A stretch of 64,000 nucleotides of DNA from Albula goreensis. Its lineage: Eukaryota > Chordata > Actinopteri > Albuliformes > Albulidae. Numbering within the stretch: position 1 is the first letter of the stretch; every line of letters begins with the position of its first letter. The DNA lies in contig CM040744.1 in assembly GCA_022829145.1 (NCBI GenBank), positions 6,917,001 through 6,981,000 of the forward strand. The letters are read 5' to 3'. The notes beneath the pieces were generated by a model. That model was not told the origin of the DNA. It saw only the letters and a program-made list of their open reading frames with translations, and did no database searches. Below, in pieces: positions 1 to 64,000 of the stretch. Made by a program: the position numbers and the translations under genes.

Positions 1-3000
1 TCAGTTGTGAGCTTTCCAACTCATTTTTTGCATTTTCTCCCATGTAATCCATTCCTTGATCCTATTTTCGGGATTCACTATCAGCAGGTACTGTCCAATC
101 ATTTTAAGCAGAAAAATCAAGTATTGTTGGGGGTCCGATTTTTCATACTTTTTTCAGGTCCGCGGGTTTACTTTTTTTTTTTCAGTTGTGAGCTCAACTC
201 ATTCCTTTTTGCGTTTTTCCCATGTAATCCATTCCTTGATCCTATTTTCTTCGTATCCACTATCAGCAGGTACTGTCCAATCATTTTAAGCAGAAAAATC
301 AAGTATTGTTGGGGGTCCGATTTTTCATACTTTTTTCAGGTCCGTGGCTTACGTTTGTTTTTTTCAGTTGTGAGCTCAACTCATTCCTTGCGTTTTCTCC
401 CATTTAATCCATTCCTGGTTCCTATTTTCTTCGTATCATATCAGCAGGTACTGTCCAATCATTTTAAGCAGAAAAATCAAAATTGTTGGGGTCCGATTTT
501 TCACACTTTTTTTCAGATCCGCGGCTTACGTTTTTTTCAGTTGTGAGCTCAACTCATTTTTTGCGTTTTCTCCCATTAAATCCATTCCTGGTTCCTATTT
601 TCTTCGTATCCACTATCAGCAGGTACTGTCCAATCATTTTAAGCAGAAAATCAAGAATTGTTGGGGGTCCGATTTTTCATACTTTTTCAGGTCCGCGGCT
701 TATGTTTTTTTCTGTTGTGGGCTCAACTCATTTTTGCGTTTTCTCCCATTTAATCCATTCCTGGTTCCTATTTTCTTCGTATCCACTATCAGCAGGTACT
801 GTCCAATCATTTTAAGCAGAAAATCAAGAATTGTTGGGGGTCGGATTTTTCATACTTTTTTCAGGTCCGCGGCTTACGTTTTTTTTCAGTTTTGAGCTCA
901 ACTCATTCCTTGCGTTTTCTCCCATTTAATCCATTCCTGGTTCCTATTTTGTTCGTATCCACTATCAGCAGGTACTGTCCAATCATTTTAAGCAGAAAAT
1001 CAAGAATTGTTGGGGGTCCGATTTTTCATAGTTTTTTCAGGTCCGCGGCTTACGTTTTTTTTTTTTCGGTTGTGGTCACAACTCATTTTTTTGCGTTTTC
1101 TCCCATTTAATCCATTCCTGGTTCCTATTTTTTCGTATCCACTATCAGCAGGTACTGTCCAATCATTTTAAGCAGAAAATCAAGAATTGTTGGGGTCCGA
1201 TTTTTCATACATTTTTCAGGTCCGCGTTTACGTTTTTTTCGGTTGTGAGCACAACTCATTCCTTTTGCGTTTTTCTCCCATGTAATCCATTCCTTGATCC
1301 TATTTTCTTCGTATCCACTATCAGCAGGTACTGTCCAATCATTTTAAGCAAAAATCAAGTATTGTTGGGGGTCCGATTTTTCATACTTTTTTCAGGTCCG
1401 CGGCTTAGGTCTTTTTTTTCAGTTGTGGGCACAACTCATTTTGCGTTTTCTCCCATTTAATCCATTCCTTGGTTCCTATTTTCTCCGTATCCACTATCAG
1501 CAAGTACTGTCCAATCATTTTAAGCAGAAAAATCAAGAATTGTTGGGGGTCCGATTTTTCATACATTTTTCAGGTCCGCGGCTTATGTTTTTTTTCAGTT
1601 GTGGGCAACTGATTCCTTTGCGTTTTTCTCCCATTTAATCCATTCCTGATCCTATTTTTCTTCGTATCCACTATCAGCAGGTACTGTCCAATCATTTTAA
1701 GTAGAAAAATCAAGAATTGTTGGGGGTCCGATTTTTCACACTTTTTCAGGTCCGCGGCTTACGTTTTTTGTTGTGAGCTCAACTCATTCCTTTGCGTTTT
1801 CTCCCATTTAATCCATTCCTGTTCCTATTTTCTTCAGATCACTATCAGCAGGTACTGTCCAATCATTTTAAGCAGAAAAATCAAAATTGTTGGGGGTCCG
1901 ATTTTTCATAATTTTTTCAGGTCCGCGGCTTACGTTTTTTTCAGTTTGTGGGCACAACTCATTTTTTGCGTTTTCTCCCATTTAATCCATTCCTGGTTCC
2001 TATTTTCTTTTGTCCTCCACTGTCAGCAGGTACTGTCCAATCATTTTAAGCAGAAAATCAAGTATTGTTGGGGGTCCGATTTTTCATACTTTTTTTTCAG
2101 GTCCGCGTTTACGTTTTTTTCAGTTGTGAGCTCAACTCATTCCTTGCGTTTCCTCCCATGTAATCCAATTCCTGGTTCCTATTTTCTTCGTATCCAATAT
2201 CAGCAAGTACTGTCCAATCATTTTAAGCAGAAAATCAAATATTTTGGGGGTCCGATTTTTCATACTTTTTTCAGGTCCGCGGCTTACGTTTTTTTCAGTT
2301 GTGAGCTCAACTCATTCCTTGCGTTTTCTCCCATGTAATCCATTCCTTGATCCTATTTTCTTCGTATCCACTATCAGCAGGTACTGTCCAATCATTTTAA
2401 GCAGAAAATCAAGAATTGTTGGGGGTCCGATTTTTCATACTTTTTCAGGTCCGCGGCTTACGTTTTTTTTCAGTTGTGGGCACAACTCTTTCCTTGCGTT
2501 TTCTCCCATTTAATCCATTCCTGGTTCCTATTTTTCTTCGATCCAATATCAGCAGGTACTGTCCAATCATTTTAAGCAGAAAAATCAAAATTGTTGGGGG
2601 TCCGATTTTTCATACTTTTTTCAGGTCCGCAGCTTACGTTTTTTCAGTTTGTGGGCACAACTCATTTCTTGCGTTTTCTCCCATTTAATCCATTCCTTGA
2701 TCCTATTTTCTTCAGATCCAGTATCAGCAGGTACTGTCCAATCATTTTAAGCAGAAAAATCAAGAATTGTTGGGGTCCGATTTTTCATACTTTTTCAGGT
2801 CCGCGGCTTACGTTTTTTCAGTTGTGGGCACAACTCATTTTTGCGTTTTCTCCCATTTAATCCATTCCTGGTTCCTATTTTTTCGTATCCACTATCAGCA
2901 GGTACTGTCCAATCATTTTAAGCAGAAAAATCAAAATTGTTGGGGGTCCGATTTTTCATACTTTTTTCAGGTCCGCGGCTTACGCTGGTTTTTCAGTTGT

Positions 3001-6000
3001 GAGCTCAACTCATTCCTTGCGTTTTCTCCCATGTAATCCATTCCTTGATCCTATTTTCTTCGTATCCACTATCAGCAGGTACTGTCCAATCATTTTAAGC
3101 AGAAAATCAAAGAATTGTTGGGGGTCCGATTTTTCATACTTTTTTCAGGTCCGCGGCTTACGCTTTTTTTCAGTTGTGAGCTCAACTCATTCCTTTTTGC
3201 GTTTTCTCCTATGTAATCCATTCCTTGATCCTATTTTCTTCGTATCCACTATCAGCAGGTACTGTCCAATCATTTTAAGCAGAAAATCAAGTATTGTTGG
3301 GGGTCCGATTTTTTCATACTTTTTTCAGGTCCGCGGATTCACTTACGTTTTTCAGTATTGTGAGCTCAACTCATTCCTTGCATTTTCTCCCATGTAATCC
3401 ATTCCTTGATCCTATTTTCTTCAGATCCACTATCAGCAGGTACTGTCCAATCATTTTAAGTGAGAAAATCAAGAATTGTTGGGGGTCCGATTTTTCATAC
3501 TTTTTTCAGGTCCGTGGTTTACGTTTTTTTCACTTGTGGGTACAACTCATTCCTTGCGTTTTCTCATTTAATCCATGTTTTCCAGTATCCAATCCATTTT
3601 TGATCCTAAAAATTGTTAGGGGTCCGATTTTTCACACTTTTTCAGGTCCGCGCGTTTACGTTTTTTTTCAGTTGTGGGTACAACTCATTCCTTTGCATTT
3701 TCTCCCATTTAATCTATTCCTGGTTCCTATTTTTTCAGATCCACTATCAGCAAGTACTGTCCAATCATTTTAAGCAGAAAATCAAAAATTGTTGGGGTCC
3801 GATTTTTTCACACTTTTTCAGGTCCGCTGGCTTACGTTTTTTTTCGGTTGTGGGCACAACTCATTTTTTTGCGTTTTCTCCCATTGTAATCCATTCCTTG
3901 ATCCTATTTTCTTCGTATCCACTATCAGCAGGTACTGTCCAATCATTTTAAGCAGAAAAATGAAGTATTGTTGGGGTCCGATTTTTCATACTTTTTTCAG
4001 GTCCGCGGCTTACGTTTTTTCAGTTGTGAGCTCAACTCATTCTTTGCATTTTTCTCCCATGTAATCCATTCCTTGATCCTATTTTCTTCAGATTCACTAT
4101 CAGCAGGTACTGTCCAATCATTTTAACAGAAAATCAAGAATTGTTGGGGGTCCGATTTTTTCATACTTTTTTCAGGTCCGTGGATTACGTTTTCTCCTAT
4201 TTTTTTTTCACTTTGGAGCACAACTCATTCCTTTGTTTTCTCCTATTTAATCTATTCCTGGTTCCTATTTTCTTCAGATTCAATATCAGTAGGTACTGTC
4301 CAATCATTTTAAGCAGAAAATCAAAATTGTTGGGGTCCGATTTTTCAGCACTTTTTTCAGGTCCGCAGCTTACGTTTTTTTCTAGTTGTGTGAACAACTC
4401 ATTCCTTTTGCGTTTCTCCCATGTAATCCAATTCTGGTTCCTATTATTTTCTTGATCCAATATCATCAGCAAGTACTGTCCAATCATTTTAAGCAGAAAA
4501 ATCAAAAATTGTTGGGGTCCGATTTTCATACTTTTTTCAGGTCCGCGCTTTACGTTTTTTTTCAGTTGAGCTCAACTCATTCTTTGCGTTTTCCCATGTA
4601 ATCCATTCCTTGATCCTATTTTCTTCAGTATTCACTATCAGCAGGTACTGTCCAATCATTTTAAGCAGAAAAATCAAGAATTGTTGGGGTCCGATTTTTC
4701 ATACTTTTTTCAGGTCCGCGTTAATTTTTTCAGATTTGTGAGCTCAACTCATTTCTTGCGTTTTCTCCTATGTAATCCATTCCTTGATCCTATTTTCTTC
4801 AGATCCACTATCAGCAGGTACTGTCCAATCATTTTAAGCAGAAAAATCAAAAATTGTTGGGGGTCCGATTTTCATTTTTTCAGGTCCGCATCTATGTTTT
4901 TTTTCAGTTGTGAGCTCAAGTCATTTTTTTGCGTTTTCTCCAAGTAATCCATTCCTTGATCTCTATTCTTCGTATCCACTATCAGCAGGTACTGTCCAAT
5001 CATTTTAAGCAGAAAATCAAGAATTGTTGGGGGTCCGATTTTTCATACTTTTTTCAGGTCCGCCTCGATTTTTTCACTTGTGTGCACAACTCATTTCTTG
5101 CGTTTTCTCCCATTTAATCCAATCCTGGTTCCTATTTTCTTGTATCCACTGTCAGCAGGTACTGTCCAATCATTTTAAGCAGAAAAATCAAGTATTGTTG
5201 GGGTCCGATTTTTCATACTTTTTTCAGGTCCGCGGCTTACGCTTTTTTTCGGTTGTGCAGAACTCATTTCTTCTGTTTCTCCCATTTAATCCATTCCTTT
5301 GGTTCCTATTTTCTTCGATCCACTATCAGCAGGTACTGTCCAATCATTTTAAGCAGAAAAACTGGCACCATTGTTGGGGTCCGATTTTTTCATACTTTTT
5401 TCAGGTCCGCGTTTACGTTTTGGAGTTGTGAGCTCAACTCATTCCTTGCGTTTTCCCATTTAATCCATTCTGATCCAATTTTCTGTATCCACTATCAGCA
5501 GGTACTGTCCAATCATTTCCAAGTAGAAAATCAAGTATTGTTGGGGGTCTGATTTTTCATACTTTTTTCAGGTCCATGACTTTTTTTTTTCTGTTGTGAG
5601 CTCAACTCATTCCTTGCGTTTTCTCCCATTTAATCCATTCCTGGTTCCTATTTTCTTCGTATCCACTATCAGCAGGTACTGTCAATCATTTTAAGCAGAA
5701 AAATCAAAAAATTGTTGGGGTCCGATTTTTCACTTTTTTTCAGGTCCGCGGTTTACGTTTTCTGTTGTGACAACTCATTCCTTGCATTTTCTCCCATTTA
5801 ATCCATTCCTGGTTCTATTTTCTTCATTATCTAATATCGCAAGTACTGTCCAATCATTTTAAACAGAAAAATCAAAAAAAATTATTTGAGTGGTCCGATT
5901 TTTTCACACTTTTTTCAGGTCCGCGGCTTTACGTTTTTTTCTAGTTGTAGGCACAACTCATTTTTTGCGTTTTCTCCCATTTAATCCATTCCCTGGTTCC

Positions 6001-6230
6001 TATTTTCTTAGTATCCACTATCAGCAGGTACTGTCCAATTATTTTCAGCAGAAAAACTCAAGAATTGTTGCGGGTCGGATTTTTCATACTTTTTTCAGGT
6101 CCGGGGCTTACGTTTTTAGGTTGTAGTACAACTCATTCCTTGCATTTTCTCCCATTTAATCCATTCCTTGATCCTATTTTCTTCGTATCCACTATCAGCA
6201 GGTACTGTCCAATCATTTTAAGCAGAAAAT
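1..6230 (+). repeat. About 176-bp satellite array, forward arm, clean part
   Basis: About 35 head-to-tail monomers of 174-181 bp. Landmarks in each are GTTGTGAGCTCAACTC, CCCATTTAATCCATTCC, CAGCAGGTACTGTCC, TTTTAAGCAGAAAA, TTGTTGGGGGTCCGA and CAGGTCCGCGGCTTACG. Monomers come in sub-types, with CTTGATCC plus CATGTAATCC or CTGGTTCC plus CATTTAATCC. Most differences between copies are homopolymer length changes (T runs of 6-12) and one-base indels. Individual variants match, in reverse order, monomers at 31.1-37.4 kb on the other strand. No protein-coding signal: open frames arise because the monomer is T-rich and poor in stops. Confidence 0.97.
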
Positions 6231-9200
6231 ACATCCATTTTCATTTTCAGCACACATGCTTCAGTTGTGGGCACAATTATATGTTTCTACGACCATTCCT
6301 GTCTCCTATCGTCAGCAGAGTATTGCGTCCAACGCGAAGCAGCAGGGTCAGCATTGTTATCCTGACATACTTTTCAGTAATTTGCGCGTTTTACGCCAGC
6401 TGTGAGCTCAACTGATTTCGCGCTCGTATCTGACTGTTCCCCACGCATTCAATATCAGCAGTTACCGTGAAGGAACAAGCATATTGCAGGGTCCGACACT
6501 TCGTTCGCATTATTGCTTTTTTCATTTGCATTTTGTGTTTTTCTTCCCATTTACCCATCTCTCGATTCCGTTTCGGCAGATTCACTGATCAGCAGGTACT
6601 CGTCCAATCATTTAGCAGAAAAATCATGATATTCGGTCCGTTTTTCACTTTTCATCGCGCCACGCTTTTCAGTTGTGGCACAACCTTATGCTTTCATTTA
6701 ATCTATCTTCTGGTCTTATTTTCAGATCTCAAGACAGTATTATCCAATCATTTTTATAGAAAATAAAAATTCAATAGCCGATGCCACTACTTGAAATCAT
6801 GCCTACGTTTTTCGGCCAGGGCACACCCTCCGTTCCCATGGGTTCATTTGATCTCTATTTTCGTAACCACTATCAGCAGGCTGTCCAATCATTTAAATAG
6901 TAGGTCAGCAATTGCCAGGTCCGAGCCACACTTTTTCAGTTCGCGGGCTACGCGCTGGGCCAGGGCATAACTCATTCTGCGCTTCCATGGTAATCCATTC
7001 TGATCCGGTTTTTCGCATTCACCATCAGCAGGCATGTCCAATCACGAAACAAGAAAAACAAAAATTAAAGCCAGTCCGACGCCACACTTTCAGTCAGTTT
7101 ACGCTGTTGCGGCACAAATTTCATGCTTTTCCATGTACCCATTCCCGATCTCTATTTTCGCATTCACCATTGGCAGGTAATTGTCCACCATTTAAACAGA
7201 AAATCAAGAATTGTTAGGTCCGATTTCTTCATTTTTTAGACCGTCACGCCACTCTGTGGGCACAACCAGCTTCTGCCCCATGCAACCATTTTCCCTGATC
7301 CTAAAATTAGTTAGGTCCGATTTTTCACACCAGTCCACGCCAGTTGCGGTGAAATTAGTTCGCGCTTTTCCCATTTACCTATTTCCGCATTTTCTTCGTA
7401 TCCAATATCGCAGTGACGTCCAACATGGCAGAAAAAGCATTGTTAACCATCATAGTTTTTCAGTCCGCCGCCAACGCTGGCCAGGCACAATCATTTCAGC
7501 GTTTTCCCGATGTAATTCATTCTGATCCTATTTCTTTTCGATTCATTCGTCATCGCACGTCCAACATGGCAGAAAAACAAGAATTGCGCCAGGTCCGATG
7601 CCATTACTTTTCAGTTCATGTTGTCGCTTTTTTTTCAGTTGTGGGCACAATCATTTTAAGTTTCCCCATTTAATTCATTTCAACGAGCGCGCCCACTGTC
7701 AGTGAGAGGTTGAACCAATCATTTTTGTTAAAAATCAGCTATTGTTAAACTGATTTTCACAGGTTCAGAGCCAATTTGTTTCGCGCTTCATGAATTGTTC
7801 TTCGTCTTCCACGCCAGATTCAATATCAAAGTTGTTGCTGTCCAATCATTTTGGCGGAGAAAAATCGCGATGTTAACCGATGCCATGAGACGCAGCCTGC
7901 CGCTTCGCTTCAGCCAGGTTCAACCGCTTCCGCGCTTCCCATAATTCACCTGGTTCCCATTTTTCTTCGATCCGCTCATCAGTGTAGTGGAGTTTTCAGC
8001 AGAACCAAGAACTGGTGCCGCGGTCGGATTTTTCATACTTTTCGTAATACCACGCGCCGGCTGGGCTAATAACTCTCATTCCTCGCGTTTTCTGATGGGA
8101 TCCATTCTCGATCCTATTTTCTTTTTGCATTCACATCAGTATAGTACGTCCAATCATTTTTAAGAGAAAAACAAGTATTGTTAAAAACCGACCATACTTA
8201 GAATCAGAGCTTCGACAGTTTTTTCAGCTTGTGAGCCCACCGCTCCCGCGCTTTCCTCCTGTCCATCTCCCCGATCTCATGCTCTTCGTGACCACATCAG
8301 CAGAGACAAGTCTTGGCGAAGAGAAAAACAAGTATTACTTAGTCCGGATTTTTCATACTTTTTTGTGTGTCCGCGCTACGCTTTTTTCGTGTCAGAGCTC
8401 AACTCATTTTCTCCCATTTCATCTATTTCGGTTCTATTTTCAGATTCACTCACAGCAGGTATTTCGTTCAATCATTTTAAGCAGAAATCGCTATTCAGCC
8501 AGGTCCGATTTTTCATACTTTTCGGTCATCATGGCTTCTCTCAATGCTTTTTCAATAGGCACACTCATTTTGCGTTATCTCTCTCCGTTCCTATTTTCAC
8601 CTTCTGTCAGCAGGCATCGTCCAACATAAGCAGAAATCGCAGCCAGTTGCAGTCCGATTTTCATACTTTTCAGTTCCACTGGCCACGCCAGTTGTGAGCT
8701 TCAACTCATACCTTTGCTGCTTTCCCATGTAATCCGCTTCCTGATTCATTTTCTTCGTATCCACATCAACAGGTTCGTCCAACATACAGAAAATCAAGAA
8801 TTGTTAAACCGATTTTTCATAGTTTTTTTCAGTCTGCCACGCTTTCAGGTTAATACCGTTTCCCATTTGATTTGTCTGTCTCCATTCATCATCAAGTAGT
8901 AATGCTCAATATTTCAAAGAAAATTGTTAGAACCATGCCACATCTGCCAGGTCCGCTGCTTATAAAAGTGCTCAAGCCAGGCAGATAACTATTCCTCTTG
9001 TATTCCATTCATTCACATTTGAGCAGCACGTCCAATCATGCTTACAGAAATCGCGGCCTGTCAGGCCCCATTTTCGCATTCAACCATATTTACGCTTCGG
9101 TTACAGGCACAACTGCATTTCGTATTTCCCACGTAACTAATTCTGTTCTATTTTCGTATCCAATATCAGAAGTATTCGTCCAATCATTTTAGCAGAAAAC

Positions 9201-12200
9201 TGTAAATTATTGTGGTCCGATTTCATACTTTTCACCGGCGTTTTCACGCTTTTTCAGCGAGTTCATCTCTCGTTTATTATTTGTCTTTTCAGGACCATTA
9301 TCAGCAGGCACGTCCATTTTAGCAGAAAAATCGCCGACCAAACCATGCTTTTTCACGCCCACAAGCCATTTTCAGTTGTGGGCACAACTGTTTTGCGTTT
9401 TTCCCACCCATTCTCCGACTCCCGCCACCACTGTCAGCAGGTACGTCCAATCATTTGTACTGGCGCATTGCTGATCTCGATTCTTTCATAAGCTTATCCG
9501 CCGCTTTTCAGTTGTTGTTCAATTTATTTCTTCGCGCTTTTTCCGCGAATTCACTTCTGGCTCATTTTCTGACACTCATCAGCATCGCCAGAAAATCAGC
9601 GACAGCCACACATCTGGCTCGGCGGCCACGCCGTTGCGGAACACCGCGCTTTCTCCATTTGATCCTCGCCAGATTTTCAGCAGGTATCCAATCATTTTAG
9701 CGAGAAAATCGGTCCGGACATACTTGTCAGCGCTTATGCCAGTTGCAGCTCAACTGTCTCGCGCTTTCCTATTTACCCATTTCGTCCCTATTTTCAGACT
9801 CCATTGGCAGAGCTGTCCAATCACGAAAGAAAATCAAAATAAAGGTCCGATAGGTTACAGCACAATGCTGGTTGTGTGCACAACTCATTTCATGCCCTTC
9901 CTGATCCTATTGCATAGTACGTCCAATGAGCAGAAAATCAAAGTCGGCTGCCAGGGTCCGATTTTCATACTTTTTTCGCAAGTCTCAAGCGGGTCACGCT
10001 TTTTTATGTTGCGAGCTCAACTTCATTTCGAAAGCTCATTTAATTCATATCTTGATCTCATTTTCTTTATCCACTATTTAGTAGTACAACTAGTCATTTT
10101 ACAGAAACCGCATATTAAACTGATTTTCATACTTTTTTCAGTTCATGCTTACGCTTGTTGTGACAATCATTTCGCGTTTTTCTCCCATTTACCATTTTCC
10201 GTCTTCTTGATTCACATCGTTGGCATTGTCCAATCATTTAGCAAAAATCGTGCCGTTAAGAAACGACACACTGGTTACGCTGGTTAGGACGCGAAGCTTC
10301 CTTATGTAATTCATTTCGATCTCTTTCAGATACTTTTCAGGTATTGTCCAATTTAGCAGAAAAATCGTAAGAGCCAGGTCCGTTATTTTCAATACATTGA
10401 CGCTTTTCAGCTGCGGAGCCTCAACATTTCGCGTTTTCCATCTGATTCTCGGCTTATTTTTCAGATTCATCCATCAGCAGGCATTGTCCAATCATTTGAA
10501 GAGAAAATCACATTATGCCGGATTTTCACAATTTTTCAGGTCCGCGCGCTCGATGCTGGAGCCAGGCAGACAACCTTCTCATGCTTTTCTCATGTATTTT
10601 TTCCCAAGATTATTTCTTGCTTGATGTTTTCAGTTGTGGGCACAATCATTTGCGTTTTCCACTTGATCTGATCTTTGCCTTTTATTGTCTTCTGTCAGCA
10701 GGTATTGTCCACCGATATAGAAACAGATAGGTCCGACATTAGAACATACACGCTTTTTTTTTTTTTTTTTGTATACACCATTTATAGAAGTTTTCCCATT
10801 TACTTGTTCCTTATTTTCATATTCATCAGCAGTACTTGTCCAACGTTTTTCGCAGAAAATCGTAATCGTTAGAACCGATGCACATTTTCAGGTCGCGCCA
10901 TGCCGCCGCCAGGCATACTACCTTCAGATGCCTCCCATGTGCGGTCCAATTAACTTATTTTTCGTATTCAACAGAGTATTGTCCAATCATTTTTAGCAGA
11001 AAATCAAAATTATTAGTCCGATTTTCATGTTTCTTTTTTCATGTCCTGTTTACGCTTTTATGTTGTAGAGGTCAACTGCCTCGAGCGCTTTCTCCCATTT
11101 GAATCTATTCTGATCCTGTTTTTCAGACTACTATTTGCAGACAAGTCTGTTGATTTTTATGATGTTGATTCCGATTTTCACATTGTTGCTGCTTACGCTT
11201 TTCAGTTGCGTTCAACTCATGCCGCACCATGGTCCATCTGATCCTGTTTCGCCAGACCACTATCAGCAGTAGGCCGTCCAATCAGGCGAGAAAAATCAGC
11301 AAATTGCTGTAGGTCCGATTATCCTCGATGCTTCAGTTGCAGCTCAACCTTCACTTCATGGGCTTCCTATTTACCCATCTTCGTTCCTACGCATTCACTA
11401 TCAGCAAGTAGCCGTCCAACCATTTTTAGCAGAAAAAATGTACCACAGGTCCGATGCCACATCTTTTCAGGTCACACGCGGCCAGTGCACAACTCTCATT
11501 TCGCGTAAGCCTGAGGTATTCCGCCGCCAGATTCATCAGCAGGAGCCGTCGACTATTTTAAGCAGAAAATCGTCATTGTTAAATCGATTTTTCATACTTT
11601 TTTTCAAAGGCGCCGCTTTTTTTTTATGTTGTATTAACTCATTTCGCGCTTTTCTCCCATTTTAATTCATTCTTGATTCCCATTTTCTTTTCAGATTCAC
11701 TATTTGTCGTCCAAATATTTAAGTAGAAAATCAGCATTGTTGTAGGTCCGATTTTCATATTTATTCCTTCATTACGCTTGTTGTGAGCTCAACTTGCCTC
11801 CTTGCGCTTTCCTCCTCATTTAACGATTCTCAATTTTACGCCAGATTCACATCAGCAAGTACGTCCAGCAAAATCAAAAGTCAGGAGGTCCGAGCCATTC
11901 ACGACATGCCGGGACCCCGCCATGCTTTCCCACGTATCCATTTGATCCCATTTTCGCATCCATTGTTGCGGCCGTCCAATCATTTGCAAACAAAATTGCG
12001 GTCCGATTTTCGTTTCTTTTCAGTAAGTCCACGATGCTTTTCAGTTGTGATCAACACATTTTCGTGCTTTTCTCCTTCATTTGATCCATTTTCGTTCCTA
12101 TTTTCGCATTCACTATCAGCAGCATTGTCCAATCATGTAGTAGAAAATCAAGAATAAGGTGTCGATTATTACTTCAGGCGTCACGGCCACGCTTCGTTAG

Positions 12201-15200
12201 GCAATAACTCTCACTTTTCGTGTTTTCTTCCATAATTATCTGACAACATTTATCCTATCAGTACGTCCACCATATTAAAGAAACGTCGATATTCAAAATT
12301 GATTTTTCATAGCGCCGCGCTATCGCTGGTTGTGGCTAATAACCGATTCGTTCACGCACCATCTTCGGTTGTCATTTTCTTCTCGTATCCATCAGAAGTA
12401 CTCGTCCGAAGTAGAAAATCGCGGTTCACAAAACTGATTCACATTAATGCCGTAATACGCTTTTCAGTTGCGGAGCTCATCCACAGTGCTTTCCGACAAC
12501 GAGCTCCTCCTTTTGGCCAGATTCACTATCGCTAGTACGTCCAATCATTTTTAGCAGAAAAATCAGGTCCACATTCTTTTCAGTCACGACATGCTGTTGC
12601 GCACAACCGCTTCTTTGCGCTTTCCCGATGTAACCATTCTGATCTCTATTTTCAGATTCATTATCAGCAGTATTGTCCAATCGCTTGTGTAAGAAGAAAA
12701 TCATCCTGATTGCGTTTCTTTTCAAACCGCCACGCTTATAGTTGCAGCTCAATTATTTCATGCTTCATTTAATTCATCTTCCGATCCTATTTGCCGCATC
12801 CACAGCCTGCAGGCATGTCCAGTCATTTAAGTAGAAAATCAGCATAGTTAGTCCGATTTTTCACGTTCAGGTTCGCGTCACGCTTTTTTTCACAGAAGCT
12901 CATGCTTTTCCCATATCTGCTCCTATTTTTCAGACATCAGTAGGTATTGTCCAATCATTTTAAGCAAAATCAAAGGCAGGTCCGAGCTTCAATATTTCAG
13001 GTCCGGTTAAGCATGCGTTAGAATAATCGCTTTCATGCTTTTCTCCCCGTAATTCATTTTCCTGATCTCTATTTTTCAGATCCATTACAGGTATTGTTCA
13101 TTTTAGCAGAAAATCGTAATTGTTATATCCGAGCATAATTTTTCAGAATTCAGGTTTTCACGTTTCGCCAGAGCTTCAACTCATAGCTTTAGCCGTTTAC
13201 GTGCTGTTGCGGGCACCGACTATGCTTTTCCTTCCCCATTTAACCATTCTCCCGGTTACTATTTTCAGATTCAATATCAGGAAAGGCTGGTCCAACCATG
13301 CATAGAAAATCGTAATTATTGGGGTCCGATGCCATTCAGTCAGCGCTTTTTTCGTTGCAGCTCAATCTTTTATGCTTCATTTAATTCATTCTGGATTCCA
13401 TTTTCAAACATCATTTCAAAGGTGAATTTCGTCCAATATTTTTAGCAGAGGGTCAAAATTGTTAGGTCCGATTTCACAATTTCAAACAAAACATGCTTCG
13501 CGCCGTGATACAATCATTTCGCGCTTTTCTCCATGCGGTTCACTTGATCCTATTTTCGATTCACTATCAGCAGGAAATGTTCACCATGGCAGCAGAAAAT
13601 AACATGTTAGTCCATTTTCATATTTCAGTATGCTGTGAGCTAACCTCATTTCAAGTGCTTCCCATGCAACACTCCTCACAGACTACTATTTGCAGGTATT
13701 GGCCCAGTCATTTTGCTAGAAAATCAAGTATTGTTGTGAGTCTCGCTTACAGCATTCAAGATGCTTTTTTCGTCGAGCTCAATTATTTCATGGCCCATTT
13801 GACTCCGTTTCCCGGTTCTATTTTCTTCGCATTTATCAGCAGTGACAACTCCGCGGCAAATCATTGTTGGTGGTCCGATTTTTCACACTTTTCAGGTCCG
13901 CGTATTGCTTCGTTGCGGAACCCTTCATAAAGTTTTACGTAACCATTTCCGATCTTGTTTTTCGGTATTCAATTTTTATGTCCGGCTGAAGAAAATCGTG
14001 TCTTCGTGTTAATATTTTTCATAATTTCTTCAAATCGTTTACGCTTCAGCCAGACGCTCATGCTTCTCCCATGTGTATCCATTTTCCCGATCTTGTTTTT
14101 CTTCGCATTCACGCCGCAGGCCGTTCAATCGTTTTGAAGCAGAAAACGCACAGAGTCCGACATACTTTTGAGCCATAGTTTTAATGCTTTTCAGCTAAAG
14201 CATAACTATTTTACATAAAGCTTTCTCCTACTTAATTCATTCTTGTTCCTTATTTCGCTTCACTGTCATAAATGTTCAATATTTAAGTAGAAAACAAGTA
14301 TTGGGATTCATTTTCATGTTTCTTTTCAACTGGCTTACGCTTTTCAGTTAGAAGCTCAACTCATTCCCCGCGGCTTTTCCCAGCGTAACTACTCGTTCTC
14401 TATTTTCTTCGCATTTCAATATCACAGTACTGTCCAATCATTTTAAGAGAAAATCAGCCATCTGTTGCAACCGATTTTGCTACTTAGTTACGTTTACGTT
14501 TTTTTCGAAATATGATTTTCATGCGCTTTCCACTAATCCATTCCTGGTTCTATTAAAGCCACTATCAGTAGAGTCCAATTTTGCTAGTAAATCAAGAATT
14601 ATTAAATCCATTAGACTTGCCACGTACACGCTTCTTTTCAGCTGCGGCACACCATTTTTTGTTTTCCTTATTTAATCCATTCTCGATCCTGTTATTTCGT
14701 GATCCACCATCACAGGTACTGTCCAATCATTTTGTTAAGAAAACCGCACAGCCAGTCCTCATTCACTTTTATCCGGCGCCACGCTTTTCAGTCAGACCAA
14801 CCATTTCAGCAAGCTTTCCGATTTAACTATCTCCGGTTCCCCCGAGCTTGAAACCACTACGGAGGTACTGTCCAATCATTTGGCTTAGAAAATCATGACA
14901 GTCCGATTTTCATATTTTTCAGGTCTGTTGCCACGCTTGTTGTGAGTTCAATCATTCTCTGCGGGAAGCCTCAGGACCATTCTGATCCTCTATTTTTTTC
15001 TTCGTGATTCACTATCAGTACGTCCAACCATTTTAAGGCAAAAACCGCACAGTTAGGGTCTGATTTTCATATTTTTTTTTCAGGTTCAAGGCTTACGCTT
15101 TTTTGAAGGTGAGCTCACCACGCCCTTGCATTTTCCCATGCAATCCATTCCTGATCCTATTTTCGCATTCCATTGTCCACTAGGCTAAGAGTATCAAGAA

Positions 15201-17417
15201 TTGCCAGTCCGATTATACTTCTGAAATCAAGGGCTTGTCGCCACTTTCAGGGTACAACTTTCAGCTCTCGAGTGCTTTTTCCTCCCATTTACCCTTTTCT
15301 GTTCTTTATTTTCTTCAGATTCAGTGTCGTTCCATGCTTTTGCCAGAAAATGGGGTTGTTGGGGTCCGACGCCACACTTTTTTCAGGTCCGCGCTTACGC
15401 TTTTTCGCCAGGGTGGACAACCGCGCTTCCTCCCCATGCAATCCATCTATCTATTTTCGCATCCACATCAGCAGGTGGCGCCCAACAGCTAAGCAGCAGT
15501 AATCAGTATTGTTGGGGGTCCTTATTTTCTTCATACTTTTTCAGGTCTCGCGCTTTACGCTTTTCAGCCAGGGGCACAACTGCCTTCGTTCCTCATTTGT
15601 CTATTCTGGTTCCTATTTTCTTCGCATCCACCGTCGCAGAGTACTCCGTCCAACAGTTTAGCAGAAAATTGGCACAGTCCGATTATTAGTTTTTTCAGGT
15701 CCTGCGCTTTCACGCTTTTCAGTTGCGGGTTATTGTCCACTCCCCGCGTTCATTTAATCATTCGTTTCTGCTTCGTATCCACTCATCAGTAGTACCGTCC
15801 ACCATTTCATAGAAAAACAAAATTGTTGCGGGGTCGATTTCATATTTTAGTTTCGCGCTTACGCGTTGTTGCGATTCACCATTTCCGCGCTCCATTAATC
15901 CATTCTCGGTTTTGCTTTTCTTCGTATCTCAATAAATAAGTTCTGTTCCAATTATTTTAGCTAGAAAATCAAAAATTGTTAGGCATGTATTTTTCACAGC
16001 TTTTCAGGTCATGGCTTCACGCTTTTTTTTCAGCCAGGAGGCTTCACTTCATTTCGTGCCCATGTGGTCTACTTCCTGACTTCTAGCTTCTGCCAGACTA
16101 TCAGCAGATACTGTCCAATTATTTACAGAAAAAAATCAAGATTGTGCCAGTCCATTCATAGCTTTTCGTCTCATGCTTACGCTTTTCACAGGCCCAACTC
16201 ATCTCCTCTTTGCATTTTTCTCCCATAATCCATTCTTTGATCTCTGCTTTTTCAGATTCACTATCAGCAGGTAGCTGTCCAATCATTTAAGGAGAAAATC
16301 AATACTTGCTGGGGTCCGGATGCCATATTTTTGTAACTAGCTTTTCATTTGCGGGCATATCCGCTTTCTCCTATTTAACTTCCTGTTCCTGTTTTCTCGC
16401 AGATTCATAGTATCGTCCAATCATTTTTAAGCAGAAAAATTTGTGTACTGTTAGTCCGATTTTTCACACTTCTTTTCGCAATCAAGCGCTCATTCGGTTG
16501 CGTGCACAACCGATTCTCGCGCTTCTTCTCCTCTACGTAATCCATTCTCGATTCTGCCAGATTCGACAAAGCAGGTGCATTGTCCAATCATTTAGCAGAA
16601 AATCAAGTATTGTTAGTCTCATACTTTAGGTTCATGCCACGCTTCAGTTGTGGCACACCATTTCGCGCTTCATTACATTCTGTCTTATTTTTCGTATTCA
16701 CGTCAGCAGGTTGTCAAACATTTTTACGGCGAAAATTGCGCAGTTGTTAGTCCGACATTCGCCAGGTTCGTTTTCGATGGAACAGATTCAACTCACTCGT
16801 GTTTTCCGCCGATTCTCGGTTCTGATTTTCGCCGATTCACTATCAGCAGGTATCGTCCATAAGAGAAAATCAAGACCTTCGTTAGTCCATTTTTTGATCG
16901 TCACGCTTCACTTTCAGTTGCGGGCACAACTCTCATTTTTTTGTGTTTCTCCTACTATCTATTCTTGGTTCCTGTTTCCTTCTTCTCGGTCTTCCACTGT
17001 CAGCAGGTTTCGTCTGACCTCATGCTTTTACAGAAAATCATGCATTGCCAGATCCGATTTTTTCATATTTTTTTCAGTTCATGGCTACTTTTTTCAGCCA
17101 GAAACAACCTCATCTTGCGCTCCCATGTGTAATCCAATTAACTTATTTCAGATTCAATATCAGCATTGTCCAACATTTAAAGCAGAAAAACAATAGTCCA
17201 CTACCACTTTTCAGGTCCAGGCGGGTTTCACGCTCGGCGCCGAGCTCAATCAGCTCTCATGCTTTCTTCCTGATAATAATCCATTCCCGATTCTATTTCC
17301 TTTTTTCTTTTCGTAATTCATATCAGCAGGTATTGTCCAATCATTTATAGAAATCACATTGTTATCCGATTTTTCATACCACAAAACAGGTTTTGATGCC
17401 TTTTTTCTTCAGTTGAG
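6231..17417 (+). repeat. Same satellite, forward arm, heavily corrupted part
   Basis: About 75 copies of the same monomer, recognisable by GTCCAATCATTT, AGCAGAAAATC, GGTCCGATTTTTCA and ATTCACTATCAGCAG. Copies are shortened to roughly 140-160 bp and riddled with small deletions, insertions and substitutions. The change from the clean part is abrupt at about 6,230. Monomer order still mirrors the reverse arm: 10,585-10,640 carries the unusual truncated monomer of 25,690-25,745, and 7,294-7,315 the one at 29,789-29,806. Net length is about 19% shorter than the mirrored segment. This pattern resembles uncorrected long-read sequence more than old decay. Confidence 0.9.
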
Positions 17418-17421
17418 CTCA
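17414..17421. other. Centre of inversion between the two satellite arms
   Basis: The satellite changes strand here with no spacer. The centre is the 8-bp palindrome TGAGCTCA that belongs to the normal monomer. Forward monomer sequence ends in CTTCAGTTGAGCTC and reverse monomer sequence starts GAGCTCACAACCG. Confidence 0.85.
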
Positions 17422-20400
17422 CAACCGAAAACGTGTCGCGGACCTGAAAGTATGAAAAATCGATCCCATTGGCCATTTGATTTTTCTGCTTAAAATGATT
17501 ACAGCACTATGACAGAGACGGGCGAAATAGAGGGGAACCAGGTGGAATGGATTGGGCCGATAGGCACCATAAAATGAGGCAGGTCAATAACTGGAAAAAA
17601 CGTAGTTATGGATCGCGCAGCGGCGAAAATCGACTCCCAATAATACTTGATTTTTCTACTTAAATGATTGGACAGTACCTGCTGATAGTGGATACGAAGA
17701 AAATAGGATCAAGGAATGGATTACATGGAGAAAACGCAAGGAAATGAGTTGAGCTCACAACCGAAAACGTAAGCCACGGACCTGAAAAAGTGTGAAAAAT
17801 CGGACCCCCAACAATTCTTGATTTTTCTGCTTAAAATGATTGGACAGTACTTGCTGATATTGGATACGAAGAAAATAGGAACCAGAATTGGATTACATGG
17901 GAGAAAACGCAAGGAATGAGTTGAGCTCACAACTGAAAAAAGTAAGCCGCGGACCTGAAAAAAGTATGAAAAATCGGATCCCCAACAATACTTGATTTTT
18001 CTGCTTAAAATGATTGGACAGTACCTGCTGACAGTGGAGACGAAGAAAATAGGAACCAGGAATGGATTAAATGGGAGAAAACGCAAAATGAGTTGTGCCA
18101 CAACTGAAAAAACGTAAGTCATGGCGGACGTGAAAAAGTATGAAAAATCGACCCCCAACAATTCTTGATTTTTCTGCTTAAAATGATTGGACAGTACCTG
18201 CTGACAGAGGAGATCTGAAGAAAATAGGAACCAGGAATGGATTAAATGGAGAAAACACAAGGAATGAGTTGAGCTCACAACTGAAAAAACGTAAGCCGCT
18301 GGACTCTGAAAAAGTATGAAAAATCGACCCCAACAATACTTGATTTTTCTGCTTAAAATGATTGGACAGTACCTGCTGACAGTGGATACGAAGAAAATAG
18401 GAACCAGGAATGGATTAAATGAGAGAAAACGCAAGGAATGAGTTGTGCCCACAACTGAAAAACGTAAGCGCGGACCTGAAAAAAAGTATGAAAAATAGGA
18501 CCCCAACAATACTTTGATTTTTCTGCTTAAAATGATTGGACAGTACCTGCTGATAGTGGATAATAGAAGAAAATAGGATCAAGGGAATGGATTAAATGGG
18601 AGAAAACGCAAGGAATCAGTTGAGCACACAACCGAAAAAACGTAAGTCATGGACCTGAAAAAAGTGTGAAAAATCGACCCAACAATTTCGATTTTTCTGC
18701 TTAAAATGATTGGACAGTACCTGCTGATATTGGATACGAAGAAAATAGGAACCAGGAAAAGATTAAATGGGAGAAAACGCAAGGAATGAGTTGAGCCCAC
18801 AAGTGAAAAAACGTAAGTCGCGGACCTGAAAAAGTATGAAAATCGGACCCAACAATACTTGATTTTTCTCCTTAAAATGATTGGACAGTACCTGCTGATA
18901 GTGGATACGAAGAAAATAGGATCAAGGAATGGATTACATGGGAGAAAATAAAAGGAATGAGTTGAGCCCACAACTGAAAAAAACGTAAACCATGTGGACC
19001 TGAAAAAAAGTATGAAAATCGGACCCCCAGCAATACTTTGATTTTTCTGCTTAAATGGTTGGACAGTATCTGCTGATAGTGGATACGAAGAAAATAGGAT
19101 CAAGGAATGGATTAATGGGAGAAAACGCAAGGAATGAGTTGAGCTCACAACCGAAAAAAACGTAAGCCGCGGACCTGAAAAAGTATGAAAAATCGTCCCC
19201 AACAATTTTTGATTTTTCTGCTTAAAATGATTGGACAGAACTTGCTGATATTGGATACGAAGAAAATAGGAACCAGGAATGGATTAAATGGGAGAAAACG
19301 CATGGAATGAATTGAGCCACAACAGAAAAAACGAAGTCAGCGGACTGAAAAAAGTATGAAAAATCCGACCGCCAACAATTTTTGATTTTTCTGCTAAAGA
19401 TGATTGGACAGTACTTGCTGATAGTGGATACTTAAGAAAATAGGAACCAGAATGGATTAAATGAGAGAAAACGCAAGGAATGAGTTTGTAACACAAACTG
19501 AAAAACGTAAGCTGCGGACCTGAAAAAAGTATGAAAAATCGGACCCCCAACAACACTTGATTTTTCTGCTTAAAATGATTGGACAGTACCTGCTGACAGT
19601 GGATATGAAGAAAATAGGAACCAGGAATGATTAAATGAGAAAACGCAAGGAATGAGTTGTGCCCACAACTGAAAAAAACGTAAGCCATGGGACCTGAAAA
19701 AGTATGAAAAATAGGACCCCCAACAATACTTGATTTTTCTGCTTAAAATGATTGGACAGTACCTGCTGATAGTGGATACGAAGAAAATAGGATCAAGGAA
19801 TGGATTACATGGGAGAAAACGCAAGGAATGAGTTGTCCACACAACCGAAAAAAACGTAAGCGCGGACCTGAAAAAGTGTGAAAAATCGGACCCCAACAAT
19901 TTTCGATTTTTCTGCTTAAAATGATTGGACAGTACTTGCTGATATTGGATAATGAAGAAGAAAATAGGAACCAGGAAAAAGATTAAATGGGAGAAAACGC
20001 AAGGAATGAGTTGTGCCCACAAGTGAAAAAAAACGTAAGCCGCGGACCTGAAAAAGTATGAAAAATCGGACCCCAACAATTCTTGATTTTTCTGCTTAAA
20101 ATGATTGGACAGTACCTGCTGATAGTGGATACGAAGAAAAAGGATCAGGAATGGATTACATGGGAGAAAATGCAAGGAATGAGTTGAGCTCACAACTGAA
20201 AAAACGTAAGCAGCGGACCTGAAAAAGTATGAAAAATCGGACCCCAGCAATACTTGATTTTTCTGCTTAAAATGGTTGACAGTACCTGCTGATAGTGGAG
20301 ACGAAGAAAATAGGATCAAGGAATGGATTACATGGGAGAAAAAAAAAAAAACGCAGGAATGAGTTGAGCTCACAACAGAAAAAAACGTACGCGGACCTGA

Positions 20401-23400
20401 AAAAGTATGAAAAATCGGACCCCAACAATACTTGATTTTTCTACTTAAAATGATTGGACAGTACCTACTGATAGTGGATACTGAAGAAAAATAGGAACCA
20501 GGAATGGATTAAATGGGAGAAAAAACGCAAGGAATGAATTGAGCTCACAACTGAAAAAACGTAAGTCGCGGACCTGAAAAAGTATGAAAAATCGGACCCC
20601 CAACAATACTTGATTTTTTCTGCTTAAAATGATTGGACAGTACCTGCTGATAGTGGATACGAAGAAAATAGGATCAAGGAATGGATTAAATGGGGAGAAA
20701 ACGCAAAAAATGAGTTGTGCCCACAACTGAAAAAACGTAAGCCGGGACGTGAAAAAAAGTCTGAAAAATCGACCCCAACAATTTTTGATTTTCTGCTTAA
20801 AATGATTGGACAGTACCTGCTGATAGTGGATCTGAAGAAAATAGGAACCAGGAATGGATTAATTGGGAGAAAACGCAGTAAGGAATGAGTTGAGCTCACA
20901 ACTGAAAAAAAAAACGTAAGCCGCGGACCTGAAAAAAGTATGAAAAATTCGGACCCCAACAATTCTTGATTTTTCTGCTTAAAATGATTGGACAGTACTT
21001 GCTGATATTGATACGAAGAAAATAGGAACCAGAATTGGATTACATGGGAAAAAACGCAAAAGGAATGAGTTGAGCTCACAACTGAAAAAACGTAAGCCCC
21101 GGACCTGAAAAAAGTATGAAAATGGATCCCCAACAATACTTGATTTTTCTGCTTAAAAATGATTGGACAGTACCTGCTGACAGTGGAGACGAAGAAAATA
21201 GGAACCAGGAATGGATTAAATGGGAGAAAACGCAAAATGAGTTGTGCCCACAACTGAAAAAACGTAAGCCGCGGACCTGAAAAAAGTATGAAAAATCGGA
21301 CCCCAACAATACTTGATTTTTCTGCTTAAAATGATTGGACAGTACCTGCTGATAGTGGATACGAAGAAAATAGGATCAAGGAATGGATTAAATGGGGAGA
21401 AAACGCAAGGAATGAGTTGAGCTCACAACTGAAAAAACGTAAGCCACGGACCTGAAAAAGTATGAAAAATCGACCACCAACAATTTTTGATTTTTCTGCT
21501 AAAAATGATTGGACAGTACCTGCTGAAAAAGTGGATACTAAGAAAATAGGATCAAAGAATGGATTACATGGGAGAAAACGCAAGGAAGGAGTTGTTCCCA
21601 CAACCAAAAAAACGTAACCAGCGACCTGAAAAAGTGTGAAAAATCGGACCACCAACAACTTTTGATTTTTTGCTTAAAATGATTGGACAGTACTTGCTGA
21701 TATTAGATACTAAGAAAATAGGAACCAGGAATGGATTAAATGGGAGAAAACGCAAGGAATGAGTTGAGCTCACAACAGAAAAAACGTAAGCCGCGGACCT
21801 GAAAAAGTATGAAAAATCGACCCCAACAATTTGATTTTTCTACTTGAAAATGACTGGACAGTACCTGCAAATAGTGGATATGAAGAAAATAGGATCAAGG
21901 AATGGATTACATGGGAGAAAACGCGAAGGAATGAGTTGAGCTCACAAATAAAAAAACGTAAGCCATGGACCTGAAAAAAGTATGAAAAATCGGACCCCCA
22001 ACAATATTTGATTTTTCTGCTTAAAATGATTGGACAGTACCTGCTGATAGTGGATACGAAGAAAATAGGATCAAGGAATGGATTACATGGGAGAAAACGC
22101 AAGGAATGAGTTGTGCACACAACCGAAAAAAACGTAAGCCGCTGACCTGAAAAAAGTGTGAAAAATCGGACCCCCAACAATTTTTGATTTTTCTGCTAAA
22201 AATGATTGGACAGTACTTGCTGATAGTGGATACGAAGAAAATAGGAACCAGGAATGGATTAAATAGGAGAAAACGCAAGGAATGAGTTGAGCTCACAACT
22301 GAAAAAACGTAAGCCGCTGGACCTGAAAAAGTATGAAAATCGGACCCCCAATAATTTTTGATTTTTCTGCTTAAAATGATTGGACAGTACTTCCTGATAT
22401 TGGATACGAAGAAAATAGTAACCAGGAATGGATTAAATGGGAGAAAACGCAAGGAATCAGTTGTGCCCACAACCGAAAAAACGTAAGCCGCGGACTTGAA
22501 AAAACTATGAGTTGAGCTCACAACTGAAAAAACGTAAGCCACGGACCTGAAAAAAGTATGAAAAATCGGACCACCAACAATTTTTGATTTTTCTGCTAAA
22601 AATGATTGGACAGTACCTGCTGAAAGTGGATACGAAGAAAATAGGATCAAAGAATGGATTACATGGGAGAAAACGCAAGGAAGGAGTTGTTCCCACAACC
22701 GAAAAAAACGTAACCCGCGGACCTGAAAAAAGTGTGAAAAATCGGACCACCAACAACTTTTGATTTTTTTGCTTAAAATGATTGGACAGTACTTGCTGAT
22801 ATTAGATACGAAGAAAATAGGAACCAGGAATGGATTAAATGGGAGAAAACGCAAGGAATGAGTTGAGCTCACAACAGAAAAAAACGTAAGCCGCGGACCT
22901 GAAAAAAGTATGAAAAATCGGACCCCCAACAATACTTGATTTTTCTACTTAAAATGACTGGACAGTACCTGCAAATAGTGGATACGAAGAAAATAGGATC
23001 AAGGAATGGATTAAATGGGAGAAAACGCAAGGAATGAGTTGAGCTCACAACATAAAAACGTAAGTCAAAGGACCTGAAAAAAAGTATGAAAAATCGGACC
23101 TCAACAATATTTGATTTTTCTGCTTAAAATGATTGGACAGTACCTGCTGATAGTGGATACGAAGAAAATAGGATCAAGGAATGGATTACATGGGAGAAAA
23201 CGCAAGGAATGAGTTGTGCACACAACCGAAAAAACGTAAGACCGCTGACCTGAAAAAGTGTGAAAAATCGACCCCAACAATTTTTGATTTTTCTGCTAAA
23301 AATGATTGGACAGTACTTGCTGATAGTGGATACGAAGAAAATAGAACCAGGAATGGATTAAATAGGAGAAAACGCAAGGAATGAGTTGAGCTCACAACTG

Positions 23401-26400
23401 AAAAAACGAAGTCCGCGGACCTGAAAAAAGTATGAAAAATCGGACCCCCAATAATTTTTGATTTTTCTGCTTAAAATGATTGGACAGTACTTCCTGATAT
23501 TGGATACGAAGAAAATAGTAACCAGGAATGGATTAAATGGGAGAAAACGCAAGGAATCAGTTGTGCCCACAACCGAAAAAAACGTAAGCCGCGGACTTGA
23601 AAAAACTATGAAAAATCAGACCCCCAAATATATTTGATTTCGCTGCTTAAAATGATTGGACAGTACCTGCTGATAGTGGATACGAAGAAAATAGTATCAA
23701 AGAATGGATTACATGGAAGAAAACGCAAGGAATGAGTTGTGCACACAACCGAAAAAAACGTAAGCCGCGGACCTGAAAAAAGTATGAAAAATCCGACACC
23801 CAACAATTCTTGATTTTTCTGCTAAAAATGATTGGACAGTACTTGCTGATAGTGGATACGAAGAAAATAGGAACCAGGAATGGATTAAATAGGAGAAAAC
23901 GCAAGGAATGTGTTGAGCTCACAACTGAAAAAAACGTAAGCCACGGACCTGAAAAAAGTATGAAAAATCGGACCACCAACAATTTTTGATTTTTCTGCTA
24001 AAAATGATTGGACAGTACCTGCTGAAAGTGGATACGAAGAAAATAGGATCAAAGAATGGATTACATGGGAGAAAACGCAAGGAAGGAGTTGTTCCCACAA
24101 CCGAAAAAAACGTAACCCGCGGACCTGAAAAAAGTGTGAAAAATCGGACCACCAACAACTTTTGATTTTTTTGCTTAAAATGATTGGACAGTACTTGCTG
24201 ATATTAGATACGAAGAAAATAGGAACCAGGAATGGATTAAATGGGAGAAAACGCAAGGAATGAGTTGAGCTCACAACAGAAAAAAACGTAAGTCATGGAC
24301 CTGAAAAAGTATGAAAATCGACCCCAACAATACTTGATTTTTCTACTTAAATGACTGGACAGTACCTGCAAATAGTGGATACTAAGAAAATAGGATCAAG
24401 GAATGGATTAAATGGGAGAAAACGCAAGGAATGAGTTGAGCTCACAACATAAAAAAACGTGAAGTCATGGGACCTGAAAAAGTATGAAAATCGGACCCCA
24501 ACAATATTTGATTTTTCTGCTTAAATGATTGGACAGTACCTGCTGATAGTGGATACGAAGAAAATAGGATCAAGGAATGGATTACATGGGAGAAAAACGC
24601 AAGGAATGAGTTGTGCACACAACCGAAAAAACGTATGCCGCTGGACCTGAAAAAAGTGTGAAAATCGGACCCCAACAATTTTTGATTTTTCTGCTAAAAA
24701 TGATTGGACAGTACTTGCTGATAGTGGATACGAAGAAAATAGGAACCAGGAATGGATTAAATAGGAGAAAACGCATGAAGGAATGAGTTGAGCTCACAAC
24801 TGAAAAAACGTAAGTCAGCGGACCTGAAAAAAGTATGAAAAATCGGACCCCCAACAATTCTTGATTTTTCTGCTTAAAATGATTGGACAGTACCTGCTGA
24901 TAGTGGATACGAAGAAAATAGGATCAAGGAATGGATTACATGGGAGAAAATGCACGGAATGAGTTGAGCTCACAACTGAAAAAACGTAAGTCAAACGGAC
25001 CTGAAAAAAGTATGAAAAATCGGACCCCCAACAATACTTTGATTTTTCTACTTAAAATGACTGGACAGTACCTGCAAATAGTGGATACGAAGAAAATAGG
25101 ATCAAGGAATGGATTAAATGGAGAAAACGCAAGGAATGAGTTGAGCTCACAACATAAAAAAACGTAAGCCGCGGACCTGAAAAAAGTATGAAAAATCGGA
25201 CCCCCAATAATTTTTGATTTTTCTGCTTAAAATGATTGGACAGTACTTCCTGATATTGGATACGAAGAAAATAGGAACCAGAATTGGATTACATGGGAGA
25301 AAATGCAAGGAATGAGTTGTGCACACAACCGAAAAAAACGTAAGCCGCGGACCTGAAAAAAGTGTGAAAAATCGGACCCCTAACAATTTTTGATTTTTCT
25401 GCTGAAAATGATTGGACAGTACTTGCTGATATTGGATATGAAGAAAATAGGAACCAGGAATAGATTAAATGGGAGAAAACGCAAGGAATGAGTTGTGCCC
25501 ACAAGTGAAAAAACGTGAAGCCGCGGACCTAAAAAGTATGAAAATCGACCCCCAACAATACTTGATTTTTCTGCTTAAAATGATTGGACAGTACCTGCTG
25601 ACAGAGGAGACGAAGAAAATAGGAACCAGGAATGGATTAAATTGGAGAAAACGCAAAAATGAGTTGTGCCCACAACTGAAAAAAACGTAAGCCTGAAAGA
25701 AGTATGAAAATCCTACTTGGGAGAAAAAATACATGGGAGAAAACGCAAGGAATGAGTGTGCACACAACCAAAAAAACGTAAGCCGGACCTGAAAAAGTAT
25801 GAAAATCCGACACCCAACAATTCTTGATTTTTCTGCTAAAAATGATTGGACAGTACTTGCTGATAGTGGATACGAAGAAAATAGGAACCAGGAATGGATT
25901 AAATAGAGAAAACGCAAGGAATGTGTTGAGCTCACAACTGAAAAAACGTAAGCCACGGACCTGAAAAAGTATGAAAAATCGGACCACCAACAATTTTTGA
26001 TTTTTCTGCTAAAAATGATTGGACAGTACCTGCTGAAAGTGGATTAAGAAAATAGGATCAAAGAATGGATTACATGGGAGAAAACGCAAGGAAGGAGTTG
26101 TTCCCACAAATCAAAAAAACGTAACCCGCGGACCTGAAAAAGTGTGAAAATCGACCACCAACAACTTTTGATTTTTTTGCTTAAAATGATTGGACAGTAC
26201 TTGCTGATATTAGATACGAAGAAAATAGGAACCAGGAATGGATTAAATGGGAGAAAACGCAAGGAATGAGTTGAGCTCACAACAGAAAAAACGTAAGCCG
26301 CTGGACCTGAAAAAAGTATGAAAAATCGGACCCCAACAATACTTGATTTTTCTACTTAAAATGACTGGACAGTACCTGCAAATAGTGGATACGAAGAAAA

Positions 26401-29400
26401 TAGGATCAAGGAATGGATTAAATGGGAGAAAACGCAAGGAATGAGTTGAGCTCACAACATAAAAAAACGTAAGCCGCGGACCTGAAAAAGTATGAAAATC
26501 GGACCCCCAACAATATTTGATTTTTCTGCTTAAAATGATTGGACAGTACCTGCTGATAGTGGATACGAAGAAAATAGGATCAAGGAATGGATTACATGGG
26601 AGAAAACGCAAGGAATGAGTTGTGCACACAACCGAAAAAACGATGCCGCTGGACCTGAAAAAAGTGTGAAAAAATCGGACCCCAACAATTTTTGATTTTT
26701 CTGCTAAAAATGATTGGACAGTACTTGCTGATAGTGGATACGAAGAAAATAGGAACCAGGAATGGATTAAATAGGAGAAAACGCAAGGAATGAGTTGAGC
26801 TCACAACTGAAAAAACGTAGCCGCGGACCTGAAAAAGTATGAAAAATCGACCACCAACAAATTTTGATTTTTCTGCTAAAAATGATTGGACAGTACCTGC
26901 TGAAAGTGGATACGAAGAAAATAGGATCAAAGAATGGATTAAATGGGAGAAAACGCAAGGAAGGAGTTGTTCCCACAACCGAAAAAACGTAAGCCATGGA
27001 CCTGAAAAAGTGTGAAAATCGACCCCAACAATACTTGATTTTTCTGCTTAAAATGATTGGACAGTACCTGCTGATAGTGGATACGAAGAAAATAGGAACC
27101 AGAATTGGATTACTTGGGAGAAAACGCAAGGAATGAGTTGAGCTAACAACTGAAAAAAAACCCCGGACCTGAAAAAACTATGAAAAATCGGATCCCCAAC
27201 AATACTTGATTTTTCTGCTTAAAATGATTGGACAGTACCTGCTGACAGTGGAGAGAAGAAAATAGGAACCAGGAATGGATTAAATGGGAGAAAACGCAAA
27301 ACTGAGTTGTGCCCACAACTGAAAAAAATGTAAGCCACGGACCTGAAAAAGCATGAAAAATCGGACCCCCAACAATTCTTTTTTTTTTCTGCTTAAATGA
27401 TTGGACAGTACCTGCTGATAGTGGATACGAAGAAAATAGGAACCAGGAATGGATTAAATGGGAGAAAACGCAAGGAATGAGTTGAGCTCACAACTGAAAA
27501 AACGTAAGCCGCGGACCTGAAAAAAGTATGAAAAATCGGACCCCCAATAATTTTTGATTTTTCTGCTTAAAATGATTGGACAGTACTTCCTGATATTGGA
27601 TACGAAGAAAATAGGAACCAGAATTGGATTACATGGGAGAAAATGCAAGGAATGAGTTGTGCACACAACCGAAAAAAACGTAAGCCACGGACCTGAAAAA
27701 AGTATGAAAAATCGGACCCCAACAATTTTTGATTTTTCTGCTTAAAATGATTGACAGTACTTGCTGATATTGGATACGAAGAAAATAGGAACCAGAATTG
27801 GATTACATGGGAGAAAATGCAAGGAATGAGTTGTGCACAACAAAAAAAAAAATGGACCTGAAAAAAGTGTGAAAAATCGGACCTAACAATTTTTGATTTT
27901 TCTGCTGAAAATGATTGGACAGTACTTGCTGATATTGGATATGAAGAAAATAGGAACCAGGAATAGATTAAATGGGAGAAAACGGAAGGAATGAGTTGTG
28001 CCCACAAGTGAAAAAAACGTAAGCCACGGACCTGAAAAAGTATGAAAAATCGGACCCCCAACAATACTTGATTTTTCTGCTTAAAATGATTGGACAGTAC
28101 CTGTTAATAGTGGATACGAAGAAAATAGGATCAAGGAATGGATTACATGGGAGAAAACGCAAGGAATGAGTTGAGCTCACAACTGAAAAAAAACGAAGTC
28201 GCGGACCTGAAAAAGTATGAAAAAATCGGACCCCAACAATACTTGATTTTTCTGCTTAAAATGATTGGACAGTACCTGCTGACAGAGGAGACGAAGAAAA
28301 TAGGAACCAGGAATGGATTAAATGGGAGAAAACGCAAAAATGAGTTGTGCCCACAACTGAAAAAACGTAAGCCGCGGACCAAAAAAGTATGAAAAAATCG
28401 GACCCCAACAATTTTGATTTTTCTGCTTAAAATGATTGGACAGTACCTGCTGATAGTGGATACGAAGAAAATAGGAACCAGGAATGGATTAAATGGGAGA
28501 AAACGCAAGGAATGAGTTGAGCCCACAACCGAAAAAACGTAAGTCGCGGACCTGAAAAAAGTATGAAAAATCGGACCCCGAACAATACTTGATTTTTCTG
28601 CTTAAAATGATTGGACAGTACCTGCTGATAGTGGATACGAAGAACATAGGATCAAGGAATGGATTAAATGGGAGAAAACGCAAGGAATGAGTTGAGCTCA
28701 CAACTGAAAAAAACGTAAGTCGGACCTGAAAAAAGTATGAAAAATCGGACCCCAACAATACTTGATTTTTCTGCTTAAAATGATTGGACAGTACCTGCTG
28801 ATAGTGGATACGAAGAAAATAGGATCAAGGAATGGATTACATGGGAGAAAACGCAAGGAATGAGTTGTGCCCACAACCGAAAAAAACGTAAGCCCCGGAC
28901 CTGAAAAAAGTATGAAAAATCCGCCCGCAACAATTCTTGAGTTTTCTGCTGAAAATAATTGGACAGTACCTGCTGATAGTGGATACGAAGAAAATAGGAA
29001 CCAGGAATGGATTACATGGGAGAAAACGCAAGGAATGAGTTGAGCTCACAACTGAAAAAAACGAAAGCCGCGGACCTGAAAAAAGTATGAAAAATCGGAC
29101 CCCCAACAATACTTGATTTTTCTCCTTAAAATGATTGGACAGTAACTGCTGATATTGGATACGAAGAAAATAGGAACCAGAATTGGATTACATGGGAGAA
29201 AACGCAAGGAATGAGTTGAGCTCACAGACCTGAAAAAAAGTATGAAAATCGGACCCCCAACAATACTTGATTTTTCTGCTTAAAATGATTGGACAGTACC
29301 TGCTGACAGTGGAGACGAAGAAAATAGGAACAAGGAATGGATTAAATGGGAGAAAACGCAAAAATGAGTTGTGCCACAACTGAAAAAAAAACGTAAGTCG

Positions 29401-32400
29401 CTGGACCTGAAAAAAGTATGAAAATCGGACCCCCAACAATTCTTGATTTTTCTGCTTAAAATGATTGGACAGTACTTGTTGACAGTGGATACGAAGAAAA
29501 TAGGATCAAGGAATGGATTACATGGGAGAAAACGCAAGAAATGAGTTGTGCACACAACCGAAAAAAACGTTAACAGCGGACCTGAAAAAAGTATGAGAAA
29601 TCGGACCCCCAACAATTCTTGATTTTTCTGCTTAAAATGATTGGACAGTACTTGCTGATATTGATACAAAGAAAATAGGAACCAGGAATAGATTAAATGG
29701 GAGAAAACGCAAGGAATGAGTTTTGCCCACAACTGAAAAAAACGTAAGCCGCGGACCTGAAAAAGTGTGAAAAATCGGACCCCTAACAATTTTTAGGATC
29801 AAGGAATGGATTACATGGGAGAAAACGCAAGAAATGAGTTGTGCCCACAAGTGAAAAAAACGTAAGCCACGGACCTGAAAAAAGTATGAAAAATCGGACC
29901 CCCAACAATTCTTGATTTTTCTGTTTAAAATGATTGGACAGTACCTGCTGATAGTGGATACGAAGAAAATAGGATCAAGGAATGGATTACATGGGAGAAA
30001 ACGCAAGGAATGAGTTGTGCCCACAACCGAAAAAAACGTAAGCCGCGGACCTGAAAAAAGTGTGAAAAATCGGACCCCCAACAATTTTTGATTTTTCTGT
30101 TTAAAATGATTGGACAGTACCTGCTGATAGTGGATACGAAGAAAATAGGATCAAGGAATGGATTACATGGGAGAAAACGCAAGGAATGAGTTGTGCCCAC
30201 AACCGAAAAAAACGTAAGCCGCGGACCTGAAAAAGTGTGAAAATCGGACCCCAACAATTCTTGATTTTTCTGTTTAAATGATTGGACAGTACCTGCTGAT
30301 AGTGGATACGAAGAAAATAGGATCAAGGAATGGATTACATGGGAGAAAACGCAAGGAATGAGTTGTGCCCACAACCGAAAAAAACGTAAGCCGCGGACCT
30401 GAAAAAAGTGTGAAAAATCGGACCCCCAACAATTTTTGATTTTTCTGCTTAAAATGATTGGACAGTACTTGCTGATATTGGATACGAAGAAAATAGGAAC
30501 CAGGAATAGATTAAATGGGAGAAAACGCAAGGAATGAGTTGTGCCCACAACTGAAAAAAACGTAAGCCGCGGACCTGAAAAAAGTATGAAAAATCGGACC
30601 CCGAACAATACTTGATTTTTCTGCTTAAAATGATTGGACAGTACCTGCTGATAGTGGATACGAAGAACATAGGATCAAGGAATGGATTAAATGGGAGAAA
30701 ACGCAAGGAATGAATTGAGCTCACAAGTGAAAAAAACGTAAGCCGCGAACCTGAAAAAAGTATGAAAATCGGACCCCAACAATACTTGATTTTTCTCCTT
30801 AAAATGATTGGACAGTAACTGCTGATATTGGATACGAAGAAAATAGGAACCAGAATTGGATTACATGGGAGAAAACGCAAGGAATCAGTTGAGCTCACAA
30901 CTGAAAAAAACGTAAGCCGCGGACCTGAAAAAAGTATGAAAAATCGGACCCCCAACAATACTTGATTTTTCTGCTTAAAACGATTGGACAGTACCTGCTG
31001 ACAGTGGAGACGAAGAAAATAGGAACAAGGAATGGATTAAATGGGAGAAAACGCAAAAATGAGTTGTGCCCACAACTGAAAAAACGTAAGTCATGCGGAC
31101 CTGAAAAATGTATGAAAATCGGACCCCCAACAATTCTTGATTTTTCTGCTTAAAATGATTGGACAGTACCTGCTGATAGTGGATACGAAGAAAATAGGAT
31201 CAAGGAATGGATTAAATGGGAGAAAACACAAGAATGAGTTGTGCCCACAACCGAAAAAACGTAAGCCCCGGACCTGAAAAAGTATGAAAAATCCGACCCG
31301 CAACAATTCTTGAGTTTTCTGCTGAAAATAATTTGACAGTACCTGCTGATAGTGGATACGAAGAAAATAGGAACCAGGAATGGATTAAATGGGAGAAAAC
31401 GCAAAAATGAGTTGTGCCCACAACTGAAAAAACGTAAGAAGCTGGACCTGAAAAAGTGTGAAAATCGACCACCAACAATTTTTGATTTTTCTGCTTAAAA
31501 TGATTGGACAGTACTTGCTGATATTAGATACGAAGAAAATAGGAACCAGGAATGGATTAAATGGGAGAAAATGCAAGGAATGAGTTGAGCTCACAACAGA
31601 AAAAACGTAAACCGCGGACCTGAAAAAAGTGTGAAAAATCGGACCCCCAACAATACTTGATTTTTCTGCTTAAAATGATTGGACAGTACCTGCTGATAGT
31701 GGATACGAAGAAAATAGGAACCAGGAATGGATTAAATGGGAGAAAACGCAAGGAATGAGTTGAGCTCACAACAGAAAAAAACGTAAGCCGCGGACCTGAA
31801 AAAAGTATGAAAAATCAGACCCCCAACAATACTTGATTTTTCTACTTAAAATGATTGGACAGTACCTGCTGATAGTGGAGACGAAGAAAATTGGATCAAG
31901 GAATGGATTAAATGGGAGAAAACGCAAGGAATGAGTTGAGCTCACAACCCAAAAAAACGTAAGCCGCGGACCTGAAAAAAGTATGAAAAATCGGACCCCC
32001 AACAATACTTGATTTTTCTGCTTAAAATGATTGGACAGTACCTGCTGATAGTGGATACGAAGAAAATAGGAACCAGGAATGGATTAAATGGGAGAAAACA
32101 GAAGAAATGAGTTCTGCACACAACCGAAAAAAACGTAAGCCGCGGACCTGAAAAAAGTATGAAAAATCGGACACCCAACAATACTTGATTTTTCTACTTA
32201 AAATGATTGTACAGTACCTGCTGACAGTGGATACGAAGAAAATAGGAACCAGGATTGGATTAAATGGGAGAAAACGCAAGAAATGAGTTGTGCACACAAG
32301 TGAAAAAAAAAACGAGGCCGCGGACCTGAAAAAAGTATGAAAATCGGACCCCCAACAATTCTTGATTTTTCTGCTTAAAATGATTGGACAGTACCTGCTG

Positions 32401-35400
32401 ATAGTGGATACGAAGAAAATAGGATCAAGGAATGGATTACTTGGGAGAAAACGCAAAAAATGACTTGAGCTCACAACTGAAAAAAAACGTAAGCCGCGGA
32501 CCTGAAAAAAGAATGAAAAATCGACCCCAACAATACTTGATTTTTCTGCTTAAAATGATTGGACAGTACCTGCTGATAGTGGATACGAAGAAAATAGGAA
32601 TCAAGGAATGGATTACATGGGAGAAAACGCAAGAAATGAGTTGTGCACACAACTGAAAAAAAACGTAACCGCGGACCTGAAAAAGTATGAGAAATCGGAC
32701 CCCAACAATTCTTGATTTTTCTGCTTAAAATGATTGGACAGTACCTGCTGATAGTGGATACGAAGAAAATAGGATCAAGGAATGGATTACATGGGAGAAA
32801 ACGCAAGGAATGAGTTGAGCTCACAACTGAAAAAACGTAAGCCGCGGACCTGAAAAAGTGTGAAAATCGGACCCCCAACAATTTTTGATTTTTCTGCTTA
32901 AAATGATTGGACAGTACTTGCTGATATTGATACGAAGAAAATAGGAACCAGAATTGGATTAAATGGGAGAAAACGCAAAAGGAATGAGTTGTTCACACAA
33001 CCGAAAAAACGTAAGCCGCGGACCTGAAAAAAAGTGAAAAATCGGACCCTAACAATTTTTGATTTTTCTGCTTAAAATGATTGGACAGTACTTGCTGATA
33101 TTGGATACGAAGAAAATAGGAACCAGGAATAGATTAAATAGGAGAAAACGCAAGGAATGAGTTGTGCCCACAAGTGAAAAAAACGTAATCCACGGACCTG
33201 AAAAAAGTATGAAAAATCGGACCCCCAACAATTCTTGATTTTTCTGTTTAAAATGATTGGACAGTACCTGCTGATAGTGGATACGAAGAAAATAGGATCA
33301 AGGAATGGATTACATGGGAGAAAATGCAAGGAATGAGTTGAGCTCACAACTGAAAAAACGTAAGTCGCGGACCTGAAAAAAGTATGAAAAATCGGACCCC
33401 CAACAATACTTGATTTTTCTGCTTAAAATGATTGGACAGTACCTGCTGATAGTGGATACGAAGAAAATAGGATCAAGGAATGGATTACATGGGAGAAAAC
33501 GCAAGGAATGAGTTGTGCACACAACCGAAAAAAACGTAAGCCGCGGACCTGAAAAAAGTGTGAAAAATCGGACCCCCAACAATTTTGATTTTTCTGCTTA
33601 AAATGATTGGACAGTACTTGCTGATATTGGATACGAAGAAAATAGGAACCAGGAATAGATTAAATGGGAGAAAACGCAAGGAATGAGTTGTGCCCACAAC
33701 CGAAAAAAACGTAAGCCGCGGACCTGAAAAAAGTGTGAAAAATCGGACCCTAACAATTTTTAGGCTTAAGGAATGGATTACATGGGAGAAAATAGGATCA
33801 AGGAATGAGTTGTGCCCACAAGTGCACACAAAAAAACGTAAGCCACGGACCTGAAAAAAAGTATGAAAATCGGACCCCAACAATTCTTGATTTTTCTGTT
33901 TAAAATGATTGGACAGTACCTGCTGATAGTGGATACGAAGAAAATAGGATCAAGGAATGGATTACATGGGAGAAAATGCAAGGAATGAGTTGAGCTCACA
34001 ACTGAAAAAAACGTAAGCCGCGGACCTGAAAAAGTATGAAAAATCGGACCCCAACAATACTTGATTTTTCTGCTTAAAATGATTGGACAGTACCTGCTGA
34101 TAGTGGATACGAAGAAAATAGGATCAAGGAATGGATTACATGGGAGAAAACGCAAGAAATGAGTTGAGCTCACAACTGAAAAAACGTAACCGCGGACCTG
34201 AAAAAGTATGAAAAATCGACCCCCAGCAATATTTGATTTTTCTGCTTAAAATGATTGGACAGTACCTGCTGATAGTGGATACGAAGAAAATAGGATCAAG
34301 GAATGGATTACATGGGAGAAAACGCAAGGAATGAGTTGAGCTCACAACCGAAAAACACGAAAGCCGCGGACATGAAAAAAGTGTGAAAAATCGGACCCCC
34401 AACAATTTTTGATTTTTCTGCTTAAAATGATTGGACAGTACTTGCTGATATTGGATACGAAGAAAATAGGAACCAGGAATAGATTAAATGGGAGAAAACG
34501 CAAGGAATGAGTTGTGCCCACAAGTGAAAAAACGAGGCCGCGGACCTGAAAAAAAGTATGAAAAATCGGACCCCAACAATTCTTGATTTTTCTGCTTAAA
34601 ATGATTGGACAGTACCTGCTGATACTGGATACGAAGAAAATAGGATCAAGGAATGGATTACATGGGAGAAAACGCAAGAAATGAGTTGTGCACACAACCG
34701 AAAAAAAACGTAAGCCGCGGACCTGAAAAAAGTGTGAAAAATCGGACCCCCAACAATTTTTGATTTTTCTGCTTAAAATGATTGGACAGTACTTGCTGAT
34801 ATTGGATACGAAGAAAATAGGAACCAGGAATAGATTAAATGGGAGAAAACGCAAGGAAAGAGTTGTGCCCACAAGTGAAAAAAACGAGACGCGGACCTGA
34901 AAAAGTATGAAAAATCGGACCCCCAACAATTCTTGATTTTTCTGCTTAAAATGATTGGACAGTACCTGCTGATAGTGGATACGAAGAAAATAGGATCAAG
35001 GAATGGATTACATGGGAGAAAACGCAAGGAATGAGTTGAGCTCACAACTGAAAAAAACGTAAGCCGCGGACCTGAAAAAAGTATGAAAAATCCGACCCCC
35101 AGAAATATTTGATTTTTCTGCTTAAAATGATTGGACAGTACTTGCTGATATTGGATACGAAGAAAATAGGAACCAGAATTGGATTACATGGGAGGAAAAC
35201 GCAAGGAATGAGTTGAGCTCACAACTGAAAAAAACGTAAGCCGCGGACCTGAAAAAAGTATGAAAAATCGGACCCCCAACAATACTTGATTTTTCTGCTT
35301 AAAATGATTGGACAGTACCTGCTGACAGTGGAGACGAAGAAAATAGGAACCAGGAATGGATTAAATGGGAGAAAACGCAAAAAATGAGTTGTGCCCACAA

Positions 35401-38400
35401 CTGAAAAAAACGTAAGCCGCAGACCTGAAAAAATTGTGAAAAATCGGACCCCCAACAATTTTTGATTTTTCTGCTAAAAATGATTGGACAGTACTTGCTG
35501 ATATTAGATACGAAGAAAATAGGAACCAGGAATGGATTAAATGGGAGAAAACGCAAGGAATGAGTTGAGGTCACAACCGAAAAAAACGTAAGGCGCGGAC
35601 CTGAAAAAAGTGTGAAAAATCGGACCCCCAACAATTCTTGATTTTTCTACTTAAAATGATTGGACAGTACCTGCTGATAGTGGAGACGAAGAAAATTGGA
35701 TCAAGGAATGGATTAAATGGGAGAAAACGCAAGGAATCAGTTGTGCCCACAACCGAAAAAACATAAGCCGCGGACCTGAAAAATGTCTGAACAATCCGAC
35801 CCCCAACAATTCTTGATTTTTCTGCTTAAAATGATTGGACAGTACTTGCTGATAGTGGATACGGAGAAAATAGGAACCAGGAATGGATTAAATGGGAGAA
35901 AACGCAAAAAATGAGTTGTGCCCACAACTGAAAAAAAACCTAAGCCGCGGACCTGAAAAAAGTATGAAAAATCGGACCCCCAACAATACTTGATTTTTTG
36001 CTTAAAATGATTGGACAGTACCTGCTGATAGTGGATACGAAGAAAATAGGATCAAGGAATGGATTACATGGGAGAAAACGCAAGGAATGAGTTGTGCCCA
36101 CAACCGAAAAAAACATAAGCCGCGGACCTGAAAAATGTCTGTAAAATCCGACCCCCAACAATTCTTGATTTTTCTGCTTAAAATGATTGGACAGTAGTTG
36201 CTGATAGTGGATACTGAAGAAAATAGGAACCAGGAATGGATTAGATGGGAGAAAACGCAAGGAATGAGTTGTGACCACAACCGAAAAAAACGTAAGCCGT
36301 GGACCAGAAAAAACTATGAAAAATCGGACCCCCAACAATTCTTGATTTTTCTGCTTAAAATGATTGTACAGTACCTGCTGACAGTGGATACGAAGAAAAT
36401 AGGAACCAGGAATGGATTAAATGGGAGAAAACGCAAGGAATGAGTTGAGCTCAAAACTGAAAAAAAACGTAAGCCGCGGACCTGAAAAAAGTATGAAAAA
36501 TCCGACCCCAAACAATTCTTGATTTTTCTGCTTAAAATGATTGTACAGTACCTGCTGACAGTTGATACGGAGAAAATAGGAACCAGGAATGGATTAAATG
36601 GGAGAAAACGCAAAAAATGAGTTGTGCCCACAACAGAAAAAAACATAAGCCTCGGACCTGAAAAAAGTATGAAAAATCGGACCCCCAACAATTCTTGATT
36701 TTTCTGCTTAAAATGATTGGACAGTACTTGCTGATAGTGGATACGAAGAAAATAGGAACCAGGAATGTATTTAATGGGAGAAAACGCAAGGAATGAGTTG
36801 AGCTCACAACCGAAAAAAACGTAAGCCGCGGATCTGAAAAAAGTGTGAAAAATCGGACCCCTTACAATTTTTGATTTTTCTGCTTAAAATGATTGGACAG
36901 TACTTGCTGATATTGCATACGAAGAAAATAGGAACCAGGAATAGATTAAATAGGAGAAAACGCAAGGAATGAGTTGAGCTCATAACTGAAAAACACGTAA
37001 GCCGCGGACCTGAAAAAAGTATGAAAAATCGGACCCCCACCAATACTTGATTTTTCTGCTTAAAATGATTGGACAGTACCTGCTGATAGTGGATACGAAG
37101 AAAATAGGATCAAGGAATGGATTACATGGGAGAAAACGCAAGGAATGAGTTGAGCTCACAACTGAAAAAACGTAAGCCGCGGACCTGAAAAAGTGTGAAA
37201 AATCGGACCCCCAGCAATACTTGATTTTTCTGCTTAAAATGATTGGACAGTACTTGCTGATAGTGGATACGAAGAAAATAGGATCAAGGAATGGATTACA
37301 TGGGAGAAAACGCAAGGAATGAGTTGTGCACACAACCGAAAAAATGTAAGCCGCGGACCTGAAAAAAGTCTGAAAAATCGGACCCCCAACAATTCTTGAT
37401 ATTTCTGCTTAAAATGATTGGACAGTACTTGCTGATATTGGATACGAAGAAAATAGGAACCAAGAATGGATTAAATGGGAGAGAAAACAGAAGGAATCAG
37501 TTGAGCCCACAAACGAAAAAAAACGTAAGCCGCGGACCTGAAAAATGTCTGAAAAATCCGACCCCCAACAATTCTTGATTTTTCTGCTTAAAATGATTGG
37601 ACAGTACCTGCTGACAGTGGATACAAAGAAAATGGGAACCAGGAATGGATTAAATGGGAGAAAACGCAAGGAATGAGTTGTGCCCACAACTGAAAAAAAC
37701 GTAAGCCGCGGACCTGAAAAAAGGATGAAAAATCGGACCCCCAACAATTTTTGATTTTTCTGCTTAAAATGATTGGACAGTACTTGCTGATATTGGATAC
37801 GAAGAAAATAGGAACCAGGAATGGATTAAATGGGAGAAAACGCAAGGAATGAGTTGAGCTCATAACTGAAAAACACGTAAGCCGCGGACCTGAAAAAAGT
37901 ATGAAAAATCGGACCCCCAACAATACTTGATTTTTCTGCTTAAAATGATTGGACAGTACCTGCTGACAGTGGATACGAAGAAAATAGGAACAAGGAATGG
38001 ATTAAATGGGAGAAAACGCAAAAAATGAGTTGTGCCCACAACTGAAAAAAACGTAAGCCGCGGACCTGAAAAAAGTATGAAAAATCGGACCCCCAACAAT
38101 TCTTGATTTTTCTACTTAAAATGATTGGACAGTACCTGCTGATAGTGGAGACGAAGAAAATTGGATCAAGGAATGGATTAAATGGGAGAAAACGCAAGGA
38201 ATCAGTTGTGCACACAACCGAAAAAAACGTAAGCCGCGGACCTGAAAAAAAAGTGTGAAAAATCGGAACCCCAACAATACTTGATTATTTTTCTGCTTAA
38301 AATGATTGGACAGTACTTGCTGATAGTGGATACGGAGAAAATAGGAACCAGGAATGGATTAAATGGGAGAAAACGCAAAAAATGAGTTGTGCCCACAACT

Positions 38401-39885
38401 GAAAAAAACGTAAGCCGCGGACCTGAAAAAAGTGTGAAAAATCGGACCCCCAACAATTTTTGATTTTTCTGCTTAAAATGATTGGACAGTACTTGCTGAT
38501 ATTGGATACGAAGAAAATAGGAACCAGAATTGGATTGAATGGAGAAAACGCAAGGAATCAGTTGAGCTCACAACAGAAAAAAACATAAGCTGCGGACCTG
38601 AAAAAAGTATGAAAAATCGGACCCCCAACAATACTTGATTTTTCTACTTAAAATGATTGGACAGTACTTGCTGACTGTGGATAAGAAGAAAATAGGAACC
38701 AGGAATGGATTAAATGGGAGAAAACGCAAGGAATGAGTTGTGCCCACAACTGAAAAAAACCTAAGTTGCGCACTTGAAAAAAGTATGAAAAATCGGACCC
38801 CCAACAATACTTGATGATTTTTCTGCTTAAAATGATTGGACAGTACCTGCTGATAGTGGATACGAAGAAAATAGGATCAAGGAATGGATTACATGGGAGA
38901 AAACGCAAGGAATGAGTTGTGCACACAACCGAAAAAAACGTCAGCCGCGGACCTGAAAAAAAGTGTGAAAAATCGGAACCCCAACAATACTTGATGATTT
39001 TTCTGCTTAAAATGATTGGACAGTACCTGCTGATATTGGATACAAAGAAAATAGTAACCAGGAATGGATTAAATGGGAGAAAACAGAAGGAATGAGTTGT
39101 GCCCACAACCGAAAAAAACGTAAGGCGCGGACCTGAAAAAAGTCTGAAAAATCGGACCCCCAACAATTCTTGATATTTCTGCTTAAAATGATTGGACAGT
39201 ACTTGCTGATATTGGATACGAAGAAAATAGGAACCAAGAATGGATTAAATGGGAGAAAACAGAAGGAATCAGTTGAGCCCACAACCGAAAAAAACGTAAG
39301 CCTCGGACCTGAAAAATGTCTGAAAAATCGGACCCCCAACAATACTTGATTTTTCTGCTTAAAATGATTGGACAGTACCTGCTGACAGTGGATACGAAGA
39401 AAATAGGAACCAGGAATGGATTAAATAGGAGAAAACGCAAAAAATGAGTTGTGCCCACAACTGAAAAAAAACGTAAGCCGCGGACCTGAAAAAAGTCTGA
39501 AAAATCGGACCCCCAACAATTCTTGATTTTTCTACTTAAAATGATTGGACAGTACCTGCTGATAGTGGAGACGAAGAAAATTGGATCAAGGAATGGATTA
39601 AATGGGAGAAAACGCAAGGAATCAGTTGTGCCCACAACCGAAAAAAACATAAGCCGCGGACCTGAAAAAAGTCTGAAAAATCGGACCCCCAACAATTCTT
39701 GATATTTCTGCTTAAAATGATTGGACAGTACTTGCTGATATTGGATACGAAGAAAATAGGAACCAGGAATGGATTAAATGGGAGAAAACGCAAGGAATGA
39801 GTTGAGCTCACAACTGAAAAAAACGTAAGCCGCGGACCTGAAAAAAGTGAAAAAAACTGGACCCCCAACAATTCTTGATTTTTCT
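17418..39885 (-). repeat. About 176-bp satellite array, reverse arm
   Basis: About 128 monomers on the minus strand. The first about 240 bp are corrupted, 17.6-27 kb has frequent small indels, and 27-39.9 kb is very homogeneous. Three common monomer types are visible in this strand's reading: GATCAAGG with ATTACATGG, AACCAGG with ATTAAATGG, and AACCAGAATTGG with ATTACATGG. The dyad box varies between GTTGAGCTCACAAC, GTTGTGCCCACAAC and GTTGTGCACACAAC. Truncated monomers lie near 22,509, 25,690-25,745, 27,840, 29,225, 29,795 and 33,765. Monomer length is close to one nucleosome repeat, as in many centromeric satellites, but a centromeric role is not shown. Confidence 0.97.
21590..27000 (-). repeat. 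Higher-order blocks inside the satellite
   Basis: Marker variants recur together as multi-monomer blocks. AAGGAAGGAGTTGTTCCC occurs near 21,590, 22,675, 24,078, 26,088 and 26,956. GATATTAGATAC occurs near 21,699, 22,796, 24,201 and 26,206. ACTTCCTGATATTGG occurs near 22,388, 23,489, 25,254 and 27,587. Spacings of about 1.10, 1.40 and 2.0 kb correspond to roughly 6, 8 and 11 monomers, so block length is not fixed. Confidence 0.75.
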
Positions 39886-40188
39886 GCTTAAAATGGCTGC
39901 AAATAACCTGCAGATACTGGATACAAAAGAATAAGTAAACAGGAATGCATTAAATGGTAGAAAATGTGAGGAGTCAGATGAGCCCACAACAGAAAAAAAC
40001 GTAAGCCGCCGACCTGAAAAAAGTAAAAAAAAAACTGGACCCCCAAAAATTCTTGGTTTTTCTGCTTGAAATGGCTGCAAATAATCTGCAGATAGTAGAC
40101 CCTGAAAAAAGAGCCAACAGGAATTAATTTAATGGTAGAAAACACGAGGAGTCAACCGAGTCCGAATCTGAAAAAAATGTAAGCCATC
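39886..40188 (-). repeat. Diverged edge monomers of the reverse array
   Basis: Nearly two monomers in the same orientation as the reverse array but clearly older. They carry AAATGGCTGCAAATAA instead of AAATGATTGGACAGTA, and AAATGGTAGAAAA instead of AAATGGGAGAAAA. Edge monomers that escape homogenisation commonly diverge like this. Confidence 0.85.
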
Positions 40189-40309
40189 AAAAATATTTGG
40201 GGGTCCGGTTTTTTCCCCTTTTTTCAGGACCGCAGCTTACTTTTTTTTTTTCCCAGATTTGGGCTCAACTGACTTGGGTTCAACTGACTCCCTGCATTTT
40301 GTACCATTT
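40189..40309 (+). repeat. Diverged monomer after a second orientation switch
   Basis: Starts at AAAATATTTGGGGGTCCGG directly after reverse-strand AACGTAAGCC-like sequence ending near 40,188. It contains CAGGACCGCAGCTTAC and GGGCTCAACTGACT, so it is a forward monomer of the diverged type seen again at 43,632-44,366. It is broken by the element starting at 40,310. Confidence 0.8.
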
Positions 40310-40669
40310 CAGGAGAATGAACCTTCAGACAAAATGAATGTGTTTGGAAGTTTATTATGATGTAGCAAGTTGTATATTGGTTGGAACATTGATCTTGGGC
40401 TTGGAGTCAAGGAGGCAGTGTCATGCCTCACAAATTTGATGGTGATGTGAACTCCCCCTGAAGACAAAAAGGGGAAAAAAATGAAGAAAGGGAAGCAGAC
40501 TTGAAGGTGGAGATGGGGAGAGGGAGGGATGCTGGAAACAGAGAGTGTGATGGGAGAGAAGGTACGTGGCAAATTAATACCTGCATATACGACCGGATTG
40601 GATGGATGCTGGTGTTTGAGTGAAGGATTGTCCAAAGGTTGCCTCTCCCAAAATTTTTTATTTACAAAC
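40310..40669. mobile_element. Unclassified interspersed element, short copy (360 bp)
   Basis: Its left end, CAGGAGAATGAACCTTCAG, recurs at 40,677. Its right part (40,527-40,669), with GTACGTGGCAAATTAATACC and CTTTACAAAC-like termination, recurs at 43,480-43,624. It is flanked by ACCATTT (40,303-40,309) and AGCAATT (40,670-40,676), resembling the ACCAATT at 43,625-43,631. The site is inside a satellite monomer (ACCATTTAATCC). No terminal inverted repeats and no protein domain are seen. It may be an internally deleted form of the longer neighbour, or a terminal-repeat unit read on the minus strand. Family unknown. Confidence 0.6.
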
Positions 40670-41269
40670 AGCAATTCAGGAGAATGAACCTTCAGACAAC
40701 ATGAATGCGTTTGGGAGGAGTTTATTATGATGTTGTGAGTTGTATATTGGTAGGAACATTGATCTTGGGCTTGGAGTCCAGGGGGCAGTGTCATGCCTCA
40801 CAATTTTTTTAGGATGATGTGAACCCCCAAAGACTGCCAGCCAAGAAAGAGAGGCTGAATCTCATACCATGGGGAAAACCACAGTTTGTTATTCCCCCCA
40901 AAAGATGAAAGGAGGCAAGGAGGATTAGGTGATGCTGTGTGAGGGAGGGCAGGAGGATTGTAGGCGAATACATTTTTTGGAAAGGAGGGTTAACTGAGGG
41001 AAGATGGGGTGCTGAGTCTACGGGAGCATGTAATGGCAGGGCAATGGCCAGCAACGTGTTGCCGCCAAGACAACAGCAGCCGAAAGGGAGGTTACTCTGG
41101 CCAGTCTCTGGGAGCGTGCAATAGCGGGTCAGCTGACGCACTGACTCCAGCTGGAATGGTGACAGAGGGGAGGGGCAGCACTGAGTCCACGAGAGCATGC
41201 CAGAGCAGAACAACAGCCGACGATGCGGGTGCCGGGGGAAGTCCGCCTGCTCTACCTAGGACAGCGGCA

Positions 41270-41298
41270 GGGGTGGGGGTGGGGGATGGGGGATGGGG
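41270..41298 (+). other. G-quadruplex-type sequence
   Basis: Five runs of 4-5 guanines separated by single T or AT (runs at 41,270-273, 275-279, 281-285, 288-292, 295-298). Short loops predict a stable quadruplex. Confidence 0.75.
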
Positions 41299-41391
41299 CG
41301 GTGCCCGGTCCGTGGGAGTGTGCCGGGGTAGGACATCAGGCTGTACGGAAGCCTGAAGGAGCCCACCGACTCCAGCTTGGACATGGCAGCT

Positions 41392-41417
41392 GGGAGAGGG
41401 GGAGGGGGTTGGGGGGG
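41392..41417 (+). other. Second G-quadruplex-type sequence
   Basis: G runs of 3, 5, 5 and 7 with one- or two-base loops, about 100 bp after the first and on the same strand, inside the same GC-rich tandem block. Confidence 0.65.
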
Positions 41418-42044
41418 CTGGACTGAAGCCTAAGGAGCGTGCAATAGTGAAGGCAGGACAGGAGGCTGTGAGTGAGCAAAGATGAGGTTGGTGACAGAAT
41501 GGCCACCATGTGACATTGTGTCATGTTGTGTCTTGTTACATATAACTGTGTGGTAGAACCCAGGCCTGAGACCCAAAGAGCAACAATGTATTACTAATCC
41601 CTGACAATGCGTTGCAGAAGTGACAGTGGGTGTCAATAAACACGAACCTTCGTGAAATCAGTGTATGAACAAAGTAGTACGCACATGTGAAAGCATCTTT
41701 GGAAAACAAACGTTGGAAACAAGCTGATTCAGTATGTAGTTGAAAATGAATGACGCTGGGGGAAAATGACAGGAAAACGTAATGCGTCAATAGCAGTCAT
41801 GACGGAACAGCATGAATATGAACTACGAGGCAACCAGGATGGCGGCGATCAAATAGCAGATCGTATCATGTAGCTACTTTAGTCATGAAACCGGACGAAC
41901 TGAGCCTGATGCTTACTGGAGAATAATGACGGTCCAACACGTGATTGTGAAAGTTAAGACTTGACTACGAATTGCTTTAACAATACTAAGAAAATTTACC
42001 ATCAACACTCGTTGTTAAAGCAAGGAAGTTGAGTTCCAAATTAT

Positions 42045-42770
42045 AATACGCCATACAGATGTTGTAGGGGCAGTATACTTTAAAGCGTGACAGAATACGG
42101 AACAAACACGTTAAAACCCAGACAAAAATCACAGCTAAACAGAACAGCAGTGGTTCAATCGTTGCAGTGATTCAACAAGCGGCACGAAAAGGTAGCTCAG
42201 CTAAAAGTACCAAGAAAAGAAAAGAAAAACAGTAAACAGTACCAAGAAAAGTATCGATAACGAACGCTTGAACGAGAAGCTGAGCCGCTCCAATAACTAA
42301 AATGCTTTACAGATCCCGTAGAAACTAGGGTAGAAACTATACACTTTAAAAACTTGAGAGAATACATAACAAACCTGTTAGAACCTAAAACAACAATCAC
42401 GGCTGAACGGGACGGCAATAGTACAATAAGTTGCAGTGGTTTGACGAGTAGCACAACAGGGCAGCCAAGCTAGAACTACTCATTGCATCAGCTTAAGAAG
42501 TAGCGAGAAGATTATCTATGACAGTAACACACGAAAGCTGAGCCGTTCCGATTTATAATACGCTTTACAAACCTTGCAGATAGGGATAAAAACTGTATGT
42601 TCACGATGTGTGGCAGAAAACGTAACAAACGGTTTAAAACTGGGACAACTCTTTCAGCTGAATGTAACCGCAGCAGTTCAACAGGCAGCACAGAAAGGCA
42701 GCTAAAATAGACTGACAGAAAACGTAACCAACCGGTAAAAACCCGGAAAACAATCCCAGCTGAATAGAAC
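42045..42770 (+). repeat. About 250-bp diverged tandem repeat inside the long element
   Basis: Three units aligned on TAATACGCCATACAGA (about 42,045), AAATGCTTTACAGA (about 42,299) and TAATACGCTTTACAA (about 42,547). Each is followed by AACAAACNNGTTAAAAC-like sequence and GCAGTGGTTCAA or GCAGCAGTTCAA. A partial fourth unit with AACGTAACCAACCGG follows at 42,726. Period is 248-254 bp and units are visibly diverged. Confidence 0.75.
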
Positions 42771-43631
42771 TAAATTAATGCGACAAGCAGCATTCTGTCA
42801 ACTCACCGAGCTCCAGGCTTGTTTGTGTTGTGAGGGAGGGCGGACAAACCCAGTTACAGAGTGTGGACATGAAGGTGGAGGATGTAGTCGGGAGGGCGTG
42901 TGTAAGCGATGGAAAAAGGGACAGAAGAAGGCAGCAGAGATTCAGCGGAGAGAGAGATAGTTGGGGGCCGGGACCGTGAAGTTAACAGGCAGTGAAAGCG
43001 GTACAGGAGTAGACGGAGAAGTACGCAGCAGAGGCAGCTCCACAAGCGGCGGAGGTAGGCAGAGGGCGATACAGTCGCAGCGGTGATGTCATCAGGTGCT
43101 TGACTGTAGATGCGAGATGTAATCCCATTTTAATCAACCGGGAAGCCTCCAGTAGTCCAGCAACGCGCCACATTAGTCCATAAACAGCAGCAGTTCGAAA
43201 ACAATGTCCATTAGGGAAATGTTCCTGAGATGTAGTAAAAACAGAACAGGACATTTGCATGGCGCTAGCCGCATAAAACAAAACCGGAGAGTTCGTATCA
43301 GTGTAGTAGAAGATAACAGTCCAGTTCGTAGGTTTGGGGGAAAAAAAAGAAAACCGAAGAACTTAGTCCATTGCATGAAAGTTGTCCTGCATGAGTTGGA
43401 ATTCTAACGACAGAAGGGTAGAGGAGTTTATCTGTGGCACAGCGAAGAACAGTAACGACAGACGAAGCAGAAAATGGAGAACTATGCCGGAAACAGAGAG
43501 CGTGATGGGAGAGAAGGTACGTGGTAAATTAATACCTGCGTATACGACCGGATTGGACGGATGCTGGTGTTTGAGTGAAGGGTTGTCCGAAGGTTGCCTC
43601 TCCCGAAATTTGTTATTAACAAACACCAATT

Positions 43632-44366
43632 AATCCATTCCTGTTTACTTTTTCTTTCGTATCTTCTATCTTCAGGTTAGTTGCAGCAATTCTAAGCAGA
43701 AAAATCAAGAATTTTTTGGGGTCCGGTTTTTTCACTTTTTTCAGGTCCCTGGTTTAGGTTTTTTTTTCAGATATGGGCTCAACTGACTCGTTTTCTACCA
43801 TTTTATCCATCCCTTTTGACTTTTTCTTTCGTATGTACTATCTACAGGTGATTTGCAGCCATTGTAAGCAGGAAAATCAAGAATTTTTGGGGGTCCGGTT
43901 TTTTTAACTTTTTTCACATCCACGGCTTACGTTTTTTTCAGATTTGGGCTCAACGGACTCCTTGCATTTTCTACCTTTTAATCCATTTTCTACCATTTAA
44001 TGTAGGGGTGTCAAACTCCAGTCCTGGAGGGCCGCAGTGTCTGCGGGTTTTTGTTCTTTCCTTTCGATTGGCAGCCATTTTAGGCCTTGGAAACCAGGTG
44101 TGTGGACTCTTTAGCCAACCAGTGATTTTAATTAATCAATTAAGTGCTAAAACACACCAAAAACCAGCTACCACTGTGGCCCTCCAGGACTGCAGTTTGA
44201 CACCCCTGATTTAATGTATTCCTTTTGACTTTTTCTTTCGTATCTACTATGTGCAGGTGATTTCCAGCCATTGAGGAGGAAAAATCAAGAATTTTTTGGG
44301 GTCATATTTTTCTCACTTCTTCATGTCCGCGGCTCACGTTTTTTTCTCCAAATTTGGGCTCAACTG
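43632..44366 (+). repeat. Diverged satellite monomers at the array edge
   Basis: About three forward monomers of an old type: AATCCATTCCTGTTTACTTT, TTCTTTCGTATC, AAGCAGAAAAATCAAGAATT, TTTTTTGGGGTCCGG and GGGCTCAACTGACT. Spacing is about 175 bp. They continue the monomer split by the element ending at 43,624 and are themselves interrupted by a hAT MITE. The satellite ends at GGGCTCAACTG near 44,366. Confidence 0.85.
44003..44208. mobile_element. hAT-type MITE (206 bp) with 8-bp target duplication
   Basis: Terminal inverted repeats TAGGGGTGTCAAACTCCAGT and, at the other end, GCAGTTTGACACCCCTG, followed inward by TCCTGGAGGGCC and its complement. The 8-bp direct duplication ATTTAATG flanks it at 43,995-44,002 and 44,209-44,216. 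An 8-bp duplication and CAGGGGTG-like ends are diagnostic of the hAT superfamily. This short type is very common in teleost genomes. The first base (T instead of C) is mutated. No coding capacity, so movement needed a transposase from elsewhere. Confidence 0.92.
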
Positions 44367-44719
44367 TATGTAGCTTAATTTACAGGATAATACTGATTAT
44401 CTGATGTATTTATGTTACATGTAACTCTCATTACGTACAATGATGCTTCAAACTGCCTGTATTTCAGACTCTGATGATTATTAGAAACACTTAGAGTTTT
44501 GAAATTATTATCTTGGCACACTTTAGATTTGCATACCTTCCCAGCAACACCTGCTTTTACCAGTTCATATACAGTATCTTCAATAAGAAAATTCAGAAAC
44601 AAGCCATTTTAATTGGCAAACCTTTTTACTTAGCATTGTTGTTACAGGAAAACACAAATAATAATAGTATATAACATCAAAAACATCATGCACCCCATAT
44701 GAAAATGTACATAAAAAAG

Positions 44720-44725
<6 letters not shown>

Positions 44726-44770
<45 letters not shown>
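44726..44770. repeat. (AC)n microsatellite
   Basis: About 22 uninterrupted AC dinucleotides, preceded by a short TA run. Confidence 0.98.
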
Positions 44771-44771
<1 letters not shown>

Positions 44772-45869
44772 TAAACCTGAGTACGGTTTTGGCCCTATTA
44801 CAACAAACAATATGTTAAGAATCAACAGTGGATACACATGTTTTTGGGGTTACATATCATTGAACATGACACAAGCACAAACCATAGCACAAACCATTGC
44901 ACATTATATATTGTAAAAATAATGGCTACAATAATACATTGCCACTGTCCTTGCTGGATACTCAAATACAAGAGTTACCTAGGCTAACCACGATGTACTA
45001 AGGACTGAGTACCATGTTACAGTGTATGAAAGCACAGCTGATCCACTTGTGTAGCTGAAAAAACAGCACCAATATTGCTGGACATGGAACAAAATATGTT
45101 CTGCCTCATACTACTTGAGTCTGATTTAACAAATTGCAGTGCATGTAACAAATCAGTACTTAGGATTTATACAACAGCTTGTTAAAACACGTCTTCTTTG
45201 AAAAGAAGTACTGTTAAAACACATTTTGAGTAGTTTTTTATTAAGTAATTTGCGTTACTTTTATTTCAAATATATATACAAATAAGTATATGAAACTTAT
45301 CATCAGATTGCTTAACCTTTGTGTCACCTTTCTCATTGAAACACCAAAATTGATTTATTAGCTCATGCTATAATTCTACATATCAATGGGCATAAATCTC
45401 TGCAATTCAACATAAGTCCAATATCCTGTCAAGTGCCACAGGCCACAAGCATTGGATCAGCTGGTTTAAAACTCTTACACTGCTGAACCTCAGAGATACA
45501 TGCACAAGGTTTTGGAAATCTGAAATATCCTGAAAGAGAGTCATTTTGCATAATTCATTGGATCTTTACTTATGCATGTTTACCAACAATCAAACCAGGA
45601 TCTCTTGTCAACTAACATGTCATGTAAGTTCATGTGTACCAGTAGTTGAAAGTTGCAAAAAATAAAAGTCATGGAGTGCTGAAAATGAAGACATTGCAAA
45701 AGCTAAGTTGAAAATTCAAAATGTAATGTGCGTAATTAACTGCTTCTATTGCTGTTAGTGAATAAATGCATTTTTTATTGTGTTTATGGAATTTCTTTCA
45801 GTTTAATGCTTACCCTTTAGCATCAATAATAATGAAAAGCAAGGTATTATTTTTTTGTACCCTGAATTT

Positions 45870-46254
45870 TCCCCTTTTTTCCCCCACCGGAATGTTCAAC
45901 CAAACTTGTTGACCTCACTGCAGCATTCACCCTGACACCTGTGGGAGGAGAAGTTGAGCATGTGACTCCTCCGATTCATGTGATGACACTCTCGCTTCTT
46001 TTCATGTTGCAGCTGCACCACCAACTGCATGCTGCCTATGACGTCGGAGGAAGACATAGTCAGTGTACAGTCGGTTTGTGCTGCAGCAGGCGCCCAAGCA
46101 CAACAAGGAGAGTGCTATTGTGATGAGAGGCCAACCTACCCTGTCTTGCCAATGGGACCTCTGGCCATGGCGAATGGCGAAGCTGGGAATTGAACCCCTG
46201 ACCTCAGGACCCGTAGGCAGCAATTTATCCAACGAGCTACTCAGAGGCCCCCCA
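45870..46254 (-). mobile_element. tRNA-derived SINE, minus strand
   Basis: On the minus strand the head starts near 46,250 with GGGGCCTCTGAGTAGCTCGT. It has a box A-like TAGCTCGTTGG (46,229-46,239) and a perfect box B GGTTCAATTCC (46,186-46,196), the internal RNA polymerase III promoter of a tRNA. A unique body follows down to about 45,870 and ends near an A-rich stretch. The 5' and 3' limits are approximate. SINE family not assigned. Confidence 0.75.
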
Positions 46255-47424
46255 GAAAGATATTTTTAATTGTCACCTGTTGCATTGGGTAGTAATTTGT
46301 CAGCCACTTTGTCTGTGAGAGATAGCGTTTTGGTTTAACATTCACCATTTAGCATCGGATTCTGAAACGGATGTTGCCACTTTTTGGCCTCTAGCCCTAG
46401 AGTGTAAACTTTACTGACACTGAACTCTACTTTCTTATTTAAATGAAGCGTTGCGCTGTACTATGCTGGGTGGTTTGGTTGCAATAGGGCCACATCATCT
46501 TTGTTGCTTCATGGACCCATTACTAAAACTGATACTTGACACATGGATATAAAAACAACAAACACTTGAGAATGACATAATGCTAAAGTAACTTATTTCA
46601 ATCGCTACAGCCTACCATCGTGAAAAAGTGAAAGAATTTTGCTTGAAAAGTCGGGCTATTAATCCAGCTTAGTCACCTACTCATGAAACGTCTCTTGTGT
46701 TTACAATACCTTAAAAATCCTGACTACATTTGATGTATTTAGTGATATGCCTGGTAAGTTTTATCACCAAGGAAATGTAAAGCAAAGTTCAATGAAATGC
46801 TAACTTCTTAAATACACTGGCATATATGGAAACAAAAATTAATAACTTTCTCATCTCCAACTTAATCTGCTAAGCTTGTCAAACTTCTTTTATTATTGAC
46901 CATCTTTAGAATTGCAAAGTGGGGCAGAAGGGCACTTCAGGCTCAATGATAGAGATAGTTACATTATTAACCCTAAAAAAAACTTCCATGTGTTTCAAAT
47001 GAGCAGTCCTTCTAAATCCAAACTTGGATCAATTTGTACAGTACTCTTGTCTGAAAGTGTTTGATAACAATTCTTTGTATTCTTTTACCTTACTGACCTA
47101 ACTTGCAACTATATTTAGATAAGCCTATGTACATCACGGACTACACACTGTTTAGAACTATTATATTGAAAATAGGCATCAGCTAATGTGTATCATCACT
47201 TGTTTTCAGTGACAAAAATGACAACGAAAAGAAAAAAGTACAGCACCTGTCCAAAAATCATACAGACATTTCACCTTTACCATGAGGACACAATTCATTC
47301 TACCTTTGTGGGAGAATGTTGAAGAAGGAAAATGTGCTCAAGGCCTCCACAGGGTTTAGTCCATGCTAACCCTTCTGGCACCCGAGACTTTTACCCCCTC
47401 CAGCACTTTAACACCTTCGTCCCG

Positions 47425-47500
47425 AAAAATGCACTTTGGGTTGTAAGTCGCTCTGGATAAGAATGACTGCTAAATCCCTATAATGTAATATAATGTAAAA
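47425..47500 (+). mobile_element. SINE 3'-tail fragment
   Basis: GTTGTAAGTCGCTCTGGATA (47,440-47,459) followed by AGAATGACTGCTAAAT and a TAATGTAATATAATGTAA tail. This is the conserved 3' tail of abundant teleost SINEs, with the usual GAGCGTCTG here diverged to GAATGACTG. No tRNA-like head was found upstream, so it is 5'-truncated or the head is decayed. Confidence 0.7.
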
Positions 47501-48191
47501 GGTGTTGTTCATCCATTGCCAGGCTAACCCACAAAACAAACTAAAAGCAATTAAATCAGCTAACTACTACAAGTATTGCATGAGCTGTTTTGCATTAAAT
47601 ATGTTTTTGAGGGTTATTGGTGCAGGTGGTGGAAGAGAGAGAGCCAACAAATATTACTAAAGGGAGATGGGGTGTTTTTTTTTTCATTTTTTAACATTTA
47701 ACATTTTTCAGAATAAATATACTGCTTAATTCTTTGAAAACAATATTTTTTATATTTTGTCAATAAATCATGATGTGGGCTTATATTAAACACACACAGG
47801 CTTAAATGGTACCACAGTACCAAGTAAACCCATGCCAGACTTTTGACTTATTTCTACAGTTATCTTTATTTTACATTCTAAAATGTACATGAACTAATGA
47901 ATACACTTTCAAATGAGAGATTAATCTTGCATTTTCCCAACACATCTTATAAATCAGGTCAATATTTATTGAAAAATACCAGAAAACATATTTTGGTGGG
48001 CTTAATGGGTACACTTACCCTATTATTAAGCTTTTTTGTATCATATCATACAATTTATAAATGTTTTTTTTGTGTTACTCAATTCCCTTCTGCAATGTTT
48101 TCATCCTGCCCTCACACAGTAAGTACTTTTGGATCTGTGACTTTTTTGTATATGAGGTTTTCTATTTTTCTGTGCACAATAAGGATGGAGT

Positions 48192-48205
48192 CCAGCAGAG
48201 GGCAG
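48192..48205 (+). promoter_or_regulatory. CTCF-like core motif downstream of lifr
   Basis: CCAGCAGAGGGCAG fits the vertebrate CTCF core CCASYAGRKGGCRS at every position. It lies about 1.15 kb beyond the lifr stop codon. Binding is inferred from the motif only. Confidence 0.5.
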
Positions 48206-49165
48206 TGTAACAAGTCCTTTCAAAAATACAGCTGAAGAAGAGTTGAGTACATGAAGTCTCCAGGAACTGAGGTTCTGTGCAAAAACACTGAATCACCCTC
48301 TGTTTCTGCAACAGCTTGCATTATTTCACAATGGTTTTGTTTTCTTCAAGGTCGGTGATACAGATGGGAAGTAGAAGAGAAGGTTTTGAGACTGAACTCT
48401 AGAAACAGAGTTCTAGACTTTAGAATATTTAAAATATTTTGGTAGATGAGGCAGAAGGTAGATGTCTCCCCTGTGCTTGAGCATTCTAAGCCTCATTCTA
48501 ACTCCACCATTCATTTCATGAAACAACCTGGAAAGTGTACCTCTAGCACCCATTGATGTGGCACTTTATAGTATGCATTTGTTTTTTACAGTATGTGTGT
48601 AGGTGCTTGTCTATGTTAAAATTTTATATTTTTGCTCATTTACTATTATAAGGATAAGGAAGCTGTTGTCTGCATTCTTGTACTTGATTTGTAGCATGGC
48701 AAAAGTCACTCTTCTTGGTTGTTTAGAATTTCATTAACATTTACCATGCCCCAGTAACATTAGTGGACCACTCTGGCAGCTTTTCACTGTCACAGGAGTA
48801 CAAGTGCATTGGAAAAATACTTTTTATATTATATAACTTAAGTTCAGAATCAATGGGTTCACATATTTGCACATAAATGTGTATTTTCCAGGTTGAAATG
48901 AATGGATTAGGAATTAGGATAAGGACTGAATGGACCAGCTCAAGATTCAGGTTGTTTAGAGCACAGGGAAACCAGAAAATCATTTTTTTTGTTCATGAAG
49001 ATTTACAGGAGGTAAGGAAATATAGGGCTTAAGAAAAATTAAATGCGGCATTAAATAAAAGCTATTCATTTTTATGAGGAACTGCTACTCCTCTTCAGCT
49101 GCTATTCCTTCAGTATTCCTGTTTTAAATTGCACTACTGAAGCTCCAAACATTCAAGAAAATGTT

Positions 49166-49171
49166 TTTAAT
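49166..49171 (-). terminator. Candidate poly(A) signal for lifr
   Basis: ATTAAA on the minus strand, about 190 bp past the stop codon. It is the nearest common signal variant I found. AATAAA occurs only further away (around 47.9 kb on this strand). Confidence 0.3.
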
Positions 49172-49358
49172 CATTAAAATTATACTGTCTTTCCTGCAAA
49201 ATATCCAATAATCTACATAGTTGCTAGCTGTTGTTTGGGTGATCTAGCAGGAAATGAGTTGCAGTACTTACATAAATATTTGTTCTGGCACTGAATAGAC
49301 TGCAATATCACTGTCTCGGGCACTTCTAGAATTCACATGGTCACAAAAGGAATTTAAA

Positions 49359-50030
49359 TTACAGTGGCATCGCTGTTGTGGTGATGTACCCTGTAGCCTC
49401 AGGTGCAGTGACAATGTATGCCTTGGTGTCAGGTGCCGTGGCGATGTACCCTGTGGCCTCAGGTGCCATGGCGATGTACTCCTTGGTGTCAGATGCAGTG
49501 GTGATGTACCCTGTGACCTCAGATGCCGTGGCGATGTAATCTTTGATGGCAGGTGTCGTGGCGATGTACTCCTTGGTGTCAGGTGCCGTGGTGATGTTCC
49601 CCCTGCTGTTGAATGCTGTATTGATGTACCACTTAGTCTTGTGTGCTATGGTGATATTACTCTTTGTGTTGGGTGCCGTGGTGATGTTCCCTTTGGTATC
49701 AGGTGCTGTGGCAATGCAAACTGGGGTGCCTGTATTGGGGTTATCGGACACATCCTTGTGGCCCTCTTGAATGAAGGTTTCACAGAGATTCGTGTAAGAG
49801 CCTGTATGCTTGACCAAGCAGTACATTGGGTTGTTTAAATTCATCATCCTCTCATTTTCAGGGTCCTGGTTGGGGAATGTAAGGTCCTGAGACCAGCAAT
49901 CGCCATGCTTTGAGCCGCAGCTCTCTGAGTCCAGCAGGAGCTTCAACTCTGGCATGAGTCTTACCTCCAGCACCTCAATTTCACAGCAGCTACACTCCTC
50001 TACCTTCAGGGCCTTAATCTTCTCACTGGT
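49359..50030 (-). CDS. lifr: lifr exon 17: cytoplasmic tail and stop
   Basis: 223 residues. The first 40 (EKIKALKVEECSCC, EIEVLEVRLMPELK) follow human LIFR ALKTLEMNPC and VEVLETR. NPMYCLVKHTGSYTNL follows. The last 115 or so residues are eleven imperfect 10-residue repeats of the type ITTAPDTKEY or IATAPEATGY, ending AMPL before TAA at 49,361-49,359. Tyrosine occurs in eight of the repeats but never with Q at +3. Confidence 0.87.
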   Translation of the reverse strand, partial: TSEKIKALKVEECSCCEIEVLEVRLMPELKLLLDSESCGSKHGDCWSQDLTFPNQDPENERMMNLNNPMYCLVKHTGSYTNLCETFIQEGHKDVSDNPNTGTPVCIATAPDTKGNITTAPNTKSNITIAHKTKWYINTAFNSRGNITTAPDTKEYIATTPAIKDYIATASEVTGYITTASDTKEYIAMAPEATGYIATAPDTKAYIVTAPEATGYITTTAMPL

Positions 50031-53000
50031 CTGAAAGGGAATACATTCACAACAGTTTAACTTCAGTTCAGCATGAACATTGCAATTTACCATAATTATG
50101 AATATATCAAGCTCCCAAAGCCCACCCAAACTTACCTTTGTTTACTTTGCTTACCATTATACATTCACAATCGCAATTAGAAATATGATTCACACTACAT
50201 CATAGCACATAACTCAATACATCCTATAAAAACAATATCTTTTGAAAACTCCTTAGCACCTGTCTACACCTCTTAAAATTGCTATGCATCTGTTGCTGAA
50301 AGTAAAAAAAAAGTGTTGTTTGGTTCGGAGAAAATGCTTCATTTCACCACACCACATAAATAAAATTCACATTTCTGTTCCATTAAAATCCAAAGTAAAA
50401 ATCCAGAAACACTTTGTGTTTGACTGTGTTTAACATACACGTGTTTATGACCTTGATGATCGTACCTCATACAGAGAGCTGTCAAGCTCCAATGCTTTGA
50501 TCTTCTTCGCCACAGGATCTTTCACAGCCTCCAGAACATCCCCTATAACCCTGACCAGACAACAGAGATACATTTTTATTTTCCCCCATTGTCCCCCGCC
50601 CTGAACTCAGCTGCGGTTGTAAGACTCTCATAGCAATCCACTCCCACCAGTTTGGGGGTGAAGCAGCCAGGAGCATGACGTTCTGATTCACACGATGACT
50701 AGCCCTCGTCTCTATGAGCTCTACAGATACACCATCAATTACAAGCTACCTACATCATTGAAGGATGCATTTAATTTTCCAAACTTTTAACCACAAATAT
50801 TTTGTATTATTACGAATTATATACAATGTCAAGCGGAGTTCAGCAATGTGAGCATGTTAATGAAATAGGTAGTGAGGTAAATGGATGTCCATCAATAATG
50901 GGGGAGACACAGTGGTATAGGATTGTTCTGTACCAATAAACCAAACATAACAGAGCAATACAAGTGGAGGACTTGTATACAAACCAACTGTGACCAGTTC
51001 TGAGCAGAGAACATATTGTCAAAATTTTGCCTTTCTCTCCATGATCAAGCTTGATCACAAAGGAAGTCACTGGCGCAAGTTGGGTTTTTATTCAGCAATA
51101 ACAATCACTCATTAACATTGTTATCAATGACTCCACATTTTCTTGCCAGCAATTTGGCAGTATCATTATGTGGTCCAATGCTCTACCTCCAGGATCCAAA
51201 GGGAGGAGATTTGTGTGTTGGGCAAGGTATGTGACTGTACCTGATACACCATCTGGAAGGCCTCTTAATCTAGTTTTTCACATTTCTACTTTATTTGCCA
51301 ACAAAAACAGCAAAATACTGGCATTTATGACTTTGCAAGTCTTAGCTGTGACCACTAGCATTCACACATATTTTCAACTGTGTAGGGAAGTGACTGTGGA
51401 AAATGTGTAAACCTTTATATTGCCTATAAAAAAGGGAAATGAAGAAACCTATGAGCTGTGCTGGCATTTTGCAAGTATAACTCAGCCATCATAGCCTCAT
51501 CATTATGTGAATATAACTGTTCTGTAATTTAACCATGCAAATAATATCTCATATAAATCATAGCATGTGAGACTATTAGAAGGGACTTAAAGGGACTTGG
51601 TTCTTCAGTAGGTTAAGTAAAATACACAGGTCTTTTTCACTAATGTTTCATAGGGACTGAGCAGCAAATGAATTCACCTTCTGCGGTGAGGCCATAGGAG
51701 GAATCCCAACCCAAGTACCAGCAGAATGGGAATCAGAACCTTCACCATGACATGCGAGTCTGAGAGGGAATAGAGAGGCAAGGAAGGTTACTGTTATAGT
51801 GTTCAACTCAACATTTGCTAATTCATGTCAGTTTGCCTTACCACTCAGACTTTAAGCTTTAAGGCTCTATCATATTGCTTTCCATACCTATGAGAAATAG
51901 AGAAAAGAAACTCCTACTTCTAGTTGAACATAAGCAAAAAAAGACTACAATTCTGGGCCTTTGTGCCATTGTAAACCTAAACTCTTTCCCATATCCAGAC
52001 TCACAGTTGGGAGGAGTCCTCACAGTGCAGCTGGAAAGAGGCCCGACCCCAGCCACTGTGCGTGCTCCCACATAGAAGGTGTATTCCCTGTCTTCATGTA
52101 AATCGCTAACAGTGAGAGTCTTCTTGCACGGATCATCCATAGAGAGATTGTAGGAACCTGTAACAAGTCACACCTTTGTAGATTTCTTGCTTAAGTATTC
52201 CATACATTATCGTGGCAACAAAAAACAAATATAATTGATGCCTATAACTGACTGATAGATTGACTGACTGATTGACCGATTAAATGATTGTCTGATTAAT
52301 TCACCAAACTGTGAAGCATTAGAATAAATGCAATGACCAGATACTCAAGAAAAAAAAAAAAAAAAAACTGGTATATTATAATCACAGAAATATTTTCTTG
52401 GTGTTTTGTAGTGTTAATGCATCAGCAAGTGCACTAGACCCTACCAGAGAAGCACTGACACTCACTTGTGTGATAGCTGTGGGGGTCACTGCTTTGGGCC
52501 TTTTCCTGGACGGTGACAAGGTACCCAGTGATGAAGCCAGTATGTGTGGGATCTTCTTCATTGAAAGTCCACTCCAGTATGACCGAGGAGGGTGTGGTTC
52601 TCAAAGTGTCCAGCAACCGAGGTGATGTTGTGGGTTCTGGAAACAAGGAGAGGGTGGCATTAGACATGATCAACTGAACATGATCAAATGATCATTTTGA
52701 TCCTCGATTTTACAACCACACATTTTTTTTGCTTCATTTTTGATACTGACAAAACAAGGGCCCAGAATTATTCAAACTGGCTTGGTCCTTTCACCTTTGA
52801 GAGTAATTGACGGAGTTGGATTCTTACATCATTTCTCATAATTATTCTTCACACAGTTGACTTGACTGTAACAACTTAAATCACTGTGTGATTAAGTATT
52901 CAAAGTACAATTGCAGCTAAATTCAGTTTAGTCATAAACATTTCCATAAACAGGTAGCATGTCAAATTTCACACCATTCACTAATCAAATGACAGTTTCC

Positions 53001-56000
53001 CCCAAGCTATCTCCTCTTAACCATTTTCTCCTCCTCAGATGTAGAACAGTCAACTTGAGCAATGGCTTCCTTAACCTCAGGGATTCTATATTTGGGTGGT
53101 TGATGTAGTAATAGGAAGGGCTTGTTTGGGTCTCTTCCTCTACACTGTACTCACTCTGCTCCTCTGTGTAGCCCGTCTGTACCTCCAGTAGCTTATGTCC
53201 GTCTGGTACACAGCCGTATATGTTGAAGGTATACCTGAAGCCCACCCTAAAGTCTCCTGGGTAGGCAAGCATGTGTAGGTGCAATGATCAGTTAGTACAA
53301 ACTGCTTGTTTGACATGTGCTGCACCTGGACAGACTCTTAGTATAGGGACGGCTGTGTATGTGTTGTGCTGATTTCATTTGAGCGTTGTGAACCCCTCCA
53401 CACTACACTTTTCAAGAAAAGACACCATGTTTTCTCTGCCTTATTCATACATGCATATTATAGAATCATTATTAAATAATTTCAGATTAAAAACCACTCA
53501 TTTATAATTACGAGTTCATTACAGTTCATTATAAACTCAAGTTCCAGCACAAAGTATCTGGTTTTATTGTGGTGACTAAAAGACTGAAAATGCATATGCA
53601 GCTTATTGAAACATGAGATAGAAGATATGTTGAAATGGCACAGCAACAGTTCCAACAGAATTAAGTAAAACTATCTTCGCTGGGAATTACTCATGTGTGA
53701 CTCATACATTTCACATATTTCTGATAACAGCGATTTTCGTGCATGGTACCTGCAGGGAGGTGGACCAAGGTAAACTCCTTTGGCACTTTTTTCCACTGTA
53801 GATTGCAGGCTGGCACAGTCCCACACCCACACCACTCCACAACATACCCACATGTGATGAAGGGAGACATGGCCCATGACAGCTGGAACCCTTCTCTAAC
53901 ACTTCCTTTCACCCTTCTGATCTTTAGGAGGTGCTCTGTCCAAAAAAATAAAAAATAAAAATATTGGCATTGAAATATACTTACATTTCTTTAGCAAGTT
54001 TTTATACAGGGTCAGTTTAAACTTAGACCGATGCTTTTTGCTAAATATGAACTGTATCTGATGGCTGCTTCAACAAAAACTTGTCTTCAAAAGATTAGTT
54101 TCATAGATATGCTATGTATAACTTTACTCAGTTTGTAAAAGTAAAAACTAAAAGTGAACATTTGTCAAAGTCACCTCTGTTTTCTGCTTGGTGGATGGTG
54201 ATGGATGATGGAACGGAAGGCCCGCATGGACAGATGGCTGTTACGGAGATGTTGGACGCATTGAAACCAATGGAGAGCTCGGCTTCCATCTCACGACTCC
54301 CCCTTACCCACACCACCCCCTGCTGGTCCACCTGCTCCCACTGAATCTTGTATTCCTGGATGCTGACATTTGGACTCCTGCCATTGCAGTGCTGAAGAAA
54401 CATTAGGAAATCTACCATTATGTATCTTCAGATTTTTGACTTTCCAGCAGCCATTTATGCTTAAGTATCACCCTCGCCGTATGTGTTACCTATCACATCT
54501 ATCTCGATCTCAACAGCAGTTAACAAGCACAATCAAAACATAATATCAGTATCAACACATAATCAATAACAATTTGAATGGTCATTTAATTACTGCACTT
54601 ATGCAACCTCTACGCTAATGACTAGCACTGTTTTTGTTCCAACAATATATGACTCTAAGTTACAATCTGATGATTGTAACTCACAAATGGTAAACTATAT
54701 GGCTTGAAGGAGCCAAATGTAAGTGTTTGGAATTCTTTGCTTGTTGGAGATGAGAACTTACCGTCCTCCACATCACAGTAACATTACGACCTTGAATGTG
54801 TTGCTTGACTTGCCCCCAGATGTCTAGTTCAACACAGGAGACTGAGCAAGACATGAAAAAAGTTAAAAAAAGAACCACACACAATAAGACATCTACAGTA
54901 CTGCTATGATTAGGACATAAAGCCTATCATAACCAGTTAACTGTAACATAGCAGTATATTACAACTTGTGACAAAAGTAACATTAATGCAAGTGCAAATG
55001 TTTTAATGCAAGTAAATACTTTTACAAAACAGATAAATAATTATTTCTAAAACATTACCATGTTATACTATTTATTATATTGTATTGTACCTGTAATACT
55101 GGTAATGTATCTATAATGATTACCTTATGCCATATAGCTCAAATAATTAGTCACCAAAAGTTTTTTTTATTTGGCATAAGGAGTAAAACATTCGCATGAC
55201 AAAAAATTATAGAGAACCCTATGCTTAAATCTACAGTTTACTAATCACAGTGAAAAGTTCACTTTAATATACTGTTTATCATATATGATTCATTATTCTT
55301 GGACTGTCTTAACTGTCGTGAGAAAGGAATGAGGATCAAATGACAGTGATGGAAAAAAGGTTTTGTGTACAAATAATGTGTATGTTTTTGGAAACTCATC
55401 ATGTATTTTCTTCTTTGCTCTTCTATTCAACCACCACAAAAAGAAACCAATCCCAGTTTTGGTTAGAGAACCTCTGGGAGGGAGGAAGTCTAAGGCCTTC
55501 ATTTAGCTTCTCTGCAATGCCTCCAAACCTTCTGTGCAGTAAGCAGTATCAATTGCATGCATGTGTAATAAAAAATGTGCCATCAGAATGGTAGAAACTG
55601 TAGAGGTTTATGGGCTAAACAAGTGGTAGTTACATGTACAGCGTAGTGTTGAAAACTCACTGGTGTAGAAGCTGAAGTCTGCCCATGGTCCCCATCTCCA
55701 GCCCTTCCCTGCAAGGGAACAACGCACTGTGGTGGTGTAGTGCTTGCAGGGGTCGAGCCCCTGCACTCTACTCCCATACCGCCCATCCAATTGGCCCTGC
55801 AGCTGTACATCCTGCAACCCAAGAGAGAACATATGTACACTGATTAATTTATGGCAGGTGAACTCCCCACATAAACAAGAAGGAAAAAAGAATGAAAGAA
55901 ACAAGGAAAGGAAAGAACGGAAGAAAGAAAGAACTCACCATTACAGCATCAGATGGGTTGATTCCGATCTGACAAAGAAGTCCTAACCCAGAAAAGTTTC

Positions 56001-59000
56001 CCGCCACAGTCCAAGACAAATCAGCATGTGTCTCCCCAGGTTTCACTTCCAGCTGTGTTGGCACTGGAAACACTGTAAAGAGAACGTCACTTTTTTCACT
56101 AATATGTGGCAATTCTTATGCATAATTAAACTCAACCCCAAGACGAGTGCTGCTTATAAAAAGCAAAATATTAAGTAGGTAGTCTATTAAATTAATTTTC
56201 ATTCAGATGAAAAAAGACAATCAAGTGTACAGAAAATAGTTTTAAAATTCATACCATACCAACTTTTTGCTTCACTTTTGGCTTCAACAAGCCCTCATTA
56301 ATGATGTGACTTATATGGGAATACCTACTGCAGAGTTCCAGATAAATGTAATACGAAATCAGTCTGGTATCCATCAAATAGACATTAAGGTTGACAGTGA
56401 TAAAATTCTGATATCAGTATCTCTTTTTTCACTTTTTCCCTTAATAGCATGATGCACTTTACACGAAAATGCCATTTCTGTGAGTTACGATATGGGTTTT
56501 TACAATGTGTCAACCCTGCTCTGCTTTAATATAGACTTTAATGAAGCCTCAGAAAGGAGACAGTGACTGAAAAAAAATCATCTTAATTCAAACTTGGAAC
56601 AGAATCAATTTTTTTCTTTTTCATCAACTTCATTTGAAGCTCATGCTTTATCATATGGTGTGCACTCAACACATGCTCTGGAGTCATAGTTTCCTGTGCC
56701 TTGTATTGCTGGTGAATATTTGAAATCCCTCCCCAGCTACCAATGTGATGGCCTCTCACCTCTTTCAGTGACGTTGAAACTGATGCTCTCCGTCACAACG
56801 CCCAGGTTGTTTGCCACCTTAACTGTGATTCTGTATACCTGTTGCCCAGGTATGGCATTGAAGCTACATGAGGACAGATGATCTCTACAGCTGACTGGTG
56901 TGTTTGAGTTCCTGTTAAAAAAAAGCAGAGAAACAGGCCTTTTCCTCCGGTGTAAAGCATGTCAGGAAAAATATCCTCCCCTAAAAGAATGTACATTAGA
57001 TTTGCTTGGGAGGCATGATTTCACATACAGTAAGTGTGAAGCAGTGAGGCACTTTCCTGCCTATCATAAATAGACCTTCAATTAAAAGAGACCTTCAATC
57101 AGGTATTGAATCAAAGGATTTCAACCTGAGTTTATACGAAATTGATGAAATCTCCCGAAATAAGCAAAAATGAAAAAGCATGCACTGAAGGGAATTCACC
57201 AGCAAGTACCATAGAATATGGGTTACTGCTACAAGTAAAAAACTGGTTAATTAGCTGGCTAACACCTTAATCCTACCTAAATATCCTCAAGTTTGTCAAT
57301 TTTCCTCAATAGTACTCTTTAGCAATACTCCTAAAATGTCTCAATTGACTGTTTTCAGATAACAGCCCCAGATACCCATTTAATTACTGCTTTAAATTCC
57401 TTATCACAACTTACTGTATGAACATGGTGTAGTTGCGCTTATATGACTTCCGCAGGTTGGACGGCCTGCCAGGATTCCAAGAGCAGTTCACAGTCCTAAG
57501 GTCGTGTGTCTGACAGCTGAGGTTTTGGGGCCTCTGTGGGGGAACTGTATTCCGAGAGACTTAATTACATCTACTCATCTGTTCTACTAGATACCAGGTC
57601 AGCATGCTGCTGGAACACAATGCTGGATCTTTGACAAAAATCTGGCATTTCAAATACAAATGGTCTTTATTCAACAAACAGTCAGCGTTTGTCCAAACGT
57701 TATGTTTTTTTCTTCATAAATGTTGCTTGGCAATCTCATTTTGATGATCACTGATCATGTCAAACTCTGAAAATATGTCTGAATTATATTAACGATATTT
57801 ATTTTCACCAAACTAACACTCAGTTAAACAAGAAGGTTTGAATCCAGGCCTTTGAATGAGTGATTCATTTCCAGTTCTAGAATGTGAAACAGCAGAAAAA
57901 AACAGATATAGTATAGTTGTACCATGGATTTGCAAAACCAAGAAGAAGTACTCACAGGTTACATAATTTAAACAAAGGTGGTCATCGCCTTTAGAGTCCC
58001 GACAGCCAAACCTAACGCCAAACCGAGGGGTGGCATTGAGATTCTCCACTACAAAGGCTTTGACTCTGTCACCGATGTCAATCATGGATGGAGACGTTGA
58101 GCTGAAAATCATACTTGTGATGTTTGCCCCTTTTCGTGGTATGCAGCAGAAATAGGCAGGTGATCCTTCTTTTAAAACTTGTTGGTATGGAAACATCTTG
58201 GTTTGGTCATCAGCTTCCTGTTCACCTACAGGAGGGAGGTACGACACATTGAGACTGGATTCCCCTAAACCCAGCTCTAATGGTCTGATTTGACTCACAA
58301 TCACATTACGAACCTTCATGATAATGGATGTTTGTGGAGCCACTGCTAAAGACAATGTAACAGAATGTAATACTAAAAAAAACATCCAGAGTTAAATGAC
58401 CTCATTTGAATTACAAAGTGTTATTAACATATGTAGATAATGCTTCACTAAACGGGAGCATAATCTCTCCATTACATTCATAAATCAAAGAAAAATATAT
58501 TACAAAGACTCTTGAGTGGCTCAATAGGTAACGCCACTCACCATGGTTGTTCACGAGGCCCTGTAGTCATTATTCATTTCAGGTTCAAGCCTTGGCTATT
58601 CCATTTACTTAGTAATGCTGGGTATCCATAGTGACAGGACATAATTGACCATGTCCAATGAGATATAAGGGTCACTCAGATTATTACTATGTTAACTCTT
58701 CATAACACCAAGCTGGGTGTCCATAGGCTACCAGTTGTCATACACCTCTCCTTGGACTTGTGCTTGCTCTACTATAGTACTGTGTGACCCACATTACAAA
58801 TATTTATCTTGTGAGGATGATAAAAAAGTAGCATTGGATGAGCATATATGCTTCTCGAGTGGGAGTACAGCAGCACACTGGTAACTTGAGAAGCAAAATA
58901 ACAATCAATTACACACAAATCGATTAATTACATGAAGAAAAAACTGTGAAAAAGTTGAAATCACAATTTAACAATGGTTAAATTACAAGTATAAATGCTA

Positions 59001-60838
59001 TTGAATATGTTATTACCTATGAAACTATTGTGGCCAGGTTGAGAAATATCTGAGGAAAAATTACCATATGTGCAGAAAAAGTGGATATTATGCGTCATCC
59101 TGTAATTACTCGATTTGACAACCTTGTCTTCCTCCTCAATGTCATATTCACTAAAAGGTATTAAAGCTCAATCAAAAATGCATGCATGTTGAAGGATTCG
59201 TTGGTCTGTTATAAATGTCATATTAATGTTTCCAATATATTAATGTCATATGATGTATTTCTCTGGGCCCTTAGTGATTGAGACCGCAGCTCACAAAGTG
59301 AAAAGAGCCTGGTTCCCATCAGCTCCCATCACATACCATAATCTTCACTTTCAAACGGTTTCCATAAATTCAGTTTCAATGGAAAAGTTGGTCCTTAACT
59401 GGAAAAGCTGTAGTTTTCTTTACACGTGATAGTCTTTACTATGTATTTTTGAATGTAACAAAACCTGCAACATTATTGCAGGTTTGCCCATAATGTAACT
59501 ACTTTGCCTGCCAAGAGTTGCCCACAGTTTCCATAAGTGAGAGCAAAACCAGGGAATGTTTCAATGCAACAAGAAAGCCCGCCATGCCAGATAGATAAAT
59601 GAAACCACCAATGCTTAAAAGCAGAAGTGCCACGAGAAACTGTGCAACTCCAGTGTTGCATAAATGTATGTGAGAAAGTATGGTTTGATCGCCTCTTAGA
59701 TAAGGATGTGGAAGGAAAAGACATGCTTAACAATCTTTTGAAAAAAAAAAAAAAATCTTTAAACCATCAAAAGTTTGTCGAGTGTCTACTGTTCAGATAT
59801 GAAAGCATAAGACAGTGAAAATTTTAAAAATTCAAGGGGTGGTAAAAAATGTTGTGCAATCACAACGGAAAAAATCTATTTGTGTCAATAATAAATGAAT
59901 AATCTTGGACAAATCTTAGCAAGGATGTCAGTGTTAAAATTCTGTTTTATATTGACTAAACAAGTATACTTTTGACTGTGGCCTTCACTATATATTTTAT
60001 TAAAACAATTATACATAGTTTCACATTTAATTCATCAGTTTTAAGAGAAACAGTGTGAAATTGCACTTTCAAATTCAGTTAAAATTGTTTTTAAGTTTGG
60101 ATAATATTTTTAATACTTGTTATAATACTTAAAAAATATTGGCAATCGGATTTAGAAGAATTTTAATGGGATCTGATTTAACTGTAGTTAATTTTTGTGA
60201 TATGTCAAACACATAACATAGTAAAATACATACCGAAATTAGTTTTCCATGGACTCCAGCCACTTGCGAATGAATCGTTGAAAACGCGTCTTATTCTTAT
60301 TGAGTGATCGGTGCATTGCAAGGGTAATTCCGAGACCCATTTCCAAGACAACAGTGTGTCGTCAGGTGGAGGTATCCCTGTTACATTAGTCTGTAACAAA
60401 GGCACACGTTACAGATCTCAGAAGTATCATTATGATGGACACTTGCCAAGGCAATTGTAATAATTACTTACTTTTTGGACAATATGGAAATGTTCTGTGC
60501 GCCCAACATGAATCTCAAAAGTCAAATTGCTTTCCTCATAGCCGTTGCTTCCTCTCCACTTAACTACTAAACTCTGCTCGCGGGTATTAGGATTCAGTTC
60601 GGTTATATTTGGTGGTTTGCCTGTAATGAGACCAAGAACGGGACAATTCGAAAGTTGGTAGTCACATGTAAAAACTTGTAGACCACCCTAAAGTGGTAAT
60701 TCTGTTGACTGTACAATGAATTTTAAAAGGAGTAAAGAGTTTGTTGGTTTTACCTTGTTCAAAGCATCCTCCGTTTTCATATCCCAAACATACAACAAGA
60801 AGCAACACATGTACAATCCAGGACATTCTGATTAACAT
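49359..60838 (-). CDS. lifr: Leukemia inhibitory factor receptor (LIFR), 17 coding exons
   Basis: Single-pass class I cytokine receptor of the gp130 family. Coding exons, minus strand: 60838-60754, 60620-60472, 60390-60234, 58345-57956, 57544-57415, 56911-56760, 56072-55939, 55811-55661, 54823-54762, 54391-54175, 53935-53750, 53256-53155, 52636-52466, 52155-52005, 51759-51678, 50550-50466, 50030-49359. All have AG/GT borders. Total is 3,076 bases, one more than a whole frame (about 1,024 residues; human LIFR has 1,097). Order: signal peptide, half cytokine module, Ig domain, second cytokine module, three FN3, membrane helix, tail. LIFR rather than OSMR is supported by QTK.FP and FCC in the Ig domain, QTHDLRTVNCSWNPGR, and tail similarity to human KALQF...EVLETR (here KALEL...EVLEVR). 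Odd: the N-terminal FN3 domain is missing, box 1 is eroded, no YxxQ is present, and the junction of exons 13 and 14 is out of phase. The a/b paralogue is not resolved. Confidence 0.88.
49370..49722 (-). repeat. 30-bp coding minisatellite in the lifr tail
   Basis: Eleven tandem 30-bp units and a partial one, in frame, encoding 10 residues each. On the plus strand units read like GTCAGGTGCCGTGGCGATGT plus ten bases. The distal units alternate two forms (TAPDTKEY and TAPEATGY), giving a 60-bp sub-period, while the proximal four are more diverged and mostly end in N instead of Y. This suggests expansion from the 3' end. Confidence 0.9.
50466..50550 (-). CDS. lifr: lifr exon 16: juxtamembrane region (box 1 position)
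   Basis: Encodes VIGDVLEAVKDPVAKKIKAL then ELDSSLYE. It occupies the place of human EWIKETFYPDIPNPENCKAL, the JAK-binding box 1. The KAL end aligns, but the tryptophan and all but one proline are missing. Flanking splice sites and phases (2 in, 0 out) are good. Confidence 0.82.
51678..51759 (-). CDS. lifr: lifr exon 15: transmembrane helix
   Basis: Encodes SHVMVKVLIPILLVLGLGFL and LWPHRR: a helix of about 18 hydrophobic residues followed by a basic stop-transfer cluster. Human LIFR has the similar LIIAILIPVAVAVIVG. Phase 2 out. Confidence 0.9.
52005..52155 (-). CDS. lifr: lifr exon 14: membrane-proximal FN3, second half
   Basis: MDDPCKKTLTVSDLHEDREY and VGARTVAGVGPLS align with human KTLRIADLQGKTSY and RAYTDGGVGP. 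The frame is fixed by this match. The phase-1 continuation expected from exon 13 would hit a stop within eight codons. Confidence 0.88.
52246..52296. repeat. Intronic TGAY tetranucleotide repeat
   Basis: Imperfect (TGAC/TGAT)n run of about 12 units between lifr exons 13 and 14. A separate A18-20 homopolymer lies near 52,350. Confidence 0.8.
52466..52636 (-). CDS. lifr: lifr exon 13: membrane-proximal FN3, first half
   Basis: KPTTSPRLLDTLRTTPSSVI and GFITGYLVTVQEKAQ align with human VAPNFTVEDTSADSILVKW and GFLRGYLFYF. Read as written it ends in phase 1 (ACAA/GTGAGT), but exon 14 is open only in phase 0. One base in excess is implied. A C5 run at 52,479-52,483 is a likely place for a consensus error. 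Confidence 0.8.
53155..53256 (-). CDS. lifr: lifr exon 12: middle FN3, last strands
   Basis: GDFRVGFRYTFNIYGCVPDG and LLEVQTGYTEEQ align with human FRPGIRYNFFLYGCRNQG and LLRSMIGYIEEL. Phase 1 in and out. Confidence 0.93.
53750..53935 (-). CDS. lifr: lifr exon 11: middle FN3, first part
   Basis: EHLLKIRRVKGSVREGFQLS, then TCGYVVEWC and NLQWKKVP. Human LIFR reads LLTWHYDPNMTCDYVIKWC and LMDWRKVP, including the extra cysteine before the core WC that OSMR lacks. Phase 1 on both sides. Confidence 0.9.
54175..54391 (-). CDS. lifr: lifr exon 10: membrane-distal FN3, remainder
   Basis: About 72 residues from HCNGRSPNVSIQEYKIQW to IHQAENRG, with N-glycosylation sites NVS and NIS. Less conserved than its neighbours but in phase with both. 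Confidence 0.82.
54762..54823 (-). CDS. lifr: lifr exon 9: short FN3 exon
   Basis: 62 bp encoding DIWGQVKQHIQGRNVTVMWR and one more residue, matching human DTWREWSSDGKNLIIYWKP. Phase 1 in, phase 0 out, GTAAGT donor. Confidence 0.85.
55661..55811 (-). CDS. lifr: lifr exon 8: WS-box exon of the second cytokine module
   Basis: LDPCKHYTTTVRCSLAGKGW is followed by RWGPWADFSFYT. The human counterpart reads FWKWSKWS. Both serines of WSxWS are replaced here (WGPWA), leaving the tryptophans. Ends in phase 1. Confidence 0.88.
55879..55933. repeat. Purine-rich GAAA-type repeat beside a splice donor
   Basis: Imperfect GAAA/GGAA run on the plus strand, ending 5 bp from exon 7, so the intron 7 transcript starts with a long pyrimidine tract right after its GTGAGT. 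Confidence 0.7.
55939..56072 (-). CDS. lifr: lifr exon 7: second FN3 of the cytokine module, first half
   Basis: VFPVPTQLEVK, LSWTVAGNFSGLGLLCQI and NPSDAVM align with human VYPHTPTSFKVK and LSWHLPGNFAKINFLCEI. Ends in phase 0. A purine-rich (GAAA) stretch abuts the donor on the intron side. Confidence 0.9.
56760..56911 (-). CDS. lifr: lifr exon 6: second cytokine module, continuation
   Basis: Carries CRDHLSSC, giving a second cysteine pair, and ends SISFNVTER at an FN3 border (human ILVNITEK). Phase 1 donor. Confidence 0.85.
57415..57544 (-). CDS. lifr: lifr exon 5: second cytokine module, N-terminal strands
   Basis: RPQNLSCQTHDLRTVNCSWN aligns closely with human PQQLNCETHDLKEIICSWN. The two cysteines before SW are the class I cytokine-receptor signature. 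Ends in phase 2. Confidence 0.92.
57956..58345 (-). CDS. lifr: lifr exon 4: Ig-like domain
   Basis: The longest ectodomain exon, about 130 residues, from APQTSIIMKV to LCLNYVT. DDQTKMFP and GSPAYFCC match the human LIFR Ig domain (DSQTKVFP, GSDITFCC). The acceptor is the tandem TAGCAG, which allows exon starts at 58,345 or 58,342. Donor is ACCT/GTGAGT, phase 1. Confidence 0.85.
58346..60233 (-). other. Longest lifr intron (1.9 kb)
   Basis: Between the half cytokine module and the Ig domain. AT-rich, containing a SINE at its 3' end. No further exon with FN3 or Ig features was seen in it. Confidence 0.7.
58511..58800 (+). mobile_element. tRNA-derived SINE in lifr intron 3
   Basis: Box A-like TGGCTCAATAGG (58,517-58,528) and box B-like GGTTCAAGCCT (58,582-58,592) sit at tRNA-like spacing, followed by a diverged body to about 58,800. 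It is antisense to lifr. The anticodon arm does not fold as a functional tRNA. 3' limit uncertain. Confidence 0.6.
60234..60390 (-). CDS. lifr: lifr exon 3: second FN3 half with WS motif
   Basis: Contains DDTLLSWKWVSELPLQCTDH, which aligns with human LIFR DTLHHWSWASDMPLECAIH, then SGWSPWKTN, a degenerate WSxWS box. Ends in phase 1. It completes a half cytokine-receptor module. Confidence 0.88.
60472..60620 (-). CDS. lifr: lifr exon 2: first FN3 half
   Basis: Begins KPPNITELNPNTREQSLVVK and ends HIVQK in phase 0 at a GTAAGT donor. It corresponds to the start of human LIFR domain 2 (IPDTPEILNLSADFSTSTLY). The preceding intron is only 133 bp, so no domain 1 exon can lie between. Confidence 0.85.
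60754..60838 (-). CDS. lifr: lifr exon 1: signal peptide
   Basis: Encodes MLIRMSWIVHVLLLVVCLGY and a few more residues, a clear signal peptide with a hydrophobic core of about 12 residues. Ends in phase 1 at CAAG/GTAAAA. A second ATG four codons in has A at -3 and would also leave an intact signal peptide, so the exact start is uncertain. Confidence 0.8.
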
Positions 60839-62990
60839 CCCTGTGTTCCTTTTCGTTCATCAAAACTGGACAACTGTATGCTTGAAAGAAATATTTACCT
60901 ATATTCTGCTTCCCACTTTACCTCTAGCTTGAAGACCAGCACCCCAAACGTACTGGCATCGTCATCTTACTAAGTGTCAAACCTTCAAGACCACACGTTT
61001 TATCTTAAACCATCAAGAAACATGGCAACCACTAGGGGGCGAGGTTCCCTAACAATTTAAAAATAAGAACGACATGCCTGGCAGCGTGGTATTACTGTCT
61101 CATGATAACAGCTAAACAGGCTAACTACTATTCTTCCATAGCTCAGTGTAATTTTCTTCTTTTTCAATGTATATATGTAATACCTTCATTTCCGCCTCAC
61201 TCAAATGGAAGAAAACCTACACTATAGGCTATTGTGCATCAGGACAAAGGCAAGATACATTTCCAGCAGTAATCCCTCTCTTCTATGTGATGTTAGGGTA
61301 TGTTAATGCCAAATTCAATTAAGTGGGTTGCCCTTGTGGAAGTAAATAACTAGAAAATATAATCATAATAGCCTAGTACCGCACTTAAGAACTGAGTCAT
61401 AAACAATATGCATTTGCGTTTGCTTTCAGTAGATTCGCAGGATCATTGTAATAGCCTATTTATTCCGCGAATGCGGAAATGCCATAATTTCAACACCCAT
61501 AAGCTATAATACAATTTGTTATTGTACTGAGCCGTTCCTATATGTATATTTTAATGTAGTGAAAAATAAAAGTGAACAATATTATTATCTGTTATTTACA
61601 CTTCATAAGCAATGTGTCAGTTATTATTAACAGACAAAATGTCAGCAAAAGGTCTACTTTTTTCAATTGATCTCAAAGATAACTTGTTGAATGTCAGCGG
61701 TAATAAAAATGTATGAACATGGACATTTTTTTTTCTCAAAGTAAACTGTTTAGAGTTAAAATCCAAATGTGGGATCACAGTGTATATATACTGTTACTTT
61801 GTGTAATGCCATGACAGTCCTTAATTATGTTAGCACAATTGTTGAATTCAGTTTATTGCTTCTGTTTAGTGTACTTTAAGGGAGCACTTAGCTTTGTACT
61901 CCAATTAAATTTCCCATTAAAAAAAAAAAAAACATTGGTTTTCTGTTTCAGCTTTAGGGATGTGTGATACTAATGTATGTAGCAAAATTATCTTTTCTCT
62001 ACTGTTTTATTCCCACCATGTCTGATTCCACCATAAAGCAGAATTAGGCAGTCCCTTACATTGTCAGATTATGCCCCAAATCTCCCACTGCCAAGCCTGC
62101 CCCTACTATTATCATCACAGTACTGATGCCAAGATTTCTTTCCAAGCCGACTTAATAATTTTCTTGCAGCTGCCAATTTCCTCTTGTAATCAAACTAGTC
62201 TTCATAGACACTGTCCCATTATTGACAAAGCCCAATTCTTCTTAGTCGCTTCTGCTGCACTGATTAACATCCTGCAAGATCCTCCTCCATGCTGCTCCCA
62301 CATTGTCTTCAACAGTAGCCTGAATTTAATATAATTCTAGGATTAATTCGTACGCTCATCAAGGGTATATTTAATACGCCTCATAAACTGTTCAGGGAAT
62401 TATTCCAGTCTGCCGAATGGAAAAAAAAGTATTTTTGGTTGGGGTGTGGGGTCCATCATAAGGATCCACTGCGTTATCGCAGAGATTCCTAACCATTGCC
62501 AGACACCCTGGTCAATATTATATCACAATATCGGGTTTTCCAAGTACTTTACGTATTCAATTAATTAATGGCTACAGTGTACCATCTGGTTTCTTGTTAA
62601 AACTTGTTTTTTTAGCTTTCAGTTTATTTTTTAATTATCTGCTTTGCCATTTTATTGTCCCTCACAACTAGTATTTTATTCATTTTAAACTAATTTTGGA
62701 CAAATAAAAGGCAATTTAATATTATTGTTCCATGTTAATAAACTTTAAAACTTTGATTTGGACATTCGTCATCGCAAACCAGACAGAATTCAACGAATAG
62801 CCTACGCCCCCGCGGGTTACTGTCTGAAGCAAAATATGGTGGATTAATCAGGCCATGTAATTCTTCTCTCCAAGGGGAAGCATTTGGAGGCCAGAATGAC
62901 TGATCCAATTTGGTAACAATGAACATCATTTTAATGTAGCCTGCCTGTTATACAGATTTTTCTGGTATATGGGTGATTCCCATTCTTGTA
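60839..62990. other. Upstream region of lifr, no recognised gene
   Basis: AT-rich sequence with A-runs near 61,920. The lifr 5' untranslated exon or exons should lie here or further up. A possible untranslated exon donor is CTAGAG/GTAAAG or ATATAG/GTAAAT around 60,895-60,930. No second signal peptide or missing FN3 domain was found. Confidence 0.5.
61029..61042 (+). promoter_or_regulatory. CTCF-like core motif upstream of lifr
   Basis: CCACTAGGGGGCGA matches the CTCF core CCASYAGRKGGCRS at 13 of 14 positions. It is about 190 bp upstream of the coding start, in the same orientation as the downstream site at 48,192. Confidence 0.5.
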
Positions 62991-64000
62991 TTTATTTAAC
63001 TTCCAAACAGACAGCTTGTCTCAAGCATGAACATTCACAGTGGCACAGAAACTTTTGGTACAGCCATCTGCAGCCTTTTCTCAGAAATCCCCATCTTTCC
63101 TGCCCTGTCCCGATTTGGAAGTACAGAATGTTACTTCCGGTGACGAGAGGATCCTCCCACGCTGTTTCCCTAACTCCCTGTTTTGCCAGGATTACTCGTG
63201 AACAGTGGGGCCGTTGTACTAATGTGAATGGTTATAGAGGGTGAATAGTCGATTTTTGAAATACGCTGTTCGTTTTTTTTGACCAGGACCAGCCTTTTTT
63301 TCAATTTAAGTCGTTCAGGAATCCGAAGGTACTTTAAAGATCAAGAGATTTCAGGTATGTTGAATGATATTGCTTAGCTTAATGACGTAGCAAGGGTAGC
63401 TAGCGAGCCGTCTCGCACTACTGTGGTCCGTAATGTAGATATAGATGGTGCTTGTGTTACGTAAATGTGAATATTGAAATCGGATTGCGTGCACAGTTAA
63501 CCTTTGCTTAATAAATCAGTTTAATCTGTTCAACGTGTTCCATTGATTCCAGTCTAATGGCCACAATTGTTGTGATTTACAGCTTTGGTTGTTTGTGACA
63601 GTTTACGTAAAACCCAGCTAACGTAGCGACACTATTGACTAGAGCTTTTGCTTCATGACCACTAGAGCAGGTCAAGAGGACCATAGTTTGAAATCCAATC
63701 AAGGTGTCTAAAGCAAGACCAAAATCCCAAAGCACACCCTTTTCGTGCGGTGCTCTGACCGCTTGCATCAAAACACAGCTATAAGTTGCTACTTAGCGAT
63801 AGCTAACGGTACGTGTAAACAATCGCCAGCTAATAGGGCACGCAGGCACAGTGGAAATCATCTTGACACATGAAAACAGAAGGAGAATGCTTAAGCAGTC
63901 ATATGTTAGCCAAGGTACACGTTGATCGCTGTAGGGAATGCCTGTTTAAATCTATCGATATTAACATTCTTGTGCGGATCTACTAAGCCACCGTCACCGA
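62991..64000 (+). promoter_or_regulatory. Possible promoter and 5' exon of a divergent gene
   Basis: ACTTCCGGTGACG (63,133-63,145) joins an ETS site to a CRE-like half site, as in many housekeeping promoters, and CpGs are somewhat denser here. A splice-donor-like CAG/GTATGT follows at 63,354-63,355. No conserved protein is encoded in the window, so any gene here would have only its 5' untranslated part inside it. The remaining bases to 64,000 show nothing recognisable. Confidence 0.25.

Follow-up and report, generated by a model that had tools for sequence, protein, structure and literature searches.

Introduction

Inverted sequences are a known source of trouble for nanopore sequencing. Spealman et al. 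(PMC7229812) describe nanopore reads that lose both accuracy and bases at the junctions of inverted duplicates, with accuracy returning after roughly the length of the sequence that precedes the junction, and they ascribe this loss to re-pairing behind the pore. Fold-back artefacts, put by Heinz et al. (PMC12870357) at about 0.55-0.6% of ONT genomic reads, are thought by those authors to arise in library preparation; for eight fold-back or chimeric cDNA reads they report no notable signal difference at the breakpoints. Satellite DNA, for its part, can carry inversions on a large scale, and macro-dyad symmetries of tens of kilobases have been described in Tribolium satellites (PMC13081366).

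The locus studied here shares features with each of these systems. As in the inverted duplications of the Spealman type (PMC7229812), bases are missed or wrong from the inversion point onwards and accuracy recovers after a bounded length, but that work described reads of known rearrangements whereas ours is an assembled sequence without signal data. As in the fold-back reads of Heinz et al. (PMC12870357), the part after the fold falls on the same place as the part before it, but on the other strand and with almost no spacer between them; unlike them, the fold is built into a chromosome scaffold and is known from the assembly alone. The palindromes treated by Pacasus after whole-genome amplification (PMC6218980) likewise hold a template and its complement in one long read, but we saw no sign of amplified DNA here. 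Finally, the Tribolium macro-dyads (PMC13081366) are also made of satellite subarrays in opposite orientation; their inversion sites are described as highly conserved, whereas the two strand switches seen in our array differ in their junctions and only one of them is mirrored.

Results

Organization of the satellite array

The window is a stretch of 64,000 nucleotides from Albula goreensis (contig CM040744.1, C4, positions 6,917,001-6,981,000), in an assembly of 932 Mb and 208 sequences. All coordinates are window positions, and negative values lie left of window position 1 on the same scaffold. The window opens within a 176-bp satellite array in minus orientation. Near 17,415 the array turns to plus orientation, and it stops at about 40.1 kb; beyond this right end lies a flank whose minus strand carries exons of a LIFR-like gene. 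The features are as follows.

-1,282 to 3,004 (1-3,004 in the window), minus strand: outer left arm, normal in appearance, mirror of about 34,340-38,660
3,005-6,229, minus strand: middle left arm, mirror of about 31,141-34,340, with more indels than 1-3,004
6,230-17,417, minus strand: degraded left arm, mirror of about 17,568-31,141, about 65% identity, 18-25% of bases missing
17,411-17,425: fold point, AGTTG-AGCTCA-CAAC, where the orientation flips with essentially no spacer
17,418-17,626, plus strand: right-arm start, about 200 b of noisy sequence (by eye, the same noise is not seen in the left arm)
17,627-40,073, plus strand: right arm, made of 176-bp satellite monomers and continuous with the flank on the LIFR side, likely the true sequence
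44,375-64,000, minus strand: right flank with LIFR-like gene exons, its start set by eye at the last satellite-like pieces

In the 100 kb fetched leftward, the array extends to about -73.4 kb in five pieces separated by 500-N runs (starting at -61,902, -44,133, -21,183 and -1,782), which we take to be assembly gaps. The contig carrying the fold starts at -1,282, beside one of these gaps. The first and last array contigs, which adjoin the two flanks, are in opposite orientation, and a second strand switch lies within a contig at about -22,950. No mirroring was found around it, since none of four segments fell at the expected place (z 1.2-2.2), and by eye the junction sequences at 17,411 and about -22,950, the only two switches seen, are different. 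The leftmost array contig showed no consistent mirror register with the right arm: for 10 of its 11 one-kb segments the best score exceeded the second by only 0-5, and the remaining segment, at the array edge, had a gap of 27. The satellite on C9 (L013, L014) has a profile with one strand and one 500-N run.

The two arms are mirrored

The initial annotation had described the two arms as mirror images, with rare variants of one arm recurring in reverse order on the other. When 1-17,417 was aligned in full to the reverse complement of 17,418-44,000, a single continuous anti-diagonal was obtained, as a dot-plot of the window against its reverse complement should show for mirrored arms. We then fitted each one-kb left segment of 1-17,000 alone to all registers of 17,418-40,100, and all 17 scored best within 60 b of the anti-diagonal; two further segments, covering -1,282 to 700, were also best at the mirrored register, with smaller margins. 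The left-arm segments were scored as well against four neighbouring array contigs, one of them split at its strand switch, and the right-arm mirror was best or equal in 18 of 19 cases. The sole miss was -282 to 717 (856 for the mirror, 861 in another contig), and the last segment, of 700 b, gave a tie.

The pairing of variants led to the same conclusion. Over 1-3,400 at the mirror register, identity was 0.934 and 59.5% of the right-arm variants were common to both arms, whereas at all 14 shifted registers (2 to 14 monomers either way) identity was 0.871-0.905 and only 20-33% of variants were shared. Variant monomers pair better at the mirrored register than at any of the shifted ones.

The seven pairs of variants listed earlier all hold to about 12 b: 514-524 pairs exactly with 36,826-36,836, 3,597-3,612 with 33,757-33,773, 4,180-4,262 with 33,122-33,193, 5,257-5,275 with 32,099-32,117, 6,066-6,106 with 31,266-31,305, 7,305 with 29,791 and 10,600 with 25,725. 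Four of the six quoted variant strings that we searched occur once per arm; the other two recur elsewhere in the right arm, CTCCTATTTAATCTATTCC at 36,938 and CAGGTCCGGGGC at 21,096 and 28,892. The paired coordinates, said to sum to about 37,350-37,375 in the clean part, do so approximately (37,340-37,390) in 1-6,000 only; beyond, the sums drift to 34,985 because the left arm is short of bases. The limits of 1 and 37,370 proposed for the arms were too narrow, as the mirror extends to -1,282 with its partner at about 38,660.

The fold point

The arms meet at 17,411-17,425, the second segment lying on the opposite strand well within the 200 bp of the first that is allowed for a fold-back. The AGTTG-N6-CAAC motif found at the fold is present in 98 copies in the array, and 4.9% of array positions lie within 5 b of the centre of such a copy. 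The monomer did not fold better than its shuffled versions (z 0.38, with 139 of 200 shuffles at least as good). Given this common motif and the lack of excess folding, the fold sequence is only weakly suggestive of hairpin priming. The assembled tail beyond the fold amounts to 18.7 kb of called bases, and the sequence shows no point at which the first arm would begin.

The inner left arm is degraded

In 500-b bins, identity to the mirror was 89-96% over 1-6,000 and 59-72% over 6,001-17,417. The arms are thus not near-identical throughout, as those of a large palindrome would be, though base-calling noise could mask such identity. The best single change point was base 6,229, with 0.075 errors per base on one side and 0.431 on the other. 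Compared with its mirror, 6,230-17,200 has 18-25% of bases missing, 3.5-5.8% extra and 8.5-9.9% substituted, and the 11,188 called bases of the low-accuracy stretch pair with about 13.6-13.7 kb of mirror; the read start is not visible in the assembly. The right arm has no comparable degradation except in its first 200 b or so, and it matched the satellite consensus at 0.80-0.96 in every 500-b bin of 17,418-39,917. When the array was scored in 500-b steps, three bin runs within 6,001-17,500 averaged 0.34-0.42 per base and the remaining runs 0.82-0.92, two array edges excepted; no other equally degraded stretch was found in the sampled array (-73.4 to +40.1 kb). The accuracy drop is therefore one-sided, starts at the junction and consists largely of missed bases, as in the published nanopore failures, though the noise begins about 200 b ahead of the fold.

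We asked whether the changes private to the degraded part look like satellite evolution. Of 1,143 such changes, 180 (15.7%) matched known satellite alleles, compared with 16.0% for random substitutions. In four consecutive degraded segments, 87, 85, 83 and 80% of the right-arm variants were kept; simulated noisy copies, whose insertions (about 2%) were fewer than the 3.5-5.8% of the real stretch, kept 90% when no variant was lost, 84% when 10% were lost and 80% when 20% were lost. As a control, the first of the four segments was placed at six wrong registers, where 54-68% of variants were kept. By simulation, the inner arms thus differ in about 0-10% of their variants over 6,230-12,000 and in up to about 20% close to the fold, a region in which the right arm, too, is less clean.

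Since the private changes look random and the variants are kept nearly as in a fresh noisy copy, this part of the left arm carries mostly noise, laid over a near-exact copy, rather than the product of evolution, which could not have altered one arm by a third and left the other unchanged. The degraded left arm looks like an uncorrected low-accuracy nanopore read. A real degenerate satellite was rejected because of the abrupt edge, the variant retention and the random private changes. The transition/transversion ratio, tried as another way of telling noise from evolution, gave no separation (1.40 between the arms over 1-6,229, 1.25 over 6,230-17,200; 0.75 and 0.72 for two stretches of the right arm against the consensus). 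A PacBio missed-adapter read is unlikely, judging by the error profiles of the platforms, as the errors here are deletion-rich.

The outer left arm

Outside the degraded part, 82% of the right-arm variants were kept in 3,005-6,229 and 56% in 1-3,004 (44% lost), a step matched by none of 500 shuffles. Over 1-3,120, 62 of 143 variants were lost, and at 60 of these 62 the left arm carries the satellite consensus base; in 1-6,229, known satellite alleles make up 41 of the 76 changes private to the left arm. In our reading these differences stem either from stray satellite reads that corrected the sequence or from a second haplotype. A symmetric single-read block of about 3.1-34.2 kb, suggested by change points at 34,240, 3,005 and 3,311 (counts omitting indel runs of 8 b or more, six of them on the right arm), was dropped because the right-arm change point moved to 35,200 with a shorter stretch and to 29,800 with one deletion monomer masked.

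Right flank and search for an inverted gene copy

In nine frames scanned over the right flank, LIFR_D2 (60,205-60,408) passes its curated cut-off, and LIF-R_Ig-like (57,813-58,391) and fn3 (51,859-52,167) remain below theirs; a PDB search with one suspected exon gave no match at E 0.001. If the palindrome continued to the left, the annotation had argued, an inverted lifr copy should appear there. The mirror does go on for 1.28 kb left of position 1, but no inverted copy was found in the stretches compared. Fourteen exon-like frames had no match at E 0.001 in -99,999 to -73,000, where the right flank has 11 DNA matches, every one of them in direct orientation; the 40 longest matches between 40,001-64,000 and -59,999 to 0 all lie in satellite-like pieces, with no inverted flank copy among them, and the stretch between -73,000 and -59,999 is satellite. 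For the segment 46,300-47,800, whose second half is a dispersed repeat, 40 of 1,437 candidates were scored, and the one match over its full length was the segment itself. A mirrored gene could not appear on the contig carrying the fold, because this contig ends at a 500-N gap while still inside the array. The mirrored tail thus ends within satellite, and the missing gene copy is hardly informative on a palindrome that lies wholly in the array.

Discussion

The initial annotation left two possibilities, a real, very large palindrome or a fold-back read that had been built into the genome assembly. Of these, the pattern of errors speaks for the second, and the very large palindrome is not supported. 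The mirror, the abrupt and one-sided deletion-rich stretch, the random private changes and the N gap beside -1,282 are all features of the assembly, and we conclude that the left arm is probably one fold-back nanopore read, retained at the end of a contig within a satellite array that the assembly did not resolve. A one-sided, deletion-rich loss of accuracy past an inversion point is the published nanopore signature, and it is this that favours the fold-back read.

Such a read, presumably a single nanopore read, would have followed the right arm leftward with normal accuracy as far as the fold near 17,415 and continued on the complementary strand, the fold itself having arisen either in the library or at the pore. 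The strands would then re-pair behind the pore and the strand would be pulled through too fast, so that 6,230-17,417 would lose roughly one base in every four or five. Farther out, accuracy would recover, and other satellite reads would align and pull the sequence toward the array consensus.

Several observations fit this reading less well. Some 200 b of noise precede the fold. In the outer tail (1-3,004), most differences from the mirror are genuine satellite alleles, which calls for stray-read correction or another haplotype. Accuracy returns at 6,229, with about 7.5 kb still to go to the contig end, and this speaks against a simple closed-end fragment: if the whole tail is one read, its second arm, mirroring up to 38,660, would be longer than a first arm begun near 31,140. 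The arms should be equal after self-priming or at a closed fragment end, but need not be in a sheared real palindrome. The early recovery could also come from a break in the partner strand or from a second read that takes over at 6,229. Low accuracy is, moreover, no rule for artefact reads, since the eight cDNA reads of Heinz et al. (PMC12870357) are reported without notable signal change at their breakpoints.

The strongest alternative, an unlikely one, is a real and very recent palindrome with its centre at 17,417, present in the germline or in a subset of cells and formed by the fold-back of a broken or stalled array strand; the poor quality of the left arm would then be the same pore effect in a single read crossing it. 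After all, the published effect came from real inverted duplications (PMC7229812). The recovery of accuracy also fits unequal shear, with 13.7 kb before the fold (if the read starts at 31,141) and 11.2 kb called after it, and the opposite orientations of the end contigs suggest that true strand switches probably exist in the array, if the scaffold is right. A homozygous palindrome should nevertheless have yielded a clean left arm from reads in the reverse direction, and there is none. Divergence between the arms is also uneven, with about 0-10% of variants lost over 6,230-12,000 by simulation against 44% over 1-3,004. The inverted flank copy was not found in the left stretches compared, but none is required when the mirror ends in the array. 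In its specific form, a palindrome that had only just arisen within the array, measured 2 x 13.7 kb or more and was folded at a short inverted repeat of the monomer, we regard the real molecule as unlikely.

An old genomic palindrome with a decayed left arm and an intact right arm would explain the mirror itself, but it is very improbable: decay would have had to strike one arm with a single-base boundary, leaving private changes that hit satellite alleles no more often than chance, and with the variants of the right arm kept almost as in a fresh noisy copy. Two independent opposite-strand arrays, alike by chance or through shared higher-order repeats, find some encouragement in monomers that are about 90% alike and in the unmirrored second switch nearby, but this least probable reading is already refuted by the register tests, in which 17 of 17 segments picked the mirrored register, 14 of 14 shifted registers shared 20-33% of variants against 59.5%, and other contigs gave no consistent register.

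If the palindrome were real after all, it would show a satellite strand inversion in the act. As a likely fold-back read, the left arm shows how a probable read of this kind can be recognised in a finished assembly without the raw reads, by mirrored variant order, a one-sided, deletion-rich and abrupt-edged stretch, random private changes and a nearby contig end. Tails of this kind could be taken for palindromes or strand switches of satellite DNA, features that studies of long-read assemblies have begun to describe (for example PMC13081366).

Strand switches and borders of the satellite array

Besides the mirrored strand switch, in which one arm of the satellite is the reverse complement of the other, a second switch was found to the left of the window at about -22,950 (C4). 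It lies inside one contig and shows no mirroring, that is, no matching of segments in reverse order on the opposite strand. The first and last contigs of the array are also in opposite orientation. Taken together, these two results indicate that genuine strand switches likely exist in the satellite array.

About 500 b bordering the left edge of the array (-73,829 to -73,327, C4) match 45,001-45,513, just past its right edge, in direct orientation with 87% identity; lesser matches of the same border sequence fall at 44,365-44,969. The presence of this match on both sides of the array would reflect either a direct duplication or a repeat.

Right flank and 3-kb insert

The following features were located in the right flank:

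46,980-47,800: dispersed repeat copy
49,359-50,141, minus strand: open frame of 260 aa
49,378-49,716: 30/60-bp tandem repeat, overlapping the open frame

Among the matches listed, the dispersed repeat has partial copies on many chromosomes (70–93% identity). The 260-aa open frame had no match in Pfam at E 0.001.

By eye, a stretch of about 115 b at 40,535-40,650 has a near-identical second copy at 43,486-43,600, both close to the ends of the 3-kb non-satellite insert that has satellite pieces on either side. These repeats are perhaps the ends of a mobile element.
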